In this document: one piece after another, positions 1-64,000 of the stretch
How the letters are laid out: every line of letters begins with the position of its first letter
Position numbering within the stretch: the stretch's first letter is position 1
From: a virus
Direction: 5' to 3' (one strand)
DNA length: 64,000 bases
Virus record (IMG/VR): IMGVR_UViG_3300030098_006179
Span: 82,773-146,772 of that record
The notes under the pieces: generated by a model
The model's database searches: none
What the model was told of the DNA's origin: nothing
What the model saw: only the letters and a program-made list of their open reading frames with translations
Program-made: the position numbers and the translations under genes

Positions 1-1542
1 TATCAAAATAGATCAAGTTCAAATGCGCCCGGTACATTTACAAATCCACTTATATATACAAACACACACACATCTGCACCATACGCTGATGATTGTTCGT
101 ACACTCACGAAATTACTTCAAGACAAAAAGGAAATTCAGAATTAACCTCTGCTCCAGCTACAAATTCAACAGGAATTAATTTAACTAGCGAAACTGGAAT
201 AGTTTGGGATCCATTATTTAATGTTGAAGGAGTAGAAACTTCTATTTATATAAATTATTGCGATGATGGAACCGATTTAGACAATGATCAAAAAATGCTT
301 TTAGCAGATCAAATTTGGGGAGGGAATTATTACGAAGGAGGATTTTATATTGAAAACAGAGGATTGGCATATCATTTAGCAAACGCTGTAAAATGGAACG
401 AGTTATCTTCCATGACTCAGCCCTTTATAGGAAACTTAACAGATCCAACCCTTTATGGTTCTTATGGAAGAGATGAGGATGGAAATTATGGCCCTATACC
501 TCCATTAATGAATTTTAATGGAGGAGGAGAACAAACTTGGCAAAGTGATCCGAGTTGGAAAGATACCGAACCGTATGCTTCGTATCTCGATTGGGATACA
601 GAATATAACAATTTAGAACAATATTATTCAAACACTTCAGAATATATAGTGTGTTCTTTTGTGGATTATCCAAATAATAGCTGGGTTAAAGTTTATAAAC
701 CAGCAGAGTTATTGGTTGATAATGCGCAAAATGAAAGAATTTGCCCTGAATATAATAAGGGAGATATTATCTTAGCCACGCAAAAAGAAAGCCCAGATAT
801 CTGGGAGTTTATAGATTTAAATTCAGAAGGAAGACAGAAAATAAATTATAGTACACGAGGGACGCTAATACCATATCATGATTATTTTCCAAATCCTTAT
901 ATACCTTTTGAAACTAGCTTTTTAATTCCTTCTGGACAACAAATTCCACCTTATAGTTTTAATTGTTCTAAATATACATATAGTAATGAAATACATAGAG
1001 ACAGTGAGGGAACACAAGGAGCAAAAGGAGATCAGGGTGATAGCGCTGCAGGTTTCGAAGGTTCTAAAGGAGAGAAAGGTAGTTCTGGAGAAAAAGGGGG
1101 CGAGGGCGAACCTTTAAATGGAGACCCCGGAGACCAAGGAGAGAAAGGAGAGAAAGGTGGAGAAGGGCCAGCGGGAGAAACGGGATTAACTGGAGGTACA
1201 GGCCCGAAGGGAGAAGTCGGAAACAAGGGTCAACAAGGCTTTGATGGAGCTAAAGGAGAAAAAGGAGGTGTTGGTTCTAAAGGCGAACCTACGCCGGGAG
1301 ACGCTGGCGAATCAATAATAACCGGAAGTAGTTGGGGAACTGTAAATGGAGACCCATCTAATTATACAACCAGCACCAATGGAACTATGGAAATTCAGCT
1401 TGGAGACGCGGCACACACGGCAGGAAACGAAAGTACAACAATTCAATTTTCAAGAAAACATTTTGGAGTTTGTGTTGAAAATACTAGCGATCAACCCACA
1501 TACAAGGGAATTTATATTTACGCTTCGGATTTTATAGATTAA
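1..1542 (+). CDS. Collagen-like virion fibre protein (5' end off the window)
   Basis: The reading frame is open from base 1, so the gene starts upstream of the window; the first internal ATG at 295 is not a convincing start. The visible part is 513 residues. Roughly the first 335 residues are a non-repetitive, Tyr/Asn-rich region. Residues about 337-437 are Gly-X-Y collagen repeats with many GEKG and GPKG-type triplets, typical of trimeric triple helices in phage tail fibres and host-binding proteins. A short C-terminal domain of about 75 residues follows and may act as a trimerisation or receptor-binding head. The next plus-strand gene starts 8 nt downstream, so the two are probably co-transcribed. 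The fibre role is inferred from the repeat architecture and its plus-strand virion-like neighbour. No receptor can be predicted. Confidence 0.85.
   Translation, partial: YQNRSSSNAPGTFTNPLIYTNTHTSAPYADDCSYTHEITSRQKGNSELTSAPATNSTGINLTSETGIVWDPLFNVEGVETSIYINYCDDGTDLDNDQKMLLADQIWGGNYYEGGFYIENRGLAYHLANAVKWNELSSMTQPFIGNLTDPTLYGSYGRDEDGNYGPIPPLMNFNGGGEQTWQSDPSWKDTEPYASYLDWDTEYNNLEQYYSNTSEYIVCSFVDYPNNSWVKVYKPAELLVDNAQNERICPEYNKGDIILATQKESPDIWEFIDLNSEGRQKINYSTRGTLIPYHDYFPNPYIPFETSFLIPSGQQIPPYSFNCSKYTYSNEIHRDSEGTQGAKGDQGDSAAGFEGSKGEKGSSGEKGGEGEPLNGDPGDQGEKGEKGGEGPAGETGLTGGTGPKGEVGNKGQQGFDGAKGEKGGVGSKGEPTPGDAGESIITGSSWGTVNGDPSNYTTSTNGTMEIQLGDAAHTAGNESTTIQFSRKHFGVCVENTSDQPTYKGIYIYASDFID
1009..1312 (+). 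repeat. Collagen-like Gly-X-Y repeat region
   Basis: Inside the fibre gene, about 100 codons follow a three-residue Gly-X-Y period with few interruptions. Lysine and glutamate are common at X and Y (EKG, PKG, AKG), as in bacterial and phage collagens that stabilise the triple helix with salt bridges instead of hydroxyproline. The opposite strand is open here only because of this repetition. Confidence 0.9.
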
Positions 1543-1550
1543 TATATATT

Positions 1551-2414
1551 ATGGCCCAACATTCATACATAATATCTGACCCAAGCGAAGGAGGCACTTA
1601 CGACGCTCTTTTAACGAGTTGTACTACATGCATGGCCAATGACACTTGTCCAGATTGTTCGTTGGACGCAACAATAACAATAGATGGCGTAGATCCAGAT
1701 AGCGCTCCAACACCGGGATGGGCCTCTCAAGACATAACACAGGCAGCAACAAGAACTGCTAAAACTGATAGGTGGCCATATCAAATAATAACAAAAACAC
1801 AATCTATAAGCTGCAATTCGAATTGTGTATATTTAATAAGAATACAATACGCATTACAAACTTCTAGCGCAAGAAGGTCATTTTTTCAATGCGGACTTTC
1901 TGACATATGGCTAGTAGAAAGATGGAATAATGCAGGAGTAATTCAGGAATTATTTAATCCAGCCTCATCTTTAGTTTTTGATTATGATAACTCTCAATTA
2001 GCTGACGATTATTCTGATATTAATTCAAAGAAAGCTGCTGGTTTCGGTGGATCTGCGTCAACTTATTTTAATCCTTATGGATTAAGAGAGGCTTATGATG
2101 ATAATTTAAATGACTTTGAAAGACACTGTGGAACACTTATGTTTTTTGCTAGGGGCAACGATACAATTAAATTTAGATTAGCTCAACATACAAATATCAA
2201 TAGTAATATAGATATAAATCCAGATTCATTTAATGATTTCGGTGGAGTCACAGAAGCTCCCACTTCAGACTATTCTGACTCTCATGGAAATTATACTGCT
2301 CAAGGAGTTTTTAAAGTAAAGGCTTATATAAGGCCAATCCCCGGAGATTTAAAATTGTCTAAAAAAACTTCAAACAATTTACAAACAGTAAAATACCACC
2401 CTAAGCTTTATTAA
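1551..2414 (+). CDS. Probable virion structural protein, unknown family
   Basis: A 287-residue protein that I do not recognise. The N-terminal 45 residues hold a cysteine cluster (CTTC, then CPDC) that could bind a metal or form disulfides in a virion. The rest is rich in Asn, Ser, Asp and aromatic residues, as is common in phage fibre and baseplate proteins, with no membrane segment or signal peptide. It lies 8 nt downstream of the collagen-like fibre gene on the same strand, so a fibre-associated or adhesin role is the best guess. Its last 14 bases overlap the end of the convergent gene at 2401-3099. Confidence 0.6.
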   Translation: MAQHSYIISDPSEGGTYDALLTSCTTCMANDTCPDCSLDATITIDGVDPDSAPTPGWASQDITQAATRTAKTDRWPYQIITKTQSISCNSNCVYLIRIQYALQTSSARRSFFQCGLSDIWLVERWNNAGVIQELFNPASSLVFDYDNSQLADDYSDINSKKAAGFGGSASTYFNPYGLREAYDDNLNDFERHCGTLMFFARGNDTIKFRLAQHTNINSNIDINPDSFNDFGGVTEAPTSDYSDSHGNYTAQGVFKVKAYIRPIPGDLKLSKKTSNNLQTVKYHPKLY

Positions 2415-3099
2415 CCTTTTTCAATCTTTCAACAAGCTCAAACATTTTAAATTTAGGCAAATCAGAAACTGAAGTTAGTTTTTCTGCATCTTCATATTTT
2501 TCTTTAATGAGTTTCTTTTTGATTTGCTCAAAAGTAACACCCTTGTCTTTCATAACGTTTTCTAAAACATTATAAGGATCTGACTTGTTTTCTGATGAGG
2601 TCTCTGGAACAAATTTTGTATCTCCAAGTTCTTCCGCGCTAACAATGTTAATTTTAAGAAAGTTTCTAACGCAGCGCACAAAAGCTCTATTCTCAGCAAT
2701 TGGTCCAAGATATAGTTTTGCAAAGCTTTTTGTGTTTTCGTGAGACGCGTCACCAATAGATGAAAAAGTTACCTCTTCTCCTTCTGTTTCATAATTTGGT
2801 TTCCAAGTAATACTACAAGTAGCTATCACATAATTTGGTGAAGGAGATACCACATCGTACTTAACGTCTGTATACCCTCTAATTTGAGCTAGATCTTTGA
2901 TCCCCCCAAGAAGAATAATTAATTGGTTATCTTTAAGTTTGGTTACGTCAGTTTCGCTTGTACGGTCTTTGTTTGGAACAAGGTGTTCTGTTTTAATCAT
3001 CTTGCGCCAATCAATTAGGCCATCTTCGTTGAAAACGTAATCTATACCTTTAATAAGACCATCTGTGTCACGCGTAATTTTATTCTTTTTGGAACTCAT
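2401..3099 (-). CDS. Candidate ssDNA-annealing or recombination protein
   Basis: A 232-residue soluble protein. The central segment contains an ENRAFVRCVRNFLKI-type stretch (about residues 137-151), preceded by a beta-rich region that includes ITWKPNYETEGEEVTF. An Ala/Glu-Asn-Arg-Ala-Phe helix after a beta sheet recalls Rad52/ERF-type annealing proteins of phages, but I cannot confirm the family. A charged C-terminal region (residues about 185-232) could be a helical tail. It lies in the same minus-strand block as RecA, polymerase and helicase, which fits recombination. The ATG at 3099 sits 6 nt after a good -10 element. Function is an inference with modest support. Confidence 0.4.
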   Translation of the reverse strand: MSSKKNKITRDTDGLIKGIDYVFNEDGLIDWRKMIKTEHLVPNKDRTSETDVTKLKDNQLIILLGGIKDLAQIRGYTDVKYDVVSPSPNYVIATCSITWKPNYETEGEEVTFSSIGDASHENTKSFAKLYLGPIAENRAFVRCVRNFLKINIVSAEELGDTKFVPETSSENKSDPYNVLENVMKDKGVTFEQIKKKLIKEKYEDAEKLTSVSDLPKFKMFELVERLKKVNKA

Positions 3100-3105
3100 A
3101 ATTTA

Positions 3106-3134
3106 ATTAAAACACTAATTTGAATTAGTGTCAA
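3106..3134 (-). promoter_or_regulatory. Sigma-70-type promoter for the 2401-3099 gene
   Basis: On the minus strand TTGACA (3129-3134) is separated by 17 nt from TTTAAT (3106-3111), and the start codon of the downstream gene follows after 6 nt, so the transcript is predicted to be leaderless. The -35 hexamer lies inside the end of the upstream coding sequence. Confidence 0.65.
3112..3131. repeat. Perfect 9-bp inverted repeat in a promoter spacer
   Basis: ACACTAATT and AATTAGTGT are separated by two bases and lie between the -35 and -10 elements of the promoter at 3106-3134. The position suits a repressor operator. It also covers the stop codon of the preceding gene and could act as a transcript-end hairpin, although no T tract follows it. 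Confidence 0.55.
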
Positions 3135-4251
3135 GCATTTTTAATATGTGAAAGTTTTGAACTTCTTTCCAGAAATCTTCGTTTTGTTTTATTTGTGTTG
3201 GTTGCTGTGGATTTTCAACATCGTTTCTGTTTTCATAATCACATATACTTTTATAAACTTTAAAATTTGATAAAACTGGACCATTAGAAATGTAATATAG
3301 AGAATCTATATCTAAATCTTTTAATTCTTCTATGTCTTCTTTTTTGGGAATTTTAATATTATTTATAATATCGTTATCTAAATAATTAATCTTTTTTAAA
3401 TTTGTTTCCTCTTCGCTTAAATAAGTCATTATGTTGTATTGAATGCCCATGCTTTGAATTTCATCAATAAAATCTGGATCATCATTCTTCTCTAGAAAAA
3501 ACGCCATGTGGTGTACGTTTTGTTTAAACTGATTTAATAAATTTAAATTAATTCTTTTATTAGTTACAATAACGCATTTAAATTTAGACAATTGTTTTGC
3601 TAAATTTTGTTCATTAAAATATTTATCCATTCTTACAAGAATCACGTTTCCGCTATCGGCATCAATATCTGCTTGTTGGTCGGGGACAAACTGTATACTT
3701 TTATTTTGATAATTGTCTCCAATGAATACTGTTTCAAAATTAATTTTGAATTTTAAATTTAAAAAATTAAATATAGATTTTGAAATTTCTTCTGGTTTAA
3801 TTTTGTTTATGTCGCCACTAAAACGGTCATAGCTTGATTCTTTATTCCAATATGGATAATTATTATTGTTTTCTGTGTCTATGTAAACAATATTTTTATC
3901 ATGCATTGAAGCAATTTCTAGATCTATTCCATTCTCAGAAACGTGAAGAAGGGAATTTTTAATTATATAAGACAAAGAACTATGATCTAATGCATTTTCA
4001 AAATTAATACAATTATTAAATTTATGTTTTATATTTGAATTAAGTAAAATTATTTTAATTCCTTCTTTTTCAAGAATAGGAAAACACAAATTAATTACAT
4101 CAGCCCAGTTTCTGTAAAAGGGTAAATCTCTTCCTTCTCCCAAATATACAGTTATAAACTTATCGTAAGACATTGGATAATACTTTTCATATATCTCTGG
4201 TCTATCAATTTTTAAGCTAAGGTTATTAGCGTATGATTCAATTTCGTGCAT
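3115..4251 (-). CDS. C-terminal half of a GT9-like (heptosyltransferase-fold) protein
   Basis: A 378-residue product from the ATG at 4251, 8 nt after the stop of the upstream gene; the frame stays open to 4338 but would then overlap that gene. The segment around HVSENGIDLEIASMHD followed by NIVYIDTE looks like the GT9 donor-site region, where the family has a Gly/His/Ala-rich loop before a VALFG-like strand. The N-terminal Rossmann half expected of such an enzyme is instead at the end of the upstream gene, in a different frame. Reading TCA AAA and skipping one G joins the frames into ...NFYKISKNKFIMHEI, so this may be a split gene, a +1 frameshift or a sequence error. Probable role: sugar transfer in glycan assembly. 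Confidence 0.5.
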   Translation of the reverse strand: MHEIESYANNLSLKIDRPEIYEKYYPMSYDKFITVYLGEGRDLPFYRNWADVINLCFPILEKEGIKIILLNSNIKHKFNNCINFENALDHSSLSYIIKNSLLHVSENGIDLEIASMHDKNIVYIDTENNNNYPYWNKESSYDRFSGDINKIKPEEISKSIFNFLNLKFKINFETVFIGDNYQNKSIQFVPDQQADIDADSGNVILVRMDKYFNEQNLAKQLSKFKCVIVTNKRINLNLLNQFKQNVHHMAFFLEKNDDPDFIDEIQSMGIQYNIMTYLSEEETNLKKINYLDNDIINNIKIPKKEDIEELKDLDIDSLYYISNGPVLSNFKVYKSICDYENRNDVENPQQPTQIKQNEDFWKEVQNFHILKMLDTNSN

Positions 4252-4258
4252 GATAAAT

Positions 4259-6139
4259 TTATTCTTTTGAAATTTTGTAAAAGTTTTTATTGTCAAAGAA
4301 AGAAGAGCTATACACCACCTTGAAATAGTCCGTAGCATTAACTAAATTTTTCAACCAATTCATATCATCCATCTCGTTTGAAAATGGAATAACTTTATGA
4401 ACATTTTCATTACTGTGAAAAAGGTCTTGATTTTCGTTTTGACAGGCTACATAAACATCATGATCTTTATAATCGTCTTTTATAGACTTTAATAAACTAG
4501 TTGAAATTAATGATCCTCTACCACTCTTGGGGGCAATAAATAAAATTCTATTTTCATTTTCACTCAAAACGTCTTGCATTTTTACCGTTCTGCTCTCTGA
4601 GTTTTCTTTGATCGCAACTTGCCTAAAATAATTTTCAATACTTTTTCTGTCTGAACCTTTGGATAGCTCTGTCATCCAATATCTATGCCCTTCATCATCA
4701 TCCAGAACATTTTCTCTTTTTAGAATTTTTTCATACAAGCAGGTTATCCATTTCGCGTTATCCTCTACTTGTGGTATTTCTGCATTTGGGTCTTTTTTTA
4801 TGTTTTCAAAATTAAAATCATAATTAGTATAATCGCAAGAATCTATGAAATCTTCTAAAAATTTTCCAACTGTATTTTTTGAAAAGTTTTTAATTGTCCA
4901 TTCTCTAGCCCTTTTGCCAAGCTCTTGCTTCTCTGAATCGCTCATTTCTAAAACTTTTGATAATTGTTTTTGAATTGATTTTGGACACGTGGAAGCTTTT
5001 TTGAATTCTGTATTATGTTCTCTGTATTCAGACCATTCTAGAGGTAGTGAGCAAGCTTCTTCTTCGCACATTTCTTCTCCGCAGGAATAGTTTGTGACCA
5101 AGGTTATTAGCTCTGCAAGTTTTGCTTCTTGTATTGGAATTTCTTGACCACCGCTTGTGAATGGGTGACAATATACATCCATAACATTATATACCTCATT
5201 AAGTTCTTTTTCGGAAACGCCTAAATTGATACTAGTTGTATGAACCCCGTCCTTTTTACCACAGTTAGAACAGGGCGCGCCTTGCCCTTTAAAAACTCTT
5301 ATTGTGTAGTCTCCACAAGCGTCACATTTATGAGTTGTTAATATATCTGAATGATCAACTCCATATTCGTCTGCAAGCTTATGAATATTCCAACCTTCAG
5401 AAAAATTAGTGTGAAGTAATAATTTTAAATTTTTATTTGTTTGTTGTTTTTTTAATAAAGAAAATCCTTCAAGTAGATTGGGTACAGATTTTCTAAGTTG
5501 GTTTCTAAAAACAAAACCTATAACAAAATCGTTAGGAGTTAAGCCAGCCTTGCTTCTTAAAAGCATTCTTTGATTATGGTCAAGCTTGTAAAAAAACTTT
5601 TCATCTAATGCTCCATGTAAGGTCTTTACATTTTCTAGACCTTGTTTTTTCATATCTTTTTCTGCAAAATTACTCCATACCCAAAAGTTATCAACTTTTT
5701 TAGCAGCATTAATAGCCGTCGGTAAAATTGGAAGTGAATCAAGTGTTGTCCAAAGGGCTGATTCTATTTTGTTAAACCAAGGTCTAGGTATAGCAAAATC
5801 TATTCCCCATATATCTTGGACGGCAATATAAACATCAGGCTTAAATTCTTTTACAACCTGATCAAGAAGATGGCTTCCGTATGCTGCCATTCTAGCTACC
5901 TGTGGGTCTCTAGAAAGCTCTTCCATTTGTCTTTCGTCTGATGGTAAAGTGCCAACAGATTTCCAAGGAGTTCTTTTTAAGGCTGGATTACTTTGAGGTA
6001 TTCCACAGCAGTAATGTAGTATTTCGTATTTGTTTGTAGAATACAAATAAGATAGAACCGCTCTGGCATTTCTACCAAAGCCTGTTTTGGCCAAAGAGAA
6101 ATCGCTTTGAAACAATAATTTTTTCTTTTTTTCCGCCAT
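4259..6139 (-). CDS. GT4 glycosyltransferase with zinc ribbon, DUF4214-like and partial GT9 regions
   Basis: The ATG at 6139 overlaps the upstream stop (TAATG) and gives 626 residues; a TTG at 6145 is less likely. Residues 1-430 look like a GT-B retaining glycosyltransferase, with an N-terminal QSDFSLAKTGFGRNAR segment and a donor-site GGQEIPIQEA segment. Inserted before that site is a four-cysteine zinc-ribbon-like loop (CDAC about residue 272, CSNC about 290). Residues about 455-505 (ITCLYEKILKRE... HRYWMTEL) resemble DUF4214, a module found near glycosyltransferases. The last 100 residues (RILFIAPKSGRGSLISTSLL) look like the N-terminal Rossmann half of a GT9 enzyme, whose second half is the next gene in another frame. 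Acceptor and donor are unknown. Confidence 0.75.
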   Translation of the reverse strand: MAEKKKKLLFQSDFSLAKTGFGRNARAVLSYLYSTNKYEILHYCCGIPQSNPALKRTPWKSVGTLPSDERQMEELSRDPQVARMAAYGSHLLDQVVKEFKPDVYIAVQDIWGIDFAIPRPWFNKIESALWTTLDSLPILPTAINAAKKVDNFWVWSNFAEKDMKKQGLENVKTLHGALDEKFFYKLDHNQRMLLRSKAGLTPNDFVIGFVFRNQLRKSVPNLLEGFSLLKKQQTNKNLKLLLHTNFSEGWNIHKLADEYGVDHSDILTTHKCDACGDYTIRVFKGQGAPCSNCGKKDGVHTTSINLGVSEKELNEVYNVMDVYCHPFTSGGQEIPIQEAKLAELITLVTNYSCGEEMCEEEACSLPLEWSEYREHNTEFKKASTCPKSIQKQLSKVLEMSDSEKQELGKRAREWTIKNFSKNTVGKFLEDFIDSCDYTNYDFNFENIKKDPNAEIPQVEDNAKWITCLYEKILKRENVLDDDEGHRYWMTELSKGSDRKSIENYFRQVAIKENSESRTVKMQDVLSENENRILFIAPKSGRGSLISTSLLKSIKDDYKDHDVYVACQNENQDLFHSNENVHKVIPFSNEMDDMNWLKNLVNATDYFKVVYSSSFFDNKNFYKISKE

Positions 6140-6651
6140 TACCAACTGTCAAATGATTCAGTTTCTTTGGTTTGTGTTTCTCCATCTTCCTTGGGGGTAT
6201 AGAATGAAAATGAAGAATCTAAAGCTTTCATAAGATACTGTTTCAACAGCCTAGCTTCTCCAAAAGTAAATCCAATGATGAAAGAAGTTTTATCAGTAGA
6301 GTCCTCTTTGTTTTCTTTATTTACCGCATAAGAAAAACCCACCTGTTTTCCTTCTCTTTCATATACTCCAAATTTGATTTTAGTAATTTGGTTTTTGCTT
6401 GAGTGGTACGCGCTAAACTCTCGGTTTGATTCAATGGAATCAAGAATTCCTCCTACTTCACCGGCACTTAATTTTACAATAACGTTCTTGTCTGGAATTT
6501 TTTTATTTTTGACAAATGAACCCTGTCGCTTGGAAGAGTCCCAAGATGCCTGTTTGATCATTGATGAGAAGAAGGCCTTCTCGTTTGTGTTGTACCAAAA
6601 AGAACAGGCTGTTCCGGTTACTTTTGCATTTGGTTTATAAAAATGTATCAT
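6139..6651 (-). CDS. Candidate single-stranded DNA-binding protein
   Basis: A 170-residue protein with a beta-rich N-terminal body and an acidic C-terminal tail ending in FDSW, the charge pattern of many phage and bacterial SSBs whose tail recruits partners. The N-terminal MIHFYKPNAKVTGTACSFW and the GGILDSIE / YHSSKNQIT segments recall small phage proteins described as PC4- or Whirly-like ssDNA binders. That assignment is from memory of sequence style, not a search. It is next to the polymerase gene and has its own promoter and an AGGA ribosome-binding site 8 nt before ATG. Its stop overlaps the start of the glycosyltransferase downstream. Confidence 0.5.
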   Translation of the reverse strand: MIHFYKPNAKVTGTACSFWYNTNEKAFFSSMIKQASWDSSKRQGSFVKNKKIPDKNVIVKLSAGEVGGILDSIESNREFSAYHSSKNQITKIKFGVYEREGKQVGFSYAVNKENKEDSTDKTSFIIGFTFGEARLLKQYLMKALDSSFSFYTPKEDGETQTKETESFDSW

Positions 6652-6668
6652 ATCTTTTTCCTTGTATT

Positions 6669-6697
6669 ATATTAAGTTTTTTTTGGGTGATTGTCAA
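6669..6697 (-). promoter_or_regulatory. Sigma-70-type promoter for the SSB-like gene
   Basis: Minus strand: TTGACA (6692-6697), 17-nt spacer with an A8 run, TAATAT (6669-6674). The -35 overlaps the 3' end of the polymerase gene. Unlike several other promoters in the window, this one leaves a short leader carrying an AAGGA ribosome-binding site before the ATG at 6651. Confidence 0.65.
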
Positions 6698-9264
6698 GCT
6701 TTCTTTAGCTCTGATAATTTGGTATATACTTTATTATCTTGGACTGTAATGATGTCTGCAAATACCGCGTCATCCATTTTTCTCCCTTTTACAAAAACAA
6801 TCTCGTTCTCTTTGGGGAGTCCGTTGTTTGAAAATTTACATTCATCAATTTTATCATTAAAAATTAAAACATTCATTGATCCGTGTTCGTCGGAACAGTT
6901 TACTTTGAAATACTTTGTCTTTTTTGCACTTCTGGAAACTCCAGAAATTGGTTTGCCGTCAATAGTTGAGACAAACGCAACGTAATTTCCCGCTGGTGTT
7001 TCTGAAACTTGTCTTAGATTAATTAGATTATCAACATTTGAGCTAAAAATGTCTTGCAGGGTTTTGCCATAAGTATATCCCAGCAAACTTTTTTCATAAT
7101 ACCAGTTAGCAAAACTTTCAGATTTTCTGTTTATCTCATAAATCTCTTTATATTTTTCACACTTTCTTCTGATCGTTTGCATTCTGGAATCTTTAATAAA
7201 GACTTTACCTTTTTCGTCTTTTGTGGTATTTAATTTTTTAATTAAAGATACAAGATCATAATTATTTTCTTTCCCAACTTTTAGTGCCATTACCTTTTCT
7301 CTTGGAGTCAAAAGGTTCCACAACTGAGCTTCGTAAACCACCTTGGTTCTTGATTGCTTAAAGTCTTCTTCTAATGCTCCCGCTTGAATCAAGGCGCACA
7401 ATATACCAACGTTAAGTCCAGACTCATTGGCAGACTCAAATACCTCAAATTTATTTGAGAACGTATTTCTAAAATTATTTAACTTGTCTATTGATTTTTC
7501 AGATATACCTTTGATTGAAAGTAGTCCAAATCGGATATTGTTACCTTCAATTGAAAAGTCTAAAGAAGACTTTATGAGGTGAGGCGGCAATAATTTAATT
7601 TTAAAATAATCCAACTCTTTTTGAATCTTAGATATTTCAGCAATAGGATCTGGCTCAAACCTAGTCATTTTCAAAAGAGACAAGAAAAACTCTTTTGGAT
7701 GTTTAAATTTAAGATAGGTAGTTGCTGCGGCAAGAGCAGCGTAAGCAATAGAGTGGCTTTTATTAAATGAGTAATTCGCTGAGTCCTCAAGAATTTGCCA
7801 AAGAACATCGCCAATCTTTGGGTCAAGATTGTTTTCTTTTACTTTGTCTTTGATTTTCTTTTTCCATTTTCTAACTTCGCTCACCTTCTTTTTGCCAACA
7901 ATGCGTCTTAAAATTTCCGCTTCATCAAGAGTGAATCCAATTTTATTTGCCATCTTCATTAATTGCTCTTGATACAATGCAACTCCACCCGTTTGCTTTA
8001 AGATGTCGTCAAAGAAAGAGTGGATTGGCTCGTATACCTCATGTCTTGTATACAGGGCGTATTTATTTAAAAAGCTGAGTGCCCCGGGTCTAGCAATAGC
8101 TAAAACGGCACTGAGTTGCTCTAAATTTTGTGGCCTCACTCTTTGACATACTCTAAAGTTTGTATCAGCCTCAATTTGAAAAAGACCGTGGGGAGTTTTT
8201 AAATTTTGTAATTGTTGATATATAAATGGTTCATTTAAATTTATATCATTAATAGAAATACCAATACTTTTACAAGCGTCTTCAACAACAGAAACACTTC
8301 TAAGTCCAAGAATGTCAAGTTTTACATTGGACATTGATACCCAATTCATATCAAAAGAAGTTACAGAATTCTTTTGGGAATCTAGTTCTGTCGGACAGTT
8401 TTCATTAAGTTTGCCGTGAGAAATTGCAATAGCTGAAGGGTGAACGCCTTTGTTTTTTGCAAGACCCCTAAGCTTTAAAGCGGTTTTATATATGCTCGTG
8501 TTTTTATCACTCCACTTTCTAAAACTTTCTGACTCTTCATACGCTGATTCAATGTCTTTAATAATGCCATGAACTTTTGGGATGTATGATGTAACCTCAT
8601 TCATCTCTGTTTCACTTTTTTCTTTAATAATTTTTCCACACTCTTTAATTAATAATTTAGTATTAAGAGTGTTAAATGTAAGAATCTTTGAAGTCTTACC
8701 TTTGAATTTTCTTTCAAGATATTCTAGGACTTTCTTTCTGTTGTAATAACAGACATCAATATCAACATCACACATCAATGAACCGTCAAGATATGTTATT
8801 CCATCAACCTCCTGTTTCTTTGCTCGGATTTTAGATACAAACCTCTCAAAATAAAGATCATGTTTAACTGGATCAATTCCGGTTGCTCCAATTAAATACA
8901 ATGTAAGGCTTCCAGCGGCAGAGCCGCGTCCAAGTCCAATTGGGATATCGTTTCTTTTACAAAAGTTAATTACATCCCACACAAGTAAAATATAATCAAC
9001 AAACCCTAATTCTCTAAGTGTTGTAATTTCGTACTTAGCCCTTTCTCTGTAAAGTTGATGATCCTTGGCTGGTATATTATTTTTAATTTTATTAAAACCA
9101 GTTCTCATTAAAGCTTTGAGAAAGTCTATGTTGCTAACGTCGGTCTTTACTCCCGCTTCTTTTTTATACTTCTCTTCAATTTTAAAAGAGGGCAATCTTA
9201 CCCCATGTAATGGGATATCTAATTTTTTAAAATCTTTTATAAAATTTACAGTTCTATCATGCAT
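6694..9264 (-). CDS. dnaE: DNA polymerase III alpha, catalytic part without PHP domain
   Basis: An 856-residue C-family polymerase core. GLGRGSAAGS (110-119) is the conserved palm motif. The metal-binding aspartates are D166, D168 and D170 in CDVDIDV, and the third catalytic Asp is D317 in VKLDILGL. Further family segments are HGLFQIEAD, the fingers motif ADEAEILRR-like LDEAEILRRIVGKKK, and SFNKSHSIAYA. A helix-hairpin-helix-like GLLSIKGISEKS and an OB-fold C-terminal region (about 745-840) follow. The sequence begins at the LPSFKI segment that normally comes just after the PHP domain; the PHP domain is a separate gene at 10221-10985. The start overlaps the exonuclease gene by 19 nt. It would synthesise phage DNA with DnaB and the nearby DnaQ-like exonuclease. 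Confidence 0.93.
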   Translation of the reverse strand: MHDRTVNFIKDFKKLDIPLHGVRLPSFKIEEKYKKEAGVKTDVSNIDFLKALMRTGFNKIKNNIPAKDHQLYRERAKYEITTLRELGFVDYILLVWDVINFCKRNDIPIGLGRGSAAGSLTLYLIGATGIDPVKHDLYFERFVSKIRAKKQEVDGITYLDGSLMCDVDIDVCYYNRKKVLEYLERKFKGKTSKILTFNTLNTKLLIKECGKIIKEKSETEMNEVTSYIPKVHGIIKDIESAYEESESFRKWSDKNTSIYKTALKLRGLAKNKGVHPSAIAISHGKLNENCPTELDSQKNSVTSFDMNWVSMSNVKLDILGLRSVSVVEDACKSIGISINDINLNEPFIYQQLQNLKTPHGLFQIEADTNFRVCQRVRPQNLEQLSAVLAIARPGALSFLNKYALYTRHEVYEPIHSFFDDILKQTGGVALYQEQLMKMANKIGFTLDEAEILRRIVGKKKVSEVRKWKKKIKDKVKENNLDPKIGDVLWQILEDSANYSFNKSHSIAYAALAAATTYLKFKHPKEFFLSLLKMTRFEPDPIAEISKIQKELDYFKIKLLPPHLIKSSLDFSIEGNNIRFGLLSIKGISEKSIDKLNNFRNTFSNKFEVFESANESGLNVGILCALIQAGALEEDFKQSRTKVVYEAQLWNLLTPREKVMALKVGKENNYDLVSLIKKLNTTKDEKGKVFIKDSRMQTIRRKCEKYKEIYEINRKSESFANWYYEKSLLGYTYGKTLQDIFSSNVDNLINLRQVSETPAGNYVAFVSTIDGKPISGVSRSAKKTKYFKVNCSDEHGSMNVLIFNDKIDECKFSNNGLPKENEIVFVKGRKMDDAVFADIITVQDNKVYTKLSELKKA

Positions 9265-9884
9265 TTTAATTTATTCCATACTTTAAGGTTCAATTCAAGG
9301 TCATATAAAGCCTCATGTAGCTTATCTGGGTCAAAATCTATCTCAAATTCCTCTCCCAAGGCCTTCAGATTCGTTCTAACGCCTCTTTTGTGGGTGTGCA
9401 GTACTTTGTACTGATAGAGAAGAAAGTCCTCTCTGGGGCTAAATTTGAAGCCGTATTTGACACCCTTGGCAACACAGTTGGTATCAATGATTTTTGGCAA
9501 TAAGTGCTTGTAATCGGCACCCATATAATTGTAATAATCTTTAAGGAGGTAGATGTCAAATCCAAGGATATTATGTCCAATGATATAGTCTGCATTATCA
9601 AGCCACTCCTGCATTATTGGAAATAGTTTCTTGGCATCTTTTGCTCTTTCTTTGTAGGTGTCGTAATTAAAATGAGTGATTCGCGCCGCATCTTTGCTAA
9701 CGTCAATATCTCTATTCCAAGTTAACCAAAGGTCTTGTTCGTCAATTTTGTTTTCTCCTTTGGCTTTTATCATGCCAATCTGCCAAGGCAAGTTATTCAT
9801 TGAGTGAAGGCAAAGGTTTTCTGTCTCGCAATCAATAAGAACATAATTGGTGTCTTTTTTAAATCTTAATAAATGGTCATCCAT
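9246..9884 (-). CDS. DnaQ-like DEDDh 3'-5' exonuclease (proofreading)
   Basis: A 212-residue exonuclease. Exo I is LIDCETEN (D18, E20), Exo II is IIGHNILGFD, and Exo III is the HEALYDLELN stretch with the HxxxxD spacing of the DEDDh class. It lies between the two polymerase pieces, overlapping the catalytic gene by 19 nt and sharing TAATG with the cupin gene. It is therefore very likely the epsilon-like proofreading subunit. Length matches stand-alone epsilon catalytic domains; no beta-clamp motif or extra domain was noticed. Confidence 0.88.
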   Translation of the reverse strand: MDDHLLRFKKDTNYVLIDCETENLCLHSMNNLPWQIGMIKAKGENKIDEQDLWLTWNRDIDVSKDAARITHFNYDTYKERAKDAKKLFPIMQEWLDNADYIIGHNILGFDIYLLKDYYNYMGADYKHLLPKIIDTNCVAKGVKYGFKFSPREDFLLYQYKVLHTHKRGVRTNLKALGEEFEIDFDPDKLHEALYDLELNLKVWNKLKCMIEL

Positions 9885-10231
9885 TATCGTTTAATCCTTT
9901 TGCTGTCTGAGTCTTTGTGGAACGTGCTTATTTCAATAAATTCTACGTCTCCATCGTATGCAATCAATTGATGCGGTTGCCCTCTATCTATTTCAAATGT
10001 ACATCCTTCTAGTACCATATGGTGGCGCTCTTTACCCTGCTCTGTATCTATTAATATAACTTGTAGTGTTCCGTCTGTAACGTAAAAAGTTTCGTGCTTC
10101 TCCATGTGAAAATGCATGGAAGAAGTATGTCCTTGGTTTATGTGTAGAATTTTACCGCAGTAATTTTCTTTTTCGTTATTAGCTAACCAGATTTCGTGGC
10201 CCCACTCTTTTTCTACAAATTTAGCTTTCAT
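9884..10231 (-). CDS. Small cupin, sugar-phosphate isomerase-like
   Basis: The ATG at 10231 has a GGAAAG ribosome-binding site and gives 115 residues; the frame remains open to 10267 inside the PHP gene. It is one cupin barrel with the two metal-binding motifs clearly visible: GHTSSMHFHMEKHETFYV (motif 1, His/His/Glu) and CTFEIDRGQPHQL (motif 2). The pattern is like the cupin domain of mannose-6-phosphate isomerase/GDP-mannose pyrophosphorylase and of phage mannose isomerase-like cupins. Supplying mannose phosphate for the GDP-mannose to GDP-fucose route encoded nearby is a reasonable inference. Its position between polymerase pieces is odd for a sugar enzyme. Confidence 0.65.
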   Translation of the reverse strand: MKAKFVEKEWGHEIWLANNEKENYCGKILHINQGHTSSMHFHMEKHETFYVTDGTLQVILIDTEQGKERHHMVLEGCTFEIDRGQPHQLIAYDGDVEFIEISTFHKDSDSKRIKR

Positions 10232-10985
10232 TTTTTTCTTTCCAGTTTTCAAAACAAAATGTATCACTGCACATGTGTTCTAAGTTTGGTTTGTTAAGAG
10301 TTGTTCGCTTGCTAATGCACCTAAATGTTAGGTATGCTTTAAAATCTTCTTTGTTTTTATAAAACACGCTTTGGCTTTCAACTAATGGATAATCGTTTCC
10401 GTCGTTTGTAAATTCTAAGACTGACTTTTTGATCAATTCATCAAATGGCAGATTGTTATCTTCAATAAAAAATGCAACATCATTTACAAATTCAAATTCA
10501 GGAATGCAACTTTTCCCTTGTAAAATATTTTTAAAAATAAATGAATCATAAAAAGGTACGCACAGTTTAAGATTTTTAGTCCATAAACTTTGAAGATGTT
10601 TGAAGTCTATTCTTGGTTCATAATAGAAGCCCTCCTTGGCTGCTAAATCATTAATCTTGATAAGGTCTTTATAACCTTGAGAGTTTTTAATAAAAATTAC
10701 ATACTTGCAATTTGTAGAAAGAGACTCCTCGTCTTTAGTTAGCATGTCTGCGCAGACCGTAAGACGTAACCCGTACATTAATTTTAAATTATTTTCTTTT
10801 GAGTTTTTATAAGCCTCAAGAAATCCACCCATTGAATCTTCAACTAAAAAGAATTCGTTAAGTTTATTTTTTCTACATATATCAATAATAGAATCTGGAG
10901 CCACTTTATCTCCATTATCTTCATTAGATAATGTTAAAATACTTTTTCCTAAAGAGTAGTGACTTTTAAAAAGTGGAATTATCAT
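10221..10985 (-). CDS. DNA polymerase III alpha PHP domain as a separate protein
   Basis: A 254-residue protein matching the N-terminal PHP region of DnaE-type polymerases. It starts with PLFKSHYSLGKSILTL, the equivalent of the HSDYS segment, continues with FFLVEDSMGGFLEAYKNS in place of the LTDHGNxxG segment, then LKLMYGLRLTV where DnaE has IKPIIGxE. Several metal-binding positions are changed: the first His of the HxH pair is Lys, and the DH pair after LT is lost. The domain is therefore probably not a nuclease, as in E. coli DnaE. It ends near FCFENWKEK, where intact DnaE continues into the catalytic region encoded at 6694-9264. No intein sequence is seen at either edge, so the halves probably associate without covalent joining. 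Confidence 0.8.
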   Translation of the reverse strand: MIIPLFKSHYSLGKSILTLSNEDNGDKVAPDSIIDICRKNKLNEFFLVEDSMGGFLEAYKNSKENNLKLMYGLRLTVCADMLTKDEESLSTNCKYVIFIKNSQGYKDLIKINDLAAKEGFYYEPRIDFKHLQSLWTKNLKLCVPFYDSFIFKNILQGKSCIPEFEFVNDVAFFIEDNNLPFDELIKKSVLEFTNDGNDYPLVESQSVFYKNKEDFKAYLTFRCISKRTTLNKPNLEHMCSDTFCFENWKEKNES

Positions 10986-10997
10986 ATCGTTGACTTA

Positions 10998-11026
10998 ACA
11001 ATAACCGCTTTATGCAAGCGAGTCAA
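10998..11026 (-). promoter_or_regulatory. Promoter of the split-polymerase block
   Basis: Minus strand: TTGACT (11021-11026), 17-nt spacer, TATTGT (10998-11003), with the PHP gene ATG 12 nt further on. The spacer holds a 5-bp stem (CGCTT/AAGCG), a possible operator. The -35 overlaps the stop codon of the upstream glycosyltransferase gene. The -10 is weak. Confidence 0.45.
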
Positions 11027-11760
11027 GAATAAAAATGTTTAAACTGATGCACCATTGGTGCAAAAACTAATCTGTGTTCGTTTTCTGGGTGGTATATTTC
11101 TACAACTTGATCCCAGTCTTTAATTTCGTACCCATTTATAAAAAATAAAAAACTCATAAAAGCATCTAAAGCTCTTAATTCAAGGAAAGTATTTTTAGGA
11201 CAGTTGTCTAAAGCGTATTGTATTTTTTCTTCAATGTCTGTTTTGAGTATTTTTTTTAAAATATCTCTATTGTATATCATCGGCGCGCTAAAAACATATT
11301 TATCTTTTAATGGTAATTTTTTTTCTTTTCTGTACTTGTTTATTGTTTGAGTCTCAAAAGGTTCAAATGTATTAAAGTCGTGAATATTGCCTCCAGCCGC
11401 AAAATTTTCTTCGGGTACATTTTCAATATGGTTTCTGATTACAATGTCGGGTTCAAGATAAACCAACCATTTGCTTTCACATAAATCGCAGACCGTATTT
11501 AATTGATTTAATAAAATTTTAAAATCTTCTAAATCTGACATTAAAACGTATTTGCTTTCAGGGGTTATCTTTTGATAATTAATTGGCTCGTAAAAATATT
11601 GACAGTCATATTTGTGGCATATAGATTCAAGCTGATTAGATCCGCTTTCAAAGACAATAATTTTATTGTTATAAAATTTACGCACACTTCTCAAGCAGAA
11701 CTCTGTAGCTTTAGGAAGCTTGTGAGCAAGCATAAAGAATGAAATATCACTAGAATTCAA
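11023..11760 (-). CDS. Glycosyltransferase, GT-A (GT2-like)
   Basis: A 245-residue protein with the opening beta strand ISFFMLAHK and a central metal-site motif WLVYLEPDIVI, as in GT-A glycosyltransferases. A later acidic segment around LRALDAFMSFL could supply the base. The only start that keeps the first strand is TTG at 11760, overlapping the upstream nuclease gene by 11 nt; an ATG at 11733 would remove it. No membrane anchor. The gene sits between the nuclease and the polymerase operon, which shows how glycan genes are interspersed among replication genes. Donor and acceptor cannot be told. Confidence 0.65.
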   Translation of the reverse strand: MNSSDISFFMLAHKLPKATEFCLRSVRKFYNNKIIVFESGSNQLESICHKYDCQYFYEPINYQKITPESKYVLMSDLEDFKILLNQLNTVCDLCESKWLVYLEPDIVIRNHIENVPEENFAAGGNIHDFNTFEPFETQTINKYRKEKKLPLKDKYVFSAPMIYNRDILKKILKTDIEEKIQYALDNCPKNTFLELRALDAFMSFLFFINGYEIKDWDQVVEIYHPENEHRLVFAPMVHQFKHFYS

Positions 11761-12766
11761 AATCGTCGGTGCTTTTAGAATTGTGTGCGGGGCAACCTTC
11801 GTAATGTTTCTTTACTATTTTTTGACCCCTTTTCTTTTTTGATTTTAGTTCTTTTTCATCTTTTGATGAAGCTATTTGTTTTCCATTTTTATCTTGAAGA
11901 ACATAATAATCATATGCAAACTTATAAGCACAATGCCACATGGGAGAACCGTCTTTTTTAAGTTGTCCCGGATGTTTCGCAAATCCGCATTGTAGAGGGC
12001 CTTTAAATCCAGCGTCTTTGTCTGGGAATGGTTGGTGAGCCGCTAGGTTAGATTCGGAGGCTTCCTTGTCAAAGGACTCCATTTGTTTGTAAATACCTTC
12101 TAAGTAATATTCAAAACCTTTAAGTGCTTCTTCGCTATATTGAAGTTCTTGAATTGGATTTTCTCCAAATTTTAAATGTATGAACCTTACAACTGGTTTG
12201 AGGTCGGGCCATATTTTTTTTGAGGCAAGAGAATAAACCATTGCTTGAATATTTGATTTTAAATCTTCTCCTTCAAATTTCTTTTTGCCACTTTTGTAGT
12301 CAGCAATAAGCATTCTTTTATCTTTTTTATAACTTATAGCTTTATCTATATACCCCATGACGCAATACTTGGGGTCTTCGTTTTCAATTCTGAATTCATA
12401 TTCGGGGCTTTCCAGCTTTCCACCCTTTCCAAAAAAGTCATAGTTTAACCCAACTAGTATCATGTACCTTATGTCTTCGTAGTGTTCTTCTTCATATATC
12501 CCCTGTTTCTTAAGGTGCTTGATAACTAGTCGGGTTACTGGTTCTGACGCTTCCATGTCAGAAAGCTTTGTAATGGCTGTGAAATGTTTTTTGTGTTTGG
12601 GATCTAATAGAAGTTCCAAAACTAAGTGGCATATACTGCCTTTTTGTGCTCCAGCATTTGTTGTGTCTGGCAGCTTTAATACGTATTTGCACCAATAGAG
12701 CCAACTACACGCTTCTAAAGTTTTCATTCTGGAAGCGGACAAGTAATTTATATCTTTTTTTGCCAT
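11750..12766 (-). CDS. RecB/Cas4-like PD-(D/E)XK nuclease
   Basis: A 338-residue nuclease. It opens with YLSASRMKTLEACSWLYW, the family's N-terminal SxSRLxxxxxCP-like helix, followed by a His (KGSICHLVL). The core is GYIDKA (D141), then LIADYKSGK (D156, K158), then the QAMVYSLA motif with Gln and Tyr, which together define the RecB-type PD-(D/E)XK site. The C-terminal part has cysteines and histidines (CGFAKH, WHCAYK, EGCPAH) that with Cys20 could form an iron-sulfur cluster as in Cas4/AddB, but this is only suggestive. It overlaps the primase gene by 19 nt. Likely role: processing DNA ends during recombination-dependent replication. Confidence 0.85.
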   Translation of the reverse strand: MAKKDINYLSASRMKTLEACSWLYWCKYVLKLPDTTNAGAQKGSICHLVLELLLDPKHKKHFTAITKLSDMEASEPVTRLVIKHLKKQGIYEEEHYEDIRYMILVGLNYDFFGKGGKLESPEYEFRIENEDPKYCVMGYIDKAISYKKDKRMLIADYKSGKKKFEGEDLKSNIQAMVYSLASKKIWPDLKPVVRFIHLKFGENPIQELQYSEEALKGFEYYLEGIYKQMESFDKEASESNLAAHQPFPDKDAGFKGPLQCGFAKHPGQLKKDGSPMWHCAYKFAYDYYVLQDKNGKQIASSKDEKELKSKKKRGQKIVKKHYEGCPAHNSKSTDDFEF

Positions 12767-13653
12767 TTTAAAATTTCTTCTTGATTCATTTCTCCAAAGT
12801 CTTTTTTGTCTGGTAGGATTATTTTTATTTGTTTGGAGTCAAAATATTTATTTAATTTATTAAAAGCCTTATTTGCTGCTTTGTTTCCAGCACTATTATT
12901 GGCTTCATCATTATTGAAAGATAATATAACTTCATTTGGATCAATTTTCAAGAGGAAGTTTAATAACTGGGAACTTATATCTAAACCAAATGAAACAATA
13001 ACATTTTTAATACCTGCATCCCACAATGCTAAAAGGTCTCCAATGCTTTCAACAATAATAATTTTTTTATTTTTTAAAAGTATGTCAGAATTTAAAAAGG
13101 CTGGATATACCCAAGTAGATTTAGAACCAATATGTTTCCATTTGGGTCTATGTGAATTTTTATAATTCATTAAATCTCTACCGGAAAATCCTACAATTTT
13201 ATTTTTAGAATTAAAAATAGGAAAAACATATCTATCTTTCATTTTTCCAGAGCGCACAATTCCGCCGTTAAATTCTTTTAGGGTCTCTACTGAGACTCCT
13301 CTATTTACCCAATAGGATTCATCTTTTTCAATTTTATCTAAAAGGTTTTCATCAAATATTTTTTGTTCTGAAATCTTTACTTCATATTTTGGAGCTTCTG
13401 TATAATGGGTAGTTTTATCAGAGAGCCATTCTTTAGCATCTTCTATCTTGTCTACCCGTAAAGAAAGTCTTACTAATTCTTCAAAAGAACCTTTTATGTT
13501 TCTTCCAAAGTCAACAAATCTGCCCGTGATTTTATTCACGGACAGAGATGTTTCGTTATCGGAATCTCTATAGATTGGTTTTGTTCTATAGAAATCACCA
13601 GAGTCTTTTATGTTAGAATAACCCAACTCTAATAATGTTTGTTTTACATCCAT
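12748..13653 (-). CDS. TOPRIM DNA primase, DnaG-like
   Basis: A 301-residue protein abutting the helicase gene. An N-terminal region of about 70 residues has the CHC2-like pattern (FYRTKPIYRDSDNETSLSV, then GRFVDFG) but no zinc-binding Cys or His, so the zinc finger is degenerate. A linker with RYVFPIFNSKNKIVGFSGR is typical of DnaG N-terminal catalytic regions. The TOPRIM core follows: KKIIIVESIGDLLAL (E202) and VILSFNNDEA (D249) in place of the DxD. It lacks a C-terminal helicase-binding domain of obvious type. With the adjacent DnaB helicase it forms the primosome. TOPRIM assignment is firm; loss of the finger is a direct reading. Confidence 0.85.
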   Translation of the reverse strand: MDVKQTLLELGYSNIKDSGDFYRTKPIYRDSDNETSLSVNKITGRFVDFGRNIKGSFEELVRLSLRVDKIEDAKEWLSDKTTHYTEAPKYEVKISEQKIFDENLLDKIEKDESYWVNRGVSVETLKEFNGGIVRSGKMKDRYVFPIFNSKNKIVGFSGRDLMNYKNSHRPKWKHIGSKSTWVYPAFLNSDILLKNKKIIIVESIGDLLALWDAGIKNVIVSFGLDISSQLLNFLLKIDPNEVILSFNNDEANNSAGNKAANKAFNKLNKYFDSKQIKIILPDKKDFGEMNQEEILKWQKKI

Positions 13654-15210
13654 TTAGATTAAATCACCATCGTTTGAGTTTTCGTCATTTAACGTAGCTC
13701 TACCCTGTTGTCTGCGTATGATGTGTTCTAAAGAACCCTTTTCTTCAACCTTAAAATTATTTATTTCTAAGTTTAAATAATTGTTTTCATATCTAAAGCT
13801 TCCATCTGACAGAGTTCTTCTGTGTAGGTCGTGATGCCCCGGAGCATTTTCTCCTTGAAACCTAGATTTAAACACTGTCAGTTTATGAGTGCCAAACCTT
13901 AAGTTGTTCATACCTCTTTGCTCGTTAGCGTTCTCCGCCTCTTCTTGTGATAACCCTTCATCTTCAGCAATCTCTTCAATGGTTTTTCTTCTGATTCCCG
14001 CAGTTAAAGAACAGAACCATTGAATTCGGTCAGACACAGCCATTGAAGAACTATCGTCAGATATTTGAGAAGACTTTTTGTTAAAGCTTTCTCCAGTTCT
14101 ATTTGCTTGTACTGCTGTTAAAACTGGAATGTTTGCTTCCATTGACAATTGGTGAAACAGGCTAACTTTTTCACCCATCGCTTGATACTCTGCCCAATTT
14201 TGTCCAACTTTTTCTCCAGTAAGTTTGAGGTAGTCGTATAAAACAATAGCTGGATTTCCTCTACCAACGTCAGATAGAATCCACCTTCTAACCTTTGACA
14301 TTATTTGCTCAACAGATCTGTTTCCAGCTTGGTAATGTTTAACTTTCGTTTTAACTTTTTCTAATTCTTCGGCAGCTTTTCTTACCTTATCGTACATATC
14401 TTTGTTTCGTTTATATTGTCCAGTTTCAATGATATGCATTGGAACACCAGATAGAGCGGTTAACATACGGGTTCTAATATCTTTGGTTTGCATTTCTGTG
14501 TCAATAATTAAAACTGGTACGTCGTACTGAGAACCTACTGACATTGCAAGATGGTTAAGTAATGTACTTTTACCTTGTCCGGGTCTTGCGGCAAAACAAT
14601 ATACGTTTCCGGGCCTAAAGCCCCCATACAATCTATTAAATTCTGGAAACGGAGTTAAGTATCCAAAATTTTCTACAACATCAGCTTCGTCAACATCTTT
14701 TAATATGTCTTCATACAGGTCTTGAGGTTTATCTTCAACATTTGTATAAGAAAGCATTCTTTCGTGATAAATTGCATCTGCCTCTGATATAAAATCTCCT
14801 AGATTATCTACATTTCCTGAAGCTGCAAGCTTTTTAATTTCTTCGGCGCTTTGAGAAACCTCTCTTCTTACTCTCATATATACAAGCTCTTGGGCTGCTT
14901 TTATAACACCGTTATTTGTGATTTGTATGTAGCTTAAATTATCTAAATAATCAAATATTGAAATATCATTACCAAAGCATTCCCTAAAAGAATTCTCTGC
15001 TCCACAGCTTTTAATTTTCTGTGAAACAATTACGCTATCTACATTATCTCCTTTTAAAATTGAGTTTTTTAAAATTTTGTAGATTGTTGCATGAGCTTTT
15101 ACATAAAAGTCTTTTTCTGAAATGAATGGTTCTATGTCCGCTAATACAGAAGGGTTTCGTAGTAAACCCCCCAATACATGTTTTTCTAATTGAATTGATA
15201 CGTTTGTCAT
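13654..15210 (-). CDS. dnaB: Replicative DNA helicase, DnaB family
   Basis: A 518-residue helicase. The N-terminal domain begins EKHVLGGLLRNPSVL, as in DnaB. The RecA-like motor has Walker A ARPGQGKST (208-216), Walker B-like AIVLYDYLKL, LTAVQANR for motif H3, and a late arginine region (LTVFKSRFQGENAP). Length is slightly above the usual 450-470 residues because of a C-terminal extension of about 40 residues. The gene is followed directly by the primase gene. It has its own promoter at 15217-15245, from which the mRNA would begin at the start codon. It unwinds the phage fork and recruits primase and the Pol III pieces. Confidence 0.93.
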   Translation of the reverse strand: MTNVSIQLEKHVLGGLLRNPSVLADIEPFISEKDFYVKAHATIYKILKNSILKGDNVDSVIVSQKIKSCGAENSFRECFGNDISIFDYLDNLSYIQITNNGVIKAAQELVYMRVRREVSQSAEEIKKLAASGNVDNLGDFISEADAIYHERMLSYTNVEDKPQDLYEDILKDVDEADVVENFGYLTPFPEFNRLYGGFRPGNVYCFAARPGQGKSTLLNHLAMSVGSQYDVPVLIIDTEMQTKDIRTRMLTALSGVPMHIIETGQYKRNKDMYDKVRKAAEELEKVKTKVKHYQAGNRSVEQIMSKVRRWILSDVGRGNPAIVLYDYLKLTGEKVGQNWAEYQAMGEKVSLFHQLSMEANIPVLTAVQANRTGESFNKKSSQISDDSSSMAVSDRIQWFCSLTAGIRRKTIEEIAEDEGLSQEEAENANEQRGMNNLRFGTHKLTVFKSRFQGENAPGHHDLHRRTLSDGSFRYENNYLNLEINNFKVEEKGSLEHIIRRQQGRATLNDENSNDGDLI

Positions 15211-15216
15211 GCTTTA

Positions 15217-15245
15217 TTTATAGCACGAATCACTTTTTTGGTAAA
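15217..15245 (-). promoter_or_regulatory. Promoter for dnaB-primase-nuclease
   Basis: Minus strand: TTTACC (15240-15245), 17 nt, TATAAA (15217-15222), then 6 nt to the ATG at 15210. There is no room for a ribosome-binding site after the predicted start point, so the dnaB mRNA is probably leaderless. Confidence 0.6.
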
Positions 15246-15251
15246 GACTTT

Positions 15252-15545
15252 TTATTCTATTTCTTCGTCGTCCTCATCTGGCCAATCTGGTTCTTCGGGC
15301 TCTTCTTGAATTTCAAAATCGTCAGAGAAAAATTCAACAGAAGTTTCTAAATTCATGACTTCTAAAGTTTTTATATAATGATTTATATAATATTCTAAAG
15401 CCATGGCGTTCATGGGCGTATCAAAGTTAGAGTGAACAACTGGTTGTCCTGCAGAATTGAATGTAAACAACACGTATCCCCCGTTTGAGCATTCATTTAT
15501 TTGTGCCAATAAGGAAGGAGGTATTTTAAATGGCTCCTGATCCAT
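15252..15545 (-). CDS. Small acidic protein, unknown
   Basis: From the ATG at 15545 this is 97 residues; the frame extends to 15581 but that overlaps the upstream gene. The first 70 residues look folded (PPSLLAQINECSNGGYVLF, VVHSNFDTP), while the last 25 are almost all Asp, Glu and Pro (EEPEEPDWPDEDDEEIE). Such acidic tails occur in phage DNA mimics and in proteins that bind replication partners. It lies between the small nuclease and the helicase genes. I do not recognise the family. Confidence 0.6.
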   Translation of the reverse strand: MDQEPFKIPPSLLAQINECSNGGYVLFTFNSAGQPVVHSNFDTPMNAMALEYYINHYIKTLEVMNLETSVEFFSDDFEIQEEPEEPDWPDEDDEEIE

Positions 15546-15564
15546 AACAATTATTACACCATAA

Positions 15565-15981
15565 TTATAAAATAATATCAAACTCTTTTTTAAACCATTC
15601 TTTGCTTAGTTTATCTACTTCATTTTGTTCTATTTCTACTATTAAAAAATTATTTAATTCTAGCCATTCTCTTTTTTTAACGTCTCGTTTTATTGATTCA
15701 AGATAGTTGGCTCTTGAGTTATTGTGGAAAAATTTATTAAATTTATTATGTTGAGTGCCATTGACTTCTATGGCTATTCTTTTGGTAGCGTTAATGAAGT
15801 CTACCTTTAGTTTTGTGCCATATACGGGGAATTCTTCATAAACAATATGGTTTTGCCAATAAGATTTAAGAAACTGTTTGGTTTTGAACTGTATTTTAGA
15901 TTTGGATTTATCATCCCAATCTATAAGGTATTTGCTAACCTTTCTACTTTGGAGCTTTCCATATACATTGTATAACCTCAT
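15565..15981 (-). CDS. Small PD-(D/E)XK endonuclease-like protein
   Basis: A 138-residue protein whose centre reads TKLKVDFINATKRIAIEVNG followed by TQH: an Asp, then Glu-Val-Asn in a beta strand, then a Gln-His, the pattern of Vsr/DUF559-type PD-(D/E)XK nucleases. A later KREWLELNNFLIVEIEQNE fits their final strand. The start overlaps the recA stop as ATGA. In a recombination operon it may resolve junctions or nick DNA, but substrate and activity are unknown. Confidence 0.65.
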   Translation of the reverse strand: MRLYNVYGKLQSRKVSKYLIDWDDKSKSKIQFKTKQFLKSYWQNHIVYEEFPVYGTKLKVDFINATKRIAIEVNGTQHNKFNKFFHNNSRANYLESIKRDVKKREWLELNNFLIVEIEQNEVDKLSKEWFKKEFDIIL

Positions 15982-17069
15982 GCTTTTTTGAGGGCTTCTC
16001 TGAATTTATTAAAGATATACTTGCCAATTTCTTTATTTTCTTCAAAGTATTTTCGTAAATTATCCATGCCTTGATGTTGTTTTTTGAGTTCTACCTTTAA
16101 TTCTTTTTGAACTTCTTCTACCAACTCATCTGAAATTGTAACCCAAGCTCCCTTGGCTACAGCCATGTCCCAAGCCAGCATCATATCTACAATTTCATAT
16201 TCAACCCAAATGCTTTTGCCTCCTGTCCTGCCGTATCTAATTGGATACCTGACTTCTAGTCCTGTTTTTTCATTAGAGGTTTTTCTAAAGATTATCTTAC
16301 ACCAGTGTCCAAGCATATCGCCTTTACCGGCGGCTTGAGTTGTGATTAAATCTTTAACATATCTAGGCTGAAACTCTAAAATCCAATCGCTGTAGTGAAG
16401 TATTGCATTGCCCCCAGAAGCATTGGTAACTTTTGGGTCTGATTTTGCATAAGGATTAATTTGAACAGAACTCCTTACCTGAGAAATCATATAACATATA
16501 TGCCCTCTGGTTGCTAAACCTAGAGCCATCTTTCTTAGGAAATCTGAACTTAGTAATGATCCACCAGCAACTTTTAATGCTTCGTCTGAGCTTTTTTCCA
16601 AATCTCCCCTAGGTACAAGCGCATCCATTGAATCAATAACAAACATATATCTTGTATCTGTCGGGTTATTAGCCACTAATTCCCTCATGAAGTCAATTAC
16701 TGATTCATAAACGTTAGATTTATACACAAACCATTTTTCTTCACTTGTGTCTATACCAGACCTTTCAATCATATCTTTTGAAAGTCTACCTTCTGATTTG
16801 ATATAAATGACCATTGAGTTATCCATCTTTTGAAAGTTTCTAGCAAAAGATAAAGCGCATGAAGTTTTGCCACCCTCAGTTACTCCTGAAGCTCGCACAA
16901 TCCCCGGTTTGATTCCGCCACCCATTTCAATATCTAAAAGCAAACTACCGCTAGATACCGTATAGGTTCTTTCTTCTTCAAAATTATAATGATCTCCGCT
17001 ATGTTGTTTGAGGTATGCGCCTATTTGATCTAGTGGAGATGTTCCTTCAGTTTTCGTTTTCTTCTTCAT
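15978..17069 (-). CDS. recA: RecA/UvsX-like recombinase
   Basis: A 363-residue recombinase. Walker A is the variant GVTEGGKT (62-69) in place of GPESSGKT. A Walker B-like strand MFVIDSMDAL, the ISQVRSSVQ segment and the L2-region NASGGNAILHYSDWI are recognisable. It probably forms filaments on ssDNA and drives strand invasion, with the nearby annealing-like and nuclease proteins. The start overlaps the end of the upstream small gene by 23 nt. Length agrees with bacterial RecA, and the non-standard P loop places it with phage RecA/UvsX relatives. Confidence 0.9.
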   Translation of the reverse strand: MKKKTKTEGTSPLDQIGAYLKQHSGDHYNFEEERTYTVSSGSLLLDIEMGGGIKPGIVRASGVTEGGKTSCALSFARNFQKMDNSMVIYIKSEGRLSKDMIERSGIDTSEEKWFVYKSNVYESVIDFMRELVANNPTDTRYMFVIDSMDALVPRGDLEKSSDEALKVAGGSLLSSDFLRKMALGLATRGHICYMISQVRSSVQINPYAKSDPKVTNASGGNAILHYSDWILEFQPRYVKDLITTQAAGKGDMLGHWCKIIFRKTSNEKTGLEVRYPIRYGRTGGKSIWVEYEIVDMMLAWDMAVAKGAWVTISDELVEEVQKELKVELKKQHQGMDNLRKYFEENKEIGKYIFNKFREALKKA

Positions 17070-17412
17070 TATTATCTATAAAATCTATTATTGTTTTTGG
17101 TTTTCTGGACGTTTTGCCTTTGGGGCCAAGAACCTTATCCCCTAAAGTATACTTCTTTTTTTCTGGTAAAGCAAGCCTAAAAAGGCTTTGTTGTTTATAT
17201 AGAAACTTTAAGCCGTCTTTGGTTAAAAACCAAGCTAGTGAATTTAATTTAAAATCTAATTTTAAAGAAGTAAAAAAATTATCATCTTGAAATTTATCAA
17301 AAAGCTTTTTGGCTATAGCAACCTCTCTTCTCCATCCGGGAACCTTTAAGGATTTTGGATCTTTTAAAAACCTTTCAACAAATATTTGATACTTATTCTT
17401 CTTTCTGGGCAT
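17047..17412 (-). CDS. Conserved-looking small protein between gmd and recA, unknown
   Basis: A 121-residue protein with a basic N-terminus (MPRKKNKYQIF) and an acidic tail (DFIDNNEEENEN). A WRREVAIAKKLFDKFQDDNFF helix is in the middle and a KYTLGDKVLGPKGKTSRKP loop near the end. It overlaps gmd by 20 nt and recA by 23 nt, so it is almost certainly translated from the same mRNA. The charge arrangement suggests DNA contact plus a partner-binding tail, but I do not recognise it. Confidence 0.7.
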   Translation of the reverse strand: MPRKKNKYQIFVERFLKDPKSLKVPGWRREVAIAKKLFDKFQDDNFFTSLKLDFKLNSLAWFLTKDGLKFLYKQQSLFRLALPEKKKYTLGDKVLGPKGKTSRKPKTIIDFIDNNEEENEN

Positions 17413-18448
17413 CTAGGTCAAATTCTACCATTCTTTTTACAAGTTTGTCAAATGTAATTTTTGGTTTCCAACCAAGATTTTCTTTTGCTGCGGTGGGATC
17501 GCCAAGAAGCAGGTCTACTTCTGCGGGTCTATAAAATTTTTCATTTATTACAACCAAACTATGTTTATGACTGCTACCTTTATAAACGTACCTTTCGTCT
17601 AGTCCTTCTCCTTCCCAGTAGCCATCTATTTTAGCAGCTTTAAATGCTAGTTCAACAAATTCTTTTATTGTGTGGGTTTCGCCGCTTGCCAAAAGGTAAT
17701 CTTTAGGTTCTTCTTGGTTGACCATTAACCAAACACCTTCAACAAAATCTTCACTGTCGCTCCAATCTCGCTTTGAATGAATGTTTCCTAATTCAATTGG
17801 AGTTGGGGCTTCTATGTCAATACCTGTACCTAGTTCTTTTTTAATTCTAGCAACGCCTTTGGTAATTTTTCTTGTAACAAATTCTTCCCCACGCTTTGTT
17901 CCTTCGTGATTAAAAAGTGTTCCATGTACGGCGTACATATTATAAGATTCCCTGTATACTTTCACAAGATGCCTAGCAGCGCACTTAGAGGCTCCATATG
18001 GACTGCGAGGTTTGAGTGGGTGCTTCATGTCTTGTGGAGCATAATCAACGTCTCCAAACTCCTCACTGCTTCCCGCACTATAAAATCTACAATTCGGCTG
18101 ATATGCCCTAACCGCTTCTAAACAACGCATGACACCCACTGCGTTAGCGTCAAATACTTGCATGGGCATGTCCCAGCTACAACCAACAAAAGAGTTGGCG
18201 GCAAAGTTGATAAAATAATCTGGTTGAATATCCTGAACTAATTTAGCTATACTGTATTCGTCTACTAAATCACCATATACTAATTGAAAATTTGGGTGAT
18301 CTAAAAAGTTTTCACAATTTGAAAAGTTTGGATTTGATACTCTGCGAATCATACCAAAGACTTTATTCTCTGGGTTTTTTAAAAGGTATTCGCACATATT
18401 GGCCCCATCTTGACCAAGTACTCCAGTTACAAGAATTTTTTTACTCAT
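17393..18448 (-). CDS. gmd: GDP-mannose 4,6-dehydratase
   Basis: A 351-residue extended SDR enzyme that turns GDP-mannose into GDP-4-keto-6-deoxymannose. The NADP site is TGVLGQDGA (Gly-rich loop). The active site includes GSSEEFG and YGASK (Tyr-x3-Lys). The gene starts at the stop of fcl (TAATG) and overlaps the next gene by 20 nt. With fcl downstream of the same promoter it gives GDP-L-fucose, the donor for the two GT11-like enzymes in this window. Gmd in the recombination operon means fucose synthesis is probably expressed with replication genes. Confidence 0.95.
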   Translation of the reverse strand: MSKKILVTGVLGQDGANMCEYLLKNPENKVFGMIRRVSNPNFSNCENFLDHPNFQLVYGDLVDEYSIAKLVQDIQPDYFINFAANSFVGCSWDMPMQVFDANAVGVMRCLEAVRAYQPNCRFYSAGSSEEFGDVDYAPQDMKHPLKPRSPYGASKCAARHLVKVYRESYNMYAVHGTLFNHEGTKRGEEFVTRKITKGVARIKKELGTGIDIEAPTPIELGNIHSKRDWSDSEDFVEGVWLMVNQEEPKDYLLASGETHTIKEFVELAFKAAKIDGYWEGEGLDERYVYKGSSHKHSLVVINEKFYRPAEVDLLLGDPTAAKENLGWKPKITFDKLVKRMVEFDLDAQKEE

Positions 18449-19413
18449 TAAAATGACCTTAAATTATCTTCGTTAGCTCTATACCAATTATATGTACTTT
18501 TCAAGCCTTCTTCTAAAGAAATCGTAGGCTTCCACCCAAAGCTTTTTATTCTTGAATTGTCCATTAATTTTCTTAATGTTCCATCCGGCTTATTTAATTC
18601 AAATTGAATTTCACCTTCGTACATGACTGTGTTAGATATTGTTTTTGCTAAATCTGCAATAGAAATATCTTCACCACTACCAACGTTTAAATGTGAAATA
18701 TTTTTACTATAAATATCTTCTGCATCAACATTTTCTAAAACAAAAACAGCAGCTTTAGCCAAATCGTCTACGTGTAAAAATTCTCTTTTTGCTTTTCCTG
18801 TACCCCAAACATTAACCACGGAACAGATAGCCTGTTTGGCTTCATGGAATTTTCTTAATAATGCTGGTAACACGTGAGAATTATCGGGGTGAAAATTATC
18901 ATTTGGGCCATATAGATTAGTTGGCATTATTGAAATAAAATTACATCCATGTTGTTTATAATAGCTTTCGCACATTTTAATGCCTGCAATTTTTGCTATA
19001 GCATATGGTTCATTTGTATACTCTAATGGAGAAGTTAAGAGGTATTCTTCTTTAATTGGCTGATCTGCAAATTTTGGATATATACAAGAACTCCCCAAGA
19101 ATAATAGTTTCTTTACTCCATGTTTGTGGGATGAATTAATTAAGTTGTTTTGTATTTGTAAGTTTTCATAAATGAAATCTGCTCTATAGGTGTTATTTGA
19201 ATGAATGCCCCCGACTTTCGCCGCGGCATCTATAACAACGTCAACGTCATTTTCTTTAAACCATTTATCTACCGACTGTTGATTTAATAAATCAAGATGT
19301 TGCCTATCTGCAAAATAGATAGTCTTATATCCATTGCTTGATAAATTTCTCATTATTGCTGAACCTACCATTCCATTATGTCCAGCTATAAAAATCTTGG
19401 CATTTTTATTCAC
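18448..19413 (-). CDS. fcl: GDP-L-fucose synthase
   Basis: A 321-residue SDR epimerase/reductase that completes GDP-L-fucose from the Gmd product. The Rossmann loop is IAGHNGMVGSA. The catalytic region has FLGSSCIYPKF and the Tyr/Lys pair in EPYAIAK. PTNLYGPNDNF and HVLPALLRKFHEAK are family signatures. The start is GTG at 19413, 5 nt after a strong -10, so this is a predicted leaderless gene. It is the first gene of the fcl-gmd-recA block. Confidence 0.95.
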   Translation of the reverse strand: MNKNAKIFIAGHNGMVGSAIMRNLSSNGYKTIYFADRQHLDLLNQQSVDKWFKENDVDVVIDAAAKVGGIHSNNTYRADFIYENLQIQNNLINSSHKHGVKKLLFLGSSCIYPKFADQPIKEEYLLTSPLEYTNEPYAIAKIAGIKMCESYYKQHGCNFISIMPTNLYGPNDNFHPDNSHVLPALLRKFHEAKQAICSVVNVWGTGKAKREFLHVDDLAKAAVFVLENVDAEDIYSKNISHLNVGSGEDISIADLAKTISNTVMYEGEIQFELNKPDGTLRKLMDNSRIKSFGWKPTISLEEGLKSTYNWYRANEDNLRSF

Positions 19414-19418
19414 GGTAA

Positions 19419-19447
19419 AGTATAATATATATAATTAGGTATGTCAA
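19419..19447 (-). promoter_or_regulatory. Promoter of fcl-gmd-recA, inside the divergent gene's start
   Basis: Minus strand: TTGACA (19442-19447), 17 nt, TATACT (19419-19424), 5 nt, GTG start of fcl. The -35 hexamer lies over codons 1-3 of the plus-strand gene at 19441, so promoter and divergent coding sequence overlap. A near match to TATAAT on the plus strand lies at 19421-19426. Confidence 0.7.
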
Positions 19448-20169
19448 ATTTAAATGAAATCTGTGTTGGTTTAATAACTTCTTGCTCTAAAAATTACGCA
19501 GAACGTTCAAAAAACATTTTAAATACTTGGGGTAAGGACATTGAACACATTTACTTTTTTACAGATTGCGAAAATAAAGATTACAGATATTTAAATCTAA
19601 CCAAAAATAATTTTCTATCTTCAAACAAAGAAAAGATGATAAAAGGAATTTTAAATTTATATGAAATGAATCTTGATTGTAAATATTATCTTTTGGGAGA
19701 CGACGACAATTATTTTTTTATTAAAAATATTTTAAATTTTTGTAAAAAAAACATTACAGAAAACGAATTAACTTTTTATGGTAGAGATATTTTTAATTGG
19801 AAAATAGGATACTATGACAATGCTAGAGCTATGAATCACGGCGCACACTCTGCTGGAGATACATTAGATTATTGCGGAGGTGGGGGTATTTTGTTTAACT
19901 GTAAATCTTTTAAAAAGATGGGGGAATATATTAAAAATAATTATAATAAAATTATGGAAAAATTTCCTAGGTATGCTGATGTATGCATGGGTTATATATG
20001 TAAATATTCTAGTATTAAATTTATTCCAGAAGATAGATTTCACACTCATTGCTATGTATCTTTTTATGAAGAAGACTATAAAGAAGAAAAAATAAAGTCA
20101 TATTTAGAAGATCAATTTAGTTTTCATAGAATTACTCACGAAGACCACTATAAATTTTTAAATATTTAA
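19441..20169 (+). CDS. Fringe-like (GT31) glycosyltransferase
   Basis: A 242-residue protein with the order of motifs of Fringe-type beta-1,3-N-acetylglucosaminyltransferases. It has an N-terminal strand VGLITSCSKNYAERSKNIL, the metal-binding YYLLGDDDNYFF, the acceptor-side CGGGGILFNCKSF, and a late DVCMGYICKYSSIKFI then DRFHTH. In eukaryotes Fringe extends O-linked fucose. Here a GDP-fucose pathway is encoded directly across the promoter, which makes an O-fucose or fucosylated acceptor an attractive but unproven idea. No signal or membrane segment is present, so it would act in the cytoplasm. It is 1 nt from the next plus-strand glycosyltransferase gene. Confidence 0.75.
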   Translation: MSNLNEICVGLITSCSKNYAERSKNILNTWGKDIEHIYFFTDCENKDYRYLNLTKNNFLSSNKEKMIKGILNLYEMNLDCKYYLLGDDDNYFFIKNILNFCKKNITENELTFYGRDIFNWKIGYYDNARAMNHGAHSAGDTLDYCGGGGILFNCKSFKKMGEYIKNNYNKIMEKFPRYADVCMGYICKYSSIKFIPEDRFHTHCYVSFYEEDYKEEKIKSYLEDQFSFHRITHEDHYKFLNI

Positions 20170-20170
20170 C

Positions 20171-21106
20171 ATGAAAATAAATTTAATTATTACAAAAAGT
20201 CAATTAGTTAAAGATTTAGATTCTGAGAAAGAAAAAACAAATCTTAGAGGCCCTAGATCAGCAGTAACTAATTTAATTAAAGGCCTAAATGATCATGGTG
20301 CAAATTATGGAATAACTTTTGACGAAGAGAAGGCAAGTGGAAAAATTGGAGAAGTAAATATTCCTTTAAATATAAATTCGTTAAATATTCTATATAAACA
20401 ATCCGAAGAAATTTTAAAAACTTCTGTGATCGGACCCATGGGGGTTGGTAATGCGTCTGATCGTTTGCCTATATTTCAAAAAATAAAAAAATGTTTAATT
20501 CATAGCAATTGGGTTAAAACATTATATTTAAAACAGCTTGGAGATGCAAAAATTTTTGATGTTGATTTTTACTTATGGGCTGCGGGTATAGATACAGATT
20601 TTTTCAAACCAGAAAATATAAAAAAAGATTTAGATTGTTTTATTTACCATAAAAGTGGACCTATTGAATTATCGTGGCTAAAGGAAAGTTTGGATAAATA
20701 TAAAATAAAATATGAAATATTACAATATGGAAAATATACCCAAAAAGAATTAAAAAATATTTCTAATAGATCTAATTTTTGTATACATTCATCTTTAGAT
20801 GAAACTCAAAACATGGCTGCAATGGAAATTTTAAGTTGTAATGTACCAATGATTATTTTTGATTCTAATTATCGACACCATGTAGATTTTTGTACGTCTT
20901 TGGAATACTTCGATGAAACTTGCGGAATAAAAGTAAACCAAAATGACTTTTATGATCATCGCCCCGACGCTATTGACAAGCCCTTAAATGAAATGATAGA
21001 AAATTATTCTAAATATACTCCTAGAGATTATATTTTAAAAAATCATACAATAGAAAAATCAACCAAACAGTTTTTAAAAGCTGCAGATTGGGTGGCTAAT
21101 GATTAA
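20171..21106 (+). CDS. GT4-like glycosyltransferase
   Basis: A 311-residue GT-B protein. The segment NFCIHSSLDETQNMAAMEIL followed by SCNVPMIIFD has the typical GT4 donor-site order (a small helix, Glu, then a strand of the second Rossmann domain). An earlier KCLIHSNWVKTLYLKQLG and FDVDFYLWAAGIDTDFF fit the interdomain region. It follows the Fringe-like gene by 1 nt and ends in a 4-nt overlap with the convergent oxidoreductase gene. A weak similarity in layout exists to the protein at 36133-37011. Substrates unknown. Confidence 0.7.
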   Translation: MKINLIITKSQLVKDLDSEKEKTNLRGPRSAVTNLIKGLNDHGANYGITFDEEKASGKIGEVNIPLNINSLNILYKQSEEILKTSVIGPMGVGNASDRLPIFQKIKKCLIHSNWVKTLYLKQLGDAKIFDVDFYLWAAGIDTDFFKPENIKKDLDCFIYHKSGPIELSWLKESLDKYKIKYEILQYGKYTQKELKNISNRSNFCIHSSLDETQNMAAMEILSCNVPMIIFDSNYRHHVDFCTSLEYFDETCGIKVNQNDFYDHRPDAIDKPLNEMIENYSKYTPRDYILKNHTIEKSTKQFLKAADWVAND

Positions 21107-21948
21107 AATGGACTCTCGTGTTCTAGAATTTGAGAGATTTGTTTTGTCATTTTTTCTTGTTTTTTAAAGTTAAAATCTTTAGACAGAAAGGATTCTATTG
21201 AATTTATTAGCGGGGATTTGAATTTTATGTCTATTCTTTGATTATTAAATTTTAAAACCTGAGTTACGTCATCCCAATATAGGAAACCCTTTTCAAACTC
21301 AAAAATACAATCCCTATCTTTCTTTCCATAGTACCAGCTTGAATTTATTTGAACTAACGTGCCCCCAAAATCCAATAGCCCTATTGCGCTATCGCTTTTT
21401 ACAGAATTTTTGTTTCTTTTATAGTTTATCCATAAAGTTTTAGATGGCATTTTTTCCAAAACGTGAAGCATAATACTAACGTCGTGAGACGATAAGTCAT
21501 ATCTAGCGTTAACGTCTTTTCTTTCTGGCCCCATGTTTAACCTGTTCATTGTAACGCTTAATAGCTTTCCGTATTGTTTTGATTTACATATAGACTTTAT
21601 AAATTTAACATGATCGTTAAAAGTAAAAATCCAATCTACGAATAATTTTTTCTTGTTATTTTTTGCAATTTTATATAAATGTTCTGTTTCTGTGTAGGAT
21701 GCAGTTAATGGTTTTTCGCAAAAAACATTTGAACCAGAATTTAAAAAATGATAACAAATTTCATAATGCCTGCTTGTGGGAACGCATACGAATACATTTT
21801 TGCATTCAATATCTTGATAGTTTTTAACTATGTTTTTTTCTTTACAAAAGGGGTCGCAAATTATTACATCATCTACATTTAAACTTTTTAGATTATTGTG
21901 TACAACTTTACCCCAATATCCATATCCAATAATGGCCATTTCATTCAT
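21103..21948 (-). CDS. Gfo/Idh/MocA-type sugar dehydrogenase
   Basis: A 281-residue NAD-dependent oxidoreductase. The nucleotide-binding N-terminus is [10 protein letters not shown]. The [14 protein letters not shown] strand is followed by the family's NVFCEKPLT motif, with the catalytic Lys. The second domain has [12 protein letters not shown], matching the conserved HDxD-like segment. It is paired with an N-acetyltransferase (4-nt overlap) and shares the island with DegT aminotransferases, as in WbpB/WbpE/WbpD-type routes that oxidise, aminate and acetylate UDP-sugar C3. That pathway is an inference from content and order. Confidence 0.85.
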
Positions 21949-22394
21949 TTTGCGGGAACTCCTTTGACTAGCGTATTGTCAGGAACGTCTTTTGTAACGA
22001 CTGAACCTGCTCCTATTATACAATTATCTCCAATATTTACTGGAAGTATGGTGGCGTTAGATCCTATTCTTACGTTATTTCCTATTTTTGTTTTTTTCAT
22101 TTTCCATTCTTTGAATTCCTTTGAGTCGGTAAATAAATCATTAACAAACATTACTCCATGAGCAATGAAACAATTTTCTCCAATCTCCACTCCAGAACAT
22201 ATAAAAGAATGACTGCTTATTCTGGAATTTTTTCCTACGCTTGACCCGCTTTGAATTTCTACAAATGGACCTACAAATACTCCATCTTTTAATTCGCATT
22301 CATATAAATTGCACGGCTCTATGAGAGAAATATTTTTTCCAAATTTACATTTTAAAAAAAATAATCTAAATAATTTTCTGACCATTTTTATCAT
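21945..22394 (-). CDS. Left-handed beta-helix sugar O/N-acetyltransferase
   Basis: A 149-residue hexapeptide-repeat protein. Repeats such as [32 protein letters not shown] and [14 protein letters not shown] give the left-handed helix; [17 protein letters not shown] is the usual C-terminal coenzyme A segment. It most resembles WbpD/WlbB-type 3-amino-sugar N-acetyltransferases, and the catalytic His is probably in [12 protein letters not shown]. It overlaps the dehydrogenase gene by 4 nt and the large multidomain gene by 29 nt. Confidence 0.85.
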
Positions 22395-24801
22395 ACGGCA
22401 ATATAAGAGTATAATTTTCTTTTATCAAGGTATGTCTACCCAAATCTATAGAAATTTCTTTACAAAGAATTTTAAAATCGGGATTGTTTGTGTTTTCTAC
22501 AACAATTAAGTTCTTATAATCTTTTAATTTTTTACAAATTTCTTTTGAAGTTTTGTATTCGTTAATAATAATGCAATCTATAGAGTTATCTATTTTTTTA
22601 ATTGATTTATATTTTTTAATGCTTGGATTTAATGGTAGCCAAACTGCCAAGGTTTTTATTAATGAAGAGGAGTTTTTGTGTCGTATTTTATTAATCCAAT
22701 ATTTAATATGAAGTTTATATTTTGTCGTTTTGAATTTGTTAAAAATTTTTTCATATTTTTTACTTAATAAATCTTCTGAAATTTCATTCCAATCTTCGAT
22801 AATTAAGATCGGAAGATCTTTATAGAAAGATACATTGTGGCAGTTTTTAACAATAGGAATAGTTTCCAAATATAAGCATTCCCAAATTCTATGGCAATCT
22901 GTACCCATCCCCTCTGGAGATACAGCGTATTTACATTTAGAAAGATCCTCTAAATATTCTTTAAATGGTTTTCTTTCTGAAAAATGTACATAGTTTAGAT
23001 CTTTTAAATCTTCTAATATCTTTCTTCTACTAGAATTTGTTTTAGTGTCAAAATTTAAATATAATAATTCTTTTTTGTAATTTTTTTGATCGATTATTTC
23101 ATTTAATAATTTAATGTCTCCGTGAGGCCACCTTGCATTTGCAATTCCAAGGGGAATAGATTCTAATTTTTCATGTTCTACATTAGCATTTTGTGCGTAC
23201 CAATTTATAATTTTGTCATTATCTAAATATTTTTTGTAATTGTCTGATATTTTATGAGCGCTATTGTGAGTAATTATATTTATTTTGTATTTTATATTTG
23301 GTAAAACTTTTTCAAAAAAATTAGAAATATAATCAGTTTTAATAAAAATTATTTTGCCGTCTTCTTCTATCAAATTAGAAAAATCACTCTTTTCAAAATC
23401 ATCATATACAAAATCTGAATATTTTCTGAATCCCATTCCAGTTATAATTGGATATGAATCAAGAATTATTTTGGGATCAACTTTAACTTTTTTCTTTATT
23501 AAAGCGCACCCCTTTCCGTTTTTGTTCCATTTATCGCATGTTATTGAATTCTCTAAACAGAAATCATCTACAGCATTATTTACTTCTGGTATAGAGCATC
23601 CATCTGGAGGACCGGAATAGTAATCATCTATTATCATTAATGCTCCGTCGTTCATTTGAGAATAAATTCTTTCTATATCTTCTTTTGCGCCTTCATAAGT
23701 GTGATCTCCGTCTACAAAAGCATAATCTATTCCATTTTTAAAATTTTTATTAAAAAACTCTTTATTTAAAATCTTTTTACTGTCACCTTCTATTACTAAA
23801 TAATTTTCAAAATCATTTTGTAATTTATCAGCTATTTTCCAGCCCTCTTTCCCTGCATAATTTAAATTTATATCAATCGATATAAATTTTTCTGGCTTAA
23901 TTGTGCATAAGGTTGTTGCTGCACTTCTCCCCGTGGCAAATCCTGTTTCTAAGCAATATTTGGGTTTTAATTTTTTTAATTGTTCAATTAAAAAGTCTCT
24001 TTCGTTTTCATTCAAATGTCCCCAAGGATGCCAGTAATTTTCAATAGTTTTTTCATTAAGTGCGGCTTTGCATATAGAATCAATATCTTTTTTGTATTTT
24101 TCATAAGGTCTAGCGCTATGGCAGTCATAATAATACTCAGATTTTACTTTTTCTAAATCAAACTTCCAGTTACTTCTATCTATTCTTCTTCCATTTTGAC
24201 CGCCAGTTCTTGGCATGTATAAAATATCTAATGGGTTAGATTCTTTATATTTCGGAATAACTAAACTTGGATAATCCTCATCCAAAAACCAATATGTTTG
24301 AGTTAATTTTTCTTTTGGATTTTTAAAATCTTGATGAAGCATAGATAAGGAGTCTTCCCATCTTTCTGGCAAGTTCAAAACTTTTTTAAAAGTTCTACCT
24401 AAAGCTATATGATAACAAGATGGAATTCTTCCGTAAGATTCTATACATGGATTTATATGTACGTATTTATTTTCTGAAACATTTTTAATTTGATCTATAA
24501 AGTAATGTTTTGAAAGTGGAAGCATGTCTATATCAGATATAATAGAAACTTTATTGGGAAACAGGGTTGGAAACCAATATCTTATCCATAAAACTTGAAT
24601 AGAAATTGGTATATTTTTTATATATTTCCACCTAAAGACTTTACCGTATTCTTCTGATAATTCAACGTCTTGTTTTTCGTCTATATAAATTAAAATGGGT
24701 TCTACTCCAATTTTTTCTTTCCAAAGTTTGGATACTATTGGCCAAAAATCTAAATAGGAAGAATCAGAATTAGAACTTAGTATTGCTTGGTCTATTTTCA
24801 T
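22366..24801 (-). CDS. Three-domain protein: glycosyltransferase, methyltransferase, exostosin-like
   Basis: An 811-residue fusion. Residues 1-245 look like a GT-A glycosyltransferase with [11 protein letters not shown] (D90-x-D92). Residues about 255-440 are a class I SAM methyltransferase: [13 protein letters not shown] is motif I and [17 protein letters not shown] is the family-24-like segment, followed by [11 protein letters not shown]. Residues about 445-715 are GT47-like, with [20 protein letters not shown] and LETIPIVKN, the exostosin donor site. A final 90 residues are unassigned and overlap the next gene by 29 nt. Such a fusion would add a sugar, methylate it and add another, which fits assembly of a capped glycan. 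The domain order is read directly; substrates are unknown. Confidence 0.8.
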
Positions 24802-25529
24802 TAGAACTCTCTTTGTATTTTAGCTAATTGGTCGTACCACAAAACATTTATTTTTTCTAACATACAATATTCTCTTTTTTTTATGAGAGATAAATCTAAA
24901 GGTGGAGCCCAATTTCCTTTTGGTTTATATCTATCGTCTAAACCATTAAAAAAGTCATATAAATCAGCTTCTATTGTAATATTATTTTCAGACATACTCT
25001 CGGCATTTCTATATGTTATGTATTCTTTTAATGTTTTAATTTCCATAAACCAAGAACCAGTATTAAATTGTCTCGGAACATATTTACCAAATGTATTTGT
25101 TGGGTTTTGTAAAAAATTTTTATATAAATTAAAATTTAACATTTTTTGTCTAGGTTCATGAAAAAATACATATTTATAATTTCGAAATACAGGCCAATTA
25201 GCTTCCCACGATTCTATTAGTCCTGCGCCCTTGTTATTTTGGCCATGTTTATTTTTTGTTTTTTTGTACGAAAAAATTATATTTGCCTCGCTAGGTATAG
25301 CGTTCAAAATTCGCTTATCTACTTCAGACTTATCGTTGACTGTATTATCTATAACATAAACGTTTTCATAAAAACCAACATGTTTATTAAAATGGTAAAA
25401 AAACGATTTAAAACCTTCAACAAATTGAAGAACTCTTTCTTCTCCGTCGTTAACATAAGACTTGTGTTTAAATTCTTTTGAATTGAAAGCGCATCTAAGT
25501 TCAAAAATTATATCTTTTTTAGGTTCCAT
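24801..25529 (-). CDS. Unknown glycan-island protein, copy A1
   Basis: A 242-residue protein. Its N-terminal DIIFELRCAFNSKEF, GEERVLQFVEGFKSFF, VYVIDNTVND and NKGAGLIESWE segments match, in the same order, the protein at 35486-36136, so the two are paralogues. A beta strand ending in a polar residue (YVFFHEPRQKML) resembles a GT-A centre. Probable glycosyltransferase of unrecognised family. It abuts the 811-residue fusion (TAATG) and the aminotransferase. Confidence 0.55.
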   Translation of the reverse strand: MEPKKDIIFELRCAFNSKEFKHKSYVNDGEERVLQFVEGFKSFFYHFNKHVGFYENVYVIDNTVNDKSEVDKRILNAIPSEANIIFSYKKTKNKHGQNNKGAGLIESWEANWPVFRNYKYVFFHEPRQKMLNFNLYKNFLQNPTNTFGKYVPRQFNTGSWFMEIKTLKEYITYRNAESMSENNITIEADLYDFFNGLDDRYKPKGNWAPPLDLSLIKKREYCMLEKINVLWYDQLAKIQREF

Positions 25530-25532
25530 GTC

Positions 25533-26624
25533 TTAAATTGTACTGAGTATTTTACATGTATATCCAATTTCTTTTTTTGTCATTTCGGCATTAATAGGCA
25601 GGCTTATTTCTGAAAAAGCTTGTTGTTCAGAAAATGGAAAGTCTCCTTTTTTGTGGTTCAAATACTTATAAGCTCTTTGTAAATGTATTGGTTTGGGGTA
25701 GTGAAATCCGGTTTGAATACCTTTGTCGTTTAATGTTTTTTGTAGTTTATTTTTATCTTTTGTAAAAATTGGGAATAAGTGATAAACACATTTATTACCC
25801 CTTTCTACTTTTAGAGTTTTGACATTTTTATTTTCCGATAGAGCTTCCATGTATTTATTTGCTATGAAAATTCTTTTATTATTCCATTCGTCTAGATAGG
25901 GAAGTTTTAAATTTAACATTACAGCTTCTATTTCGCTCATTCTATAATTAAAGCCCACTATATCGTGATGATATTTTTTACTTTGCCCGTGATTTATGAG
26001 CTTTTTCATTTTATCGTAAAGTTTTTTAGAGTTCGTTACTACCGCTCCTCCCTCCCCACAGGTTCCTAAATTCTTGCCGGGATAAAAACTAAAACATGTT
26101 AGATCAGAAAATGAAGCTATGGGTTTGTCGTTAAACAAACTTCCGTGCGCTTGCGCTGCATCATTTATTAAAATAGATTTAGAGCTTTTGCTTAAGCATT
26201 TTAATCCAACTAAATCACAAGGATTTCCATACATGCTGGTGGGTAAAATAATTTTTGTATTGCGAGTAGTTAATTTTATAGCTTGATCAACGTTCATATT
26301 ACAGGTTTCGTCAACGTCAACAAATTTATGCTTAAGATGACGACAATGAGATACAGCTTCGCTAGTTGCAATATAGCTATTGGGACAAGTTAAAACTTCT
26401 CCTTCTGAATCAAAAAGATGTAGTGCTGTATGCAGTGCTGTAGTACCACTACTTGTGGCAACACAGTATTTAACGCCACAATATTTTGCAAAATCTTGTT
26501 CAAATTTTTCTACGTTTTCTCCAGATATAAAATTAGAAGAATTTACAATGGATGAAACCTTGGATAAAAAACGCCTTTTAATTTTTTTATTTTGTTTTGA
26601 AATATTAGAAAAATGAATTTTCAT
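25533..26624 (-). CDS. DegT/DnrJ/EryC1 sugar aminotransferase, copy 1
   Basis: A 363-residue PLP enzyme from ATG 26624, which overlaps the upstream stop as TAATG; the frame extends to 26657 but inside the neighbour. SSGTTALHTALHL binds the cofactor phosphate, NDAAQAHGS carries the PLP-pyridine Asp, and SFYPGKNLG holds the Schiff-base Lys. It transfers an amino group to a keto nucleotide sugar. With RfbA/RfbB upstream the substrate may be a dTDP-4-keto-6-deoxy sugar; with the MocA-type dehydrogenase and acetyltransferase downstream, a 3-keto UDP-sugar is equally possible. Confidence 0.93.
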   Translation of the reverse strand: MKIHFSNISKQNKKIKRRFLSKVSSIVNSSNFISGENVEKFEQDFAKYCGVKYCVATSSGTTALHTALHLFDSEGEVLTCPNSYIATSEAVSHCRHLKHKFVDVDETCNMNVDQAIKLTTRNTKIILPTSMYGNPCDLVGLKCLSKSSKSILINDAAQAHGSLFNDKPIASFSDLTCFSFYPGKNLGTCGEGGAVVTNSKKLYDKMKKLINHGQSKKYHHDIVGFNYRMSEIEAVMLNLKLPYLDEWNNKRIFIANKYMEALSENKNVKTLKVERGNKCVYHLFPIFTKDKNKLQKTLNDKGIQTGFHYPKPIHLQRAYKYLNHKKGDFPFSEQQAFSEISLPINAEMTKKEIGYTCKILSTI

Positions 26625-27451
26625 TAAAATTCTCCTACTCCTGATATTTTTGGACATATTTGTTTGCCGTTAGAAAACTTTTCAGCATTAAAGAAAGCTA
26701 TTTTATATCCTTCTTTTAAATAAACATTAGAAAATTTTACTTCTCCCTCTCGCTCAAAACATATATAATTTATTTTGGAACCATCTTGACTTGCGGGTTC
26801 TTTGCAGTATGGTAGGTGTCCATATTTTTCAACTATCATATTTAAAAATTTTTTATGAGTAAATCCTGCTCCTCCATGGCAATGTAGGCCAACTTGAAAA
26901 TCTTTTGACATTCTTTCTTCGCAATTTTCATCTCCTTTAATGGAAATAATTCGATCATTTATTCCGCTTACATGGCATCCACCAAAATAAAGTGATCCAT
27001 GTTTACCCACGCAAAGATACGCTACATTTTCTTTAATTAATTCTTTTAAATTTGTTTTGCCATATAAAAAATAATTTGGTATATTAATTTTTACGTCATC
27101 TTCAACAAAAAACCAATAGTCGTATTCATTTTTAAATTTTTTAAACGCATAATCAAAAGATTTGAAACTTCCCCCAACTCCATTTTCCCAAGGCCTATTT
27201 ATAACTTTTATTATTCCATTTTTAGTTTTTGAATTATTAAATTTAGAAATAAATTTTAAAGATTCAGATTCTGGATCAGAAGATTTCTCACAACAATGAT
27301 TAACTAAAATAATATCAGAAGATAAACCGGAGTCTAATTTTTGCAGATATGGTATATATTTGTTAAGATAGTTTATTGTTTCTTCTGTGTTCTTAGGATA
27401 TGTTCTCCTTTTTCCAAAAAAAGTTGATATAACTGTGCAATTTTTAGACAT
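26624..27451 (-). CDS. GT-A glycosyltransferase-like protein, copy B1
   Basis: A 275-residue protein beginning MSKNCTVISTFFGKRR. YDYWFFVEDDVKINIP is a GT-A metal site with EDD. The same motifs occur in the same order in the protein at 33816-34595 (VVSTYFGARR, GGSFKSF, YDYWFFLEDDVKLNVP, CHGGxG), so they are paralogues. GGSFKSFDYAFKKF is shared by both and precedes the metal site. It is followed by DegT copy 1 (overlap of 1 nt) and preceded by a methyltransferase. A glycosyltransferase role is likely, the donor unknown. Confidence 0.65.
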   Translation of the reverse strand: MSKNCTVISTFFGKRRTYPKNTEETINYLNKYIPYLQKLDSGLSSDIILVNHCCEKSSDPESESLKFISKFNNSKTKNGIIKVINRPWENGVGGSFKSFDYAFKKFKNEYDYWFFVEDDVKINIPNYFLYGKTNLKELIKENVAYLCVGKHGSLYFGGCHVSGINDRIISIKGDENCEERMSKDFQVGLHCHGGAGFTHKKFLNMIVEKYGHLPYCKEPASQDGSKINYICFEREGEVKFSNVYLKEGYKIAFFNAEKFSNGKQICPKISGVGEF

Positions 27452-27452
27452 T

Positions 27453-27986
27453 TTATTTTTTTATTATTGTTAAAGAGGGAAACTGTTCTAAGACTAATGT
27501 TTTGTATTTCGTTTTATTTATAACTGGTTGTATTTTTGGAAAATTAAATTTATTCATCCATTCTACGCTGTCTCTTTCTTTTGATCCGCCTTCGAGTAAA
27601 ACAATTCCTCCTTGTGATATTTTAGGCATATATTTATCCAAACAATATTCGTATGTATCTCCATTATTACTTATGTCAATATGTAAAATGTCTATAGAAT
27701 CATCGGCGTGAAATTTGTATATATTTTTATAATTTGCTTTTTTAATATATATATTTTTTCGTTTTAAAAATTTTAATTCTATATCATCGTATCTAGAGCC
27801 AGAGTATTCATAGTCTTCAAATAAATCATATGCATAAATTTGACATTCCTCGTTGACTGTGGAAGATAGAGCTTCTAAAGAAAAGCCGTCTAGGATTCCT
27901 ATTTCAACTATTTTTCTTGGAGAATTTAAAAATGCTACAGTTTTAAAAACTAAGTCGTAATTATTTTGCATGTATGAAGAGTTCAT
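27453..27986 (-). CDS. SAM-dependent methyltransferase
   Basis: A 177-residue class I methyltransferase: motif I is KIVEIGILDGFSLEAL, followed by an acidic IYAYDLF strand, then DILHIDISNNGDTYEYCL and GGIVLLEGGS. The layout resembles small CmcI/family-24 methyltransferases common in glycan clusters. It shares TAATG with rfbA and is 1 nt from the copy B1 gene. It probably methylates a sugar hydroxyl or carboxyl. Confidence 0.75.
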   Translation of the reverse strand: MNSSYMQNNYDLVFKTVAFLNSPRKIVEIGILDGFSLEALSSTVNEECQIYAYDLFEDYEYSGSRYDDIELKFLKRKNIYIKKANYKNIYKFHADDSIDILHIDISNNGDTYEYCLDKYMPKISQGGIVLLEGGSKERDSVEWMNKFNFPKIQPVINKTKYKTLVLEQFPSLTIIKK

Positions 27987-28894
27987 TATATTTTAAAATT
28001 TTTTTTATCAGAAAACCAATCGCTTCTATTCTCTAAAATTTCTTGTAAATATTCTTTGTATTCACTGTCGGGAATATTTTTTATTTGTCTGGATAGTTGT
28101 CTGTATGTCATGAACCCCTGCTTAATGCATACCTCCTCTACACATCCAATCTTGTATCTTTGTTGTTGTTCGATTGTTCTTATAAATTCGCTAGCTTTTT
28201 GTAAATCTGAACAGTTACCCGTATCAAACCAAACTACCCCTCTTCCTAAATCTTCAATGGTTATATTTTTTTGTTGTAAATATAGTTTATTTAAATCTGT
28301 TATTTCCAACTCTCCTCTTTTGGAAGGTTTTAATGATTTCGTGTTTTCAATAACGGAGTTGTCGTAGATATATAAACCGGGGATCATATGATTTGAAGTA
28401 GGTTTTTTTGGTTTTTCTTTTATGTCTACAACTTTGTTTCTGTTAATTTCTAAAACTCCGAAATTTTGTGGGTCAGAAACAAAATATGTAAATATGTGGG
28501 CTCCAGTTGAGAAGTTGTTTATAATTTTATCTAATCCAATATAACCATAAAATACATTGTCTCCAAGAATCAAGCACACGTTATCTTGACCAATAAATTC
28601 TTCGCAAATTAAAAAAGCTTCTGAAATACCTTTTGGTTCTGCTTGTTCGAAATATTCTATATTTATTCCCCACTGAGATCCATCCTTTAATAATGTCTTA
28701 TATTTATCCAAATACTCTGGAGAACTAATTATAGCTATATCTTTTATTCCTCCAAGCAACAAAGTGCTTAGTGGATAATATATCATAGGTTTATCATGAA
28801 CGGGTTGAAGCTGCTTGTTAGAAACTACGGTTAGGGGATAAAGTCTAGAACCAGATCCTCCAGCTAAAATAATTCCTTTGGTTTTTTTTGACAT
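27986..28894 (-). CDS. rfbA: Glucose-1-phosphate thymidylyltransferase
   Basis: A 302-residue nucleotidyltransferase that makes dTDP-glucose. It has the signature GIILAGGSGSRLYPLT at the N-terminus, then KPMIYYPLSTLLLGGIKDI and LILGDNVFYG with the metal-binding Asp; EKPKKPTSNH and VVWFDTGNC are also standard. Length is close to that of RfbA/RmlA (about 290). It is directly followed by and overlaps its neighbours in a dTDP-sugar module with RfbB and an RmlC-like protein. Confidence 0.95.
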   Translation of the reverse strand: MSKKTKGIILAGGSGSRLYPLTVVSNKQLQPVHDKPMIYYPLSTLLLGGIKDIAIISSPEYLDKYKTLLKDGSQWGINIEYFEQAEPKGISEAFLICEEFIGQDNVCLILGDNVFYGYIGLDKIINNFSTGAHIFTYFVSDPQNFGVLEINRNKVVDIKEKPKKPTSNHMIPGLYIYDNSVIENTKSLKPSKRGELEITDLNKLYLQQKNITIEDLGRGVVWFDTGNCSDLQKASEFIRTIEQQQRYKIGCVEEVCIKQGFMTYRQLSRQIKNIPDSEYKEYLQEILENRSDWFSDKKNFKI

Positions 28895-29838
28895 TAAAAA
28901 TTTTCAACATACCAATTTACAGTCTTCTTCATTCCTTGACTTATAGAATACATAGGTTTCCATCCTAATTTTGTAATTTTTGTATTGTCTATTGCATATC
29001 TAAAATCGTGAGCAAGTCTATCATTTACGTACTCAATGTGATCTTTAGATCTCACCTTCATTAGTCTGCAAATTTGTTGGACAATTTGAATATTTGTTTT
29101 TTCAGTATTTGCTCCAATGTTGTATACTTCCCCAACATTTCCATCAATAGCAACTTTCCAAAGTGCTCTACAGTGATCCATTACATATATCCAATCCCTT
29201 ACGTTTAACCCTTTTCCATATACTGGAATTTTTTCATCTTGATAAATAGAGTTTATAACTGTTGGAATAAATTTTTCTAAATGCTGTCTAGGGCCATAGT
29301 TATTAGAACATCTAGTTACAACTACTGGGAAATTATATGTCTTAAAATAAGAGAAGCATATTAAATCTGAAGCCGCTTTTGTAGAAGAATATGGAGAGGT
29401 TGGGTCAATAATGGTTTCCTCTGTAAATTTACCTTCTTCGCCCAGCGCTCCATAGACTTCATCTGTTGATACATGAACAAACCTTTTGATTCCGCATCGT
29501 CTACAAGCTTCTAACATGCTCATTGTTCCAACAACATTAGCTTGAACAAATGGAAATGGATTATTTATAGAATTATCAACGTGAGATTCTGCAGCCAAGT
29601 GAAAAACTATATCTATATTAAATCTTGCAAAGATATCTATAATTTCTCCAGTACTTCTGACATCTACTTGTTCAAAGAAGTAATTTGGATTATCTAAGTA
29701 TTCTTTATTATTGCCCCCTGAACCCGCATAAGATAAGCAGTCTACATTAATAACCTTATCTACATTTTTCTTACTTAATAAAAATTCTATTAAATTAGAA
29801 CCAATGAAACCTGATCCACCTGTAACTAAAATATTCAT
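28894..29838 (-). CDS. rfbB: dTDP-glucose 4,6-dehydratase
   Basis: A 314-residue extended SDR enzyme. TGGSGFIGSN is the NAD loop, HLAAESHVDNS and HVSTDEVYG contain the catalytic Thr-Asp-Glu, and PYSSTKAASD the Tyr-x3-Lys. It converts dTDP-glucose to dTDP-4-keto-6-deoxyglucose, the branch point for rhamnose and many amino sugars. It lies between rfbA and the RmlC-like gene. No RfbD (reductase) gene was found, so the end product is more likely another 6-deoxy or amino sugar than rhamnose. Confidence 0.95.
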   Translation of the reverse strand: MNILVTGGSGFIGSNLIEFLLSKKNVDKVINVDCLSYAGSGGNNKEYLDNPNYFFEQVDVRSTGEIIDIFARFNIDIVFHLAAESHVDNSINNPFPFVQANVVGTMSMLEACRRCGIKRFVHVSTDEVYGALGEEGKFTEETIIDPTSPYSSTKAASDLICFSYFKTYNFPVVVTRCSNNYGPRQHLEKFIPTVINSIYQDEKIPVYGKGLNVRDWIYVMDHCRALWKVAIDGNVGEVYNIGANTEKTNIQIVQQICRLMKVRSKDHIEYVNDRLAHDFRYAIDNTKITKLGWKPMYSISQGMKKTVNWYVENF

Positions 29839-30218
29839 TTATTTTCTGTGCTCCATTTTTCTCCAAAATGACCTATTTCTGCCCTTATTTCGTCATTGGG
29901 GTCATACTTCCTATTAACATAATACAACAAAATTGATCCCGGTTCCAAACATTTATATCCATGATAAACTCCGGGGATAATTTTTAATACTCTTGGGTTT
30001 TTGTCTGACAAATATTCAAATCTACATCCATTTTCCTCTGTTGCTAAACCCACTTTAAATGATCCTTTGATGCATGTCCAATAATCTGTTTGAAGATCGT
30101 GCTTATGCCAAGCTACAATATGTTCGGTTGAATTAACAACCGATACGTTAATTTGTCCATCTAAAATGTCAAAAACATCAATTAGCCTTTGGGCTCTGTC
30201 ATCTTCGTGAAATTTCAT
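29835..30218 (-). CDS. RmlC-like cupin, sugar epimerase or ketoisomerase
   Basis: A 127-residue single cupin. WHKHDLQTDYWTCIKGSFKV and IIPGVYHGYKCLEPGSILLYY fit the RmlC (RfbC) fold, and RKYDPNDEIRAEIGHFG near the end matches its conserved YxPxxE tail. At 127 residues it is much shorter than RmlC (about 180) and closer to the dTDP-4-keto 3,4-ketoisomerases (FdtA-like). With a DegT aminotransferase and an acetyltransferase in the island, an FdtA-type step toward a 3-acetamido sugar is plausible. It overlaps rfbB and the cytidylyltransferase gene. Confidence 0.75.
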   Translation of the reverse strand: MKFHEDDRAQRLIDVFDILDGQINVSVVNSTEHIVAWHKHDLQTDYWTCIKGSFKVGLATEENGCRFEYLSDKNPRVLKIIPGVYHGYKCLEPGSILLYYVNRKYDPNDEIRAEIGHFGEKWSTENK

Positions 30219-30621
30219 TTTTTATTTTGGTTGTAGATATTGCTTCTGTATATGGAAAAAATATAATTTTGGCACCATAACTTTTTAATTCGTTTTCATA
30301 GTCAGACCATTTCTGATCGTCGTACCAGTCGTCCCCAACGAAAAGAATATCATACTTTAATTTCCTATGTGCTTTGATTTTGTCAAGATCATTTTGTGGA
30401 ATGACAGTGTCAACATATTTAATATTTCTAACTATTTCTATTCTATGTTCAAAGGAAATGATGGGGTTTGTGTTTTTTTTAGATTTTATTAGCTTATCTG
30501 TGCTTACGGACACTATGAGGTGGTCACACATTGATTTTGCATTTCTCAATATGTTTAAGTGGCCAACATGGAACATGTCGAAAGCGCCACAGGTATAGCC
30601 TACTACTGTTTTTTTATTCAT
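30199..30621 (-). CDS. Cytidylyltransferase, TagD-like
   Basis: A 140-residue nucleotidyltransferase. The first signature is YTCGAFDMFHVGHLNIL (HxGH), and the second is the TTKIKNEI tail (a relaxed ISTT motif, as AISTTKIK). ILFVGDDWYDDQKW fits the family. TagD makes CDP-glycerol; close relatives make CDP-ethanolamine or CDP-choline-like donors. A LicD-like protein two genes upstream may use the product. It overlaps the methyltransferase and RmlC-like genes by 8 and 20 nt. Confidence 0.85.
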   Translation of the reverse strand: MNKKTVVGYTCGAFDMFHVGHLNILRNAKSMCDHLIVSVSTDKLIKSKKNTNPIISFEHRIEIVRNIKYVDTVIPQNDLDKIKAHRKLKYDILFVGDDWYDDQKWSDYENELKSYGAKIIFFPYTEAISTTKIKNEISRR

Positions 30622-31423
30622 TGGTAATAAGATTGATTAGTTTATCTCTATCTTTTCTAAAATCTAAAACTTCGGAAACAACATGATTGTCTCCGGGTCC
30701 ATACGCATTAGCGTAAGCGGGAGTAGAAAGTTTCTTTTCAAAAACTATTATACCATTATGGATAGATATATTATATAAGTAATCCAATAAGTAAACAATT
30801 TCTTCTTTATTGAAATTCTCTTTTATTATTGAGGCGTCCCATGGCGAAGCGTCAGATACCCAATGATCGGTGGATGTTTTGGGAGAAAAAAAGGAATCTA
30901 AATGCATCAAATCTATTAACATTTTTGTAAAATCAATAAATGAAGGTTGGGAAAAAGTGCCCGAGGGCTGATTGGGCCAATAGCTAGTATGGATGTCCTC
31001 ACATATATATACTCCGTTATCAGCTACATGTGGAAATAATTTTAGAAAAGTTTTAATCTGGTCATGACACGCGTGAGAGCCATCGTCAAGTATCACATCT
31101 AATTTTGGGGTTTCTTCTATAATTTTTTGAAGAATTTTTTGGTCAGCTTGTGATCCCACAAACATTTTAAGATTGTTAAAATCGTTTTCGTATGACCTCA
31201 GATCATCTATATCTAAACCATAAATTTCACATTCTTCAAAAACGTAATTAAGCATTGCGAGTCCGCCCCCGCCTAGGTTGCCTATTTCTAGTATTTTGGG
31301 GTGTGTGCCTTTGAATTTTTGTAAATGTCTATCGTAAACCTCTGGGTAATTTGACCATTTGCCTACCCTGTGGGTTTTAACTATTTTTTTATCTGTAATG
31401 TATTGTTGGAATGTTTTATCCAT
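30614..31423 (-). CDS. SAM-dependent methyltransferase, CmcI-like
   Basis: A 269-residue methyltransferase. ILEIGNLGGGGLAML is motif I, YGLDID motif II, and DVILDDGSHACHDQIKTF followed by GVYICEDIHTSYW the active-site region common to sugar and antibiotic O-methyltransferases of the cephalosporin-hydroxylase/CmcI group. The length is normal for this family. It overlaps the gene upstream by 8 nt and the cytidylyltransferase by 8 nt. It most likely methylates a glycan sugar. Confidence 0.85.
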   Translation of the reverse strand: MDKTFQQYITDKKIVKTHRVGKWSNYPEVYDRHLQKFKGTHPKILEIGNLGGGGLAMLNYVFEECEIYGLDIDDLRSYENDFNNLKMFVGSQADQKILQKIIEETPKLDVILDDGSHACHDQIKTFLKLFPHVADNGVYICEDIHTSYWPNQPSGTFSQPSFIDFTKMLIDLMHLDSFFSPKTSTDHWVSDASPWDASIIKENFNKEEIVYLLDYLYNISIHNGIIVFEKKLSTPAYANAYGPGDNHVVSEVLDFRKDRDKLINLITNE

Positions 31424-32336
31424 TACTTTTCCTTATTTCTTTTAAAATCATTTCACAATTAGAATCATAAGTAAAGTCTTTTTTTGATTTTTCGTGTCCT
31501 TTACCCGCAATTTCTTTTGCTTCCTCTTGATTCTCTAAATAATAAGCAAGCATTTCATGTAATTCATTTAAATTTTTATAATAAATTAAATGCTCTTTGT
31601 GTTTTAGCCCCTTATCTTTTGTTACCATCATGTCGTCCACAAAAACTAAAGCTTTTCCAGCTAGAGCTTCAAACAGTCTAAAATCTCCCTCCCAACCATC
31701 GGGATTACAGGAAACAAGTATTTTACTATTCTTTATTTGATCAAAATAATGTTTTGAGGAGTTATAGCTGTACCCTCCTCCAATTCTGCCTACATGAATT
31801 TCATATTTTGTGTTTTGCTCTTTAAACCTTTGCATAAATTGCGCTACCGCACTTCTGTTTCCCCCGTTGTCATGATGATTAAAAAGGCAGCTTGCATCTA
31901 TATTCCTATTTTCGTTTTCTGAAATATTATTTAGGTAAGACTCTTTTATACCATAAGTGATTGGGGTATATGGAGAATTATATTTTCTATATTCATATGG
32001 ATTTTTCGTTTTATCTACGCAGCTTCTTTTAAAATACAGTAAGGGATTGCGACTCATTATGCAATTAGTGTCACAGCCCAAAACATTAGACATTTGATTA
32101 TCTGAATCAAAATAGTCAATAATAATTTCTCTTTCTGGGTTAAGTGGTTCGTTTTGTATTCCAATATCTGGATGTCTGATTATATAATCAGCTTCATCTA
32201 TGTTTAAAACCATTTCTACGTTTTCATTCTTTGAAAAAGCGTATGCCATGTGATCGGTACTGTTTTCAAATTCTTCTGGTTTTTGTTTGCCTAAAGCATT
32301 TTCGGCATTTTGAAAATATATTTTTATTTTTTTCAT
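31416..32336 (-). CDS. GT47/CgeB-like glycosyltransferase
   Basis: A 306-residue protein with the donor-site segment SKILVSCNPDGWEGDFRLFE then ALAGKALVFVDD, the same pattern as exostosin and CgeB-like glycosyltransferases. An N-terminal YFQNAENALGKQ and DYIIRHPDIG could form the acceptor side. It is only about 300 residues, so the GT-B fold is short. It lies between LicD-like and methyltransferase genes with 2- and 8-nt contacts. Donor unknown. Confidence 0.75.
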   Translation of the reverse strand: MKKIKIYFQNAENALGKQKPEEFENSTDHMAYAFSKNENVEMVLNIDEADYIIRHPDIGIQNEPLNPEREIIIDYFDSDNQMSNVLGCDTNCIMSRNPLLYFKRSCVDKTKNPYEYRKYNSPYTPITYGIKESYLNNISENENRNIDASCLFNHHDNGGNRSAVAQFMQRFKEQNTKYEIHVGRIGGGYSYNSSKHYFDQIKNSKILVSCNPDGWEGDFRLFEALAGKALVFVDDMMVTKDKGLKHKEHLIYYKNLNELHEMLAYYLENQEEAKEIAGKGHEKSKKDFTYDSNCEMILKEIRKSNG

Positions 32337-32338
32337 AT

Positions 32339-33829
32339 TTATATAAAATCATCTCTTAGAACGTCACCCCCGGGCTTTCCGTTTCTTATTGGGTTTCCGT
32401 TAATACAATCTTTTCCATATCTGGATTTTTGCGTCACGTATTCGTGGGGATTGGTTGGACATTTGAATGTATAACCTTCTAGCTTTATTTCTTCCAACTC
32501 TTTGTCAAAAAATTTTTCGTCAACGGCTCTTTTATTTACTAGGTCTGGTACTCCGTGAGCATCACTCACCAAATTATCTTTTGCTGAAATATATTTATTG
32601 TCTTTTTTTGTATATTCTCTAAACTCTGTGGCTGTTAACTGCTTTGAAGCAAACATGTAATTTATTTCTTCTATTTCTTTTACATGTCTGTGTAAATTAC
32701 CAGCATAAAAATCCATTGGATTAAAATTAGTCAAAAAGTTAATGCTGTGATTATTGGTTGATTTAGCATTGCCCTGAAAAATTCCTATGTCTGCATCATC
32801 GTCAAATAAAGGTATTCTACCGTTCCTAACTGCTCCTAATAAGGTTCCGCAATCTATCCACCATTTTATTCCCTGTTTTGAAAGCTCGTCTGTTACTTCT
32901 TTTAGATGTTTGGCTAATTCTTTTCTAAAAAATCTAGACGTATATGCTGACCAAGAATTATAATAACAATCATATAATCTTTTGGGTGACTTTATTGGTT
33001 GTGAAAGTTGGCTTGAAACTAATTCTTTGAAAACATTTTTTCCAAAAACTCTTATAAGATAAGGTATTGGATTTTCTAAGCTGTAAGCTTTTACGGGTCC
33101 ATAACTATAAATTTTTCTATCTCCCAACTCTTCATCTGTAACATCTGGATCAAATGATATTTTTATATATACTTCTTCTGTTAGATGTATTTTATCATCT
33201 TTAAAATTAAAATATTGACTGTTGTTGATTAGCTCCCTGATTGCTTGCTTATCTTTTAAAGGACAACCAATATGAATATAGTCAGAATATACAATATGAT
33301 TTCTATTTCTGACTGCCCCCAAGCACGAACTCTTTATAAGAAAATAGTTTATATTAGCGTTGTCTAAAATGTCATGGACTCCCGCCATTAATTCATAAAA
33401 GTGATAAATATTTTTATGATCATTATTTTCATACTCTTCTGGGCTGTATTCTAATATATAACATTCTTCTTCTTCTGTTATTTTCCATTCTGCTAATTCT
33501 GGAATGGTCAGTCCATCAATTTTATTTACAAAAATTACATCTATATTATTATCTAATGATTCTTGTAGTTTCTTTTCTGTAAAATCTAAATTGTTATTAT
33601 CTATAACTAATAAATCATAATTAAAATCATGAGGATTAACTTCAACGTGAGGGTTAATTCCTAGCTGTTGTAGGTGGGGGTAAATTTTTTTATTTAATAA
33701 ATTGTCAAACGTATTTGTTCCATCTAATACTGCTTGAAGTATTGGGGAAAAGTCTTCCGAAAAAATACCCACGTTTACGGAGTCTACTGAGTAATATTTT
33801 ATTAAATTTAAAGTTTTATTCGAAGTCAT
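32339..33829 (-). CDS. LicD/fukutin-like phosphotransferase with a second, degenerate copy
   Basis: A 496-residue protein. Residues about 310-460 are a LicD-type nucleotidyltransferase fold: KWWIDCGTLLGAVRNGRIPL followed by FDDDADIGI, the family's metal site, then later segments such as KYISAKDNLVSDAHG. Residues about 140-250 (YFLIKSSCLGAVRNRN, SDYIHIGC) look like a degraded copy without the Asp cluster. LicD transfers phosphorylcholine from CDP-choline; fukutin relatives use ribitol-phosphate from CDP-ribitol. The cytidylyltransferase two genes downstream would supply a CDP donor. Which group is transferred cannot be told. Confidence 0.85.
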   Translation of the reverse strand: MTSNKTLNLIKYYSVDSVNVGIFSEDFSPILQAVLDGTNTFDNLLNKKIYPHLQQLGINPHVEVNPHDFNYDLLVIDNNNLDFTEKKLQESLDNNIDVIFVNKIDGLTIPELAEWKITEEEECYILEYSPEEYENNDHKNIYHFYELMAGVHDILDNANINYFLIKSSCLGAVRNRNHIVYSDYIHIGCPLKDKQAIRELINNSQYFNFKDDKIHLTEEVYIKISFDPDVTDEELGDRKIYSYGPVKAYSLENPIPYLIRVFGKNVFKELVSSQLSQPIKSPKRLYDCYYNSWSAYTSRFFRKELAKHLKEVTDELSKQGIKWWIDCGTLLGAVRNGRIPLFDDDADIGIFQGNAKSTNNHSINFLTNFNPMDFYAGNLHRHVKEIEEINYMFASKQLTATEFREYTKKDNKYISAKDNLVSDAHGVPDLVNKRAVDEKFFDKELEEIKLEGYTFKCPTNPHEYVTQKSRYGKDCINGNPIRNGKPGGDVLRDDFI

Positions 33830-34595
33830 GACAAGAAGTTACTCCTCCCCTTTTTAAATTATTGTTTGGATAATATTTATCAACATCTAGGGTTTCTATT
33901 TCATAACCCAATTCCAAATAAACATTAGTAAAAGCTACTTCGCCTTCTAATTCAAAAGAGTTATAAAAAGATTTGTTTTCTGCTCCAGATTGTTCGTGTT
34001 TGCTGTGTGGTAGTTCTTTATTTGTTTCAAACACTTCGTTTAAATATTTTACATGAGTACAACCTATGCCTCCATGACAATGTTTTGGGGCGGGTGGATC
34101 AGATAATACCCCACCAATATCTTTTCCCAAACAACATATATATGCAACATTTTTATTTTCTTCTAATTGTTCAATTGCATGCTTAAAATACATAGGAACA
34201 TTTAATTTCACATCGTCTTCTAAAAAAAACCAATAATCATATTCATTTTTAAAGTTTTCAAAAGCAAAAGAAAAAGATTTGAAACTGCCTCCGGAACCGT
34301 TTCCATGATCCCTATTTAAAACTTTAACTGAACCATTAACACCCTCTGAATTATGAATTGAAGATAAGAATTTTAAAGATTTTTTATCAGCGTCATAATC
34401 GGGTCGGCAATCGTGATTTGCTATGATTATGTCCATTGGAACTCCGCTGTCTAATTTTTTTATATGACTAAGAGTTTGACCCATCCATTCTATGCAATCA
34501 TCTAAAGTTTCAGAAAAGCGATGCGCTTCCGGATAATCAGAACGAAATCTTCTAGCTCCAAAATATGTTGATACAACTAAACAATTCTTACTCAT
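33816..34595 (-). CDS. GT-A glycosyltransferase-like protein, copy B2
   Basis: A 259-residue paralogue of the protein at 26624-27451. Shared segments include MSKNC at the start, STYFGARR, KKLDSGVPMDIIIANHDC, GGSFKSFSFAF, YDYWFFLEDDVKLNVP and a CHGGIGCTH loop. The EDD motif is the probable metal site. It overlaps the LicD-like gene by 14 nt and the MBL-fold gene by 8 nt. The duplication suggests two related linkages in the same glycan. Confidence 0.65.
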   Translation of the reverse strand: MSKNCLVVSTYFGARRFRSDYPEAHRFSETLDDCIEWMGQTLSHIKKLDSGVPMDIIIANHDCRPDYDADKKSLKFLSSIHNSEGVNGSVKVLNRDHGNGSGGSFKSFSFAFENFKNEYDYWFFLEDDVKLNVPMYFKHAIEQLEENKNVAYICCLGKDIGGVLSDPPAPKHCHGGIGCTHVKYLNEVFETNKELPHSKHEQSGAENKSFYNSFELEGEVAFTNVYLELGYEIETLDVDKYYPNNNLKRGGVTSCHDFE

Positions 34596-35496
34596 AATAT
34601 TGTTTTGATTTTATTTTAAGGTTTTGTTTCGTATATTTATACTGACCAAATAGGGATTTTATTTCATTAAAATTATATATATCTCCGGGTGTTATGTCTA
34701 TTAAATTTAACTTGTTTAAAATATGAGGTTTAGTTATAGATTGGTAAAAATTTAAATCTTTATAGACGGGTGTGTTTTTGTTTTCTGTATGATAATTATC
34801 ATGCCCTCCGTATATTAACACCTTGGATATACTCATGTTTACTATAGAAAGAAAAAGGTTATTTATTTTTTTTGTTAAAAATTCCTTGTCTTCTTCTTCA
34901 AAATCGCTATACGTGTGGGGGTAATCACCTTTTGAAGTATTAATTTGTAATGATAATATTATTTTACATTCTTTTTTTAGGTGAGAAATTCTGCATTTGT
35001 AGTCTTCAATATGATTTGTTATAGTAAAAGCGTCATTCTCTTCAAAGGTGACAGCTTTATTACAGTGAAAAATCAAAGCGTCTTCAGTCTCAATGGAAAT
35101 TGTTCCATTGTTGTGCGTTCTGTATTTTATATTTGAAACTTCTTCTTTATTATTTACTTCTATAAGATTTTCAAAACCTAAATTTTTTAATCTTGTATAA
35201 GGCCATCTAGATTGAACCTTGGGAATAATTAAATTTATATTTTTCGGAAAAAGTTTTAAAAAAATATCATCGCAATGATCGTCGTTAAAGTTTGATATTA
35301 AAATATTAAAATTTTGATTATTATTTTCAGCTAATGATGCTAAATATGCTGGATGTATAAACGGAGGGGGAGACGGAAGCCATTTTCCAAAAGCTTCAGA
35401 TTCGCCCCAAGGGTCAGTCAAAATTAAACTTTCACCATCGTCTATTAACAATGATGTATGATTTATGTACTGTATTGATGTATTTTTAGTATTCAA
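34588..35496 (-). CDS. Metallo-beta-lactamase-fold protein with altered metal motif
   Basis: A 302-residue protein of the UlaG/CMP-sialate hydroxylase side of the MBL fold: an opening INHTSLLIDDGESLILTDPW, then a region like the SHxHxDH motif that reads ILISNFNDDHCDD, with both first histidines replaced by Asn. Later His residues (RTHNNG, GGHDNYHT) are present. The start is TTG at 35496 because no ATG lies nearby in frame; it overlaps the upstream gene by 11 nt. The enzyme may use a changed metal site or be structural. Its place among glycosyltransferases suggests a sugar-modifying job, but none is established. Confidence 0.65.
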   Translation of the reverse strand: MNTKNTSIQYINHTSLLIDDGESLILTDPWGESEAFGKWLPSPPPFIHPAYLASLAENNNQNFNILISNFNDDHCDDIFLKLFPKNINLIIPKVQSRWPYTRLKNLGFENLIEVNNKEEVSNIKYRTHNNGTISIETEDALIFHCNKAVTFEENDAFTITNHIEDYKCRISHLKKECKIILSLQINTSKGDYPHTYSDFEEEDKEFLTKKINNLFLSIVNMSISKVLIYGGHDNYHTENKNTPVYKDLNFYQSITKPHILNKLNLIDITPGDIYNFNEIKSLFGQYKYTKQNLKIKSKQYYE

Positions 35497-36136
35497 CCCA
35501 AGTATTTATTGCACTATCGTGCCATAATATATCAGGTTTATCTATCAATGTAAAGTTTTTTTTGTCTTTTTCAAAGAAGGAGTAAATGTCATCTTCTAAA
35601 GAGGTATATGGATAACATAAGTCAGAAGTTTTTCTTTGTGATAAATATTTTTTAAAATCTGACATCTTAAATATAATTAATCCCGTCTTAAATTGTTTAA
35701 TTTTATGACTTAGGAATGTGGTTTTCTTTTCTTTCGCAAATTGATCAAAAATTTTTGTTGATTTAAGTTTGAGTCGTGGTTCAAAATGAAAAACAAATTC
35801 ATAATTTGAGGCTAAACTTTCCACTTCCATCCAATTCTCTAAGATTCCCGCGCCCTTATTTAGTTTGCCATGTTCATTTTTTTGAGTAAAAATGATATTG
35901 ACATTCGCCGGTATTTCATTTTTTATTCTTTTATCTAAATGAGATATATCTTTTAATGTATTATCTACAATATATACATCTTCATATCTATCGTAATAGT
36001 TTTTATAAAAATTAAAAAAAATTTTAAAACCTTCTGAATATTGAAGTATTCTTTCCTCTCCCGTACAAACAGAGTTTGCATTATGAAAACTAGAAGCGTC
36101 AAAGCTGCAGCTTAAATTAAAAAAAACATTACTCAA
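35486..36136 (-). CDS. Unknown glycan-island protein, copy A2
   Basis: A 216-residue paralogue of the protein at 24801-25529: GEERILQYSEGFKIFF, VYIVDNTLKD, GKLNKGAGILENW and FVFHFEPRLKLK align with it. TTG at 36136 is the only suitable start and overlaps the upstream stop as TTGA. A glycosyltransferase-like fold is possible. I do not recognise the family. Confidence 0.55.
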   Translation of the reverse strand: MSNVFFNLSCSFDASSFHNANSVCTGEERILQYSEGFKIFFNFYKNYYDRYEDVYIVDNTLKDISHLDKRIKNEIPANVNIIFTQKNEHGKLNKGAGILENWMEVESLASNYEFVFHFEPRLKLKSTKIFDQFAKEKKTTFLSHKIKQFKTGLIIFKMSDFKKYLSQRKTSDLCYPYTSLEDDIYSFFEKDKKNFTLIDKPDILWHDSAINTWVEY

Positions 36137-37011
36137 GACAATAACCCTTGCAGTTTATTCTCCCAAATTTCTAAGCATGGCTTTGCTGATAAATTTTTAA
36201 CAATGAATTCTCTTGGAGCGTAATCTTTTGACAAAAACAAATCCCAATCTTCTTTCCATCTGTCTGGATAAGTTCTTAGCCCGCAACTGTCATCAAAATA
36301 AGACGCGGCTGTAGCTGTTAGTGGATGTTCTGGAAGGTATGTTGACCAAAAACTATTCAACTCTTCCCTGCAGCTTTTTACATCTATAACAAATATTGGA
36401 GTGTCTGAACTTAGGGTTTCTTGAAAAGCAAAACCTTGGCTTTCATGTCTACCTATCCATATAGCGTAAGGGGCTTTTGATATAGCATCAGCAAAATCTG
36501 ACTCTTGATATCTTTTTTCATAATCAAAAACTATAAAGTCGTCACCCAAATGTTCAAGAACATCATTCAGTCTTTGTCTGTCTACTTGCTTAAAATAAAT
36601 TACCGGCTTACCGTCTTTCTTTTGTGGTTGAAATTGTTCTATGTTAACCGCAAAAGGTAAAGCTATAGCATTAAAGTTTTTATTGATGTCTGTAGCTAAA
36701 TCACAATTCCAAGGTGATAAAAAATTAAATAAAGTTTTTTTATTAAAAATTTTTGAGGCAAAATCTTCCGTTACTTCTGGAAACATTATGTGTGGCCCGT
36801 ATATTACCCCTCCTTCATGACCTTTAAAGGATTTAAATTGACCCAAACTAATCACCCAATCGTACTTATTGTTGCTGTTATAGATGGGAATAGCGTCCCA
36901 GTGTTCTCCGTTTTTGTAGCACTGAAAATCTACATCCATTCCTTCTTGGACCATTAAATCTAATCCAAGTTTGTTTTTGTTGTGAAACCAACCTTCAAAA
37001 TAATACTTCAT
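36133..37011 (-). CDS. GT4-like glycosyltransferase
   Basis: A 292-residue protein from ATG 37011, 2 nt after the aminotransferase stop; TTG at 37020 is less likely. The donor site YAIWIGRHESQGFAFQETLS followed by DTPIFVID is like GT4 enzymes. The N-terminal KYYFEGWFHNKNKLG is short for a GT-B first domain. A preceding GGVIYGPHIMF and a PFAVNIEQFQP interdomain segment also fit. It may act on the amino sugar made by the adjacent DegT copy. Confidence 0.7.
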   Translation of the reverse strand: MKYYFEGWFHNKNKLGLDLMVQEGMDVDFQCYKNGEHWDAIPIYNSNNKYDWVISLGQFKSFKGHEGGVIYGPHIMFPEVTEDFASKIFNKKTLFNFLSPWNCDLATDINKNFNAIALPFAVNIEQFQPQKKDGKPVIYFKQVDRQRLNDVLEHLGDDFIVFDYEKRYQESDFADAISKAPYAIWIGRHESQGFAFQETLSSDTPIFVIDVKSCREELNSFWSTYLPEHPLTATAASYFDDSCGLRTYPDRWKEDWDLFLSKDYAPREFIVKNLSAKPCLEIWENKLQGLLS

Positions 37012-37013
37012 AA

Positions 37014-38126
37014 TTACCAACCTTCTTCTATTGATCCTATAATATATTCTCTATCTTCTTCTGTTACCCACCACCCGTTAGGTATGCAAATCATTTCGTT
37101 GCATAATTTATCTAAATTTGGTAGAGAACTTTTATACTGAGAAACGCATGAATGAATATCGTTTCTTTCATGAACTCTGCTAACCATTATTTCTTTTTCT
37201 TGCATGAGTTGCATAAAGCCATCTCTATCTTCCACCTTGATTGTATGTATCCAAGATGCGGATTTTCTGTCGTTTTCTTTATTTAAAATTGTTATACCTT
37301 CTCTATTTTGTAATGCCTTGTCGTAGTATATTGAGTTTTCTGTAAATTTATTTCCTCTTTCCAAGAATAATGGAAAATTATGTATGCCAATTGTGGCGTT
37401 TATATCATTCATGTGATACTTGTATCCCCACTCTGGGACATCTTCTTCACACCTAAAGTCTTTTTTGTTTGTGTTTCTGTCTATTCCATACCACCTGAGA
37501 ACTTTTGCTCTTTCGTATAGTTCTTCAGAGGGGAGTAGCATAACTCCTCCATCTCCAGTGGTAAAATGTTTGATTGCTTGAAAACTGTAAACCGCAATGT
37601 TTCCGTGATTACCTAATTTCTTTCCTTTATATTCGCTACCCATTGAGTGAGCACAGTCTTCTACAATAGGTATAAAATGACCAAAAAGGTCTTGAGCTTC
37701 TTTCTGTATGTTAGATAGCTCGTCTAAATCTAAGGGGTATCCTCCCCAATGAACAACGCAAATAGCTTTAGTGTCTTTAGAAATTTTTCTTCTAAGATCG
37801 TCTAAATCCATATTACATGTGTTAGGGTCAACGTCTACCCATTTAATTTTTAAACCATTAGCTAGTATAGGCCAGTTTGTTGCGGTACATGTTAAAGCTG
37901 ATGTTAAAACTTCGTCTCCCGGCTGCAGTCCGAGTAGTCTATAAGCCAGCGTAAGTCCAGATGTGGCAGAGTTTAATGTCGCACAGTATGGGTTATTAAA
38001 ATAATTAGATAATAGAGATTCAAACTCCTCAACTTTTGGTCCTTGTCCTATAAAGCCAGATGTCATAACCTCTCCAAGAGGTTTTACAACGTCTTTACTC
38101 ATTGAAACTTTAAATAAAGGAATCAT
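37014..38126 (-). CDS. DegT/DnrJ/EryC1 sugar aminotransferase, copy 2
   Basis: A 370-residue PLP enzyme. The phosphate-binding NSATSGLTLAYRL, the Asp in IVEDCAHSMGSE, and the Lys of SFQAIKHFTTGDGG are all present. It is distinct from copy 1, and the two probably work on different keto sugars, for instance perosamine-type from GDP-4-keto-6-deoxymannose (the Gmd product) and a dTDP- or UDP-linked sugar. It is the first gene downstream of a strong promoter at 38192-38220. Confidence 0.94.
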   Translation of the reverse strand: MIPLFKVSMSKDVVKPLGEVMTSGFIGQGPKVEEFESLLSNYFNNPYCATLNSATSGLTLAYRLLGLQPGDEVLTSALTCTATNWPILANGLKIKWVDVDPNTCNMDLDDLRRKISKDTKAICVVHWGGYPLDLDELSNIQKEAQDLFGHFIPIVEDCAHSMGSEYKGKKLGNHGNIAVYSFQAIKHFTTGDGGVMLLPSEELYERAKVLRWYGIDRNTNKKDFRCEEDVPEWGYKYHMNDINATIGIHNFPLFLERGNKFTENSIYYDKALQNREGITILNKENDRKSASWIHTIKVEDRDGFMQLMQEKEIMVSRVHERNDIHSCVSQYKSSLPNLDKLCNEMICIPNGWWVTEEDREYIIGSIEEGW

Positions 38127-38191
38127 AAGTTCTTATTTTTTAATAATACATCTGTGCCACCGCTTTCATTACCCTGTTAGAGTACTCTGTA

Positions 38192-38220
38192 TATATATAA
38201 TGAATTTTGTCATTTGTCAA
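38192..38220 (-). promoter_or_regulatory. Strong promoter for the 38126-21103 glycan operon
   Basis: Minus strand: TTGACA (38215-38220), exactly 17 nt, TATATA (38192-38197). The leader to the ATG at 38126 is about 58 nt. From here all 19 minus-strand genes down to 21103 overlap or abut, with no gap over a few bases, so one long transcript is likely. Confidence 0.75.
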
Positions 38221-38253
38221 TAAATATTCTCCCCCTTTGAACACTATAAATAA

Positions 38254-38940
38254 TTAAATATCTTCATTGTATTTATTTAGTAGGTCTCCTATGTCCCACT
38301 GTTTGGAATTAAATCTACTTTTCTCATAAACTCTATGGCACACTAATATTTCATCAAGATTATAAAAACTGCATTTCATGCTCATTAATTTTAACCACAT
38401 GTCCATGTCTTCGTAGCCCGGATATTGCGCGTCCCACCCCCCGCTTTCAATAATTTTAGATTTTTTAATTATAGAAGTACTGTTTGCTATTTGGTTTTGA
38501 CCTTTTTTTGTTAGCCTTTTTATAAATTCATTTGTTGTTTCTAATGTTGGTCCGGGTCCGTACTTTGTTGGAGTTTTGCCTTCTTCGTCTATATATAAAA
38601 TTTGAGACCCAATAACATCATAATCCCCAATTAGCGGTAATTGTTTTTCTAGTTTATTTTCCATCCAGACATCATCATCGTCCTGTATTGCAACGTTTGA
38701 GTATTTAGATTCTTCTACTAAAAGGTTTAAAGTTTTTGAAACACCTAAAGGTTTTTCTCCGAAGTTAAAAATTTTAATTCTCGAGTCATTAAATGAAGAA
38801 AGAATATTTTGAGTGTTGTCTTTTGATCCGTTAATTCCAACTAGAAGTTCTAGATCTTTAATTGATTGATTTAAAACTGATTTTACAGATTCTTCTATAA
38901 ATCTTTCTCCATTGTACGTTGGTAATAATACAGATATCAT
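38254..38940 (-). CDS. GT2 glycosyltransferase
   Basis: A 228-residue GT-A inverting enzyme. It opens with ISVLLPTYNGERFIEESVKS, has LELLVGINGSKDNTQNIL, the metal motif VAIQDDDDVWM, and a later GGWDAQYPGYEDMDMWLKL, which includes the base (ED) segment. It is the last gene of the 44870-38254 block. The stop is 34 nt from the next promoter. Substrate unknown. Confidence 0.9.
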   Translation of the reverse strand: MISVLLPTYNGERFIEESVKSVLNQSIKDLELLVGINGSKDNTQNILSSFNDSRIKIFNFGEKPLGVSKTLNLLVEESKYSNVAIQDDDDVWMENKLEKQLPLIGDYDVIGSQILYIDEEGKTPTKYGPGPTLETTNEFIKRLTKKGQNQIANSTSIIKKSKIIESGGWDAQYPGYEDMDMWLKLMSMKCSFYNLDEILVCHRVYEKSRFNSKQWDIGDLLNKYNEDI

Positions 38941-39650
38941 AATACTTCACTTGCCCCTTCTCCATGATTACCAAAAGCTTGGTGATCTTTATCTATAGCA
39001 ATAAGTTTAGGCTTGTGATTTCTTGGATGGCTATAAGAATAACAATATCCACAGTCTAATACTTTAGTTGGGGGATTATCTAAAAACCATCTATTAAGAT
39101 GGGATTCGTCATGCCACTTTGCTACGATTTGATTTGCTCTATCAATATCAACATTTGTTGATATCATTTCAGACATTCTTAAAAACTCATTAGTTGATCC
39201 CCCATTAAACCCTCCAGCAAAATATAAGACTTGCTCATTTGGGGCAATGTAAGCTAGGCTGTTTGGATTGGTTTCAACATTACCTCTTCCTCCATATATG
39301 CCGGGATGTACTGTGGCTACTCTATCGCTAAGTATTTCATTACCAACTTCATTTTCAAAAATCATGTCTGCATCGGTATAGAATAAATAATCCTGAGTTG
39401 TTAATAGTTCTTTATTTTGAAAAAACGTATGATACCTCTCTAGAGTAATATATGGCCACTGCTTGTGCTCTTGGGGAACTTTAACAACGTTGTGTTCGGG
39501 AAATTCTTTTGCCGTATCAGTAAATAAAAAATAAGTTACATCACAGTCTTTAAGAAAGTATTGGTCAGCAGTTTCAAAAAGAGCTTTTAAAAAAGTGTCG
39601 TATTTTTGTGTGGCAATTATAAGTAAACCAACTTTTATATTATTTTCCAT
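38937..39650 (-). CDS. GT6-family (ABO-like) glycosyltransferase
   Basis: A 237-residue protein with the GT6 hallmarks: ITLERYHTFF, the DxD site YLFYTDADMIF, HPGIYGG, YFAGGFNGGS, and KWHDESHLNRWFLDNPPTKV followed by CGYCYSY. Animal GT6 enzymes make the A and B blood-group linkages by adding alpha-1,3 Gal or GalNAc to fucosylated galactose. Here the gene overlaps a fucosyltransferase gene (39635-40480) by 16 nt, so fucosylation followed by alpha-1,3 extension is an appealing inference. The DxD is intact (many bacterial members reportedly have NxN). It overlaps the GT2 gene as ATGA. Confidence 0.9.
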   Translation of the reverse strand: MENNIKVGLLIIATQKYDTFLKALFETADQYFLKDCDVTYFLFTDTAKEFPEHNVVKVPQEHKQWPYITLERYHTFFQNKELLTTQDYLFYTDADMIFENEVGNEILSDRVATVHPGIYGGRGNVETNPNSLAYIAPNEQVLYFAGGFNGGSTNEFLRMSEMISTNVDIDRANQIVAKWHDESHLNRWFLDNPPTKVLDCGYCYSYSHPRNHKPKLIAIDKDHQAFGNHGEGASEVL

Positions 39651-40480
39651 GACGCGGGTATCCTGTGTTCTAAATAGTTTTCTTTGTCTTGGTAGGTTTG
39701 CTCAACTCTTTCTCTTGAAAACCAGTTACTTGGGGCTACGATTTTTTTATTGTTGTTTTTATTTAAATATGCTGCCCACCAACTGAAAGAAGAGTTTGCT
39801 ATAATGTTATTTTTGCAGAAAGACATTAAAAATAATTCTAATATATCCTCTTTTATATATTTTTTTGAGTTGGCTTCCCTTTTGTTTTCGTTTAAAGTGA
39901 CCACTTCTTCTTTGTTGTGTTCTCTGAACTCAATATATTTACAATTGTAATCTTTAAAATTTTCTTTGCACCAATCTATGTCGTCAGAAAACACATAGTA
40001 TTCTTCATTCTTTCCAATGTAATCTATAGCTCTGGAGTAGTATTGCATGTTTTGTACTGGATGATAGTTCTCTAACAAAAGATAATCTCCTCTTCTTACA
40101 TGGATAGAGTTTGAATGATTTACGTTGGGGTATTTATCATACAATTCTTTAATAAGCTTTGGTTTTAAATTAAAAAAACTTAAAATTTCATCTCTACAGT
40201 AATCAAAATATAGATGGGATTGAAAATAACCATTTATGTTTATATTTATAGCTGGATTAATTATTCCCCTCATGTCTCTATAGTCAGACTTGCCTTCGTC
40301 TCCGGAAACTTGTGGAGTAATGACCATTTCTTGCAACGGTTTAGTAAAAAATGATTGGTATTCCCAGTGTGGAAAACAGGCCTTTATTCCACATTTTCTA
40401 GCTATACCCAAAGTGGAAGCAATTTGAAACATTTGATTTCCAAGCCTACCTAATTTACCTAAATTGACAAAACTTAACAT
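39635..40480 (-). CDS. GT11 alpha-1,2-fucosyltransferase-like
   Basis: A 281-residue member of GT11. GKLGRLGNQMFQIAST at the N-terminus, SIHVRRGDYLLLENYH as the donor-binding HxRRGDY motif, YYVFSDDIDWCKENF, and NNIIANSSFSWWAAYLN are all conserved. It would use the GDP-fucose made by Gmd and Fcl. It precedes the GT6 gene, which often acts on fucosylated acceptors. No membrane segment. Confidence 0.93.
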   Translation of the reverse strand: MLSFVNLGKLGRLGNQMFQIASTLGIARKCGIKACFPHWEYQSFFTKPLQEMVITPQVSGDEGKSDYRDMRGIINPAINININGYFQSHLYFDYCRDEILSFFNLKPKLIKELYDKYPNVNHSNSIHVRRGDYLLLENYHPVQNMQYYSRAIDYIGKNEEYYVFSDDIDWCKENFKDYNCKYIEFREHNKEEVVTLNENKREANSKKYIKEDILELFLMSFCKNNIIANSSFSWWAAYLNKNNNKKIVAPSNWFSRERVEQTYQDKENYLEHRIPASWKII

Positions 40481-41583
40481 AAATTATATCTACTTTCTAA
40501 TTCTTCTTTGTTTAAGTTGAATTGATCATAAAATGATAACTCTGGGTTTGAGGCATCAAAGTTGCTGGAGTTTTCGGCTAATAAGCCCACGCCAATAAAC
40601 TTATATTGATTTTTGAATGATTCCATATAATAATTCATTCCTTGTTCGTCGTTTTCTATTGGCAGTACTTTTACATTTTTTACATCTTCTATCATTTTAG
40701 ATACAAGTTCTACATGTTTTGATGGAATAATAACTTCACTATATTGTTCTGCAAAATATCTTATTAAAGCATTACAAGATTTAAAATCATTTTCTGATTG
40801 ATGAGCAAACAAGAAGACTCTATTTGATTCTTGGCTATAAGAGTAGACCTTATTTTTTCCAGTTTGAAAAGGAGATACTCTATCGCCAACGAATAATCCA
40901 TATTTATTTTTAGATTCGTTTGGAAAAGGAATAGAGTGTTTCCATTTTATTTTTTCGTGAGATGAATGATCAACGCAGTCTTCTTCAAAAAGTTTGTATA
41001 TAATTTGCTCTAAAAAATTTTGATCCTGACTGTATTGCCATTCATAATTAAATTTTTTTGCGTATAAGTTTATTAAATTGGTTATTCCATAAAATTTTTT
41101 ACATTTTAATCCCCACATTCCCCCCATTACTATTTTAGAATGAGCTTCTGGGGAATCAAAGTCATGCATTGTGTGAAGCGATTCTTTTCTGTTTAACCAG
41201 TCTTCTACTGCACCTTTTTCTTTTTCTCCAACTATAGAATCTGAATCTCTACTAATCATAGTTTCAACCATTGGATCATCTATGGCAAAAAATCTCCAAT
41301 ACATAGGCCATATTTTCGACTCTAATACTAAAACCTCACACCTCTCATCTGATAAGAGCGTATTTAAATTTTTTATATCTTTAGTACAGTAAAATCTGCA
41401 AGTCCATTCTGGATAAATTTCTACAGCTTCATCTATATTTGTTTCCGCGCCGTTTAAAAAAATGCTTCTATCTCCATATAACGAAAAAGAGATGATCTTT
41501 TTGTTTTCTTGTGGCTTTAGGGTGTGTTTTAATATTTTATATTCTTGATTTTTTGCACCCAATAGATGTTCAAAGCTATTCAT
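40474..41583 (-). CDS. Glycosyltransferase-like two-part protein
   Basis: A 369-residue protein. The first 230 residues begin IISFSLYGDRSIFLNGAETN, then YPEWTCRFYCT, then MISRDSDSIVGEKEKGAVED and KIVMGGMWGLK, a pattern of unclassified GT-A-like enzymes found in aquatic phages and glycan clusters. DSDS is the likely metal site. The last 120 residues (VFLFAHQSENDFKSCNALI) look like an additional Rossmann-type domain. It overlaps the epimerase gene by 8 nt and the GT11 gene by 7 nt. Substrate unknown. Confidence 0.65.
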   Translation of the reverse strand: MNSFEHLLGAKNQEYKILKHTLKPQENKKIISFSLYGDRSIFLNGAETNIDEAVEIYPEWTCRFYCTKDIKNLNTLLSDERCEVLVLESKIWPMYWRFFAIDDPMVETMISRDSDSIVGEKEKGAVEDWLNRKESLHTMHDFDSPEAHSKIVMGGMWGLKCKKFYGITNLINLYAKKFNYEWQYSQDQNFLEQIIYKLFEEDCVDHSSHEKIKWKHSIPFPNESKNKYGLFVGDRVSPFQTGKNKVYSYSQESNRVFLFAHQSENDFKSCNALIRYFAEQYSEVIIPSKHVELVSKMIEDVKNVKVLPIENDEQGMNYYMESFKNQYKFIGVGLLAENSSNFDASNPELSFYDQFNLNKEELESRYNLC

Positions 41584-42487
41584 TTTCTAATTCTTTTTTG
41601 ATCCAATTTTCTATATCTACCTTGGGTTCCCAGCCTATCATATTTTTTATCTTTGATATGTTGGCAAGTGTTGTTTTTGCTTCTCCTTTTCTTTCTGGAA
41701 TATTGGTTTGATTAAAGTCAATCATATTAGCTATTTCTAAAACTGAATAATTTTTACCTGTTCCAACATTAAATATTTCTCCCACCGCTTCTTTGTTTTC
41801 AGTTTGTGACGCTGCAATATTTGCGTTAACAACATCGCTTACATGAGTGAAATCTCTTCTTTGTAGTCCGTCTCCAACAATTGTTAATTGTTCTCCCGCT
41901 CTTTTTTGTCTTAAGAAGATGCCAATGACGGGCGCATATTGACCTTTTAACGGCTGTCTTTCTCCGTAGATGTTAAAGTATCTAAACAAAATGCATTCAA
42001 CTCCAAACAGGCTGTAATACATTTTAAATAAATCTTCTGCCGCGGTTTTTGTTACGGAATATGGGTTAAGACAATTTCTAGGCATGTCTTCTGATAGGGG
42101 GGGCTCGTGAGCTAGTCCATAAGCAGATGATGTTCCTGAATACATAACTCTTTTAACTGAGTGTTTTCTACAGCATTCTAACACTGCGCATGTCCCAACA
42201 AAATTTACCATACAGGCATCTATTGGCCTTTCTATAGTTGGTTGAATTCGGGATTCTGCAGCTAAATGAAATACATACTCTGGTTTGTGTTCTTGAAAAA
42301 TTTTATTTAAAGCTTCTTCGTTTCGTATGTCTGTCCAATAATTTTGAGCCTGATCATTCCAATAAAATTTAGTATTGGATTCTGCGGATTCGTCGTCTAC
42401 CACAATAACTTCGTGTCCTTGTTGAATTAACTTATCAACCAAATTACTTCCTATAAATCCTGCTCCGCCTGTTACTAATGCTTTCAT
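41576..42487 (-). CDS. Nucleotide-sugar epimerase/dehydratase (GalE-like SDR)
   Basis: A 303-residue extended SDR enzyme. TGGAGFIGSN is the NAD loop; VMYSGTSSAYG and NPYSVTKTAAED provide Ser/Thr, Tyr and Lys; RYFNIYGERQP follows. It most resembles UDP-glucose/UDP-GlcNAc 4-epimerases and related enzymes. It overlaps the heptose-type cytidylyltransferase gene by 4 nt, so a role on a GDP- or CDP-heptose cannot be excluded. Confidence 0.85.
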   Translation of the reverse strand: MKALVTGGAGFIGSNLVDKLIQQGHEVIVVDDESAESNTKFYWNDQAQNYWTDIRNEEALNKIFQEHKPEYVFHLAAESRIQPTIERPIDACMVNFVGTCAVLECCRKHSVKRVMYSGTSSAYGLAHEPPLSEDMPRNCLNPYSVTKTAAEDLFKMYYSLFGVECILFRYFNIYGERQPLKGQYAPVIGIFLRQKRAGEQLTIVGDGLQRRDFTHVSDVVNANIAASQTENKEAVGEIFNVGTGKNYSVLEIANMIDFNQTNIPERKGEAKTTLANISKIKNMIGWEPKVDIENWIKKELENE

Positions 42488-42918
42488 AATCTTTTTCTTA
42501 TGTTTGATGTTGAGTAGTCGTGATTTCTATCGTGATAATAAATTTTTTTGCTATATTGTTCTCCCGTAACTTTTTTTCCAACGTAGTCGCTACCTAATAT
42601 TCTAACATCTGGCAGTACTTTTTCAAGTATATTTTCTAAATCTTTTTCTGTTGAGTATTCTATAATTTCGTCCACGTATCTGTTTGATTGTAATAAAATT
42701 CTACGCTCTTCAATTGTTAGTATTGGTTTATTTTTTGTGTCTGGACGATCTATTGTTGGATCAGTTTGTAGAGCAGCTATGAGATGATCGCATTGATTTT
42801 TGGCATCTTTTAACATTAGACAGTGACCCGCATGTAATAAATCAAAACAACTAGCAACAAAACCAATTATCTTTTTCCGAGGAATCGTGTGGAATCCAAT
42901 TGTTCCTTCTTTTTTCAT
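42484..42918 (-). CDS. Nucleotidyltransferase, RfaE/HldE C-domain-like
   Basis: A 144-residue protein. FVASCFDLLHAGHCLMLKDA is the HxGH nucleotidyltransferase motif and DYSTSNIRKRL the C-terminal ST(S/T) motif. VRILGSDYVGKKVTGEQYSK resembles the same region in HldE (RfaE) domain 2. It shares ATGA overlaps with the epimerase gene and with the GHMP kinase, which together look like a heptose-activation unit. Confidence 0.85.
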   Translation of the reverse strand: MKKEGTIGFHTIPRKKIIGFVASCFDLLHAGHCLMLKDAKNQCDHLIAALQTDPTIDRPDTKNKPILTIEERRILLQSNRYVDEIIEYSTEKDLENILEKVLPDVRILGSDYVGKKVTGEQYSKKIYYHDRNHDYSTSNIRKRL

Positions 42919-43874
42919 AACACTGTATGTGTTAGACCTCTATTGTCTATGTTGATTTTGAATGAAATTTTTTCAAAGTTTCTTATGTGACAACTAAGGT
43001 CTGCTCCTTTTTCTGTAAATGCTAAATAGTACCCGCCGCCGCCAGCACCGCATAGCTTATGAGCTTTTACCAAGTCGCAAGTTTTTAGTAAGCCATCTAG
43101 CTCTAATAATTTTAATTGAGACTGTATTAATTTTGATGTTTGTCTTTTTTTGTCCCAGCCATCTTGGATTATTTTAAAGAAGCTTTTTTCGTCATTTTGA
43201 GTTATGGCGTCCTCCATATCATGCACAAGTGGTATGCATGATTTTACTTTTTTTAAATTTAAACTTTTTAATATTTTTGTAGAATTCCTTTTTACTCCTG
43301 TATATATTAAATACATATCAAAATTAGAAAAGATGCTATCATCCAATGGTCTAGCTATTGTGTTTCCGTTTTTTATAAACTCTAGCCTTTTTAAGCCTCC
43401 AAGGCCACAACCAAAAGTATCTTGTCTTCCGGTTAGGGGATTAAAATTTCTTTCTATATCTAAGGCTAGTTTGCATATATTATAAGAAGACATTCTTTTA
43501 TTTTCTAAAACAGTCATAGCTTTAATTAAAGATATGACATATGCGGAAGAAGAAGCTAATCCAGAGCCATGAGAAAAAATGTCAGAATAAAAACTAATTT
43601 TTAAAGGTTCTGGTTTGAAATAATTCAACACACATTTTGCTACATTATTTTCTATATTTTTTATAGATTTTGTTTTTTCTGTCTTGGTATATTCTATTAT
43701 GTATTCGCCAGAACTTCTATTGTATCCATTTTTATCAACAAATATAGTATTATAAACGTACAAGTCACACGGAAAGCTAATGACAGAACCGTATGTTTCT
43801 TTTTCTATATATTCTTCTAGGTCGGAGGAGCCGCCTACCAAAGAAATTCTTAATGGACATTTAGATAGAATCAT
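42915..43874 (-). CDS. GHMP kinase, heptose-7-phosphate kinase-like
   Basis: A 319-residue GHMP kinase. PLRISLVGGSSDLEEYI at the N-terminus, GSGLASSSAYVISLI as the ATP loop and LCGAGGGGYYLAF as motif 3 identify it. Among GHMP kinases it most resembles HddA, which phosphorylates D-glycero-alpha-D-manno-heptose 7-phosphate at C1; fucokinase-like activity is an alternative. The adjacent RfaE-like nucleotidyltransferase would then activate the product. Confidence 0.85.
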   Translation of the reverse strand: MILSKCPLRISLVGGSSDLEEYIEKETYGSVISFPCDLYVYNTIFVDKNGYNRSSGEYIIEYTKTEKTKSIKNIENNVAKCVLNYFKPEPLKISFYSDIFSHGSGLASSSAYVISLIKAMTVLENKRMSSYNICKLALDIERNFNPLTGRQDTFGCGLGGLKRLEFIKNGNTIARPLDDSIFSNFDMYLIYTGVKRNSTKILKSLNLKKVKSCIPLVHDMEDAITQNDEKSFFKIIQDGWDKKRQTSKLIQSQLKLLELDGLLKTCDLVKAHKLCGAGGGGYYLAFTEKGADLSCHIRNFEKISFKINIDNRGLTHTVL

Positions 43875-44870
43875 TTAGTGGTCGTTATAATACTGTTTGC
43901 TATTTTCTCTGTATGTTGAGATGTCTTTTTGGTATGGTTCATAGCCATCTTCATTCCATTCATCATCGCTTAAAATGTTTCCATTTTTTGACAATAGAGC
44001 TTTTAAGGATTCATTTAAAATATGATTTTGATAGTGTATTTTTAAACCGTATCTAATAACGTCTGCAGATTCTCCTTGAAGTCCTATATTATATAATGAA
44101 GCTCCAAGCGCGCCGTATATTTCTGGTGGAAAATGTCTGTCTATACCCTTTACCCAAGTGCATTGTCTGTCCATTCTTCTTTTGACAATTCTTCCAACGC
44201 ATGTATATGTAGGATCACAATGATAAGAAAGTAAATTTGGATTATGTTTTATTTTAAATCCAGCATTCAAACATTTTTCTGAAAAATCTGTATCCTCATT
44301 GCCTTTGCCTTCGTGATAATCATTTAGGTTTCTCATGTTTGCTCTAAGGCCAGTTGAAAATTCTTCGTTCCACTTGCATTTCTCAAAGACTTCCTGTTTC
44401 ATTATCCAAGATTGCCCGCCTGACATATACATATAATCTTCGTCGTATTGATCGGCTTCTAAAACTATATGTCCATATTTTGGGCTTCTAAAGCATGTGT
44501 GATCCCAAAATCTTGTTCCGTCTGGGTTTCTAACTTTTGATGTTAATATTTTAAAATCTTGAGATTCTTTTAATTGGTTGTACCAATTTGAAGATAGTAA
44601 CATGTCATCGTCTGACACAACAATATTTTCGTACTTACAGTTAGAGCAAGCTATGGTTCTCATAGCTCCTAGTAGTCCCGCGTTGGCAAGTTCTGTTTCT
44701 TCTATATAATTAACTTCTGGATAATTTTCTTTTATTTTTGAATTTCCAACCACTATAACTTCATAATTTGGTATATTTTGATATTTTATACCTTCAATGA
44801 TGGTGTTTAACAACCCATCTCTATTACCGTTTGTAACTATAACAAAACTGACATCTAAATTTTGAGACAT
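43875..44870 (-). CDS. GT2-like glycosyltransferase
   Basis: A 331-residue GT-A enzyme from the ATG at 44870, which lies 6 nt after a -10-like hexamer; the frame extends to 44888. VSFVIVTNGNRDGLL opens the fold, ENIVVSDDDMLL is the metal site, and NEDTDFSEKCLNAGF the later acidic segment. The C-terminal 90 residues are a helical extension with Asp/Tyr-rich ends. It is the first gene of the 44870-38254 block, separated by 1 nt from the kinase gene. Confidence 0.85.
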   Translation of the reverse strand: MSQNLDVSFVIVTNGNRDGLLNTIIEGIKYQNIPNYEVIVVGNSKIKENYPEVNYIEETELANAGLLGAMRTIACSNCKYENIVVSDDDMLLSSNWYNQLKESQDFKILTSKVRNPDGTRFWDHTCFRSPKYGHIVLEADQYDEDYMYMSGGQSWIMKQEVFEKCKWNEEFSTGLRANMRNLNDYHEGKGNEDTDFSEKCLNAGFKIKHNPNLLSYHCDPTYTCVGRIVKRRMDRQCTWVKGIDRHFPPEIYGALGASLYNIGLQGESADVIRYGLKIHYQNHILNESLKALLSKNGNILSDDEWNEDGYEPYQKDISTYRENSKQYYNDH

Positions 44871-44876
44871 TATAAA

Positions 44877-44905
44877 ATAATAACACATTTTTCGTTGAAA
44901 ATAAA
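44877..44905 (-). promoter_or_regulatory. Probable promoter of the 44870-38254 glycan block
   Basis: Minus strand: TTTATT (44900-44905), 17 nt, TATTAT (44877-44882), 6 nt, ATG. The -35 is weak, but spacing and start-codon distance match those of the better promoters in this window. Confidence 0.45.
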
Positions 44906-44938
44906 TGTTTTTGACTCAGTTGGTGTAATAAAAATGGG

Positions 44939-45265
44939 ATGAGTTTAATAATAGTATCAGAGTTAATTAATCCTCCTTCTGAGGGTTTGTACTTTAGGCA
45001 TCTTACAATGGTGTCTTCATTGGATTTTAAGCAGGACGTTCTTATTGAATCAGAAAAAGAATATGTCGATATTTATTATAATTATTTAAAAAAGAAAGGA
45101 TTGTATGATTTCGTGGAAGAATTTGTGCAGCCCGAATGGAGAGTCGATGGTATAAGAATAGATACAGAACTAAACTATCCAAAAACAATTAAAACTAATT
45201 ATATTAGATATGAAAATGTAGAAAATTTATTAAAACAAATAAAAAATTTAAGCCTTATTGTTTAA
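44939..45265 (+). CDS. Small protein, unknown
   Basis: A 108-residue soluble protein starting at ATG 44939 and ending in an 18-nt overlap with the convergent membrane-protein gene. An N-terminal hydrophobic strand (SLIIVSELINPP), a helix with YVDIYYNYLKKKGLYDFVEE and an FVQPEWRVDGIRIDTELNYP segment are visible. I do not recognise a family. Confidence 0.55.
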   Translation: MSLIIVSELINPPSEGLYFRHLTMVSSLDFKQDVLIESEKEYVDIYYNYLKKKGLYDFVEEFVQPEWRVDGIRIDTELNYPKTIKTNYIRYENVENLLKQIKNLSLIV

Positions 45266-45538
45266 ATTATCTATTTTTTCTTCTAGTCGATCAAATCTAT
45301 CGTTCATTCTTTCTGAAAACATTTTAAAATCTTCTTTAGAAACGTACTTTTCAGGTAATTGTAGTGCTAATTCTGTATACTTTGTGGTGATTTTTTCAAC
45401 ATCTTCATGATGTTTCTTCATGAGTTCGTTGTGTTCTATTTTAATTTCATTGATGTGGCCCAAAAGCATCTTAAAAACCCATCCTCCCATGAGTGTGACA
45501 ACGCCAACAGCAATGTTTACAAGTATCTGGTAGTCCAT
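45248..45538 (-). CDS. Small membrane protein with coiled coil
   Basis: From ATG 45538 (96 residues; the frame extends to ATG 45565). One membrane segment, VNIAVGVVTLMGGWVFKML, lies at residues 6-24, followed by a charged helical region (EHNELMKKHHEDVEKI and FDRLEEKIDNL). One N-terminal membrane segment plus a charged coiled coil is common in small phage lysis proteins (holins, spanins), but nothing here proves that. ATG 45538 lies 5 nt after a TAATAC hexamer. Confidence 0.55.
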   Translation of the reverse strand: MDYQILVNIAVGVVTLMGGWVFKMLLGHINEIKIEHNELMKKHHEDVEKITTKYTELALQLPEKYVSKEDFKMFSERMNDRFDRLEEKIDNLNNKA

Positions 45539-45582
45539 GACATGTATTACACTATCGTTGGGCATATTTAAAAAAATTTTTA

Positions 45583-45613
45583 TTGATTAAAATGCTATAA
45601 AATCGTGTAAAAT
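45583..45613 (+). promoter_or_regulatory. Possible promoter of the plus-strand virion module
   Basis: TTGATT (45583-45588) and TAAAAT (45608-45613) are 19 nt apart, which is longer than ideal. A GGGA sequence 10 nt before the ATG at 45640 could be a ribosome-binding site. Confidence 0.35.
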
Positions 45614-45639
45614 AAGTGTAGAAACGGGATTTTATAATT

Positions 45640-45969
45640 ATGTCGAGCATATATGATACAACATCAAATGATTATTCTAGTCATTTTAGATCAATTAATA
45701 TAACTGACTCTGGAACTTTTAGTTTAAACGCTGAAGCTGTTCGAAAAGTCTCTATTTATAACGATGGAGGAGAAAAGGTCAGGGTTTATAAAACTGAAAA
45801 CTATACCGCAACAACTTCAGGAACCTCCAACGCTACTGGGATTTGGATTGGGGTAGAAGACGGGGTTACTTTTAATGTTGCTGGAATAGGAAATAGTGAT
45901 CAGGTTTCTGTACAAATGCATAATTCGTCCAAAACTCCTTACGAATTAAAATATATTATTTTTAAATAA
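45640..45969 (+). CDS. Small virion-type protein, unknown
   Basis: A 109-residue protein rich in Ser, Thr, Asn and Gly with alternating beta strands (SGTFSLNAEAVRKVSIYNDG, IWIGVEDGVTFNVAG). It is like small phage tail or decoration proteins. It is the first of four plus-strand genes (45640-53191) that appear to form one structural operon. Confidence 0.55.
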   Translation: MSSIYDTTSNDYSSHFRSINITDSGTFSLNAEAVRKVSIYNDGGEKVRVYKTENYTATTSGTSNATGIWIGVEDGVTFNVAGIGNSDQVSVQMHNSSKTPYELKYIIFK

Positions 45970-45990
45970 TTTCACGCAAAGGATATAAAT

Positions 45991-46449
45991 ATGTCTTTAT
46001 TTGAGCACAATAAACCCGTAATAAGAAAAAAAAATAACGTTATTGAAATAGGTAGCGAAACCCAACAAACAGAAGTAAAGGGTGATTTAGAGATACGGGG
46101 AACAGTTCATGTAACTAATCCGGCATTTATTCCAAAGTTTGAGGCGGGAGAAAAAATGAAAATTTTCGCTTTAAATAATGGTTCTGCGGGTTGGGTAAAT
46201 CATTCTCCTCAATCTTTAGTTAATTTTAGCGGTACGGCACTTGAGGATTTTATTTATGTGCAAAGCACGGTTGGTTTTGAAAAGGGAAATGACTGGGTTT
46301 TAAATCCCGGCGGCTCTAATATGGAAAGCGGAAAAGTTGAATTTAAATTAGGCTCAAAGTTGTTTATATCTGGAAGTGGAACAAATAGTGGATTATTTTA
46401 TAATCACGATAAAGGAGAAAGAATCATAAACTTGACGTATGCCTTGTGA
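45991..46449 (+). CDS. Probable virion protein, unknown
   Basis: A 152-residue beta-rich protein. NVIEIGSETQQTEVKGDLEI, DLEIRGTVHVTN and IPKFEAGEKMKIF look like a short fibre-shaft repeat region. It has an AAGGA ribosome-binding site 8 nt before ATG 45991, one of few clear ones in the window. Its stop overlaps the GTG start of the next gene (GTGA). Confidence 0.55.
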   Translation: MSLFEHNKPVIRKKNNVIEIGSETQQTEVKGDLEIRGTVHVTNPAFIPKFEAGEKMKIFALNNGSAGWVNHSPQSLVNFSGTALEDFIYVQSTVGFEKGNDWVLNPGGSNMESGKVEFKLGSKLFISGSGTNSGLFYNHDKGERIINLTYAL

Positions 46450-47636
46450 GTTTAGAAAATCACACAAAATATACAAGCAGCCCAACCGGACAACATAAAA
46501 ATGTTCTAGGTGGGGGAGGAATTTTTACGGAAAGTGGATCGCCAGTAGGGTTAGAAAAAGTTAGAATTATAAATAAAAACGAATCAGATTCTGACAATTT
46601 AATAATTAATAGAACAAGCTCAGATATAAATTTTGATAGTAGAACTACCACTAATCAAATAGTAAATTTTTGTAAAACTTACAATAGCGGATTTAATGGA
46701 GAAATTTTTGGAGATGCTATTATTTATTATCCGGGGTATTCGTACGACTCAAGTTATTGTTATAATCTTTTTGCTGTAACTGGAAATTTTTCGGGACAAA
46801 ATGGAACAACTTCAAAATTAAGATTTTATTTTTCACCAGAAGATCCAGAAAGTTTTTTAGTTGGGTCTGGCATAAGTGCTGGAGACAATGAAGTGTTTTT
46901 TCCAGAAATGCAAAAATCAATTTTAAGAAAACACTTTTATTATATAGAAAAAGAACAAGAAGTTTTTTCTGATCGTTACGACTCTTGGGTGTCTGGCAGC
47001 GGTAATTATCTTGATGTAAAATTTGGAACAAATAATCAAGAGACAGGTACAATAACTGGAATTTCAGGAAATCACTTTCTTTTAGAGAACCCGATTACTA
47101 AAGATGTTTTACACGGGGATAGAATAGTTTCAACGAATACTTTGCATACGCCTCCGTCTGGAGAAACTGGATATGCTCAAAATTTTCAAGTTAGAATTGA
47201 CAATAATAGCGATGGAAATAGCAGATTCTACATAGCCGGATCAGGTGTTACAGGGGGGTGTCATTTAGGTGGTACATTTACTGGCGATGGATATACTTTT
47301 TTTGAAACTCCTGTGATTGACGTATACAGAGGATTCACTTACTTTTTTAACCAACACCATTCAACAAATCACCACGAATATATGATGTTCTCTTATACCT
47401 CTGGAGGTCATCATGAGGGAGGCTCTGTTATAACCGGAAAATATAAGGTTGATCAGGGTGGATCAAATTATTGTTTTAATAATTATTGTAGTTATCATTG
47501 TCCTGACGAACAGACTTTTATGATTCCAATTGATGAAAGTTCGCCGGACAAAATTTATTATTACGCTTCAGGTACAAATCACGTGGGTGGAACCGGGTAT
47601 TTGAATGTAATAACTTCTGGAGATGGAGCTAACTAA
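46446..47636 (+). CDS. Virion protein with cupredoxin-like C-terminal domain
   Basis: A 396-residue protein starting at GTG 46446. The last 110 residues include VYRGFTYFFNQHHSTNHHEY, a His-rich segment, and SPDKIYYYASGTNHVGGTGY. This is similar in layout to a domain repeated in structural proteins of marine phages (G-x-TYxF then YYYCxxHxxMGG) that looks like a cupredoxin; whether copper binds is unknown. The N-terminal part is a Ser/Gly/Asn-rich beta region. It precedes the 1850-residue repeat protein by 2 nt. Confidence 0.6.
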   Translation: MSLENHTKYTSSPTGQHKNVLGGGGIFTESGSPVGLEKVRIINKNESDSDNLIINRTSSDINFDSRTTTNQIVNFCKTYNSGFNGEIFGDAIIYYPGYSYDSSYCYNLFAVTGNFSGQNGTTSKLRFYFSPEDPESFLVGSGISAGDNEVFFPEMQKSILRKHFYYIEKEQEVFSDRYDSWVSGSGNYLDVKFGTNNQETGTITGISGNHFLLENPITKDVLHGDRIVSTNTLHTPPSGETGYAQNFQVRIDNNSDGNSRFYIAGSGVTGGCHLGGTFTGDGYTFFETPVIDVYRGFTYFFNQHHSTNHHEYMMFSYTSGGHHEGGSVITGKYKVDQGGSNYCFNNYCSYHCPDEQTFMIPIDESSPDKIYYYASGTNHVGGTGYLNVITSGDGAN

Positions 47637-47638
47637 TT

Positions 47639-50600
47639 ATGGCAACTTGGAGATTATACGGACAGGGTAGAGCGGACGTTGATAACGACGGTTACTGTGC
47701 GGGTAGTGATAGTTATGGTGATTATGTATACCTACAAGGTCTGAGGGGTTATACTAGTTGTGCTAACGCGGCAAGCGCTTCAAAAGATGATACTCAGGGA
47801 TCAGGAGATAATAGTTCTTTATATGTAAAGAGGATTAATACGGGTAAAATTTTAGCTAGCAATGGTTCTACCGAAAGAACTTCATTGAATGATGTTGTTG
47901 TTGGTGATTTTATATACGCTTGCAGTTCTGGTGGCACTAATTATCCAATAGCTTTAACGGGTGCGGATGATGATTGTGATGTGTGCGGTAGAGACAATAA
48001 TGAAGGCACGGTTTATGACAATGTCGTTGTTGATAATAATAGTGAGCCTTGGTTCATGTTGTATACTAGCGATGGTGCTTCCGGAATTATTGTTAAAATT
48101 GATGTTACCTCAAATTCGCCCGGAGAAATTTTAGCGATAAGTAATAATCATGACACTTGCGCTTCTGGAGGAGGAGCATCAGCTTCTGCTTCAGCTTCTG
48201 GTACTATCTCGGGTACTGTTTCGGGGACTAAATCGGGTTCTGTCTCTGGTACGGTTTCTAATAGCGCAAGCTGCTCTCCGGACTGTAATCAATATTATCC
48301 AAATAGCGCTACAGGGTTTACCTGTGAGTACTATATAACAGACAGTAATGACAACCAACAGTTTGAATTAAATGGAGTAGCCTATGATGTTGATGACAAA
48401 TGCCCAATGTTTACGATCGCAAAGTATTGCGAAAGAGAAATATGTATTGGAGACTCTTCTTTAGCTAGTAGTGCTGCTGGGGCTCAATTAAGATTTACTA
48501 CAGAAGACGATCCTAAAAATAAAGGAACGCTCACTGAATCTGGAACCAAAGAAATAACATCGGGAATAACTAGGGTTGGAGCACCCGGAACAGCTGGATC
48601 TACTGTTAAAATAAGACCAGATAGTAATTGGCCAGAAAATACAAAAATTTACGTATACTTTGGAGATTCTAATGGCGCTGATATTTTCGGCGGATGGATA
48701 TATGTTGTGCCAAGTAGCGATTGCGCGCCTTGTTCTCCGGGGTCAGCTTCTGGTTCTGTTTCTGGAACCATATCTGGAACCAAGTCGGGTTCTGCTTCTG
48801 GTACTGTTTCTGGAACCATATCTGGAACCAAGTCAGGTTCTGCTTCTGGCACTGTTTCTGGAACCATATCTGGAACCATATCTGGAACCAAGTCGGGTTC
48901 TGCTTCTGGAACCGTTTCTGGAACCAAGTCAGGTTCTGCTTCTGGAACCGTTTCTGGAACCATATCTGGAACCAAGTCAGGTTCTGCTTCTGGAACCGTT
49001 TCTGGAACCGCTTCTGAATCAATATCTGGAACTATATCTGGAACGGCTTCTATTTCTGGAACTGTATCTGGCACCAAGTCGGGTTCAGTCTCCGGCACTG
49101 TTTCTGGAACTGTCTCTGGAACTGTTTCTGGAACCATATCTGGAACTAAATCAGAATCTGCGTCAGCTTCAAATTCAGCCGCGCCTACTTGTCTTACCAC
49201 TGCTTACGCGTTAAAAGTCAGTATTGTTGATGGAGCCTTGGTTGTCAAGGAATACGATGGATCAAGTTACGTTGTGAGGGGCAATACTTTATATGTAGGA
49301 AAATATTGTACTATAGTTTTTGATATTAGTGACAGTTCGAATGTTTCTCATGTAACTTTTACTAAAAGTGGTTTGAATTATTCTGGCGGAGTATCTTATC
49401 AGGGAAGCGCTGGTAATCCCGGTGCCCAAACTAGAATTGAAATTCAAGGCGATTTACCTTATCCAACGGCGCTTGTATATTTTCAAAGTTCTGGAGGTAC
49501 GAGTTATGCGGGTGGATCAATTAATATAGTTTCAGGGTGCGAATGTCCCGGATCGCCTTCTGGCACGGCTTCTGGAACCAAGTCGGGTTCTGCTTCTGGA
49601 ACCATATCTGGGACCAAGTCAGGTTCTGCTTCTGGAACCGTTTCTGGAACCAAGTCGGGTTCTGCTTCTGGTACTGTTTCTGGAACCGTATCTGGAACCA
49701 TATCTGGAACCAAGTCGGGCTCAGTCTCTGGAACCGTTTCTGGAACCGTTTCTGGAACCATATCTGGAACCAAATCGGGTTCAATTTCTGGAACCGTTTC
49801 TGGAACCGCTTCTGGAACCAAGTCGGGTTCTGTTTCTGGAACTTTTTCTCAAAGCATTTCTGGAACATTGTCAGGATCTAGATCTACATTTAATCTTCCA
49901 GCGTTGGTGTTCTTTGCTTGGGTTCATTCAAGAGAATATACTTTTGACAACATTGGTGGGGATCCAGAATTTGAAGAATGGTCCAAAAAAACAACAAATA
50001 AAGATGGAGAAAGTGGAGTATACGAAGACGGAGGAGTAACAAAATATAGACAGCACTCTCCGCTGGTTGGAGTAAGTTTTGATTTTAACATAGCAAACAC
50101 AATTCAATTCAAGCCTGACCCCGATCAGGAAGGAGTTAGTTTGAGTTTGTATGATGTGTGGAAAAGATTATATGATCCTACAAAATATGAAACAGTTGGT
50201 GGCGTTTCATACGCATGGGGAGATCAAACTTGGAAAAAACTGAGAAAATTAGTGGTTGCTGAATTCATCAAAGCGATGAGGGCAGAGTTGAAAAAGGTAG
50301 ATGTAAAATTAGAAGATGATTGGCAAGAAATTTTTTACCAACTATCTCGTGGCGGAGGCGGATATGAAAGCTGTTTAACAAACTCTGCGAAGAACGAAAG
50401 CCACAATTGGAAAAAATCAGATTTAGTATTAAGAGTTAGACAATTATATGGAGGCAATAACGTGTGTGACTCGGGGGTTTATGAAGACGAATGGACTATT
50501 TATAATAAATTATATAAAGTTGGAAACCAAAATAATGATCAAGTGTTAACTTGGAGTACCAAGGGGCAAAGAGATCAAAATTGGATATTCTGTGACGAAG

Positions 50601-53191
50601 CACTTATTCCTAGATTCAAGATTAATTCTAGCAATTTTAAAGAAACCAATTGGCCCCCAGAGGGTGTTGGCTCCCTTGATGTATTTTTAGGTAACATCGC
50701 AGATATTTCGCACTGGGAACACGAACCAAGTGCCACAGCAAAAGTGAACAATGATAAGAAGTCTCCAAATCTAGACCAAACTTATAAAGAGAAAAGCGAG
50801 GATCAACTTTGTGAATTATTGATGCCTTGTGATATTAAGAGTACGGTGTCATTGCCGGGTTTGCCACCGGGAACAAGAGGGGCTTCGCTTTCTCAGTGGG
50901 TAATAAAAATGCCCCACATGGGTGATGGACATGGTGGTGCTGTTCCTGCGGACAATTTAAGTGATGGATTTTTTGTTGCAGATGACGGCGACGGTAAAAA
51001 CGACGCAATTCAACCGTGCGAAACACCAGTTGACGATTGTCCAAAGAAACCCGTGTTAGCAAAGCCTAGCGTAACAGAAAGCACGCAATGTCTAAGAGCT
51101 ACGCCTTTATGGTTTAACTTTAATTTAACAGAGAAAGTTTGGATTCCGGGCGCAAAAGACTCGGTAGATAAAATGTGGAGTAGGAATTCTGGCATCACTA
51201 AAGTTTTAACATTCTATTATGGAAATAAAGCTGCTAAATTTGACAACGACAACATTATTGATCAGGGTGATTTTGGTAATCCAGACGGAAATTTAACAAA
51301 CTATTTAGAAACCCTTTATGATAAACCTGCGGATAACAACAATCTTCCCGCGCTCGCAGGTATTGATGAAAATTCACAAGCAGATGATATGGATTATGTT
51401 CTTCCGCCAAATAATGGGGCATGGAAGCTGAAGTACAATGCCGCAAATATAGGATTGAATTCTATTAGACCCTTTATGGGATTAGGTGAATTATCATTTA
51501 ATATGGGACAAGTAGTGAAAGGCTTCACCACCGGATGGAAAAGTATTCTATATTATAATATGGAACAAGATAAAAAACCTTTTTGTCTATATAGTCAATT
51601 TAATCAATACAACAAAAGCAGGGCTAACATAACGAGTACTCGTGGTTTAAATTTTGCAGAAGAAAAAGACTTAAGTATTCCTCTATATCCAATTTTAGTA
51701 AAAGACTATAAAACAAACGATAATACAAACGGAGATAGATATTTAGCTGCCGACATTGAAGCTGTAGATCCCAAACCTCCAAAATCAGAGCAAGATGTTA
51801 TAGATGAAGAATTAGAACCTCTACATACTCAATGTTGGTACGGAGAGTCAGAGATTATGGTTTCAATAAGCTCAGACTCAGGAACAGATGTTGACGCATA
51901 TATAGACAGAGTAAAAATTAGTGTTGGAGTTGGAATGTACATGACCAATGATGGAGACGGAATTAAAATCAAACCCGAAATTACAGATAATGAAGGGAAT
52001 ATAGATTTTGACGCCGCAAGTAAAATGGCTGCTTATATAAATGTTGATTTTGGGGGTGCTTGGGTCGATGACAATGGTGAAGCCGGAAATTACGCCGAAT
52101 TTATAAAAGACATAGGCAGCAAGCACGAATTCGCGTTTACGTTTGATGAAATCAATAAAAAACCAAACACTCTCAAACTTGGAAAACCAGCAGGATTTAG
52201 TGGTGTAGATGAATTTACCCAAGGCTTTTCACAAAACCAACAAAAAGGCAGTATTCGTGACAGTAATTGGCTCGCCGTTTGCTCTAAAGGTTTGGCGAGT
52301 TTGGCTACTTGGAGTTCTGATCAAATGATCACCGATAAGAATATAATTGGTAAGCTTGGAGTAGATAACTCATTTGAGTTGCATTACTGGAGAATAAGAA
52401 GAGGCTACGCTAGATTTTCAAGAGACTATAGTGAAAATATGAATGTGAAAACGCCGCCACCAATAGATGGAATTGATGCAACCTATCAAACTAAAACTGT
52501 TTCTTTCATTGATAGTGATGGTGATGATGTTAATGACACTGTTTTATTTGAGATCGATAAAGAAAACTTGAGTTATAATTCTTATAGAGAAGCCGACGGC
52601 ACTATAGCTGACAAGATTGGAATTTTAATAAGAGGTATAATCAAAGCTCATTTTACTCATGGCGTGTGGCAACCATCTTCGAATACAGCCCCTTTAACCA
52701 CTAGAGTAAACTCACTATATCGTTATGGAACAAGGGCATATAAAGAAACTATGGCTTTTGGAAAAAACAACGGCGATTACGGTTTGTTTGTTGGAGATTT
52801 TGGCGACGAAGAAAATATTCAGTTGCAGAGCGAAGGAGTGTTTCTTGCTTCGAAGAAGCAAATGTCTCCAGATACTATAAACCCTTCCCATAATCCAGCT
52901 TGCATGTATTACTATGGCTGGAGTCAGCTAAACGATCAATACGCTCTTGATATCTATTCATATATGCACAGAGCATATCTTGTTGATGGAAACGAAACAT
53001 TTGACATGCTTTATCTACACGGTCCAGTAGGCGCTTGGGGAACCGCATGGGATAGCAAATTTGGCGCATATAAAATTGCTGGTCAAGTCAATTTTAAGCA
53101 GGGTGGAGATGAAACTTGGCCTTCTATGTCTTTCCCGGTTATATCTTATTCTAATAAAGTGGGTCAAGACTATGACGAAGATGAGGTATAG
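47639..53191 (+). CDS. Giant Ser-Gly-Thr repeat virion protein
   Basis: A 1850-residue protein, the largest in the window. Residues 1-180 are a Cys-containing beta domain. Three blocks of SGT/SGS/SGTKSG tripeptides (about 180-211, 368-514 and 638-749) separate two further globular domains with Cys pairs (CSPDCNQ, CECPGS). Residues 750-1850 are a large non-repetitive region rich in Asp, Asn and Trp with no domain I recognise. The repeats would make extended, Ser/Thr-rich linkers like those in surface or fibre proteins. Ser/Thr content makes them possible O-glycosylation targets of the phage's own glycosyltransferases, which is speculation. The gene ends 57 nt before the next promoter and GT11-like gene. 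Confidence 0.75.
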   Translation: MATWRLYGQGRADVDNDGYCAGSDSYGDYVYLQGLRGYTSCANAASASKDDTQGSGDNSSLYVKRINTGKILASNGSTERTSLNDVVVGDFIYACSSGGTNYPIALTGADDDCDVCGRDNNEGTVYDNVVVDNNSEPWFMLYTSDGASGIIVKIDVTSNSPGEILAISNNHDTCASGGGASASASASGTISGTVSGTKSGSVSGTVSNSASCSPDCNQYYPNSATGFTCEYYITDSNDNQQFELNGVAYDVDDKCPMFTIAKYCEREICIGDSSLASSAAGAQLRFTTEDDPKNKGTLTESGTKEITSGITRVGAPGTAGSTVKIRPDSNWPENTKIYVYFGDSNGADIFGGWIYVVPSSDCAPCSPGSASGSVSGTISGTKSGSASGTVSGTISGTKSGSASGTVSGTISGTISGTKSGSASGTVSGTKSGSASGTVSGTISGTKSGSASGTVSGTASESISGTISGTASISGTVSGTKSGSVSGTVSGTVSGTVSGTISGTKSESASASNSAAPTCLTTAYALKVSIVDGALVVKEYDGSSYVVRGNTLYVGKYCTIVFDISDSSNVSHVTFTKSGLNYSGGVSYQGSAGNPGAQTRIEIQGDLPYPTALVYFQSSGGTSYAGGSINIVSGCECPGSPSGTASGTKSGSASGTISGTKSGSASGTVSGTKSGSASGTVSGTVSGTISGTKSGSVSGTVSGTVSGTISGTKSGSISGTVSGTASGTKSGSVSGTFSQSISGTLSGSRSTFNLPALVFFAWVHSREYTFDNIGGDPEFEEWSKKTTNKDGESGVYEDGGVTKYRQHSPLVGVSFDFNIANTIQFKPDPDQEGVSLSLYDVWKRLYDPTKYETVGGVSYAWGDQTWKKLRKLVVAEFIKAMRAELKKVDVKLEDDWQEIFYQLSRGGGGYESCLTNSAKNESHNWKKSDLVLRVRQLYGGNNVCDSGVYEDEWTIYNKLYKVGNQNNDQVLTWSTKGQRDQNWIFCDEALIPRFKINSSNFKETNWPPEGVGSLDVFLGNIADISHWEHEPSATAKVNNDKKSPNLDQTYKEKSEDQLCELLMPCDIKSTVSLPGLPPGTRGASLSQWVIKMPHMGDGHGGAVPADNLSDGFFVADDGDGKNDAIQPCETPVDDCPKKPVLAKPSVTESTQCLRATPLWFNFNLTEKVWIPGAKDSVDKMWSRNSGITKVLTFYYGNKAAKFDNDNIIDQGDFGNPDGNLTNYLETLYDKPADNNNLPALAGIDENSQADDMDYVLPPNNGAWKLKYNAANIGLNSIRPFMGLGELSFNMGQVVKGFTTGWKSILYYNMEQDKKPFCLYSQFNQYNKSRANITSTRGLNFAEEKDLSIPLYPILVKDYKTNDNTNGDRYLAADIEAVDPKPPKSEQDVIDEELEPLHTQCWYGESEIMVSISSDSGTDVDAYIDRVKISVGVGMYMTNDGDGIKIKPEITDNEGNIDFDAASKMAAYINVDFGGAWVDDNGEAGNYAEFIKDIGSKHEFAFTFDEINKKPNTLKLGKPAGFSGVDEFTQGFSQNQQKGSIRDSNWLAVCSKGLASLATWSSDQMITDKNIIGKLGVDNSFELHYWRIRRGYARFSRDYSENMNVKTPPPIDGIDATYQTKTVSFIDSDGDDVNDTVLFEIDKENLSYNSYREADGTIADKIGILIRGIIKAHFTHGVWQPSSNTAPLTTRVNSLYRYGTRAYKETMAFGKNNGDYGLFVGDFGDEENIQLQSEGVFLASKKQMSPDTINPSHNPACMYYYGWSQLNDQYALDIYSYMHRAYLVDGNETFDMLYLHGPVGAWGTAWDSKFGAYKIAGQVNFKQGGDETWPSMSFPVISYSNKVGQDYDEDEV
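48177..49885 (+). repeat. Three blocks of SGT-type coding repeats
   Basis: Blocks at about 48177-48270, 48742-49178 and 49552-49885 encode tandem tripeptides built from Ser-Gly-Thr, Ser-Gly-Ser and Ser-Gly-Thr-Lys units. The DNA itself repeats almost exactly in 9- to 36-nt units such as TCTGGAACCATATCTGGAAC. Such sequence is prone to slippage and recombination, so the block length may vary between strains. It also creates long but meaningless open frames on the other strand. Confidence 0.9.
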
Positions 53192-53210
53192 TAAAATGTC
53201 ATAAAAATAA

Positions 53211-53239
53211 TTGACAATTACTTTATTTTCATTTATATA
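53211..53239 (+). promoter_or_regulatory. Promoter for the 53248 fucosyltransferase gene
   Basis: TTGACA (53211-53216), exactly 17 nt, TATATA (53234-53239). The GTG start of the next gene is only 8 nt further on, so the mRNA would start at or within two bases of the codon. Confidence 0.7.
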
Positions 53240-53247
53240 TTATATAA

Positions 53248-54204
53248 GTGAAAAAATCATTAAACCATATTCACTGGATAGGCAGATTCGGAAACAGAAT
53301 GTTTCAGGTAGCCTATGGAAAAATGTTTGAAAAAGCATTTGGTGTAGAATTTAGAGTATGTTCCGAATGGGAGGGAGATACCCTTTTTAAAAATTGTAAA
53401 TCAAAATTAATTTCAAATAAATTAAGAGAAGATTTGGTAACCTACGGAAAAGATCCAAAAGGTCAAACACTAGAAGGTTGGCACGAAATAGTCAACAAGC
53501 ACGATAAGAAAATAAAAAACATGTGGCCATATGATTTTGGCACTTGGGCAAAACCAGATACAGATTTATGGATGGAGTGTGGTTGTTGGGACTCTGAATA
53601 TATTTTTGATAAATATAATAAAAAAGATTTAAAAAAAATATTTGAGTTTTCTGATGAAGTAAAAAAATCCGACTTATACAAAAGGGCAGAAGATAAACAG
53701 GGAACTTATGACATAGCCCATTTGAGAAGAGACGATATAGTATTTGAGGATGCATCTCACAACTGGAACTATCCAGTAATATCTAGACAGTCTTATGAAA
53801 AAGCATTTCAAATGTTTGGGTTTGACAGAAGAAAAATAGAGTGGATATCTGATGATTTTCCAAGCCATCCAAACATGGGGTGGAATTATCCTACGGGGCA
53901 AGTTAAACAAGAAGATATTTTTTATGACTTTTTTCCCGATTTTCTTAAATTGTATTTTGCTAGAACTATATTTAGAGCAAATTCATCTTTTAGTTGGTGG
54001 GCTTCATTTTTAGCTCCAGTAGCTACAGTTTACAGTCCGATACTTCACGATAGAATTCTATATAACCAGCAAGGAAAAGAGTTGAATTGTGAATTTATAC
54101 AATCAAACACTCCACATTTTATGCATGTTTTAGGATACTCTTTTGGAGAGGAATGCCCGCATGAGGGGTATCATACCTGTCCTTTCATAAATATAAAAGA
54201 TTAA
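53248..54204 (+). CDS. GT11-like fucosyltransferase, divergent
   Basis: A 318-residue protein. HWIGRFGNRMFQVAYG matches the N-terminal GT11 motif and TIFRANSSFSWWASFLA the C-terminal one, but the HxRRGDY donor motif reads IAHLRRDDIVF, with Gly to Asp. The rest differs from the GT11 at 39635-40480. A fucosyl- or related transferase on a GDP-sugar is likely. It starts with GTG; any later start would cut the first motif. It is paired with an FkbM methyltransferase 2 nt downstream, which may methylate the added sugar. Confidence 0.8.
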   Translation: MKKSLNHIHWIGRFGNRMFQVAYGKMFEKAFGVEFRVCSEWEGDTLFKNCKSKLISNKLREDLVTYGKDPKGQTLEGWHEIVNKHDKKIKNMWPYDFGTWAKPDTDLWMECGCWDSEYIFDKYNKKDLKKIFEFSDEVKKSDLYKRAEDKQGTYDIAHLRRDDIVFEDASHNWNYPVISRQSYEKAFQMFGFDRRKIEWISDDFPSHPNMGWNYPTGQVKQEDIFYDFFPDFLKLYFARTIFRANSSFSWWASFLAPVATVYSPILHDRILYNQQGKELNCEFIQSNTPHFMHVLGYSFGEECPHEGYHTCPFINIKD

Positions 54205-54206
54205 TT

Positions 54207-54911
54207 ATGTTTTCTCAATTTGGACAAGACAAATACGTTATTGAAAATATTTTCAAAGGTAAAAAGAATGGTTTTTACATTGATGTGGGTGCTCATGATG
54301 GAGTGTTTATATCTAACACAAATTTACTAGAGAAAAAATTTAAATGGAAAGGCGTATGTATTGAACCAAGCTCTTCCTCTTCTATGCTTAAATTAAATAG
54401 AGATGAAGATTGTAAGATTGTATCTAATTATTGCGTTTGCGATAACGAGGTTTCAAATCAAATAGTTAGACTGAGAGAATTTTTTCCAAATGAAATAAGC
54501 GAAACAATTTTTAAAGATTTATATGAAGAACCCCATTGGGCTAAAGAGCTAGAGAAGGGGGAAAATTATAAAGATAAATTAAAAAAATGCAAAACACTTG
54601 ATGAGATATTAGAAGAAAGCTCTTGCCCTGAAAATATTGATTATATTTCGATAGATACTCAAGGTTGCGAGTTGCTCGTAGTGAAAGATTTTCCATTTAA
54701 AAAGTGGAATGTAAAAGCTTTTACCATAGCTAATGACATGTATCAAGGTGGAGAAAAAGAAAAGAATAGAAATAAAACTAAAAAGCTTTTGGAAAAGAAT
54801 GGATACGTTTTAGATAGATCATTTTCTCTTCATCATTTAGATAAAAATAACTGGGAAAACAATTACAAAGACCAGATTCTTGAAGATTTATATATTAAAC
54901 AAGATAATTAA
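54207..54911 (+). CDS. FkbM-family methyltransferase
   Basis: A 234-residue methyltransferase of the FkbM type: FSQFGQDKYVIENIFKG, GFYIDVGAHDGVFISNT, WKGVCIEPSSSS and NIDYISIDTQGCELLVVKDF are all conserved. These enzymes O-methylate sugars. The gene follows the GT11-like gene by 2 nt. Its last 17 bases overlap the end of the convergent gene at 54895-55200. Confidence 0.9.
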   Translation: MFSQFGQDKYVIENIFKGKKNGFYIDVGAHDGVFISNTNLLEKKFKWKGVCIEPSSSSSMLKLNRDEDCKIVSNYCVCDNEVSNQIVRLREFFPNEISETIFKDLYEEPHWAKELEKGENYKDKLKKCKTLDEILEESSCPENIDYISIDTQGCELLVVKDFPFKKWNVKAFTIANDMYQGGEKEKNRNKTKKLLEKNGYVLDRSFSLHHLDKNNWENNYKDQILEDLYIKQDN

Positions 54912-55200
54912 TTATACTATCAGGCCTAACTTCTTTTAGAACCTTTAATCTTTTGTCTTTTTGTATTTGTTCTTTGGTGAATCCTTCGTCGTTTGCATAT
55001 CTAAGTCTATTTAAATCTATAACATATGAAACTAAATATATATTACTTTTGTCTGCGTAACCTAATGAGGCGCATACATCTTGTCTATGATCTGGATAAA
55101 CCATGACTAATTCTTCCTTTTTTTCTATATTTAAAGTAATATTAGCCTTTTTTGCTTGAACTTTTAACTTTGTTAATTGTTTATTTAGTTCTGTTTGCAT
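54895..55200 (-). CDS. Small protein, unknown
   Basis: A 101-residue soluble protein with helical, charged ends (ELNKQLTKLKVQAKKANI) and a central VMVYPDHRQDVCASLGYADK segment. It starts at ATG 55200, 5 nt after a TAATAT hexamer. I do not recognise it. It lies between FkbM and signal peptidase genes with overlapping 3' ends. Confidence 0.5.
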   Translation of the reverse strand: MQTELNKQLTKLKVQAKKANITLNIEKKEELVMVYPDHRQDVCASLGYADKSNIYLVSYVIDLNRLRYANDEGFTKEQIQKDKRLKVLKEVRPDSIINYLV

Positions 55201-55229
55201 AATATATATTACACAGAGGCTTTGTCACC

Positions 55230-55700
55230 TTGAATTTTTTTAAAAGATTATATAAAAATAAATTTTTAAGAGTAGTGGTATTGTTAATAATTTTATTATT
55301 ACCATTTACTTTAGATTATAGATTTGTGGTTGTTGATGGCGACAGTATGTACCCAACGTATGATCACGGAGAAATAATTATACAAGAAAGAATTTCATCT
55401 CTGGGAGAATACTGGTCTCCTCAGAGACAAGATGTTATTGTTGTTTATGATGGTACAGAAAAGATAATTAAAAGAGTAATAGCTGTTTCGGGAGAGGCGG
55501 TAAGAATAGATGCAAACGGTAATATTTTGGTAAACGAAAAAAAATATTCTGACGCTTTTTCTACAAAGACATTAGGAAGCATTCCCAAGACGTTTAGGCG
55601 ACTTGGAAAGGGGGAATACTGGGTTGTAGGAGACAACAGGTCTGAGTCTTGGTATGGTATTATTAATATTAAAAATGTAGAAGGCAAGGTTCTATATTAA
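55230..55700 (+). CDS. lepB: Signal peptidase I (S26 family)
   Basis: A 156-residue membrane protease. The start is TTG 55230, the only one before the N-terminal membrane segment (residues 13-28, LRVVVLLIILLLPFTL). The catalytic Ser39 is in VDGDSMYPT and the general base Lys81 in KIIKRVIAVSGE, which also fits box D. YWVVGDNRSESWYG is the box E equivalent. It is at the short end for the family. It would sit in the host inner membrane with the active site outside and remove signal peptides from exported proteins. I found no clear phage substrate with a signal peptide here. It overlaps the end of nrdB by 4 nt, convergently. Confidence 0.9.
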   Translation: MNFFKRLYKNKFLRVVVLLIILLLPFTLDYRFVVVDGDSMYPTYDHGEIIIQERISSLGEYWSPQRQDVIVVYDGTEKIIKRVIAVSGEAVRIDANGNILVNEKKYSDAFSTKTLGSIPKTFRRLGKGEYWVVGDNRSESWYGIINIKNVEGKVLY

Positions 55701-56704
55701 AAATCGTCCTCTAGCGCTCCACTACTCTGATAATCTTTAACCTTTCTTTCAAAGAAATTGGTCATTGCTCCCGTATCAACAACTTCAGAGAGCCAAGGGA
55801 ACGGATTCTGATCGCTATCAAAACGGAAGTCAATGCCAATTCCTTCAAGACGTCTATTGCCTATGTATTGCATATAGTCAACAAACATCTCTGCGTTTAA
55901 GCCAAGAATGCCGCGTGGAAGCACATCATGCGCATAAGCTATCTCTAACTCTACGGCTTTTTTGATATGATTAACGGTTTCTTGCTCAAACTTTTTCGTC
56001 CACACCGTTGGGTATTGTTTTTTAATCGTGTTTACAAGATACGTTCCAAATTGAATGTGAAGGCTTTCATCCCTTAAGGTATATCTAATTTGATCTGACA
56101 ATCCGGGCAATTTGTTTTGTCTACCCAATGCAAGCAGCATTGCAAAGCCGCTAAAGAAAAATGTACCTTCGCAAACAATATAGTAGCTAATTAAATTGCG
56201 TAAAAATTCTCTCTTACCTTCTGTGCTTTTGGTAGAAAAGTCTTGTCTATTTACGTCTGTTGTAATTTCCATCAAGAAATCATCCTTAGCTTTTATACTT
56301 GGTATAGTATTGTAAGCCTCATAGACTTCTGAAACTTTGAGAGAGTATGAGTCACAGCATGTAACAACCGTCCAGTTATGTAAGGATTCCTCATACGCTT
56401 GTCTTAAAACGTATTGTCTGCACTCTGCGTCTGTTACCCATCTCGCAACAGTAAGTAGTAAATTATTGCCAACCAAGGACTCACTTCCAGCAAAAAAGCC
56501 AAGACATCTTTTAACAAGTAATTTTTCATCGTCAGTTAAATCTCCGTTTTTCCATTGATCAACATCGTTTCCCATGTTGATTTCCGCTGGGCTCCAGTTA
56601 TTAGCAACGCCTTTTATAAAAAGATCCCAAGCAAATTGATGTTTGTGGGGTAAAATCTGATTTACTCCCGCTACTTCTTCTCCTAAAATTAATCCATCCT
56701 TCAT
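55697..56704 (-). CDS. nrdB: Ribonucleotide reductase small subunit, class Ic-like
   Basis: A 335-residue NrdB from ATG 56704, directly after the nrdA stop; an in-frame GTG lies at 56722. The six metal ligands line up with E. coli spacing: E75, E106, H109, E179, E213 and H216. The first ligand is Glu, where E. coli has Asp84. The position of the radical Tyr122 is V113. Glu as first ligand and no tyrosine are the traits of the Chlamydia-type (class Ic, Mn/Fe) subunits. Alternatively it could be inactive. It works with the NrdA next to it to make dNDPs. Confidence 0.93.
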   Translation of the reverse strand: MKDGLILGEEVAGVNQILPHKHQFAWDLFIKGVANNWSPAEINMGNDVDQWKNGDLTDDEKLLVKRCLGFFAGSESLVGNNLLLTVARWVTDAECRQYVLRQAYEESLHNWTVVTCCDSYSLKVSEVYEAYNTIPSIKAKDDFLMEITTDVNRQDFSTKSTEGKREFLRNLISYYIVCEGTFFFSGFAMLLALGRQNKLPGLSDQIRYTLRDESLHIQFGTYLVNTIKKQYPTVWTKKFEQETVNHIKKAVELEIAYAHDVLPRGILGLNAEMFVDYMQYIGNRRLEGIGIDFRFDSDQNPFPWLSEVVDTGAMTNFFERKVKDYQSSGALEDDF

Positions 56705-56705
56705 A

Positions 56706-59183
56706 TTATTGACAACTTTCACATGTGGGGTCTAAGATTGAGCAAGCTTTAGGAGTAGACCCACTATCATCACCATAACTTGTATTACTATTATTATTGT
56801 TACTACCTTCTTGAGTAGTTGCTGTTGATTTTTCAATTTCACTGGCTGATTTAGTTCTTAAATAATACGTACTTTTCAGTCCATTATTTCTAGCATGAAT
56901 ATACAAATCGTTCAAGTACTTTAATGAAGTTTTATTATTAAACAAGTTTAATGATTGTCCCATATCAATCCATTTTTGTTTGGCAGCCGCGCTTTCAATC
57001 AGCTTGAATTGATCGTGATCAAACGCTGTGCAGTACCTATCTTTTAGTTCTTGTGGAATTTCTCCATTTAAATTTAAAAGGTTTCCATCAACAGCTTTAA
57101 GCATCTCAACAAGAGTGGGGTTCCATATTCCAATTTGTTTACATTCTTTTACAAACCATTCATTTACAATCATAAGGTTTCCAGATTTATTTTCGTAAAC
57201 AAACAGTGTTGAAAAATCTGGTTCAATAGATGTTGAGCAGCCTTGAATATAAGAAATGGTTGCAGTTGGAGCAATAGCCATTGTGTTACTGTTTCTCATT
57301 CCAAATTCTTTTATGTTAGACCTAAGCTTTTTCCAGTCTAAATCTGGAGTAAAAGTTCTTCCCCTGTGGGAAATAGGCTTTTGGTCAAGGTACTTCATTA
57401 AATTTTTATATGTATCAATAGGTAAAACGCCTTGATCCCAAAGTGATCCAGAGTAGGTGGAATAACATCCCTTTTCTTTTGAAAGATTGTTTGAGTTCAT
57501 GATGCAATGGTAGGAAATAAACTCGTACAATTCGTCAGAAAATTTTACAGCTTCATCGCTAGAAAAATTTACTTTATAAGAATGAAAAACGTCAGCCCAT
57601 CCCATGCTTCCAGCGCCAACTGGCCTATGGGAGAGATTAGATTTTCTTGCTTCTTTAGTGGGATAAAAATTTAAATCAATAACATTATCAAGCATCCTCA
57701 TTTGGGTTGCTATTGTTTTCGCAAGCTTTTTAAAATCTAGCTTGCCGTTTTCTTTTAAATGTTCTTTTAAATTTACAGAGCTTAAGTTGCACACCGCAGT
57801 TTCTCCAACCTCAACTTTATCTCCTTGCTCGTATTTTGATGGTTTAGTATGCAAAAAGATTTCCGTGCATAGATTAGAGCTATGAACAATACCCTCGTGA
57901 ATATTAGAGTACCTCATGTTTGCGTTGTCTTTGAATGTCATCCAAGGGTGTCCTGTTTCAAACAGGATTTTTAACATTTTTTTCCACAAATCTTTAGCTT
58001 TAATTATCTGGTAGTTTTCTATTTCTCCTGAGTCTGCTTTTTTGCAATATTTAATATAAGCCTTATCAAAATTTTCTCCATACAACTCATGTAAATCTCT
58101 TACATCAGATGGAGAAAACAAGTACCAATCTCCGTTTTCTTGGACTCTTCTAATAAATAAATCTGGTAGCCAGTTTGCGGTATTCATATCGTGACACCTT
58201 CGGCGTTCGTCTCCGGTGTTCTTTTTAAGATCTAAGAATTCATGTATGTCTAAATGCCAAGGTTCAATATACGCGCATCCTGCTCCGGGGCGTTTGCCCC
58301 CTTGATTAACAGCAACTAATAAATCGTTATAAATTTTTAGCCAAGGAATTAACCCACTTGATGTACCGTTTGTTCCTTTAATGTGGGAACCAGATGATCT
58401 AAAATTAGTAACGTCAAATCCTAAGCCTCCTGCAAATTTGGATTTCCTAGCTTCTTGCCAAGCTCCATCAAAAATACCATCAATGCTATCGTCAAAAGTA
58501 TTTAAATAGCAACTTGATAATTGGCTCCTAACGCTTCCACTATTAAACAGCGTTGGGGTTGATGGGCAAAGGTGAAATTGTGAAATTGCATTGTAAAATT
58601 CTATGCATTTTTCTTCTTTGTTTTTTTCGTTTAAAGCTAGCCCCATAGCAACCCTCATCCAAAATGATTGAGGTGATTCAAGTCTCCTGCCTTTTAGCTT
58701 GTGAAAGTATCTATCAAATAGAATTTGTAATCCAAGATACTTAAATTTAAAATCTCTTTTTAACACTAAAGCTTCTGACAATTTCTTTAAATCAAATTTT
58801 AAAAGTTCTTTATTTAGAATTCCTTCTTTTACTAGAAGTTTAATGTTTCTAATAAAGGAAAGTCTATATTGGTGATCAAATGCGTCCTTATCTACGCTCA
58901 CCCCAAAGACCTCTTTGTGAATATTGCCCAGTAATAATCTTGCTGCTACGTGTGAATAATTTGGATCTTTTTCAATCTTTGTCCTAGCAGACATGATAAG
59001 AGCCTTATCAATCTCTTTTGTTGGTATTTTTTCGTATAGCTGCACGTGGGCATCAATGACAATCTCGCTTGCAGACACGTTTTCTAGGCCCTCACAGGCT
59101 CTCTGGGCGCATAAATTTACCTTATTGATGTCTAGCTTCTGAAGTCTTCCGTTCCTCTTTTTTACTTGAAGTATATCGCTCAT
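56706..59183 (-). CDS. nrdA: Ribonucleotide reductase large subunit, class I
   Basis: An 825-residue NrdA. Residues 1-95 form one ATP-cone (VKKRNGRLQKLDINKVNLCA). Active-site segments are SQLSSCYLN (first Cys of the redox pair), SNLCTEIFL (the radical Cys and the Glu) and AVCNLSSVNL (second Cys). The C-terminal tail CSILDPTCESCQ carries the shuttle cysteines. Length is normal. A Ser/Asn-rich linker of about 25 residues comes before the tail. It lies directly before nrdB. Confidence 0.96.
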   Translation of the reverse strand: MSDILQVKKRNGRLQKLDINKVNLCAQRACEGLENVSASEIVIDAHVQLYEKIPTKEIDKALIMSARTKIEKDPNYSHVAARLLLGNIHKEVFGVSVDKDAFDHQYRLSFIRNIKLLVKEGILNKELLKFDLKKLSEALVLKRDFKFKYLGLQILFDRYFHKLKGRRLESPQSFWMRVAMGLALNEKNKEEKCIEFYNAISQFHLCPSTPTLFNSGSVRSQLSSCYLNTFDDSIDGIFDGAWQEARKSKFAGGLGFDVTNFRSSGSHIKGTNGTSSGLIPWLKIYNDLLVAVNQGGKRPGAGCAYIEPWHLDIHEFLDLKKNTGDERRRCHDMNTANWLPDLFIRRVQENGDWYLFSPSDVRDLHELYGENFDKAYIKYCKKADSGEIENYQIIKAKDLWKKMLKILFETGHPWMTFKDNANMRYSNIHEGIVHSSNLCTEIFLHTKPSKYEQGDKVEVGETAVCNLSSVNLKEHLKENGKLDFKKLAKTIATQMRMLDNVIDLNFYPTKEARKSNLSHRPVGAGSMGWADVFHSYKVNFSSDEAVKFSDELYEFISYHCIMNSNNLSKEKGCYSTYSGSLWDQGVLPIDTYKNLMKYLDQKPISHRGRTFTPDLDWKKLRSNIKEFGMRNSNTMAIAPTATISYIQGCSTSIEPDFSTLFVYENKSGNLMIVNEWFVKECKQIGIWNPTLVEMLKAVDGNLLNLNGEIPQELKDRYCTAFDHDQFKLIESAAAKQKWIDMGQSLNLFNNKTSLKYLNDLYIHARNNGLKSTYYLRTKSASEIEKSTATTQEGSNNNNSNTSYGDDSGSTPKACSILDPTCESCQ

Positions 59184-59267
59184 CTGAATGTATTAAATAT
59201 TACATAATTTTACATTCCGATAAAGAGAAAAGTTTAGATAAAGCAAAAAAAAATTTTACAAAACCTT

Positions 59268-59627
59268 TTAGGGTGTACCACCCTCTGACTTTTCATTAAA
59301 ATGTTTCATTCCATTTCTTTTTTTGCTGTAATTTTTGTAATAATCCTGTTTTACTGGATCGTATCCTAATTTTTGAATTCTTTTTTCTGAAGCTTCTTTT
59401 GCTCTATCCATCATATCCCCGTATGTACCCCTTGTATCTTTCGTTGAATCAACAAAAGCTTTTGAGTCAAATGGGTCTGGGTTTGAGTCTATAGCAGCGT
59501 TTGGCACACTCCAAACTCTTACCCATTCAACTCCTTCGTCATCAACAAAAACGTGGGGTTCTTTCATTGATTGTTGAACGTCAATTACTATTGGGTGTTC
59601 TGGATGTGCAAATTGATAAATGGGCAT
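59268..59627 (-). CDS. Small FmdB-start-like protein, unknown
   Basis: A 119-residue protein starting MPIYQFAHPEHP. The first four residues are those of FmdB-type zinc-ribbon proteins, but all cysteines are absent, so no zinc would be bound. The second half is helical and charged (DMMDRAKEASEKRIQKLGYD, QDYYKNYSKKRNG). Small phage proteins of this style are often head- or assembly-related, but I cannot assign one. It shares TAATG-like contact with the glycosyltransferase gene upstream. Confidence 0.55.
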   Translation of the reverse strand: MPIYQFAHPEHPIVIDVQQSMKEPHVFVDDEGVEWVRVWSVPNAAIDSNPDPFDSKAFVDSTKDTRGTYGDMMDRAKEASEKRIQKLGYDPVKQDYYKNYSKKRNGMKHFNEKSEGGTP

Positions 59628-60700
59628 TATATTAATTCTAATAATTTATCTAAAGTTTTAGAATATGTAAATTCTTCTTGAAGCTTTAATCCTTCTTCGT
59701 TTGTTGGGTTACTTTCAACTCTCTTTATCGCCTCTTCACAGGCGGATATAAAATCATCCTCATTCCAATCAAATATTTGACCTTGATTATATTCAGTACC
59801 CTCAACAAAGAATTTTCCATCATAAGCATTGATTTTCCCACTTGGGGGTACTAGGATTGAGTTTTCTTCATTAGCCCAATCTTTGTAAGCGTGAGCGTTC
59901 AGGATGACTGAGTGCTTACCCATTGCTGTTGATTGAAATTCCGGTAATCCCCAGCCCTCTCCTCCAGACATTCCAATTATAATATTGGAAGAATTTAAAA
60001 AATCATTATAAAGATTATTGGTACTCATAAACCCAACAAAATTAACATTAAAGAAGCTGTTGCCCTGCACAATCTCTTGAATTATCTTTTGATTATCTTC
60101 TGGGGAAAAGAAGTTGTTATAATTAGAGCATTGCAAATAGTATTTTTTATTGTTTCCAAACTTTTTAAGCCAAGCTCTTATGATTTTTGCGTGATGTTTT
60201 CTGTGTTCAAACTTTCCACATAAATTAAAAGTTATTCTGCCGTCTTGAAAAAAATCTTTTTCTATTCTTTTAAAATTAAAACTGTCAAATCCTAGTGGGA
60301 CATAATGTGTCTTAACGTCTCTTGATTCAAAAACTTGTTGAGAATACTTAGAACTAGTTACTACATTGTTGTTTTTGGCTATATTAACTTCTGTTTGTGT
60401 GGGGTTATCTAATTCGTAAAAAGTAAAAAGTAGCTGTTCTTTACTTACAGAAGAAAGGGCTCCGTTTAAATGCCAAAGTTTAATTGATGTGTTGTTTCTA
60501 TCGTGGTCTTTATTAGCTCTAAGAATGTTTTTGCTTAACCATTTTTCAAAATCTTCATCTTTATTATGTGTCGAAAGATCTGGATTATTTATTGGAAATA
60601 CGCAAGGGTCAAGGCCTCTGCCCTTCATTTCTCTAAGAAGGGACACAGAGACCTGACCAAATGATACTGGATTAATCGGTATCTCTAAACAATACTCCAT
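59627..60700 (-). CDS. GT4 glycosyltransferase
   Basis: A 357-residue GT-B enzyme. N-terminal NPVSFGQVSVSLLREMKGRG is the first loop, the interdomain region has ITFNLCGKFEHRKHHAKIIR, and the donor site is IIIGMSGGEGWGLPEFQST followed by VILNAHAYKDW. The acidic residue after GEGWGLP is the usual GT4 Glu. It stands apart from the glycan island, between a small gene and the RNR genes, so it may serve another acceptor, for example modified DNA or a virion protein. No evidence decides this. Confidence 0.88.
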   Translation of the reverse strand: MEYCLEIPINPVSFGQVSVSLLREMKGRGLDPCVFPINNPDLSTHNKDEDFEKWLSKNILRANKDHDRNNTSIKLWHLNGALSSVSKEQLLFTFYELDNPTQTEVNIAKNNNVVTSSKYSQQVFESRDVKTHYVPLGFDSFNFKRIEKDFFQDGRITFNLCGKFEHRKHHAKIIRAWLKKFGNNKKYYLQCSNYNNFFSPEDNQKIIQEIVQGNSFFNVNFVGFMSTNNLYNDFLNSSNIIIGMSGGEGWGLPEFQSTAMGKHSVILNAHAYKDWANEENSILVPPSGKINAYDGKFFVEGTEYNQGQIFDWNEDDFISACEEAIKRVESNPTNEEGLKLQEEFTYSKTLDKLLELI

Positions 60701-60942
60701 TAAATCAGTTCTTCCTCTTGCACCTGTTCTGAAACAGTAGAGGTTTGCTCTGACTGATTCTTAGGTTCAGACTTATAAACCCTAAAATCGGGTTGATTGT
60801 CTTTATTCTTGTTTTTATTGGAAAAAATTACAACCTTTTGGTCTCCAACTTTTCCCGTGAGGTAAGTCTGGTTGCGCCCCTTATTCTTCCAGAGGGCACC
60901 AATCTCGCGCTCTTGCCATTCGTTTTTTTGTGTGTCTTCCAT
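60700..60942 (-). CDS. Small beta protein, unknown
   Basis: An 80-residue protein. EREIGALWKNKGRNQTYLTG followed by KVVIFSNKNKNKDNQPDFRVYKS is a short beta sheet pattern of a small conserved family seen in phages and bacteria, whose function I do not know. A Gln/Glu-rich tail (EQTSTVSEQVQEEELI) follows. It has its own promoter and is predicted to be leaderless. Confidence 0.65.
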   Translation of the reverse strand: MEDTQKNEWQEREIGALWKNKGRNQTYLTGKVGDQKVVIFSNKNKNKDNQPDFRVYKSEPKNQSEQTSTVSEQVQEEELI

Positions 60943-60948
60943 GCACCT

Positions 60949-60977
60949 AATCTACTGGTTGTATAAAATATTGTCAA
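60949..60977 (-). promoter_or_regulatory. Promoter for 60942-59627
   Basis: Minus strand: TTGACA (60972-60977), exactly 17 nt, TAGATT (60949-60954), 6 nt (AGGTGC), ATG 60942. The AGG could look like a ribosome-binding site, but it lies at or before the predicted transcription start. Confidence 0.6.
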
Positions 60978-60984
60978 GGATTTT

Positions 60985-61578
60985 TTATATGAAATCTAAA
61001 GTATTTTTACTCTTAACTTTATTTTTTAAAATCGACTTGGCTTTATTATGTATGTTTATAGCTGTTTGAGAGCTAATGTCTAGCTCTTTTGCTATTTGTT
61101 TCCAAGTTTTTTTCGATCCATCTTTCGTGAAATATCTCATCATGTATATTTGTTTTATTCTTGGATCACTAAGTTCATCTAGTATATGACAGATAAATTC
61201 TTTAGTATTTTCGTTTTGTGGGGGGTCAGAAGTTTCTTCTTTTAACAGTGAAGCCTTAACGCTTTCGTCTTCTATTGAAACGGTTTGCTGTTTTATAGAA
61301 TTAAGCATATTCAAGCAGTGGTATCTGGTATAATTACCAAGCCACGTTGAGTATTTTGTTTTCTTGGAAGAATTAAAAGTCATTGCCGATTTATAAATTA
61401 AATAATGTCTTTCGCTAAAAACGTCATCTTTGGTATAACCGACCTTAGCTAACGATGGATAAAACCTTTGTAAAATTTTATAACACAAAGGGCTATGTTT
61501 TGAAATTAGTTGCTTGATGCTATCTTCGCAGCCTTCATTTTGGATGTTTAAAACAAGTTCTCTGTCGGGGTCAATCAT
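60985..61578 (-). CDS. Phage RNA polymerase sigma factor
   Basis: A 197-residue sigma-70-family protein. Region 2 spans about residues 20-95 (SKHSPLCYKILQRFYPSL, then FNSSKKTKYSTWLGNYTRYH, the DNA-melting helix). Region 4 spans about 140-190 (ELSDPRIKQIYMMRYF, then KTWKQIAKELDISSQTAINI, the -35 recognition helix-turn-helix). Regions 1.1 and 3 are missing, as in phage late sigma factors and ECF factors. It would redirect host RNA polymerase to phage promoters, perhaps those of the plus-strand virion module. Its start overlaps the small gene upstream (ATGA). Confidence 0.85.
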   Translation of the reverse strand: MIDPDRELVLNIQNEGCEDSIKQLISKHSPLCYKILQRFYPSLAKVGYTKDDVFSERHYLIYKSAMTFNSSKKTKYSTWLGNYTRYHCLNMLNSIKQQTVSIEDESVKASLLKEETSDPPQNENTKEFICHILDELSDPRIKQIYMMRYFTKDGSKKTWKQIAKELDISSQTAINIHNKAKSILKNKVKSKNTLDFI

Positions 61579-61730
61579 TTTTCAATAAGATAAGTATCTA
61601 GATTTTTAGTTTTTTTAATTTTTTTCTGATACTTTAACGCCTGCTTTTTTCCTTCTTCCGAAAAAGGAAAACACCCCTGCAGGTAATTTTTGTCCCTTGA
61701 TAGAACCATGTACATTCTTTTATTCTTCAT
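61575..61730 (-). CDS. Very small protein (51 aa), unknown
   Basis: A 51-residue frame from ATG 61730 to TGA 61575. It overlaps the small gene upstream by 11 nt and the sigma gene as ATGA, so it fills what would be the only gap in this operon. The product has a beta start (MYMVLSRDKNYLQG), a CFPFSEEGKKQALKYQKK helix and a LIEK end, which looks like a folded small phage protein and not random translation. Function unknown. Confidence 0.7.
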   Translation of the reverse strand: MKNKRMYMVLSRDKNYLQGCFPFSEEGKKQALKYQKKIKKTKNLDTYLIEK

Positions 61731-61902
61731 GTGTTGATTCTTCTTTTATTAATTTTTTTAACTCGTTTAAATGGAACACCATCCAGCTTTCTCCAACGCT
61801 TTTAGAGGCTTCGTGTTGTTTAATCATTTGTTTTTTATATTGAAGGTCATCAAACTGAGCCTTTTCTATTATTTGATCTAACATTTTTAAACTTTTTTTC
61901 AT
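61720..61902 (-). CDS. Small helical protein, unknown
   Basis: A 60-residue, mostly helical, charged protein (LKMLDQIIEKAQFDDLQYKK, SWMVFHLNELKKLIKEE). It overlaps the dNMP kinase gene as ATGA and the 51-residue gene by 11 nt, which supports translation. Function unknown. Confidence 0.6.
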   Translation of the reverse strand: MKKSLKMLDQIIEKAQFDDLQYKKQMIKQHEASKSVGESWMVFHLNELKKLIKEESTHEE

Positions 61903-62573
61903 TCTTCGTCCCTTAAATAATTTTCTTTATCAATAATATAGTTAGCAAGGCCCTCTTCAAAAATGAATTGATGAACCCATCCCTCTAATTTCTTTTCAAC
62001 CTCAATCATGTTCCCTTCTATTGTTGGCCACTCAATAACGGCGTCTGCCGCAGCTTTAAGCTTGGGGTCTTCTCTCTCCTCTTCTGAATTGACGGGAGGC
62101 CTGAATACCTTGGTTTTTCTAGACTTACCTTCTAGTAGCTTCATTTCGTACTGAGAAACATGACATAGCGTTCCGTTCATTAATTTTTTAAGCCAGTAAA
62201 TTTCGTCTTGTTTGTACTGGTCGTACCTAATATCAGTGACCACAATTAAAGTGTCCTCATCAAGCTCTTTGTTTTTGATGTCTTTTTTTATTATTTTATT
62301 TAATTCTCTGGTGAAGTATTTACCATCGGTAAGCTTTCTTTTATGGGTTCCATGAAAAACTAAGAGATCTCTAATGGATTCCTTTTCTTCTCTATTACAA
62401 TTAAAAAGATCTATCTTATAATGACGCTTGCAAAAAGGATTAACCTCAAGCTTTAGCTTATCAGCTAAAGCATATCTTTTACATTTAACATATCTAGACA
62501 AGATAGTATAAAATAAATCTTTTCCTGCTCCGGCGACTCCGGATACTCCTATAACTTTATTGGGGATTTTCAC
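61899..62573 (-). CDS. Deoxynucleoside monophosphate kinase-like
   Basis: A 224-residue P-loop kinase starting at GTG 62573. The P loop is GVSGVAGAGKDLFYT, similar to phage T4 gp1 and related dNMP kinases. DTLIVVTDIRYDQYKQDE is the second acidic strand region, and FRPPVNSEEER may form the lid. It would make dNDPs or dNTP precursors, together with the RNR and dCMP deaminase. It is the first gene of the block that leads to the sigma factor, and lies next to the gene-free structured region. Confidence 0.85.
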   Translation of the reverse strand: MKIPNKVIGVSGVAGAGKDLFYTILSRYVKCKRYALADKLKLEVNPFCKRHYKIDLFNCNREEKESIRDLLVFHGTHKRKLTDGKYFTRELNKIIKKDIKNKELDEDTLIVVTDIRYDQYKQDEIYWLKKLMNGTLCHVSQYEMKLLEGKSRKTKVFRPPVNSEEEREDPKLKAAADAVIEWPTIEGNMIEVEKKLEGWVHQFIFEEGLANYIIDKENYLRDEE

Positions 62574-62640
62574 TTAAAAAATTATATATTCTAAATTAAA
62601 CACAATTAAAAAATTTTGCAAGTTATTTATATAATAATAT
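62574..62640. other. AT-rich gene-free stretch
   Basis: Almost only A and T between the dNMP kinase start and the structured region. It has many TATAAT-like hexamers on both strands, for example around 62630-62650, so it may hold a promoter for the kinase gene or for the RNA, or an easily melted origin element. Confidence 0.35.
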
Positions 62641-63030
62641 TATATTATTCGTGTCTACATCTTTTTCTTAAGCAATAAAGACAAGTACCCCCACTGGGGG
62701 AGTACTGTATTTATGTGTCCAAACTTTTCTTGAAGCCCTGTGATTTTTTATTGATGGGACATTCAACGACACAATACTGACAGATATATAATCTGTGATA
62801 GCCTACCATATAGGCGAGAGAGACTGTGCTCAAAAACTCTGCTTACGACTATCTACCGCTACACAACGGGTAATTCATGGTAATTAACCATGCGTCTTTT
62901 GTTCTCGCGTATTTGTACGAGAGGCTGTCCCTTGATACGGAAGTAAGCCAGCTTCCACCTTACTGTGTTCAGTCATCTCAGGCAAACTCCACTGTTTTCT
63001 CTCAGCGAGCTTAAAGGTTTTCCTTTTTCA
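62641..63030. ncRNA. Candidate structured RNA (or origin), unassigned
   Basis: The region has no convincing gene. By hand count GC is about 35-45 percent, against about 30 in neighbouring genes. Helices include 62684-62688/62702-62706 continuing as 62689-62692/62697-62700, the nested pairs 62714-62719/62768-62773 with 62730-62734/62762-62766, then hairpins 62781-62795, 62801-62815, 62854-62872, 62876-62892 and 62903-62922. GGAAG/CTTCC (62939-62943/62952-62956) crosses TAAG/CTTA (62944-62947/62959-62962), a possible H-type pseudoknot. It does not look like tRNA, tmRNA or RNase P. The strand is undecided because the helices are nearly symmetrical. An origin is the main alternative. Confidence 0.55.
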
Positions 63031-63043
63031 TACTTTGGGATCA

Positions 63044-63475
63044 TTATAGGTCGTTGTCAAGCTCTTCTTCGGATTTTAAATTAATTCCAGCTAATACAAT
63101 TAAGTCTTTTATATTGTTGGCAGTTATGTTTCCAGCATCACAAACAGACTCTTTTACATTATATTTTTCAGCAGCATCATTAACAACATGTGCTATAGTT
63201 ATAGCTAATTCGTAATCTATTTCAACTTTCTGAGGCATACTCTCTAGTGGTCTTTCAAGCACCCAAACTCGTCTTTTTTGCTTTTTATAATCTACTTCTT
63301 GACTTTGAATTATTTCATATTTTTCTAAATTTTTTAAAGCACACAAAACAGAAGCTTTATCTCTTTCTTCGTCTCCGGATACAATTACTAATTTTAAAAA
63401 GTCTTGTTCAAGACAAAAGGAATCATTCGAGCTAAACCATTCGTATAGTTTTAATGATGATTCTAATACATTCAT
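63044..63475 (-). CDS. Possible winged-helix protein, unknown
   Basis: A 143-residue protein. Residues about 1-75 (LKLYEWFSSNDSFCLEQDFL, DKASVLCALKNLEKYEIIQS, KKQKRRVWVLERP) have the helix-helix-wing order of winged-helix DNA-binding domains; the second half is helical. A regulator is possible but not proven. It starts 5 nt after a TAATAT hexamer and is divergent from dCMP deaminase. The structured region lies directly downstream. Confidence 0.5.
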   Translation of the reverse strand: MNVLESSLKLYEWFSSNDSFCLEQDFLKLVIVSGDEERDKASVLCALKNLEKYEIIQSQEVDYKKQKRRVWVLERPLESMPQKVEIDYELAITIAHVVNDAAEKYNVKESVCDAGNITANNIKDLIVLAGINLKSEEELDNDL

Positions 63476-63552
63476 AGTAGATATTAGTTGATTTTTCTTA
63501 AAAAATAAATAATTATTGACTTTATTTGGGTTGATATTATATTTATAATAAG

Positions 63553-63963
63553 ATGAATAGATTAGATTGGGACGAGTATGCTCTAGAATTGGCTAGAGTT
63601 GCAGCGTTAAGAAGCGAGGATCCATTTATGAAAGTTGGGGCCTGCGTTTTGAGGGACGACAATAGCGTTGCAGGTTTAGGGTATAATGGTGCGCCGCCGG
63701 GAATACAAATAGATTGGTCTAACAGGGACGAAAGAAGAAAAAGGGTGGTTCATGCAGAAGTTAACGCTTTAAGATACGCGAAACCGGGAGAGTGCAAATT
63801 GCTAGCGTGCAATCTCTTACCATGTAATGAGTGTTTAAAAATGATAGCTTCATATGGAATTAAAAAGGTTGTTTTTTCTAAAATATATGATCTTGACAGT
63901 AGCTCATTACAATTAGCAAAAGAATTTGGAATAAAGTTAATTCAAATAACAGATGAGGATTGA
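63553..63963 (+). CDS. dCMP deaminase
   Basis: A 136-residue zinc deaminase. VVHAEVNAL (His-Ala-Glu) and LLPCNECLKMI (Pro-Cys-x2-Cys) bind zinc and supply the catalytic Glu; VGACVLRDDNSVAGLGYNG and GAPPGIQ are substrate-pocket segments. It makes dUMP from dCMP for dTTP synthesis. No thymidylate synthase is in this window. The promoter is not clear: TTGACT (63516-63521) and TATATT (63538-63543) are 16 nt apart and would give a nearly leaderless mRNA. Confidence 0.92.
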   Translation: MNRLDWDEYALELARVAALRSEDPFMKVGACVLRDDNSVAGLGYNGAPPGIQIDWSNRDERRKRVVHAEVNALRYAKPGECKLLACNLLPCNECLKMIASYGIKKVVFSKIYDLDSSSLQLAKEFGIKLIQITDED

Positions 63964-64000
63964 GGAAACACTAACCAGTTCTGCAAGATTAAAAGAATGG
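63953..64000 (+). CDS. Start of an unidentified gene (cut by window edge)
   Basis: ATG 63953 begins an open frame that overlaps the dCMP deaminase gene by 11 nt and runs off the window after 16 codons (MRIEETLTSSARLKEW). The overlap matches the style of other gene junctions here. Too short to identify. Confidence 0.45.
   Translation, partial: MRIEETLTSSARLKEW

Follow-up and report, generated by a model that had tools for sequence, protein, structure and literature searches.

A phage module with three separate genes in fixed order, for the PHP domain of DNA polymerase III alpha (DnaE type), a DnaQ-like exonuclease and the polymerase catalytic part

Described arrangements of PHP, exonuclease and polymerase

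The PHP domain is strictly present in the replicative polymerases of bacteria, and the loss of its metal site goes together with the use of a separate exonuclease (Barros et al., PMC3666897). The published metal motif comprises nine residues, HHDHEH[C/H]DH (PMC12926913), and this nine-residue site is needed only for the nuclease activity of the domain; in E. coli, how stable and how active Pol III is depends on PHP even though the domain is inactive (PMC3666897). It is also the domain to which E. coli epsilon binds (PMC3642679, PMC3919608), with the fragments 1-270 and 1-285 of DnaE binding fully (Toste Rego et al., PMC3642679). The phage module described here consists of a gene for a PHP domain (PHP), a gene for an exonuclease (EXO) and a gene for the catalytic part of a DnaE-type polymerase (POL), and it resembles the E. 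coli pair of DnaE1 and DnaQ in its intact aspartate triad, inactive PHP and separate DEDDh exonuclease. It differs in that PHP and POL are separate genes with the exonuclease gene between them, and further in that EXO lacks the C-terminal tail and POL stops after the OB domain. With PolC it shares the presence of PHP, a DnaQ-type exonuclease and a polymerase in one system with the polymerase last; PolC, however, is one chain, with the exonuclease inside PHP, an N-terminal OB domain and a PHP metal site that is often intact.

Among viruses the nearest polymerases, at 27-33% identity, are the fused DnaE proteins of the phrog_405 family, such as those of Perkons, MTATph1, Daubenski, Sundance, GBK1 and jumbo phage group 3.2. 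Perkons shares with our phage the gene order helicase-primase-PD(D/E)XK-polymerase, but in these fused versions PHP is part of the chain and most or all of its metal ligands are kept, and no relative of EXO was detected near their genes. In Pseudomonas phage PB1, too, the gene immediately preceding that of a DnaE-like polymerase encodes a 3'-5' exonuclease, and most PHP ligands of this polymerase are lost, although PHP is still fused to it (1035 aa). A minimal Pol III alpha encoded by separate genes is described for jumbo phage group 2.2 (Iyer et al. 2021, PMC7824862). In that group it is the catalytic module that is divided, over two distant genes, and the phages have a family B polymerase but neither PHP nor any other Pol III domain (PMC7824862). 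In our phage the catalytic module is whole and comes with a PHP, and the record gave no match to PF00136. The structural role of PHP, the binding of epsilon to PHP and other kinds of split in phage Pol III are already published, and what appears to be new, judged by the open literature searched, is the fixed three-gene architecture of these known components. That literature yielded no account of PHP as a gene of its own with an exonuclease between it and the polymerase.

The three genes and the point of division

The window analysed is a stretch of 64,000 nucleotides from an uncultivated virus (IMGVR_UViG_3300030098_006179:82773-146772). All four open reading frames named in the preliminary description are present with the boundaries it had given, on the minus strand:

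10985-10221, minus strand: PHP gene, 254 aa, a free-standing PHP domain like that of DnaE-type Pol III alpha subunits, with all nine metal ligands replaced
9884..10231, minus strand, from an ATG (10267-9884 if the start is a GTG): cupin gene, in the slot between PHP and EXO
9884-9246, minus strand: EXO gene, 212 aa, an epsilon/DnaQ-like DEDDh 3'-5' exonuclease by sequence and fold match, with the conserved active-site residues D18, E20, D110, H190 and D195
9264-6694, minus strand: POL gene, 856 aa, the catalytic part of DnaE, comprising palm, thumb, fingers, HhH and OB but no PHP
9246..9264, minus strand: overlap of 19 nt between the end of EXO and the start of POL
8761..8769, minus strand: POL catalytic residues D166 and D168, corresponding by alignment to E. 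coli D401 and D403
8314..8316, minus strand: POL catalytic residue D317, corresponding by alignment to E. coli D555

For the cupin gene, the ATG at 10231 is a likelier start than the GTG at 10267. The genes in the window are co-directional, with neighbours overlapping or abutting, and the 19-nt overlap of EXO and POL is consistent with translational coupling. Promoter-like sites were not above the shuffled level (50 versus 51.1) and give no signal of a single transcript; PHP, EXO and POL may lie on one, as had been proposed.

The PHP protein matched Pfam PF02811 in hmmscan (E=4e-9). Given that PHP and POL match complementary stretches of the same profiles, namely positions 62-289 and 309-1082 of phrog_405 (E=3e-152 for POL), 41-242 and 268-1022 of TIGR00594, and 45-247 and 274-1048 of PRK05673, the two proteins together make up one DnaE. 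Aligned with E. coli DnaE, PHP runs to about residue 249. Residue 21 of POL aligns with residue 275, which puts the POL start near 255, this being an extrapolation over its first 20 residues, which are scattered in the MAFFT alignment. The cut in DnaE thus lies near residues 249-255 of the E. coli protein, just inside the 1-270 PHP domain boundary of Toste Rego et al. (PMC3642679), and bears out the earlier proposal that the catalytic gene starts where PHP would end. At its other end POL stops near E. coli residue 1094, after the OB domain, and its domain order is of the DnaE type, with PF07733, PF17657 and PF14579 followed by a weak OB at 780-828. The N-terminal PHP that is usual in the same chain of a DnaE-type C-family polymerase is absent from it.

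An AlphaFold2 model of PHP built on 31 family members (pLDDT 84.7, pTM 0.83) aligned along its full length with the PHP domain of Taq DnaE (Z 20.6, 235 residues, 3.4 A, chain residues 6-262), versus a Z of 12 or less for free PHP enzymes with the same structural aligner. Foldseek of this model recovered E. coli DnaE at 5e-12, and its top 23 PDB matches were C-family polymerases throughout, save for one free PHP phosphoesterase. A confident non-PHP fold for 10221-10985, which had been named beforehand as a refutation, therefore did not turn up. A profile of EXO gave no match at 1e-5 to the sequences of solved structures, and its identity was settled by fold: the EXO part of a second AlphaFold2 model matched E. 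coli epsilon (2gui) with a Z of 19.0 over residues 5-180, and the EXO sequence matched the epsilon model PRK06310 (E=3e-13). The alignment stops at epsilon residue 180, and EXO lacks the C-terminal segment beyond it, which in E. coli binds PHP and the clamp. This second model, of a natural in-frame read-through chain, PHP-stop-EXO, from locus L064, has a pTM of 0.67, a value that speaks neither for nor against docking of PHP and EXO. Profile and fold matches thus agree with the original reading of a stand-alone PHP-like protein two genes away with a DnaQ-like exonuclease between it and the polymerase. The segment 10221-10985 encodes the PHP domain of DnaE and nothing else, and 6694-9264 encodes the remainder.

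In the 162-kb record to which the window belongs (G000, perhaps incomplete) no match to family A or B polymerases (B: PF00136) was obtained, though a further polymerase might be encoded outside it. A loose six-frame search of this record missed PF00929, though hmmscan of the EXO protein matched that family. The record has one DnaE match and also encodes a clamp-loader-like ATPase gene; given this gene and the lack of a family A or B match, the module is probably the replicase of this phage.

Conservation of the gene order and insertions between the genes

A first scan of IMG/VR retrieved 80 relatives, of which 77 have all three genes in the order PHP-EXO-POL, the other three having EXO-POL or POL alone. 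With wider scans, from divergent members, from PHP itself and from genome assemblies of bacteria and archaea, the number of loci rose to 335; the assembly-derived members are MAG contigs, probably of phage origin and binned with various hosts. All three genes are present in 312 of these loci, 239 of which have distinct polymerase DNA, and in every one of the 312 they are separate reading frames in the order PHP-EXO-POL on one strand, with none fused, a regularity that chance could hardly produce. Among the remaining 23, L162 does not belong to the family and most of the others reach a contig end. A search with PHP only was made for loci lacking the polymerase, and the best 80 of its 566 relatives all lie in the module, save where contigs end. 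The polymerases of the module diverge down to 44% identity, and the deepest relatives (44-54%) have the same arrangement. The survey of relatives thus uncovered a strictly conserved gene order where an unrelated one would have spoken against the split, and together with the PHP fold it upholds the core of the preliminary description, that is, a division between PHP and catalytic part, a DnaQ-like gene between them and a PHP that is probably structural.

Among the cultured phages of INPHARED no polymerase exceeded about 33% identity. The lineage is therefore uncultured as far as INPHARED shows; it is a large and abundant lineage of aquatic phages, which this module marks out. In a quick tree, one branch (SH-aLRT 99) separates the 40 representatives with the split from the fused DnaE proteins of phages and from E. 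coli DnaE; the outgroup branches are long. Since PHP belongs to the chain in the other C-family polymerases, the simplest reading is that the split arose a single time, at the root of the lineage.

The intervals between the genes are less constant than their order. Among the 239 distinct loci, PHP and EXO are directly adjacent in 115, EXO and POL in 115 and all three in 60, deep branches included. The gap between PHP and EXO exceeds 300 nt in 118 of the 239, and about half of the loci carry one or more extra genes there, so that strict co-translation is unnecessary. Where relatives have no gene inserted between EXO and POL, the two mostly overlap by a short stretch, and the insertion of cargo between the genes of the module looks secondary. 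The cupin, listed earlier alongside the polymerase genes, occupies the slot between PHP and EXO in just 14 of the 80 first-scan relatives, with other genes or none elsewhere; this removes it from the module, and it is an accessory insertion. Some relatives have a reading frame of 71-109 aa between EXO and POL, which is absent from G000.

Other phage DnaE genes are known to be interrupted: that of KLEB27-3 has an HNH gene inside, in phage G a homing endonuclease adjoins a DnaE of 765 aa, those of phiT1 and phiST are in two pieces (near the catalytic site in phiST), and that of vB_BpsS-140 shows a frame change. By this precedent the split might have been left behind by a mobile element, such as a homing endonuclease, intron or intein, or might be a sequencing frameshift, with the functional product still one chain. 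We regard this as barely credible here: the intervening gene is an exonuclease whose active site is intact across 234 distinct proteins, with each DEDDh residue present in 233 or more of them, and the frames, the spacing and the extra genes vary between loci, none of the 312 being fused. An intein, intron or frameshift is thereby ruled out as the general cause of the split. The position of the break differs as well, since in KLEB27-3, phiT1 and phiST PHP or the N-terminal region stays with part of the palm.

It is also conceivable that the module descends from a single PolC-like PHP-EXO-POL chain, which was later broken and retained the PolC-like placement of the exonuclease. The gene order does resemble the domains of PolC, where the exonuclease is inserted in PHP (PMC3919608), and the direct adjacency or overlap of all three genes in 60 distinct loci would fit such a descent. 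Yet POL has the DnaE order with a C-terminal OB and matches DnaE rather than PolC models, no fused relative was found among the 312 loci, and EXO follows PHP instead of lying inside it, making this origin improbable.

A PHP protein without metal site and a probable three-piece polymerase core

The metal residues of PHP had been thought to be partly lost. Their loss holds, but it is not partial: the PHP protein in the window keeps none of the nine ligands, 182 of 228 distinct PHP proteins have none, and the other 46 have no more than one, at a site where the alignment is poor. This count rules out partial retention of the site. The replacements are themselves conserved, with an arginine for the glutamate in 212, a lysine for one histidine in 226 and a phenylalanine for the cysteine in 228 of the 228 proteins. 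In contrast to this loss, the catalytic aspartate triad of POL is invariant in all 18 polymerases aligned. Median dN/dS values over independent pairs are 0.049 for PHP, 0.035 for EXO and 0.027 for POL, and PHP is under strong purifying selection. With its ligands gone and its dN/dS low, it is a selected protein without a catalytic site, and proofreading, if any, would fall to EXO and not to PHP.

Conservation of the replacing residues could point to another history, in which PHP left the polymerase after the split and took on a new job, e.g. as a regulator, as an adaptor to the clamp or SSB or as a binder of a host protein, by means of its conserved basic pseudo-active site, with POL and EXO working independently of it. 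The extra genes that often part PHP from EXO and POL would be compatible with this. However, PHP accompanies EXO and POL without exception and in constant order across 312 loci, it matches the PHP of DnaE over its whole length and ends where POL begins, and the domain is a strict component of bacterial replicases that stabilises Pol III (PMC3666897). Hence, we consider a new job for PHP unlikely.

Instead, the three genes very probably encode a replicative Pol III core in which alpha is split at the boundary of PHP and palm, PHP is structural and EXO proofreads. PHP would bind POL non-covalently, restoring the normal shape of DnaE. Its part would be structural, without catalysis, and it would offer a platform for docking; the proofreading would be done by EXO, held nearby. 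The PHP protein stops near residue 249 in E. coli numbering, and in E. coli a PHP fragment cut at 255 is insoluble whereas one that reaches 270 is well behaved (PMC3642679). The PHP fold may therefore be completed by ~15-20 residues at the start of POL, which would link the two chains by complementation. Lacking the tail of epsilon, EXO would have to make any docking contact in a manner different from that of E. coli. The adjacent or overlapping genes would favour matched synthesis of the three parts.

A bolder and quite tentative extension, which we think rather less probable than not, is that PHP is an exchangeable subunit: it and the tail-less EXO might bind each other and dock on POL via its first ~20 residues, with the conserved basic and aromatic residues R74, K94 and F145 at the former metal site forming a new interface or switch. 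If this is true, recruitment of proofreading would be controlled by a detachable subunit, a property that we know of in no described C-family polymerase.

The module provides a third arrangement of PHP, exonuclease and polymerase, beside DnaE with epsilon and PolC. Why an inactive PHP is retained has so far been difficult to test, since domain and polymerase form one chain; with PHP as a separate protein, its roles in stability, catalysis and exonuclease recruitment become testable by omitting or swapping it.

Small genes flanking the polymerase gene

Two small protein families adjoin the DnaE catalytic gene (POL), one after it and the other, in many relatives, before it.

Window 6139-6651 (-), gene for a 170-aa protein, immediately downstream of POL
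L003:2062-2263 (fetched relative), example of a family of 71-109 aa in the gap between the DnaQ-like exonuclease gene (EXO) and POL

The 170-aa protein is kept in almost all relatives, matches nothing in Pfam or PHROG, and has an acidic C-terminal tail ending in ESFDSW that resembles the tails of SSBs; it is a candidate phage SSB. The family of 71-109 aa is encoded in the EXO-POL gap of many relatives (about 59 of the first 80 have similar gaps), is absent from the phage record of the window, and is possibly a small accessory subunit.

Cargo, endonuclease-like and other genes of the phage record

Window 11023-11760 (-), glycosyltransferase-like ORF between the nuclease gene and the PHP gene
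Window 15565-15981 (-), gene for a 138-aa endonuclease-like protein (phrog_9084, homing endonuclease)
L164:4723-5670, clamp-loader-like ATPase (phrog_168), same record
L169:13316-14134, RNA polymerase sigma factor (phrog_351), same record

The glycosyltransferase-like ORF, which has no family match, is restricted to near-identical copies of this phage, one further sign that junctions of this kind acquire cargo. The endonuclease-like gene lies between the UvsX-like and helicase genes, and its product is 52-67% identical across many relatives, a persistence unusual for a homing gene.

Interrupted DnaE genes in other phages

L085:4749-8365, Bacillus phage vB_BpsS-140, PHP ORF and polymerase ORF, without annotation
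L171:41629-45229, Cellulophaga phage phiST, two ORFs of 525 and 673 aa

In vB_BpsS-140 the two ORFs overlap in different frames, representing a frameshift error, a programmed frameshift or a second split. Those of phiST join immediately upstream of the catalytic PDIDTDF motif, with additional residues on both sides of the junction, and this break is perhaps a split intein.

Follow-up and report, generated by a model that had tools for sequence, protein, structure and literature searches.

Large and variable clusters of LPS-type genes have been reported earlier in phages (PMC3037559, PMC7824862, PMC7029224). That of Prochlorococcus phage P-SSM2 (AY939844, PSSM2_257-271) comprises 15 genes, among them gmd, nucleotide-sugar epimerases, GT11, GT6 and many glycosyltransferases, and is located not far from tail-fibre genes. 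The host-recognition cluster of the marine pelagimyophages (PMC7029224) is likewise hypervariable, combines tail fibres with glycosyltransferases, and occupies a fixed place between structural genes of these T4-like phages. We analyzed a window of 64,000 nucleotides (positions 82773–146772 of a 162,379-base IMG/VR virus record) from a marine phage that carries an island of this type. Since P-SSM2, S-SSM7 and pelagimyophages are already known to have large glycan clusters of variable content, the kind of island is not new, nor is the scale of the system described in a previous sequence-only reading of the window unprecedented. It differs nevertheless from both systems. P-SSM2 belongs to the T4-like Kyanoviridae, whereas the phage studied here is of another lineage, with about twice the gene number and with both dTDP-sugar and DegT genes, which are not annotated in the P-SSM2 cluster. 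Unlike the pelagimyophage cluster, the island lies between recA/gmd and the ribonucleotide reductase (RNR) gene, in a lineage having a PolIII-type polymerase.

The site is delimited by genes coding for a RecA-like protein (15978–17069; left anchor) and RNR beta (55697–56722; right anchor), both identified by comparison with relatives (coordinates are those of the window, and genes lie on the minus strand unless marked plus). The stretch from recA to RNR is a hypervariable slot. The distance between them ranges from 1.36 to 9.6 kb among 74 loci with both anchors and from 5.9 to 23.5 kb in longer contigs of relatives; in this phage it is 38.6 kb. The shortest site in relatives (1.4 kb) holds only gmd. 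In relative G001 gmd directly adjoins the RNR gene and no island is present at this site, and relative G002 has in common with this phage only the island ends. Islands of relatives contain epimerases, methyltransferases, nucleotidyltransferases, DegT proteins, glycosyltransferases and UDP-galactopyranose mutase. A conserved backbone protein with one membrane segment (45248–45565), found at 88 loci with up to 91% identity, splits the region, so that the single system of 17393–54911 proposed previously holds for the glycan island proper (17393–44888), while 45640–54911 is a separate fibre insert. The fixed position with contents that vary among related phages, and the presence in a phage genome of many NDP-sugar and glycosyltransferase genes side by side, are both features of clusters of the P-SSM2 kind. 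Very probably, this marine tailed phage carries here a hypervariable glycan cassette, whose layout is comparable to that of a bacterial O-antigen locus. The flanks are fixed (RecA-like protein and gmd on one side, the conserved small gene and RNR on the other), and what lies between them would be exchanged among relatives. The backbone includes two further proteins: a glycosyltransferase-like protein with DUF4214 according to Pfam (4259–6145; 52–57% in three relatives), and a protein without Pfam hit that was judged by eye to be a glycosyltransferase (59627–60700; 52–59% in relatives).

Genes for terminase, PolIII-type polymerase, primase, helicase and RNR flank the island or are located elsewhere on the record. 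The lineage is common to hundreds of marine contigs, and a nucleotide search of GenBank phages with window positions 1–25000 gave no match. Phage genes flanking the island and a backbone common to relatives bear out the earlier view of a phage and speak against a piece of bacterial chromosome. The presence of several sugar-nucleotide routes is also supported.

Island proteins were scanned with Pfam against curated cut-offs and with NCBIfam against equivalog cut-offs. Between 17393 and 54911, 24 proteins exceed the Pfam cut-offs, 23 of them with a sugar or transferase role. For another eight or nine the support is weak or at the level of the fold, or their only homologues are other phage island genes, the total being about 32; the figure of at least 30 genes given previously is therefore right only when weak calls are counted. 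Besides the fucose and dTDP-sugar genes described below, the proteins over the cut-offs are a Fringe-like glycosyltransferase (19441–20169, plus), a GFO/IDH/MocA sugar dehydrogenase (21103–21948), a hexapeptide sugar acetyltransferase (21945–22394), two Methyltransf_24 proteins (27453–27986, and an 811-aa protein, 22366–24801, that also contains the xylosyltransferase-like RXYLT1_C), a Glyco_trans_1_2 glycosyltransferase (31416–32336), a LicD-like protein with the domain matched in part (32339–33829), a metallo-beta-lactamase-fold protein (34588–35496), a second DegT aminotransferase (37014–38126), two GT2 proteins (38254–38940 and the GT2-like 43875–44888), two CTP_transf_like proteins (TagD-like cytidylyltransferase, 30199–30621; HldE-C/TagD-like nucleotidyltransferase, 42484–42918), an HddA-like GHMP kinase (42915–43874) and, in the fibre insert, an FkbM methyltransferase (54207–54911, plus). 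NCBIfam also gives matches for the MocA, hexapeptide, LicD-like, second DegT, nucleotidyltransferase and kinase proteins, but only RmlA and RmlB reach equivalog cut-offs; the scores of Gmd, Fcl and all others are too low for this. Weaker calls are a GT4-like glycosyltransferase (20171–21106, plus; below the Pfam cut-off, with a homologue in P-SSM2), a methyltransferase-like protein (30614–31423; below the Pfam cut-off) and a glycosyltransferase-like protein (36133–37020; a 55% match in huge phage LR745206). The protein at 40474–41583 was assigned to no family by the Pfam scan and the comparison with relatives. Two unnamed paralogue pairs (24801–25529 with 35486–36136; 26624–27451 with 33816–34595) gave GT-A-like matches in structure models of low confidence (pLDDT 58–60), which is no more than a hint of such a fold.

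The GDP-L-fucose route is represented at family level by GDP-mannose 4,6-dehydratase (gmd, 17393–18448; Pfam), which relatives retain even when the island is almost missing, and GDP-L-fucose synthase (fcl, 18448–19413; Pfam; 54% to P-SSM2); neither reaches its NCBI equivalog cut-off (fcl 477.8 vs 500). Further into the island, a GT6 (ABO-type) alpha-1,3-Gal(NAc) transferase (38937–39650) is followed by a GT11 alpha-1,2-fucosyltransferase (39635–40480; Pfam and adjacency in other phages) and by a UDP-sugar 4-epimerase-type SDR (41576–42487), 57% identical to the GT6-linked epimerase of P-SSM2. The five proteins together resemble a histo-blood-group A/H-type module, GT11 and GT6 being assigned by family membership only. 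The closest solved relatives of GT6 are BoGT6a, which forms A-type products from 2'-fucosyl-lactose (PMC3961637), and the human ABO transferases, all of the same sequence family and likewise paired with an alpha-1,2-fucosyltransferase. At the donor-selecting position the phage enzyme has AGG, as does BoGT6a, a match consistent with GalNAc transfer to Fuc-alpha-1,2-Gal. The metal-binding DXD, lost in most bacterial GT6 (PMC3961637), is kept here, being present in all five phage copies aligned. By tblastn of GenBank phages, GT11 and GT6 were found paired in most of the GT6-bearing cyanophages seen, and adjacent in many; a single-protein scan of IMG/VR for GT6 confirmed nothing.

For the dTDP-sugar route, RmlA (27986–28894; NCBIfam 361.3 vs cut-off 360.65) and RmlB (28894–29838; 404 vs 365), which a pathway to dTDP-3-acetamido-3,6-dideoxyhexose (Qui3NAc/Fuc3NAc) requires, are both present. 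The adjacent cupin (29835–30218) had been described as RmlC-like. The cupin stands, but it could be a 3,4-ketoisomerase instead of an epimerase: its Pfam match to FdtA is barely over the cut-off (24.8 vs 23 bits), RmlC comes second, and no solved relative was found. The best solved relative of the first DegT aminotransferase (25533–26657; Pfam) is QdtB, an enzyme of dTDP-3-amino sugars, and the NCBIfam match of the hexapeptide transferase specifies no substrate. Taken together, the five proteins suggest by their sequences a dTDP-3-acetamido sugar. As to the heptose route, of which the earlier reading named a kinase and a nucleotidyltransferase, genes resembling these two are there, but the proteins scanned included neither an isomerase nor a phosphatase, and a complete route was rejected.

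None of the island enzymes has a membrane segment, and export, flipping and initiation are therefore not encoded in the island. No initiating phosphoglycosyltransferase (PF02397) was matched in the whole record, the island codes for no flippase, polymerase, ligase or ABC exporter, and GDP-mannose synthesis was not recognized. The locus is thus not a complete O-antigen-type surface-polysaccharide locus; "near-complete" is not supported as a description, and the full phage-specified glycan proposed from the sequence is unproven. Cytoplasmic transferases could equally use lipid-linked precursors of the host, the assumption made for similar clusters in earlier work, a point against fibres as acceptors.

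The fibre insert begins with three fibre-like genes without relatives in related phages (45640–47636, plus). Next to them, an 1850-aa fibre-like protein (47639–53191, plus) contains about 300 residues of Ser-Gly-Thr repeats and is a candidate O-glycan acceptor; a GT11-like glycosyltransferase, distant paralogue of 39635–40480 (24%, E 1.5e-6), follows at 53248–54204 (plus). Relatives lack a counterpart of the repeat protein, which was therefore rejected as a lineage-wide acceptor. Given this, and given that G001, with no island at this site, also has a Ser/Thr-rich fibre, the repeats do not go along with the island.

At the other end of the window lies the C-terminal part of a 752-aa collagen-like protein (1–1542, plus; Pfam Collagen), whose gene starts before the window and which has Gly-X-Y triplets with Lys occupying roughly one Y position in three (triplet count). 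Lys-rich collagen-like proteins also occur outside the window, and a 249-aa protein (record 81304–82053) has a collagen domain. A GT25 and LH3 glucosyltransferase homologue is encoded outside the window, at record positions 16741–18894 (E 1e-38 and 2e-51), and a lysyl-hydroxylase-domain homologue at record 146725–147249 (E 1e-18) has its start in the window (63953–64000, plus). The PHROG label "2OG-Fe(II) oxygenase" for record 16741–18894 is misleading, since it is the PLOD glucosyltransferase that matches there, the true hydroxylase domain being encoded by a gene of its own. At the domain level, GT25, PLOD glucosyltransferase and lysyl hydroxylase are thus all present, as in human LH3 (PLOD3) and COLGALT1 and in mimivirus L230 and R699. 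Unlike those, the phage GT25 is fused to the LH3 glucosyltransferase/accessory part; the hydroxylase, separate here, is fused to the glycosyltransferase parts in S-PRM1, S-8S55 and CRP-6, with a collagen-bearing fibre gene near each fusion (Lys at 26–44% of Y positions). Collagen stretches are present in AXN58396 and QBQ72784 of Synechococcus phage S-PRM1 and Roseobacter phage CRP-6, respectively. Across loci, the association of LH3-like enzymes with Lys-rich collagen is only nominal (4 vs 151 loci, p 0.03), and Lys-rich collagen-like loci without such an enzyme are common. We found no description of hydroxylysine-type collagen glycosylation in a tailed phage in the literature searched; in a review, mimivirus is the only virus mentioned in this connection (PMC8968730). 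The LH3-like system is not part of the island and may work independently of it, another point against the fibre reading.

During infection, the island enzymes would take GDP-mannose, glucose-1-phosphate and UDP-sugars from the host and convert them to GDP-L-fucose, a dTDP-3-acetamido-3,6-dideoxyhexose and further donors. Cytoplasmic transferases would then build a fucosylated glycan, which may end in GalNAc-alpha-1,3-(Fuc-alpha-1,2)-Gal. Its likeliest acceptors would be the phage's own fibre proteins, i.e., the nearby protein with Ser-Gly-Thr repeats and the collagen-like proteins, the latter modified by the LH3/COLGALT1-like phage enzymes; changing island contents would alter virion adsorption or shielding. 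The genes hint that the virus decorates its own fibres with sugars, and not the host alone, and we would give an even chance to virion proteins, the phage's own fibres, being the main acceptor. The more elaborate picture of virus-made glycoprotein fibres as in giant viruses, with Gal-Glc-hydroxylysine collagen plus a swappable blood-group-A-like glycan on the Ser-Gly-Thr fibre, relatives differing in virion "serotype", is tentative and rather unlikely.

The main rival, which we regard as a real possibility, is that the cassette remodels the host surface polysaccharide, for instance blocking adsorption of competing phages. This is the published reading of P-SSM2-type and pelagimyophage clusters (PMC7824862, PMC7029224), the island enzymes are typical of O-antigen loci, and LicD-like and TagD-like genes suit surface polymers. 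Lacking genes for initiation and export, however, the island would have to rely wholly on host machinery for such a route. It is improbable that the transferases glycosylate phage DNA bases, thereby evading restriction. Such an ability of phage glycosyltransferases is cited in PMC12619734, and 43875–44888 has a very weak TAGT match (16.7 bits, cut-off 27.5). A search of the record for dioxygenases of the PF13640 type, however, found none. The sugar types and methyltransferases of this island are more numerous than in any known DNA glycosylation route. Equally improbable is an island that is cargo without glycan function. "Stuffer DNA" filling headful packaging was considered for cyanophage LPS clusters (PMC3037559) and would fit the free variation of contents between relatives, but the genes are tightly packed, overlapping and uninterrupted, the GT11-GT6 pairing recurs across unrelated phages, and the GT6 DXD is conserved in the five phage copies aligned. 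Finally, bacterial DNA misjoined to phage, or a prophage border, was rejected as hardly credible despite sugar genes of bacterial type and one terminase relative (78%) on a contig assigned to a Flavobacteriales MAG, because phage flanks on either side recur in independent assemblies, with other sugar genes between them in relatives from other samples, and 100%-identical contigs of other metagenomes span the gmd end of the island.

If virion proteins are indeed the acceptors, exchangeable glycan loci of marine phages would determine the face that the virion presents to hosts and predators, and phage host range and phage "LPS genes" would have to be read differently. Both the recurrent GT11-GT6 pair and the LH3-like set are open to testing in named phages whose hosts are on record (S-PRM1, S-CAM9, S-8S55 and CRP-6).

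Between a RecA-like gene (window 15978–17069) and the ribonucleotide reductase beta gene (55697–56722) lie a glycan gene cluster (the island, 17393–44888) and a fibre insert (45640–54911). Within 17393–54911, 24 proteins score above the curated Pfam cut-offs and a further eight or nine are supported weakly or at the level of fold, the gene totals shifting with the treatment of weak calls. The GDP-fucose route is represented by gmd and fcl, and that of dTDP-4-keto-6-deoxyglucose by RmlA and RmlB, both over the NCBI equivalog cut-offs. A cupin of RmlC/FdtA type, an aminotransferase resembling QdtB and an acetyltransferase of the hexapeptide family may carry this second route further. A UDP-sugar 4-epimerase is also encoded; the nucleotidyltransferases, one TagD-like and one HldE-like, and a kinase resembling HddA do not add up to a complete heptose route. 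The island also holds a metallo-beta-lactamase-fold protein (34588–35496) of which the related phages have no relatives; it has a TDPW stretch that may resemble CMP-Neu5Ac hydroxylase. Elsewhere on the record there are a shortened nucleotide-sugar (UDP-glucose type) dehydrogenase (record 150362–151198; L010:3663–4499), also found in the relative G003, and a sulfotransferase-family protein (record 152895–153485; L010:6196–6786) possibly involved in sugar sulfation.

When all 190 open reading frames were compared by blastp with four large relatives, a common backbone was found, the contents of the recA-RNR site being variable. In G001, ribonucleotide reductase directly adjoins gmd; G002 shares gmd, fcl and the end with GT6, GT11, epimerase and GT2, the middle being different; G004 carries a different gene set. 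The recA-RNR distance is 38.6 kb in the present phage, 5.9–23.5 kb in longer contigs and 1.36–9.6 kb in 74 loci with both anchors, many of which are duplicates of one contig and in which bigger gaps are not visible. A Pfam tally of 102 island proteins from twelve relatives yielded mostly epimerases, methyltransferases, nucleotidyltransferases, DegT and glycosyltransferases, with four signal-peptidase-I-like proteins; genes of this last type repeatedly adjoin the variable site in relatives (window 55230–55700; loci such as L183:4623–5171).

The GT6 protein (38937–39650) matches Bacteroides BoGT6a (E 2e-43) and the human ABO transferases (E 5e-38), retains the DXD motif and has AGG at the same position as BoGT6a, which transfers GalNAc onto 2'-fucosyl-lactose (PMC3961637). 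As the G002 copy has QGC in place of AGG, the donors of the two enzymes probably differ. GT11 adjoins GT6, or lies within about 2 kb of it, in S-CAM9, S-PRM1, S-8S53, S-8S55, SynMITS9220M01, B23, DSL-LC02, DSL-LC03, P-SSM2, P-SSM5, ACG-2014f and three marine single-cell viruses; about 20 kb separate them in the huge phage LR756502. Two cyanophages with GT6 had been reported before (PMC3961637). For the GT11–GT6 module, which resembles a blood-group one, an A-type product is predicted.

Since a Kyte-Doolittle scan shows no hydrophobic membrane segment in any of the island's enzymes, and the record has no match to PF02397 (initiating phosphoglycosyltransferase), the chain is predicted to be assembled in the cytoplasm, upon virion proteins or host-made lipid-linked precursors. 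Two observations favour virion proteins. The first is an 1850-aa protein of the fibre insert adjoining the island, with three Ser-Gly-Thr repeat tracts that together span about 300 residues (32% Ser, 16% Thr); the next genes encode a GT11-like protein and an FkbM methyltransferase.

The second is a set of LH3-like enzymes. Outside the window, a 717-aa protein (record 16741–18894; L005:16741–18894) fuses a GT25 domain (COLGALT1, E 1e-38) to a portion matching the glucosyltransferase and accessory regions of LH3 (E 2e-51); its homologues in S-PRM1, S-CAM9, S-8S53/55/56 and CRP-6 are annotated as hypothetical or 2OG oxygenase. The LH3 hydroxylase domain (E 1e-18) is encoded separately (record 146725–147249; window 63953 onward), in a gene with a run of ten N bases just beyond the window end. 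In S-PRM1, S-8S55 and CRP-6 both form a single protein, and a nearby gene (annotated as hypothetical in S-PRM1 and as a tail fibre in the other two) has Lys at 26–44% of collagen Y positions. Lys occupies about one third of Y positions in the collagen-like proteins of the present phage; G001 and G002 have no Lys there and lack the LH3-like enzyme. Among 155 viral loci with collagen-like frames, the four with the enzyme all have Lys at at least 18% of Y positions (median 0.23 with the enzyme versus 0.08; Mann-Whitney p 0.03). Support for the enzyme tracking Lys-rich collagen is nevertheless modest, since numerous loci with Lys-rich collagen have no copy of it in the stretch examined.

The window belongs to a linear IMG/VR virus record of 162,379 bases, possibly incomplete, on which PHROG and Pfam scans identified terminase large subunit, PhoH, PolIII-type DNA polymerase, sigma factor, Clp protease and cell-wall hydrolase. 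The terminase has 527 IMG/VR relatives, whereas its top relatives in the GenBank phage list share only about 24–26% identity; judged by this gene, the lineage is a common marine one of which that collection contains no close cultured representative. One terminase relative's contig was binned with a Flavobacteriales MAG, a weak host lead. The terminase occupies two frames (record 25465–26781 and 27048–27305), between which an intron or insert may lie, and is a single continuous 1.8 kb gene in four relatives. An exonuclease-like and a cupin gene stand between the polymerase (window 6694–9264) and an upstream protein (10221–10985) that may be its N-terminal PHP part.

Large variable LPS-type clusters have been described in P-SSM2, S-SSM7 and S-SM2 (PMC3037559), in jumbo phages (PMC7824862) and in pelagimyophages (PMC7029224); the present island is a further, unusually large one from another lineage. 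As far as the literature searched shows, the new points are the location of the cassette between recA and RNR, the interpretation of paired GT11 and GT6 as a module that phages share, and the occurrence of the set of LH3-like enzymes in tailed phages.

Follow-up and report, generated by a model that had tools for sequence, protein, structure and literature searches.

An 1850-residue phage protein with strictly alternating Ser/Thr blocks as a proposed virion fiber with possibly glycosylated stalks

The gene at positions 47639-53191 of the phage DNA analyzed here (the window, 64,000 bases, corresponding to bases 82773-146772 of a 162,379-base virus record) encodes an 1850-residue protein in which Ser or Thr occupies every second residue of three separate blocks ([ST]-x alternation). 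We give about even credence to the whole reading that this protein is a virion adhesin or fiber with stalks like the serine-rich repeats (SRRs) of glycosylated adhesins, with glycosylation likely but open. The virus is a tailed phage: the structural module of the record gave matches to a terminase, a baseplate hub and collagen-like tail fibers.

Architecture of the protein and its repeat blocks

The ORF list and the translation agreed on a single unbroken plus-strand frame of 1850 codons, the length given in the original prediction. The frame was divided into the following features (all on the plus strand).

47639-53191: 1850-residue multidomain protein with three [ST]-x blocks, proposed virion adhesin or fiber (open frame and alternation)
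47639-48178: N-terminal Cys-containing region, aa 1-180, beginning MATWRLYGQG (translation)
48179-48277: repeat block 1, aa 181-213; Ser/Thr at 17/17 on-register and 0/16 off-register positions
48278-48742: globular domain D1, aa 214-368, with CAPC at its end just ahead of block 2; aligns with D2
48743-49177: repeat block 2, aa 369-513; 73/73 on-register and 0/72 off-register; 48-nt higher-order repeat
49178-49552: globular domain D2, aa 514-638, with CEC at its end just ahead of block 3; paralog of D1
49553-49885: repeat block 3, aa 639-749; 56/56 on-register and 0/55 off-register
49886-53188: C-terminal region, aa 750-1850; no match in the phages or viral_contigs collections

The three blocks sum to 289 residues, in line with the predicted figure of about 290, and Ser or Thr was found at 146/146 on-register and 0/143 off-register positions, that is, with a strict period of two. 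The blocks had been described as nearly pure SGT/SGS tripeptides, a description that has to be revised. Tandem Repeats Finder (TRF) detected a 12-nt unit with higher-order periods of 36, 48, and 60 nt in the repeat DNA, so the repeat unit is a tetrapeptide, SG[TS]x, in which x is mostly Val, Ile, Lys, or Ala; Ser, Gly, and Thr together make up 72% of the block residues. Block 2 contains a two-residue slip of the tetrad phase, and the parity is never broken within any block. When 3336 ORFs of the collected loci were shuffled, not one contained such an alternating segment, and the alternation is not a product of chance. Third codon positions vary within the blocks while Ser and Thr are kept, which is suggestive of selection, and only suggestive because recent duplication has also enlarged the blocks.

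D1 and D2 aligned with 28.8% identity over 125 aa (E 4e-4) and are paralogs. Neither the whole protein nor its C-terminal 1101 residues had a relative in the viral_contigs or phages collections, and a single-sequence AlphaFold2 model of the C-terminal region was uninformative (pLDDT 29) and was discarded. We propose that aa 750-1850 form the receptor-binding or anchoring part. No signal-peptide-like hydrophobic stretch was visible by eye at the N-terminus of the translation. The O-glycosylation motif of the Bacteroidetes type, D[ST][AILVMT], was present at just three sites, all of them outside the repeats.

Alternating proteins in related phages

We scanned 3336 ORFs from collected loci, and then the reconstructed gene lists of fifteen records, for the same alternation. 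At least ten other phages of this uncultured marine family carry large near-strict [ST]-x proteins (G006, G011, G014, G022, G025, G026, G029, G058, L409, and L410), and short or mixed alternating segments were present in G033, G061, and G062. The residues between the Ser/Thr positions differ from phage to phage: Pro and Ala in G029, Pro and Asn in G022, Ala and Glu in G025, and His, Pro, and Val in G058. Ser or Thr was counted at 379/382 on-register and 5/371 off-register positions in G029, and at 126/126 and 22/124, respectively, in one G058 protein, and the parity switches between some neighboring segments in G022, G025, and G029. Because the relatives are near-strict and show these switches, the complete lack of off-register Ser/Thr is a trait of the 1850-residue protein, not of the family. 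Very large proteins of the same architecture were also observed, namely a 3362-residue protein (L132:2218-12306) and one of at least 4002 residues (G029:44735-56740).

The repeat genes lie in tail or fiber clusters in G006, G011, L409, L410, and G058 (174-178 kb), among head-tail genes in G022, and between DUF559 and DnaB genes in G025, G026, G058 (33-37 kb), G029, and, for its first repeat gene, G006. Globular domains are common to G006, G011, and G033 and to G025 and G058; in a repeat-masked comparison, none was shared with the 1850-residue protein, whose globular parts had no homolog among the relatives' repeat proteins. Likewise, phrog_15511 (phage proteins of unknown function) matched the [ST]-x proteins of G006, G011, and G058 and not the 1850-residue protein. 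A Cys residue stood within eight residues ahead of 29 of the 40 linkers, against a background of 21%; because the phages are related, the linkers do not count as independent cases.

Some candidates were left out because they did not alternate or did not look like genes: pure Thr or Ser runs in G028 and G039, and a CAC-repeat ORF in G022. At the DNA level, the SGTx pattern was found in at least 119 stretches of viral_contigs; because only about 14 of the ORFs there alternate and their contexts vary, SGTx alone does not mark the family. A Flavobacteriales host was considered and set aside as too weakly founded, the only terminase match in genome_contigs being a 77-kb contig in a Flavobacteriales metagenome-assembled genome.

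Blocks 2 and 3 also matched phrog_430 (baseplate hub and tail lysozyme; E 9e-7 for the whole protein and 1e-3 to 3e-3 per block), and gp5 spike chains were retrieved at E 0.04-0.8. In gp5-type spikes, octad VxGxxxxx repeats form a trimeric beta-helix, and the blocks might accordingly be a beta-structured fiber of this type, not stalks. We consider this improbable: the matches are low-complexity and their scores weak, every 16 residues a Lys occupies an octad position that the helix would have to bury, the relatives' linkers contain much Pro (TPSNTPSN, SPTASLSP), a residue that a helix of this kind would not tolerate, and 0/4 complete relatives tested matched phrog_430. The [ST]-x blocks more likely serve as stalks, a role that we hold with reasonable confidence.

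Genomic setting and virion location

The distance between nrdB and the conserved gene g105 is 10.1 kb in this phage; among 44 relatives, the median distance is 1.5 kb and the largest 3.2 kb. The 1850-residue protein is thus encoded in a cassette of about 9 kb that is an insertion between these two genes, and the extra genes of the cassette (for the 109-, 152-, 396-, and 1850-residue proteins, a glycosyltransferase, and a methyltransferase) are all on the plus strand.

45248-45565, minus strand: conserved gene g105, left border of the insertion (synteny)
45640-45969, plus strand: 109-residue protein, first cassette gene
45991-46449, plus strand: 152-residue protein, possibly fiber-related (weak match to a G011 protein, E 0.0017)
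46446-47636, plus strand: 396-residue protein with a C-terminal domain like virion proteins (G013 and PSS2 matches)
53248-54204, plus strand: GT11-like glycosyltransferase, candidate fucosyltransferase (phrog_2644; likeness to the GT11 of the window)
54207-54911, plus strand: FkbM-family methyltransferase (PF05050, E 8.8e-15, 55.7 bits against a gathering cut-off of 22.7)
55230-55700, plus strand: signal peptidase S26 homolog (PF10502, E 1.3e-20)
55697-56722, minus strand: nrdB, right border of the insertion (PF00268 and synteny)

The C-terminal domain of the 396-residue protein matched a collagen-like protein of the relative G013 (E 9.7e-5) and a cyanophage PSS2 protein encoded just downstream of the tape measure gene (E 8e-3), and the gene is a probable tail-fiber gene by these similarities. 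It had no relative in viral_contigs, and its AlphaFold2 model (pLDDT about 30) was discarded. Because of this resemblance to the G013 and PSS2 proteins, the cassette probably codes for virion parts. With no globular homolog and no confident model, the placement of the 1850-residue protein in the virion rests on these neighbors and on the analogous, non-homologous repeat proteins in the tail and fiber modules of relatives. On both grounds it is probably a virion gene, as implied when the phage was predicted to decorate its own fiber.

Against the virion reading, the structural module of the record ends at about position 2414 of the window, leaving the repeat gene outside it, and some relatives' repeat genes lie between replication genes (DUF559 and DnaB). 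Together with the nearby S26 gene, these positions would also suit a protein that is secreted or placed on the host surface during infection, with the signal peptidase processing it or another protein. This is very unlikely, given the lack of an N-terminal hydrophobic signal by eye, the analogs within fiber clusters of relatives, and the presence of S26 in the nrdB-g105 gap of 23/44 relatives without a repeat protein there, which assigns S26 to the conserved spot and not specifically to the cassette. Elsewhere in the window, DNA polymerase III alpha is apparently split, with the core and finger domains at 6694-9264 and the PHP domain at 10221-10985.

Glycosyltransferases and the glycan island

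The gene was predicted to lie just before a fucosyltransferase gene and a sugar methyltransferase gene. A glycosyltransferase gene does begin 56 bases downstream and is followed by the FkbM methyltransferase gene, but the identity of the former as a fucosyltransferase is weaker than was claimed. Its product had no Pfam match at E 0.1 and hence did not match the GT11 profile PF01531. It matched phrog_2644 (E 2.4e-8), the Pfam-confirmed GT11 of the window at 39635-40480 (24% over 266 aa, E 6e-7), and cyanophage glycosyltransferases, one of which is annotated as family 11, and the two window enzymes have GR-GN-MFQ-, H-RR-D-, and ANSSFSWWA-like motifs in common. In view of this similarity without a PF01531 match, we call it GT11-like and do not assign it to GT11. 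The 56-base gap contains a TTGACA-like box, and co-transcription with the 1850-residue ORF is therefore not assured.

The window also contains a glycan island coding for GDP-mannose dehydratase, GDP-fucose synthase, RmlA, RmlB, aminotransferases, GT6, and GT11, with the following features on the minus strand.

17393-18448: GDP-mannose 4,6-dehydratase (GMD) homolog (PF16363, E 1e-108; TIGR01472, 347 bits against a cut-off of 415)
18448-19413: GDP-L-fucose synthase homolog (NF047922, 478 bits against a cut-off of 500)
27986-29838: RmlA and RmlB, dTDP-sugar synthesis (TIGR01207 and TIGR01181, above cut-off)
39635-40480: second GT11 glycosyltransferase, within the island (PF01531, E 4.7e-23)

The GMD and GDP-fucose synthase assignments are predicted from strong matches that fall slightly under the curated NCBIfam cut-offs. 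A histo-blood-group-type GT6 gene adjoins the GT11 gene (38937-40480), and G013 has both in the same order. About 28 kb separate g105 from RecA in the window; comparison of window 17393-45565 with the relatives' loci L134-L213 showed a variable hotspot between g105 and GMD/RecA with few to many sugar genes, the larger islands of relatives being undercounted because the flanks examined were 10 kb at most. A 628-residue protein encoded at 4259-6145 had weak glycosyltransferase and DUF4214 matches and is found at 47-57% identity in five relatives.

The SRR-type sequence of the blocks, the adjacent GT11-like gene, and the GDP-fucose pathway genes of the phage are the points in favor of glycosylation, and sugar decoration is plausible because related phages have unrelated proteins built on the same alternation. 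The claim that the island makes the glycan for this particular protein was not supported. Homologs of GMD and GDP-fucose synthase occur in G013 and G020, neither of which has a repeat protein in the sequence examined; the GT at 53248 matched only one of 50 records, weakly, namely G013, and had no homolog in the other repeat-bearing relatives among them. The same two observations favor an alternative in which the protein is the same virion fiber with its [ST]-x linkers unmodified, as extended, soluble, protease-tolerant spacers, the glycosyltransferase and methyltransferase acting elsewhere, for example on host surface glycans. On- and off-register residue kinds both vary between relatives, as they would in a spacer. 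The 0/143 off-register count goes beyond what simple selection for solubility would demand, although recent duplication explains part of it, and glycosyltransferase genes lie within the relatives' fiber clusters. We regard unmodified spacers as a substantial minority possibility, and O-glycosylation of the blocks by phage enzymes as plausible, at somewhat less than even likelihood.

The transferase genes in fiber clusters belong to the GT4 family. GT4 is encoded on the opposite strand in the fiber clusters of all five family carriers, each with an [ST]-x protein nearby; it is absent from the window's phage. Examples are L117:1752-2876 (minus strand), L096:15176-16297 (plus strand), L409, and L410. 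The co-occurrence of GT4 and [ST]-x proteins gave a hypergeometric value of 0.011, which ignores the kinship of the carriers. We considered GT4 as strong support for [ST]-x glycosylation and discounted it: cyanophage homologs (48-51% to the relatives' GT4; fiber-cluster GT4 was observed in NC_031927 and NC_047714) lie between collagen-like and tail-fiber genes, beside a 2OG-Fe(II) oxygenase gene, and the proteins tested beside them lack the alternation. As L412 also has collagen-like genes and no [ST]-x protein in its flank, the GT4 link is given little weight. GT4 may act on collagen-like repeats, and its position with the oxygenase gene beside collagen-like genes suggests hydroxylation and glycosylation of collagen-like fibers. 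A transferase-fiber link in these phages is plausible; the specific pairing in the window, with the 1850-residue protein as acceptor of the adjacent enzymes, is something that we infer and consider doubtful.

Proposed model

In the reading that we favor, the protein would resemble beads on a string, with small Cys-containing globular domains spaced by three extended stalks and followed by a large C-terminal region. The stalks would hold the globular domains off the particle and display about 146 side-chain hydroxyls. Phage enzymes may attach O-glycans to at least part of them in the host cytoplasm, with the GT11-like enzyme and the FkbM methyltransferase as candidates, and such O-glycosylation would stiffen and shield the stalk. 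More speculatively, the marine phage family might independently use SRR-like [ST]-x stalks in unrelated giant fibers, to which phage enzymes would add sugars in the cytoplasm with no Sec-linked glycosylation system involved, with globular domains swapped freely and the alternation kept. Glycosylation of the stalks would mean that phages produce SRR-type glycoproteins through sugar pathways of their own, which would give a reason why these genomes carry large glycan islands and offer a means to hide or stiffen fibers. Even without sugars, a rule of Ser/Thr at every second residue that is kept when everything else differs is a constraint on the structure of phage fibers that can be put to the test.

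Comparison with known systems

Glycans on phage virion proteins have a precedent in mycobacteriophages (Freeman et al. 2023, cited in PMC12619734), where, according to the citing account, the sugars are found at the C-terminal ends of the capsid and tail tube subunits and not on [ST]-x fiber stalks. The cyanophages S-CAM7 and ACG-2014f have GT4 and a 2OG-Fe(II) oxygenase amid collagen-like and tail-fiber genes and share the GT4 homolog with the fiber clusters of the relatives; they differ in that no [ST]-x alternation was found in the proteins tested, and the window's phage has no GT4.

The closest likeness is to the serine-rich repeat proteins (SRRPs) of Gram-positive bacteria, which have long stretches, hypervariable both in their length and in their repeat unit, where Ser strictly alternates with Ala, Val, Thr, and other residues; alternating serine is a published hallmark of glycosylated SRR adhesins, and the blocks match this type of sequence, as predicted (PMC6973325). 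In both cases, alternating regions separate or carry globular binding domains, and the 146/146 and 0/143 counts agree with the alternation of SRRPs. The present protein differs in being a phage gene product known here from its sequence, in using both Ser and Thr with Gly at many off-register positions, and in having no signal peptide visible by eye. SRRPs are directed to the accessory Sec system by a signal peptide at the N-terminus and are accompanied by SecA2/SecY2 and by the cognate priming transferases GtfA/GtfB. Among the selected island genes and neighbors that were scanned with Pfam and NCBIfam, none was named as SecA2/SecY2 or GtfA/GtfB. Because these secretion and priming-transferase features were not found, we do not count the 1850-residue protein as an SRRP, and describe its stalk as SRR-like in sequence terms.

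Follow-up and report, generated by a model that had tools for sequence, protein, structure and literature searches.

A gene-free gap in the window, by which we mean the whole stretch of 64,000 nucleotides analyzed here (bases 82773–146772 of a 162,379-base IMG/VR virus record), holds the predicted gene of a structured RNA that we call RNA-A. The shape of this RNA is kept while its letters change in at least 40 related uncultured phages, so RNA-A very probably has an undescribed job in infection. With somewhat better than even confidence, we read RNA-A as a free-standing gene of a new class, whose product would act in trans as a ribonucleoprotein with the neighboring protein p143 and carry a switch near its 3′ end.

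Results

Genomic Setting and Homologues

By the gene map of the window, the gap measures 470 nt (62574–63043) and separates a kinase gene from the gene for p143 (Table 1). A preliminary description had called this the only large gap. It is the largest within the window, but the record contains larger ones elsewhere, of 1138 nt (with two tRNA genes) and 1053 nt (with a tmRNA gene). In total, the record encodes a tmRNA of its own and three tRNAs; ARAGORN detected no tRNA gene within the window. The gap is indeed GC-richer than its surroundings, with 42% at 62700–63099 compared to about 30% on either side and a window mean of 33%. Single-sequence folding gave a weak signal (z = −1.2 on the plus and −2.2 on the minus strand), so that proof of structure had to come from homologues. 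Elsewhere in the window, positions 17393–44888 form a mostly minus-strand run of ~30 genes, many of which resemble nucleotide-sugar or glycosyl-transfer enzymes by their first residues.

Related loci, 80 altogether, were gathered via the ribonucleotide reductase gene 3.5 kb from the gap, the product of which is less than 60% identical to that of any deposited phage. A single-sequence nhmmer search matched the minus strand of the gap at E < 1e-10 in 29 of these loci, three of them on the opposite strand relative to ribonucleotide reductase. Iteration of nhmmer raised the set to 31 sequences, window included, and scanning with a pattern of the best-conserved stretch brought the total to 40 distinct members from IMG/VR phage contigs. 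The conserved profile is 363–382 positions long. Searches with blastn using the elements of the window, L083, and L051 did not find RNA-A in 50,697 deposited phages, and one exact-pattern scan of 84,980 bacterial and archaeal species gave no convincing match. Nine pattern matches from that scan are attributed to chance; their likeness is confined to about 20–35 nt around the pattern. We also discarded "Acinetobacter phage MD-2021a" as the nearest relative. Around nrdA, bases 92840–119308 of this record (CAKLQF020000011.1) contain nuoA–G and further housekeeping genes, and the record looks like a bacterial chromosome labeled as a phage. At six loci (L094, L064, L008, L069, L091, and L100), RNA-A is relocated away from p143 and lies after a gene of ~160–172 codons and before one of ~115–123 codons.

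Table 1. Features of the RNA-A Locus (Window Positions) and Examples of RNA-B (Locus Positions)
Feature	Coordinates	Strand	Evidence
dNMP (deoxynucleoside monophosphate) kinase gene	61899–62573	−	left neighbor of the gap
RNA-A gene as conserved, P1 foot to R2 end	62646–63030	−	nhmmer, 40 members
R2, second repeat copy, beyond the hairpin	62646–62673	−	R1–R2 similarity; single in record
P14, CCCCC/GGGGG hairpin with U-rich tail, terminator-like	62674–62706	−	96.7% paired; one-sided variation only
R1, first repeat copy	62707–62735	−	includes 3′ side of P11 (62714–62719)
P12 hairpin and H-type pseudoknot CCC/GGG (PK3)	62736–62767	−	pair 62765–62752 at E = 0.07; PK3 96.8% paired
P strand (5′ side of P11)	62768–62773	−	complements R1 within phages; none of 5000 permutations equally good
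P10, hairpin ACAGAU/AUCUGU	62780–62796	−	two pairs at E < 1/30; three pairs 38/40 paired
P7, long-range helix	62847–62853/62797–62803	−	99.5% paired; two-sided changes
P9, inside P7	62806–62814	−	
P8, inside P7	62837–62840/62818–62821	−	100% paired; two-sided changes
PK2, crossing helix	62894–62897 with 62821–62824	−	97.2% paired; two-sided change in 3/4 pairs
P5 hairpin	62876–62893	−	99.5% paired; two-sided change in 6/6 pairs
P4, hairpin UCUCG/CGAGA	62903–62922	−	MFE fold and inspection
P3 domain with interleaved pseudoknot	62931–62982	−	compatible changes, 12 members of this form
P3 helices	GUAAG 62959–62963/CUUAC 62943–62947; GGAAG 62952–62956/CUUCC 62939–62943	−	
P2 stem-loop, most conserved primary sequence	62984–63013	−	91% paired; two-sided change in 6/9 pairs
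P1, hairpin AAAGG/CCUUU, 5′ end	63013–63026	−	by eye, window and several homologues
p143 gene, 143 aa, winged-helix protein, proposed partner	63044–63475	−	mostly beside RNA-A/RNA-B; AlphaFold2 pLDDT 93; generic winged-helix matches
−35-like element TTGACA	63055–63060	−	TTGAC at matching place in most members
RNA-B examples	L011:5208–5632, L056:5208–5629, L007:6491–6851, L012:4919–5344		18 further loci

Structure and Covariation

The preliminary description had proposed covariation as a check, and this check came out strongly, beyond shuffled and slid controls and a tree-aware null. In the core alignment (A3: 36 members, 24 pairs in six helices), the pairs are 99.3% paired, and 183 cells contain two-sided compensatory changes, compared to 58 after shuffling and 15–26 when the pairing partners are slid by 1–3 positions. 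The corresponding covariation scores are 0.607, 0.235, and at most 0.14. The slid controls favor the structure somewhat, since it was partly derived from the same sequences; the counts of two-sided changes are independent of this derivation. A second alignment (A1) is 94.7% paired, with two-sided changes in 26 of 42 pairs. In a tree-aware G-test written for this analysis, with 30 simulated alignments as the null, eight pairs were unreached by any simulation and two more had E of 0.07 or less. These pairs fall in P5, P7, P10, P12, and the crossing helix PK2 (62896 with 62822; consensus ARAC/GUYU). Compensatory changes beyond both kinds of control characterize a structured RNA.

The comparison establishes P2, P5, P7, P8, P10, and P11 as predicted conserved helices. 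It likewise establishes two predicted pseudoknots, one in which PK2 joins the loop of P8 to the foot of P5, and one formed by CCC/GGG close to the 3′ end. The boundaries first assigned to the structured region were borne out, with the RNA on the minus strand, though. Of the two nested helices described earlier, 62714–62719/62768–62773 is real and corresponds to P11, as the match between R1 and P within phages attests. Its partner at 62730–62734/62762–62766 gives way to P12, in which covariation pairs 62765 with 62752 instead. The suspected pseudoknot at 62939–62962 also stands, because two helices interleave there and both vary compatibly in the 12 members of that form. The 5′ domain occurs in two alternative forms among the members, one of them with this interleaved pseudoknot. 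A GGCU/AGCC pseudoknot in the P3 domain was rejected; it fits no better than GUAAG/CUUAC, with which it cannot co-form. The variable 5′ domain and P4, as drawn for the window sequence, are less certain than the other parts.

Strand, Promoter-like Elements, and 3′ End

The helices P5, P7, and P10 contain about 57 G–U cells but only 2 A–C cells. Since G–U pairs would read as C–A mismatches on the other strand, this bias points to the minus strand as the predicted functional RNA, as do the promoter-like elements. In most members, TTGAC is followed 15–17 nt on by a TAnnnT-like hexamer and then by the foot of P1, at a nearly constant position. The promoter score is on average moderately above that of shuffles (10.4 vs 9.2, with a standard deviation of 0.95 per sequence). 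In the window itself, the −10 box at the expected spacing is poor, and a TATAAT at 63043–63048 is too near TTGACA to partner it. At the other end, the CCCCC/GGGGG hairpin is followed by a U-rich tail (62674–62687) that resembles a terminator. The main transcript of RNA-A probably spans 62685–63030. R2 falls beyond this transcript if the GGGGG hairpin truly terminates it.

Repeat R1/R2 and Strand P

On either side of the GGGGG hairpin, RNA-A carries a segment of ~25 nt: R1 in front and R2, nearly a copy of R1, behind. The similarity between R1 and R2 is 13.9 within a phage, 7.9 across phages, and 6.5 after shuffling, which makes the repeat phage-specific. R1 carries one additional base in the first half, and R2 additional bases in mid-segment, in nearly all of the alignments that we examined. 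Such systematic length differences imply that the copies are not simply homogenized. The pairing of P with R1 was equaled in none of the 5000 permutations. Complementarity between P and R2 is weaker (p = 0.0015 in one test and 0.03–0.11 in another) and partly follows from the likeness of R2 to R1.

Several other roles for the repeat were tried and rejected. R2 is not a hairpin with a terminator tail, as it alone folds no better than shuffles (mean z +0.4). A genome-wide promoter or binding motif is opposed by the lack of further good copies in the window and by R2 being single in the whole record. Phased DNA operators do not fit a spacing that ranges from 52 to 70. A tiny dyad in R has weak support (p = 0.003 and 0.013), and besides P we found no convincing further co-evolving partner of R inside RNA-A.

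The Neighboring Protein p143

The p143 gene is found at nearly every RNA-A or RNA-B locus, upstream of the RNA on the same strand and mostly 12–60 nt away. The protein is not recognized by named protein families. Its AlphaFold2 model consists of a winged helix followed by C-terminal helices (mean pLDDT 93), for which Foldseek returned generic winged-helix matches, none below E = 0.001 in the PDB. Within an alignment of 48 relatives (A2), three members weakly match the replication-initiation family phrog_1408 (best E 0.0035). One p143 protein had no match in deposited phages, and single-protein scans with p143 or the sigma factor gave no relatives. The gene neighborhood suggests that p143 may bind RNA-A as a ribonucleoprotein partner. 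Two RNA-B loci with room for p143 have no recognized copy. Conversely, L017:6378–6776 (also L019 and L057) carries p143 with neither RNA-A nor RNA-B at the locus, and RNA-A is absent from the whole 142-kb record of L017. Such loci may have lost the RNA or carry one of a third type.

A Second RNA after p143

At 22 loci without RNA-A, p143 is followed by a different conserved region, RNA-B, which is noncoding, spans about 420 nt, and has its own promoter-like elements and signs of covariation. The two RNAs occur together at no locus. We found no sequence similarity between them and no Rfam match for RNA-B (L011). The idea that RNA-A is a divergent RNA-B was dismissed, as the covariance model of the RNA-A core matches nothing in RNA-B loci. 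RNA-B appears at more than one place in a simple tree of p143, which carries no support values. RNA-B contains two copies of a 12–15 nt segment, R1B and R2B, near-identical within a phage and different between phages. A strand upstream of R2B complements both (p < 0.001 for R1B and about 0.01–0.02 for R2B, from 12 sequences and with no correction for the windows scanned). The spacer of R2B is usually 4–5 nt longer than that of R1B. RNA-B resembles RNA-A in its place after p143, its promoter-like elements, and its one P and two R segments with a longer R2 spacer. Genes for tmRNA were seen at L126:1537–1959 (record bases 21537–21959), L012:4068–4484, L011:20152–20578, and L033:829–1248; the one in L012 lies directly between p143 and RNA-B.

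Discussion

Proposed Function and Alternatives

How might RNA-A work? In the reading that we prefer, a sigma70-type promoter would drive RNA-A from the minus strand. Transcription would begin near 63030, where P1 has its foot, and stop near 62685, at the CCCCC/GGGGG hairpin, or after R2 (62646) upon read-through. The RNA would function in trans, forming a ribonucleoprotein together with p143. The presence of one P and two R segments in RNA-A and RNA-B alike suggests strand exchange, in which P would pair with the second half of R1 or with that of R2. This exchange of partners and the accompanying refolding could be triggered by reading past the hairpin, by processing, or by protein binding. 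A more ambitious version, which we hold tentatively and would not bet on, is a two-part phage machine in which a winged-helix protein works with an interchangeable large RNA built on at least two unrelated scaffolds, with the guide-like strand P and its two possible partners, R1 and R2, as a strand-exchange device. We know of no described counterpart to an RNA device of this kind.

An unlikely alternative is a cis-acting leader, with RNA-A as the 5′ UTR of a dNMP kinase/sigma-factor operon and as a riboswitch or attenuator that operates through the GGGGG terminator hairpin. A promoter, a structured RNA, a terminator-like hairpin, and a co-directional next gene in 33 of 40 members, window included, are what such a leader would display, and strand exchange beside a terminator resembles attenuation. 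A leader should, however, always lie upstream of its gene and on the same strand, and the other seven members have a convergent next gene, which ends 3–33 nt from the profile match. This arrangement implies that RNA-A is often stand-alone and that a leader function cannot be general; in these members it shows the predicted RNA to be independent of the downstream gene. Furthermore, the downstream gene varies, several members place the RNA elsewhere or, with respect to ribonucleotide reductase, on the opposite strand, and R2, located after the terminator, comes too late to affect it. The preliminary description had also mentioned a replication origin. Winged-helix folds are common in initiators, a few p143 members weakly match phrog_1408, and R1 is nearly a copy of the DNA that directly follows the terminator-like hairpin. 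The transcript could then serve as a primer, for example by annealing of R1 to the template at R2, with p143 as the initiator; T4 primes from R-loops at origins (PMC3016281). We regard this scenario as improbable. GC skew has no turning point beyond gene orientation, its local minimum falling where the genes switch strand; the fold match of p143 is generic; and the systematic length differences between R1 and R2 are unexpected if the repeat serves annealing only. R1B and R2B of RNA-B are about 200 nt apart, with no evident U-tailed hairpin ahead of R2B. As the main reading, the origin lacks support because the helices tolerate G–U but not A–C, as expected of a strand-specific RNA, and because promoter-like and terminator-like signals of its own bound the element. 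A primer-RNA role for RNA-A may exist.

By analogy with ROOL and GOLLD, RNA-A might instead be an RNA-only homo-oligomer or cage in which P of one molecule pairs with R2 of the next. Phage origin, a dense pseudoknotted structure, and frequent stand-alone position have a precedent in these RNAs (PMC12286853), and a single P together with two copies of R would allow chains or rings to form. RNA-A is only about half as large as ROOL or GOLLD, however, the window has no tRNA gene, and a conserved protein gene adjoins the RNA, so we give this reading little chance. Least probable by far is a small coding gene or a chance structure in an unusual gap. Short frames do exist, such as one of 45 aa at 62877–63014 on the plus strand, the conservation of which had been named as a possible objection to a structured RNA. 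This frame is not conserved: it is full-length only in L100, with long partial counterparts in a few others, and the longest frames among homologues range from 18 to 85 aa. Covariation above all shuffles refutes both coding and chance.

Large phage RNAs like ROOL and GOLLD lack an explanation, to our knowledge. A smaller new class with dozens of homologues, a regular protein neighbor, and an unrelated second RNA that can occupy its place offers a handle on their role. The shared partner and the common P/R1/R2 layout narrow the function to the common ground of RNA-A and RNA-B, and the alignments and covariance model would allow RNA-A to be searched in metatranscriptomes.

Comparison with Known RNA Classes

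By the tests described here, RNA-A is not ROOL, GOLLD, OLE, tmRNA, a conserved coding region, or a product of chance. Rfam has no gathering-score match in the window. Covariance models for ROOL, GOLLD, and OLE gave no match up to E = 5 in the gap or in the well-conserved homologue L003, and at lax thresholds Rfam produced only chance-level matches for three sequences. Membership in the ROOL/GOLLD group, which had been suggested earlier, is thus not supported, given the lack of an Rfam match and the difference in size. Covarying homologues without an Rfam match do support the other suggestion, that of a new class of large RNAs encoded by phages. A survey of 104 structured RNAs includes marine and cyanophage motifs (PMC2864571); none of those present in Rfam matched RNA-A. 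The literature compared consisted of open-licence papers, and it is possible that RNA-A is described elsewhere.

The tmRNA (RF00023) is similar to RNA-A in length, contains pseudoknots, and is found in the same phage group. Neither ARAGORN on the window nor Rfam, however, detected a tRNA-like domain or tag frame in RNA-A, and this phage has a separate tmRNA elsewhere in its genome. ROOL is, like RNA-A, a large pseudoknotted RNA from phages and prophages with unknown function. It measures 659 nt in the solved example, is often near tRNA islands, and has no identified protein partner (PMC12286853); RNA-A, at about 350–385 nt, adjoins the gene of a winged-helix protein. GOLLD shares with RNA-A that it is large, structured, and phage-encoded, and it too was reported from a marine metagenome; many examples exceed 800 nt, with conserved 3′ and variable 5′ regions (PMC12286853). 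RNA-A falls short of the roughly 600–800 nt or more that characterize ROOL, GOLLD, and OLE, but may work like the first two. OLE RNA, as described in PMC12286853 and PMC12054373, is about 600 nt long, occurs mostly in Bacillota extremophiles, and works with dedicated proteins. With different partners, it provides the model for reading RNA-A and p143 as a ribonucleoprotein.
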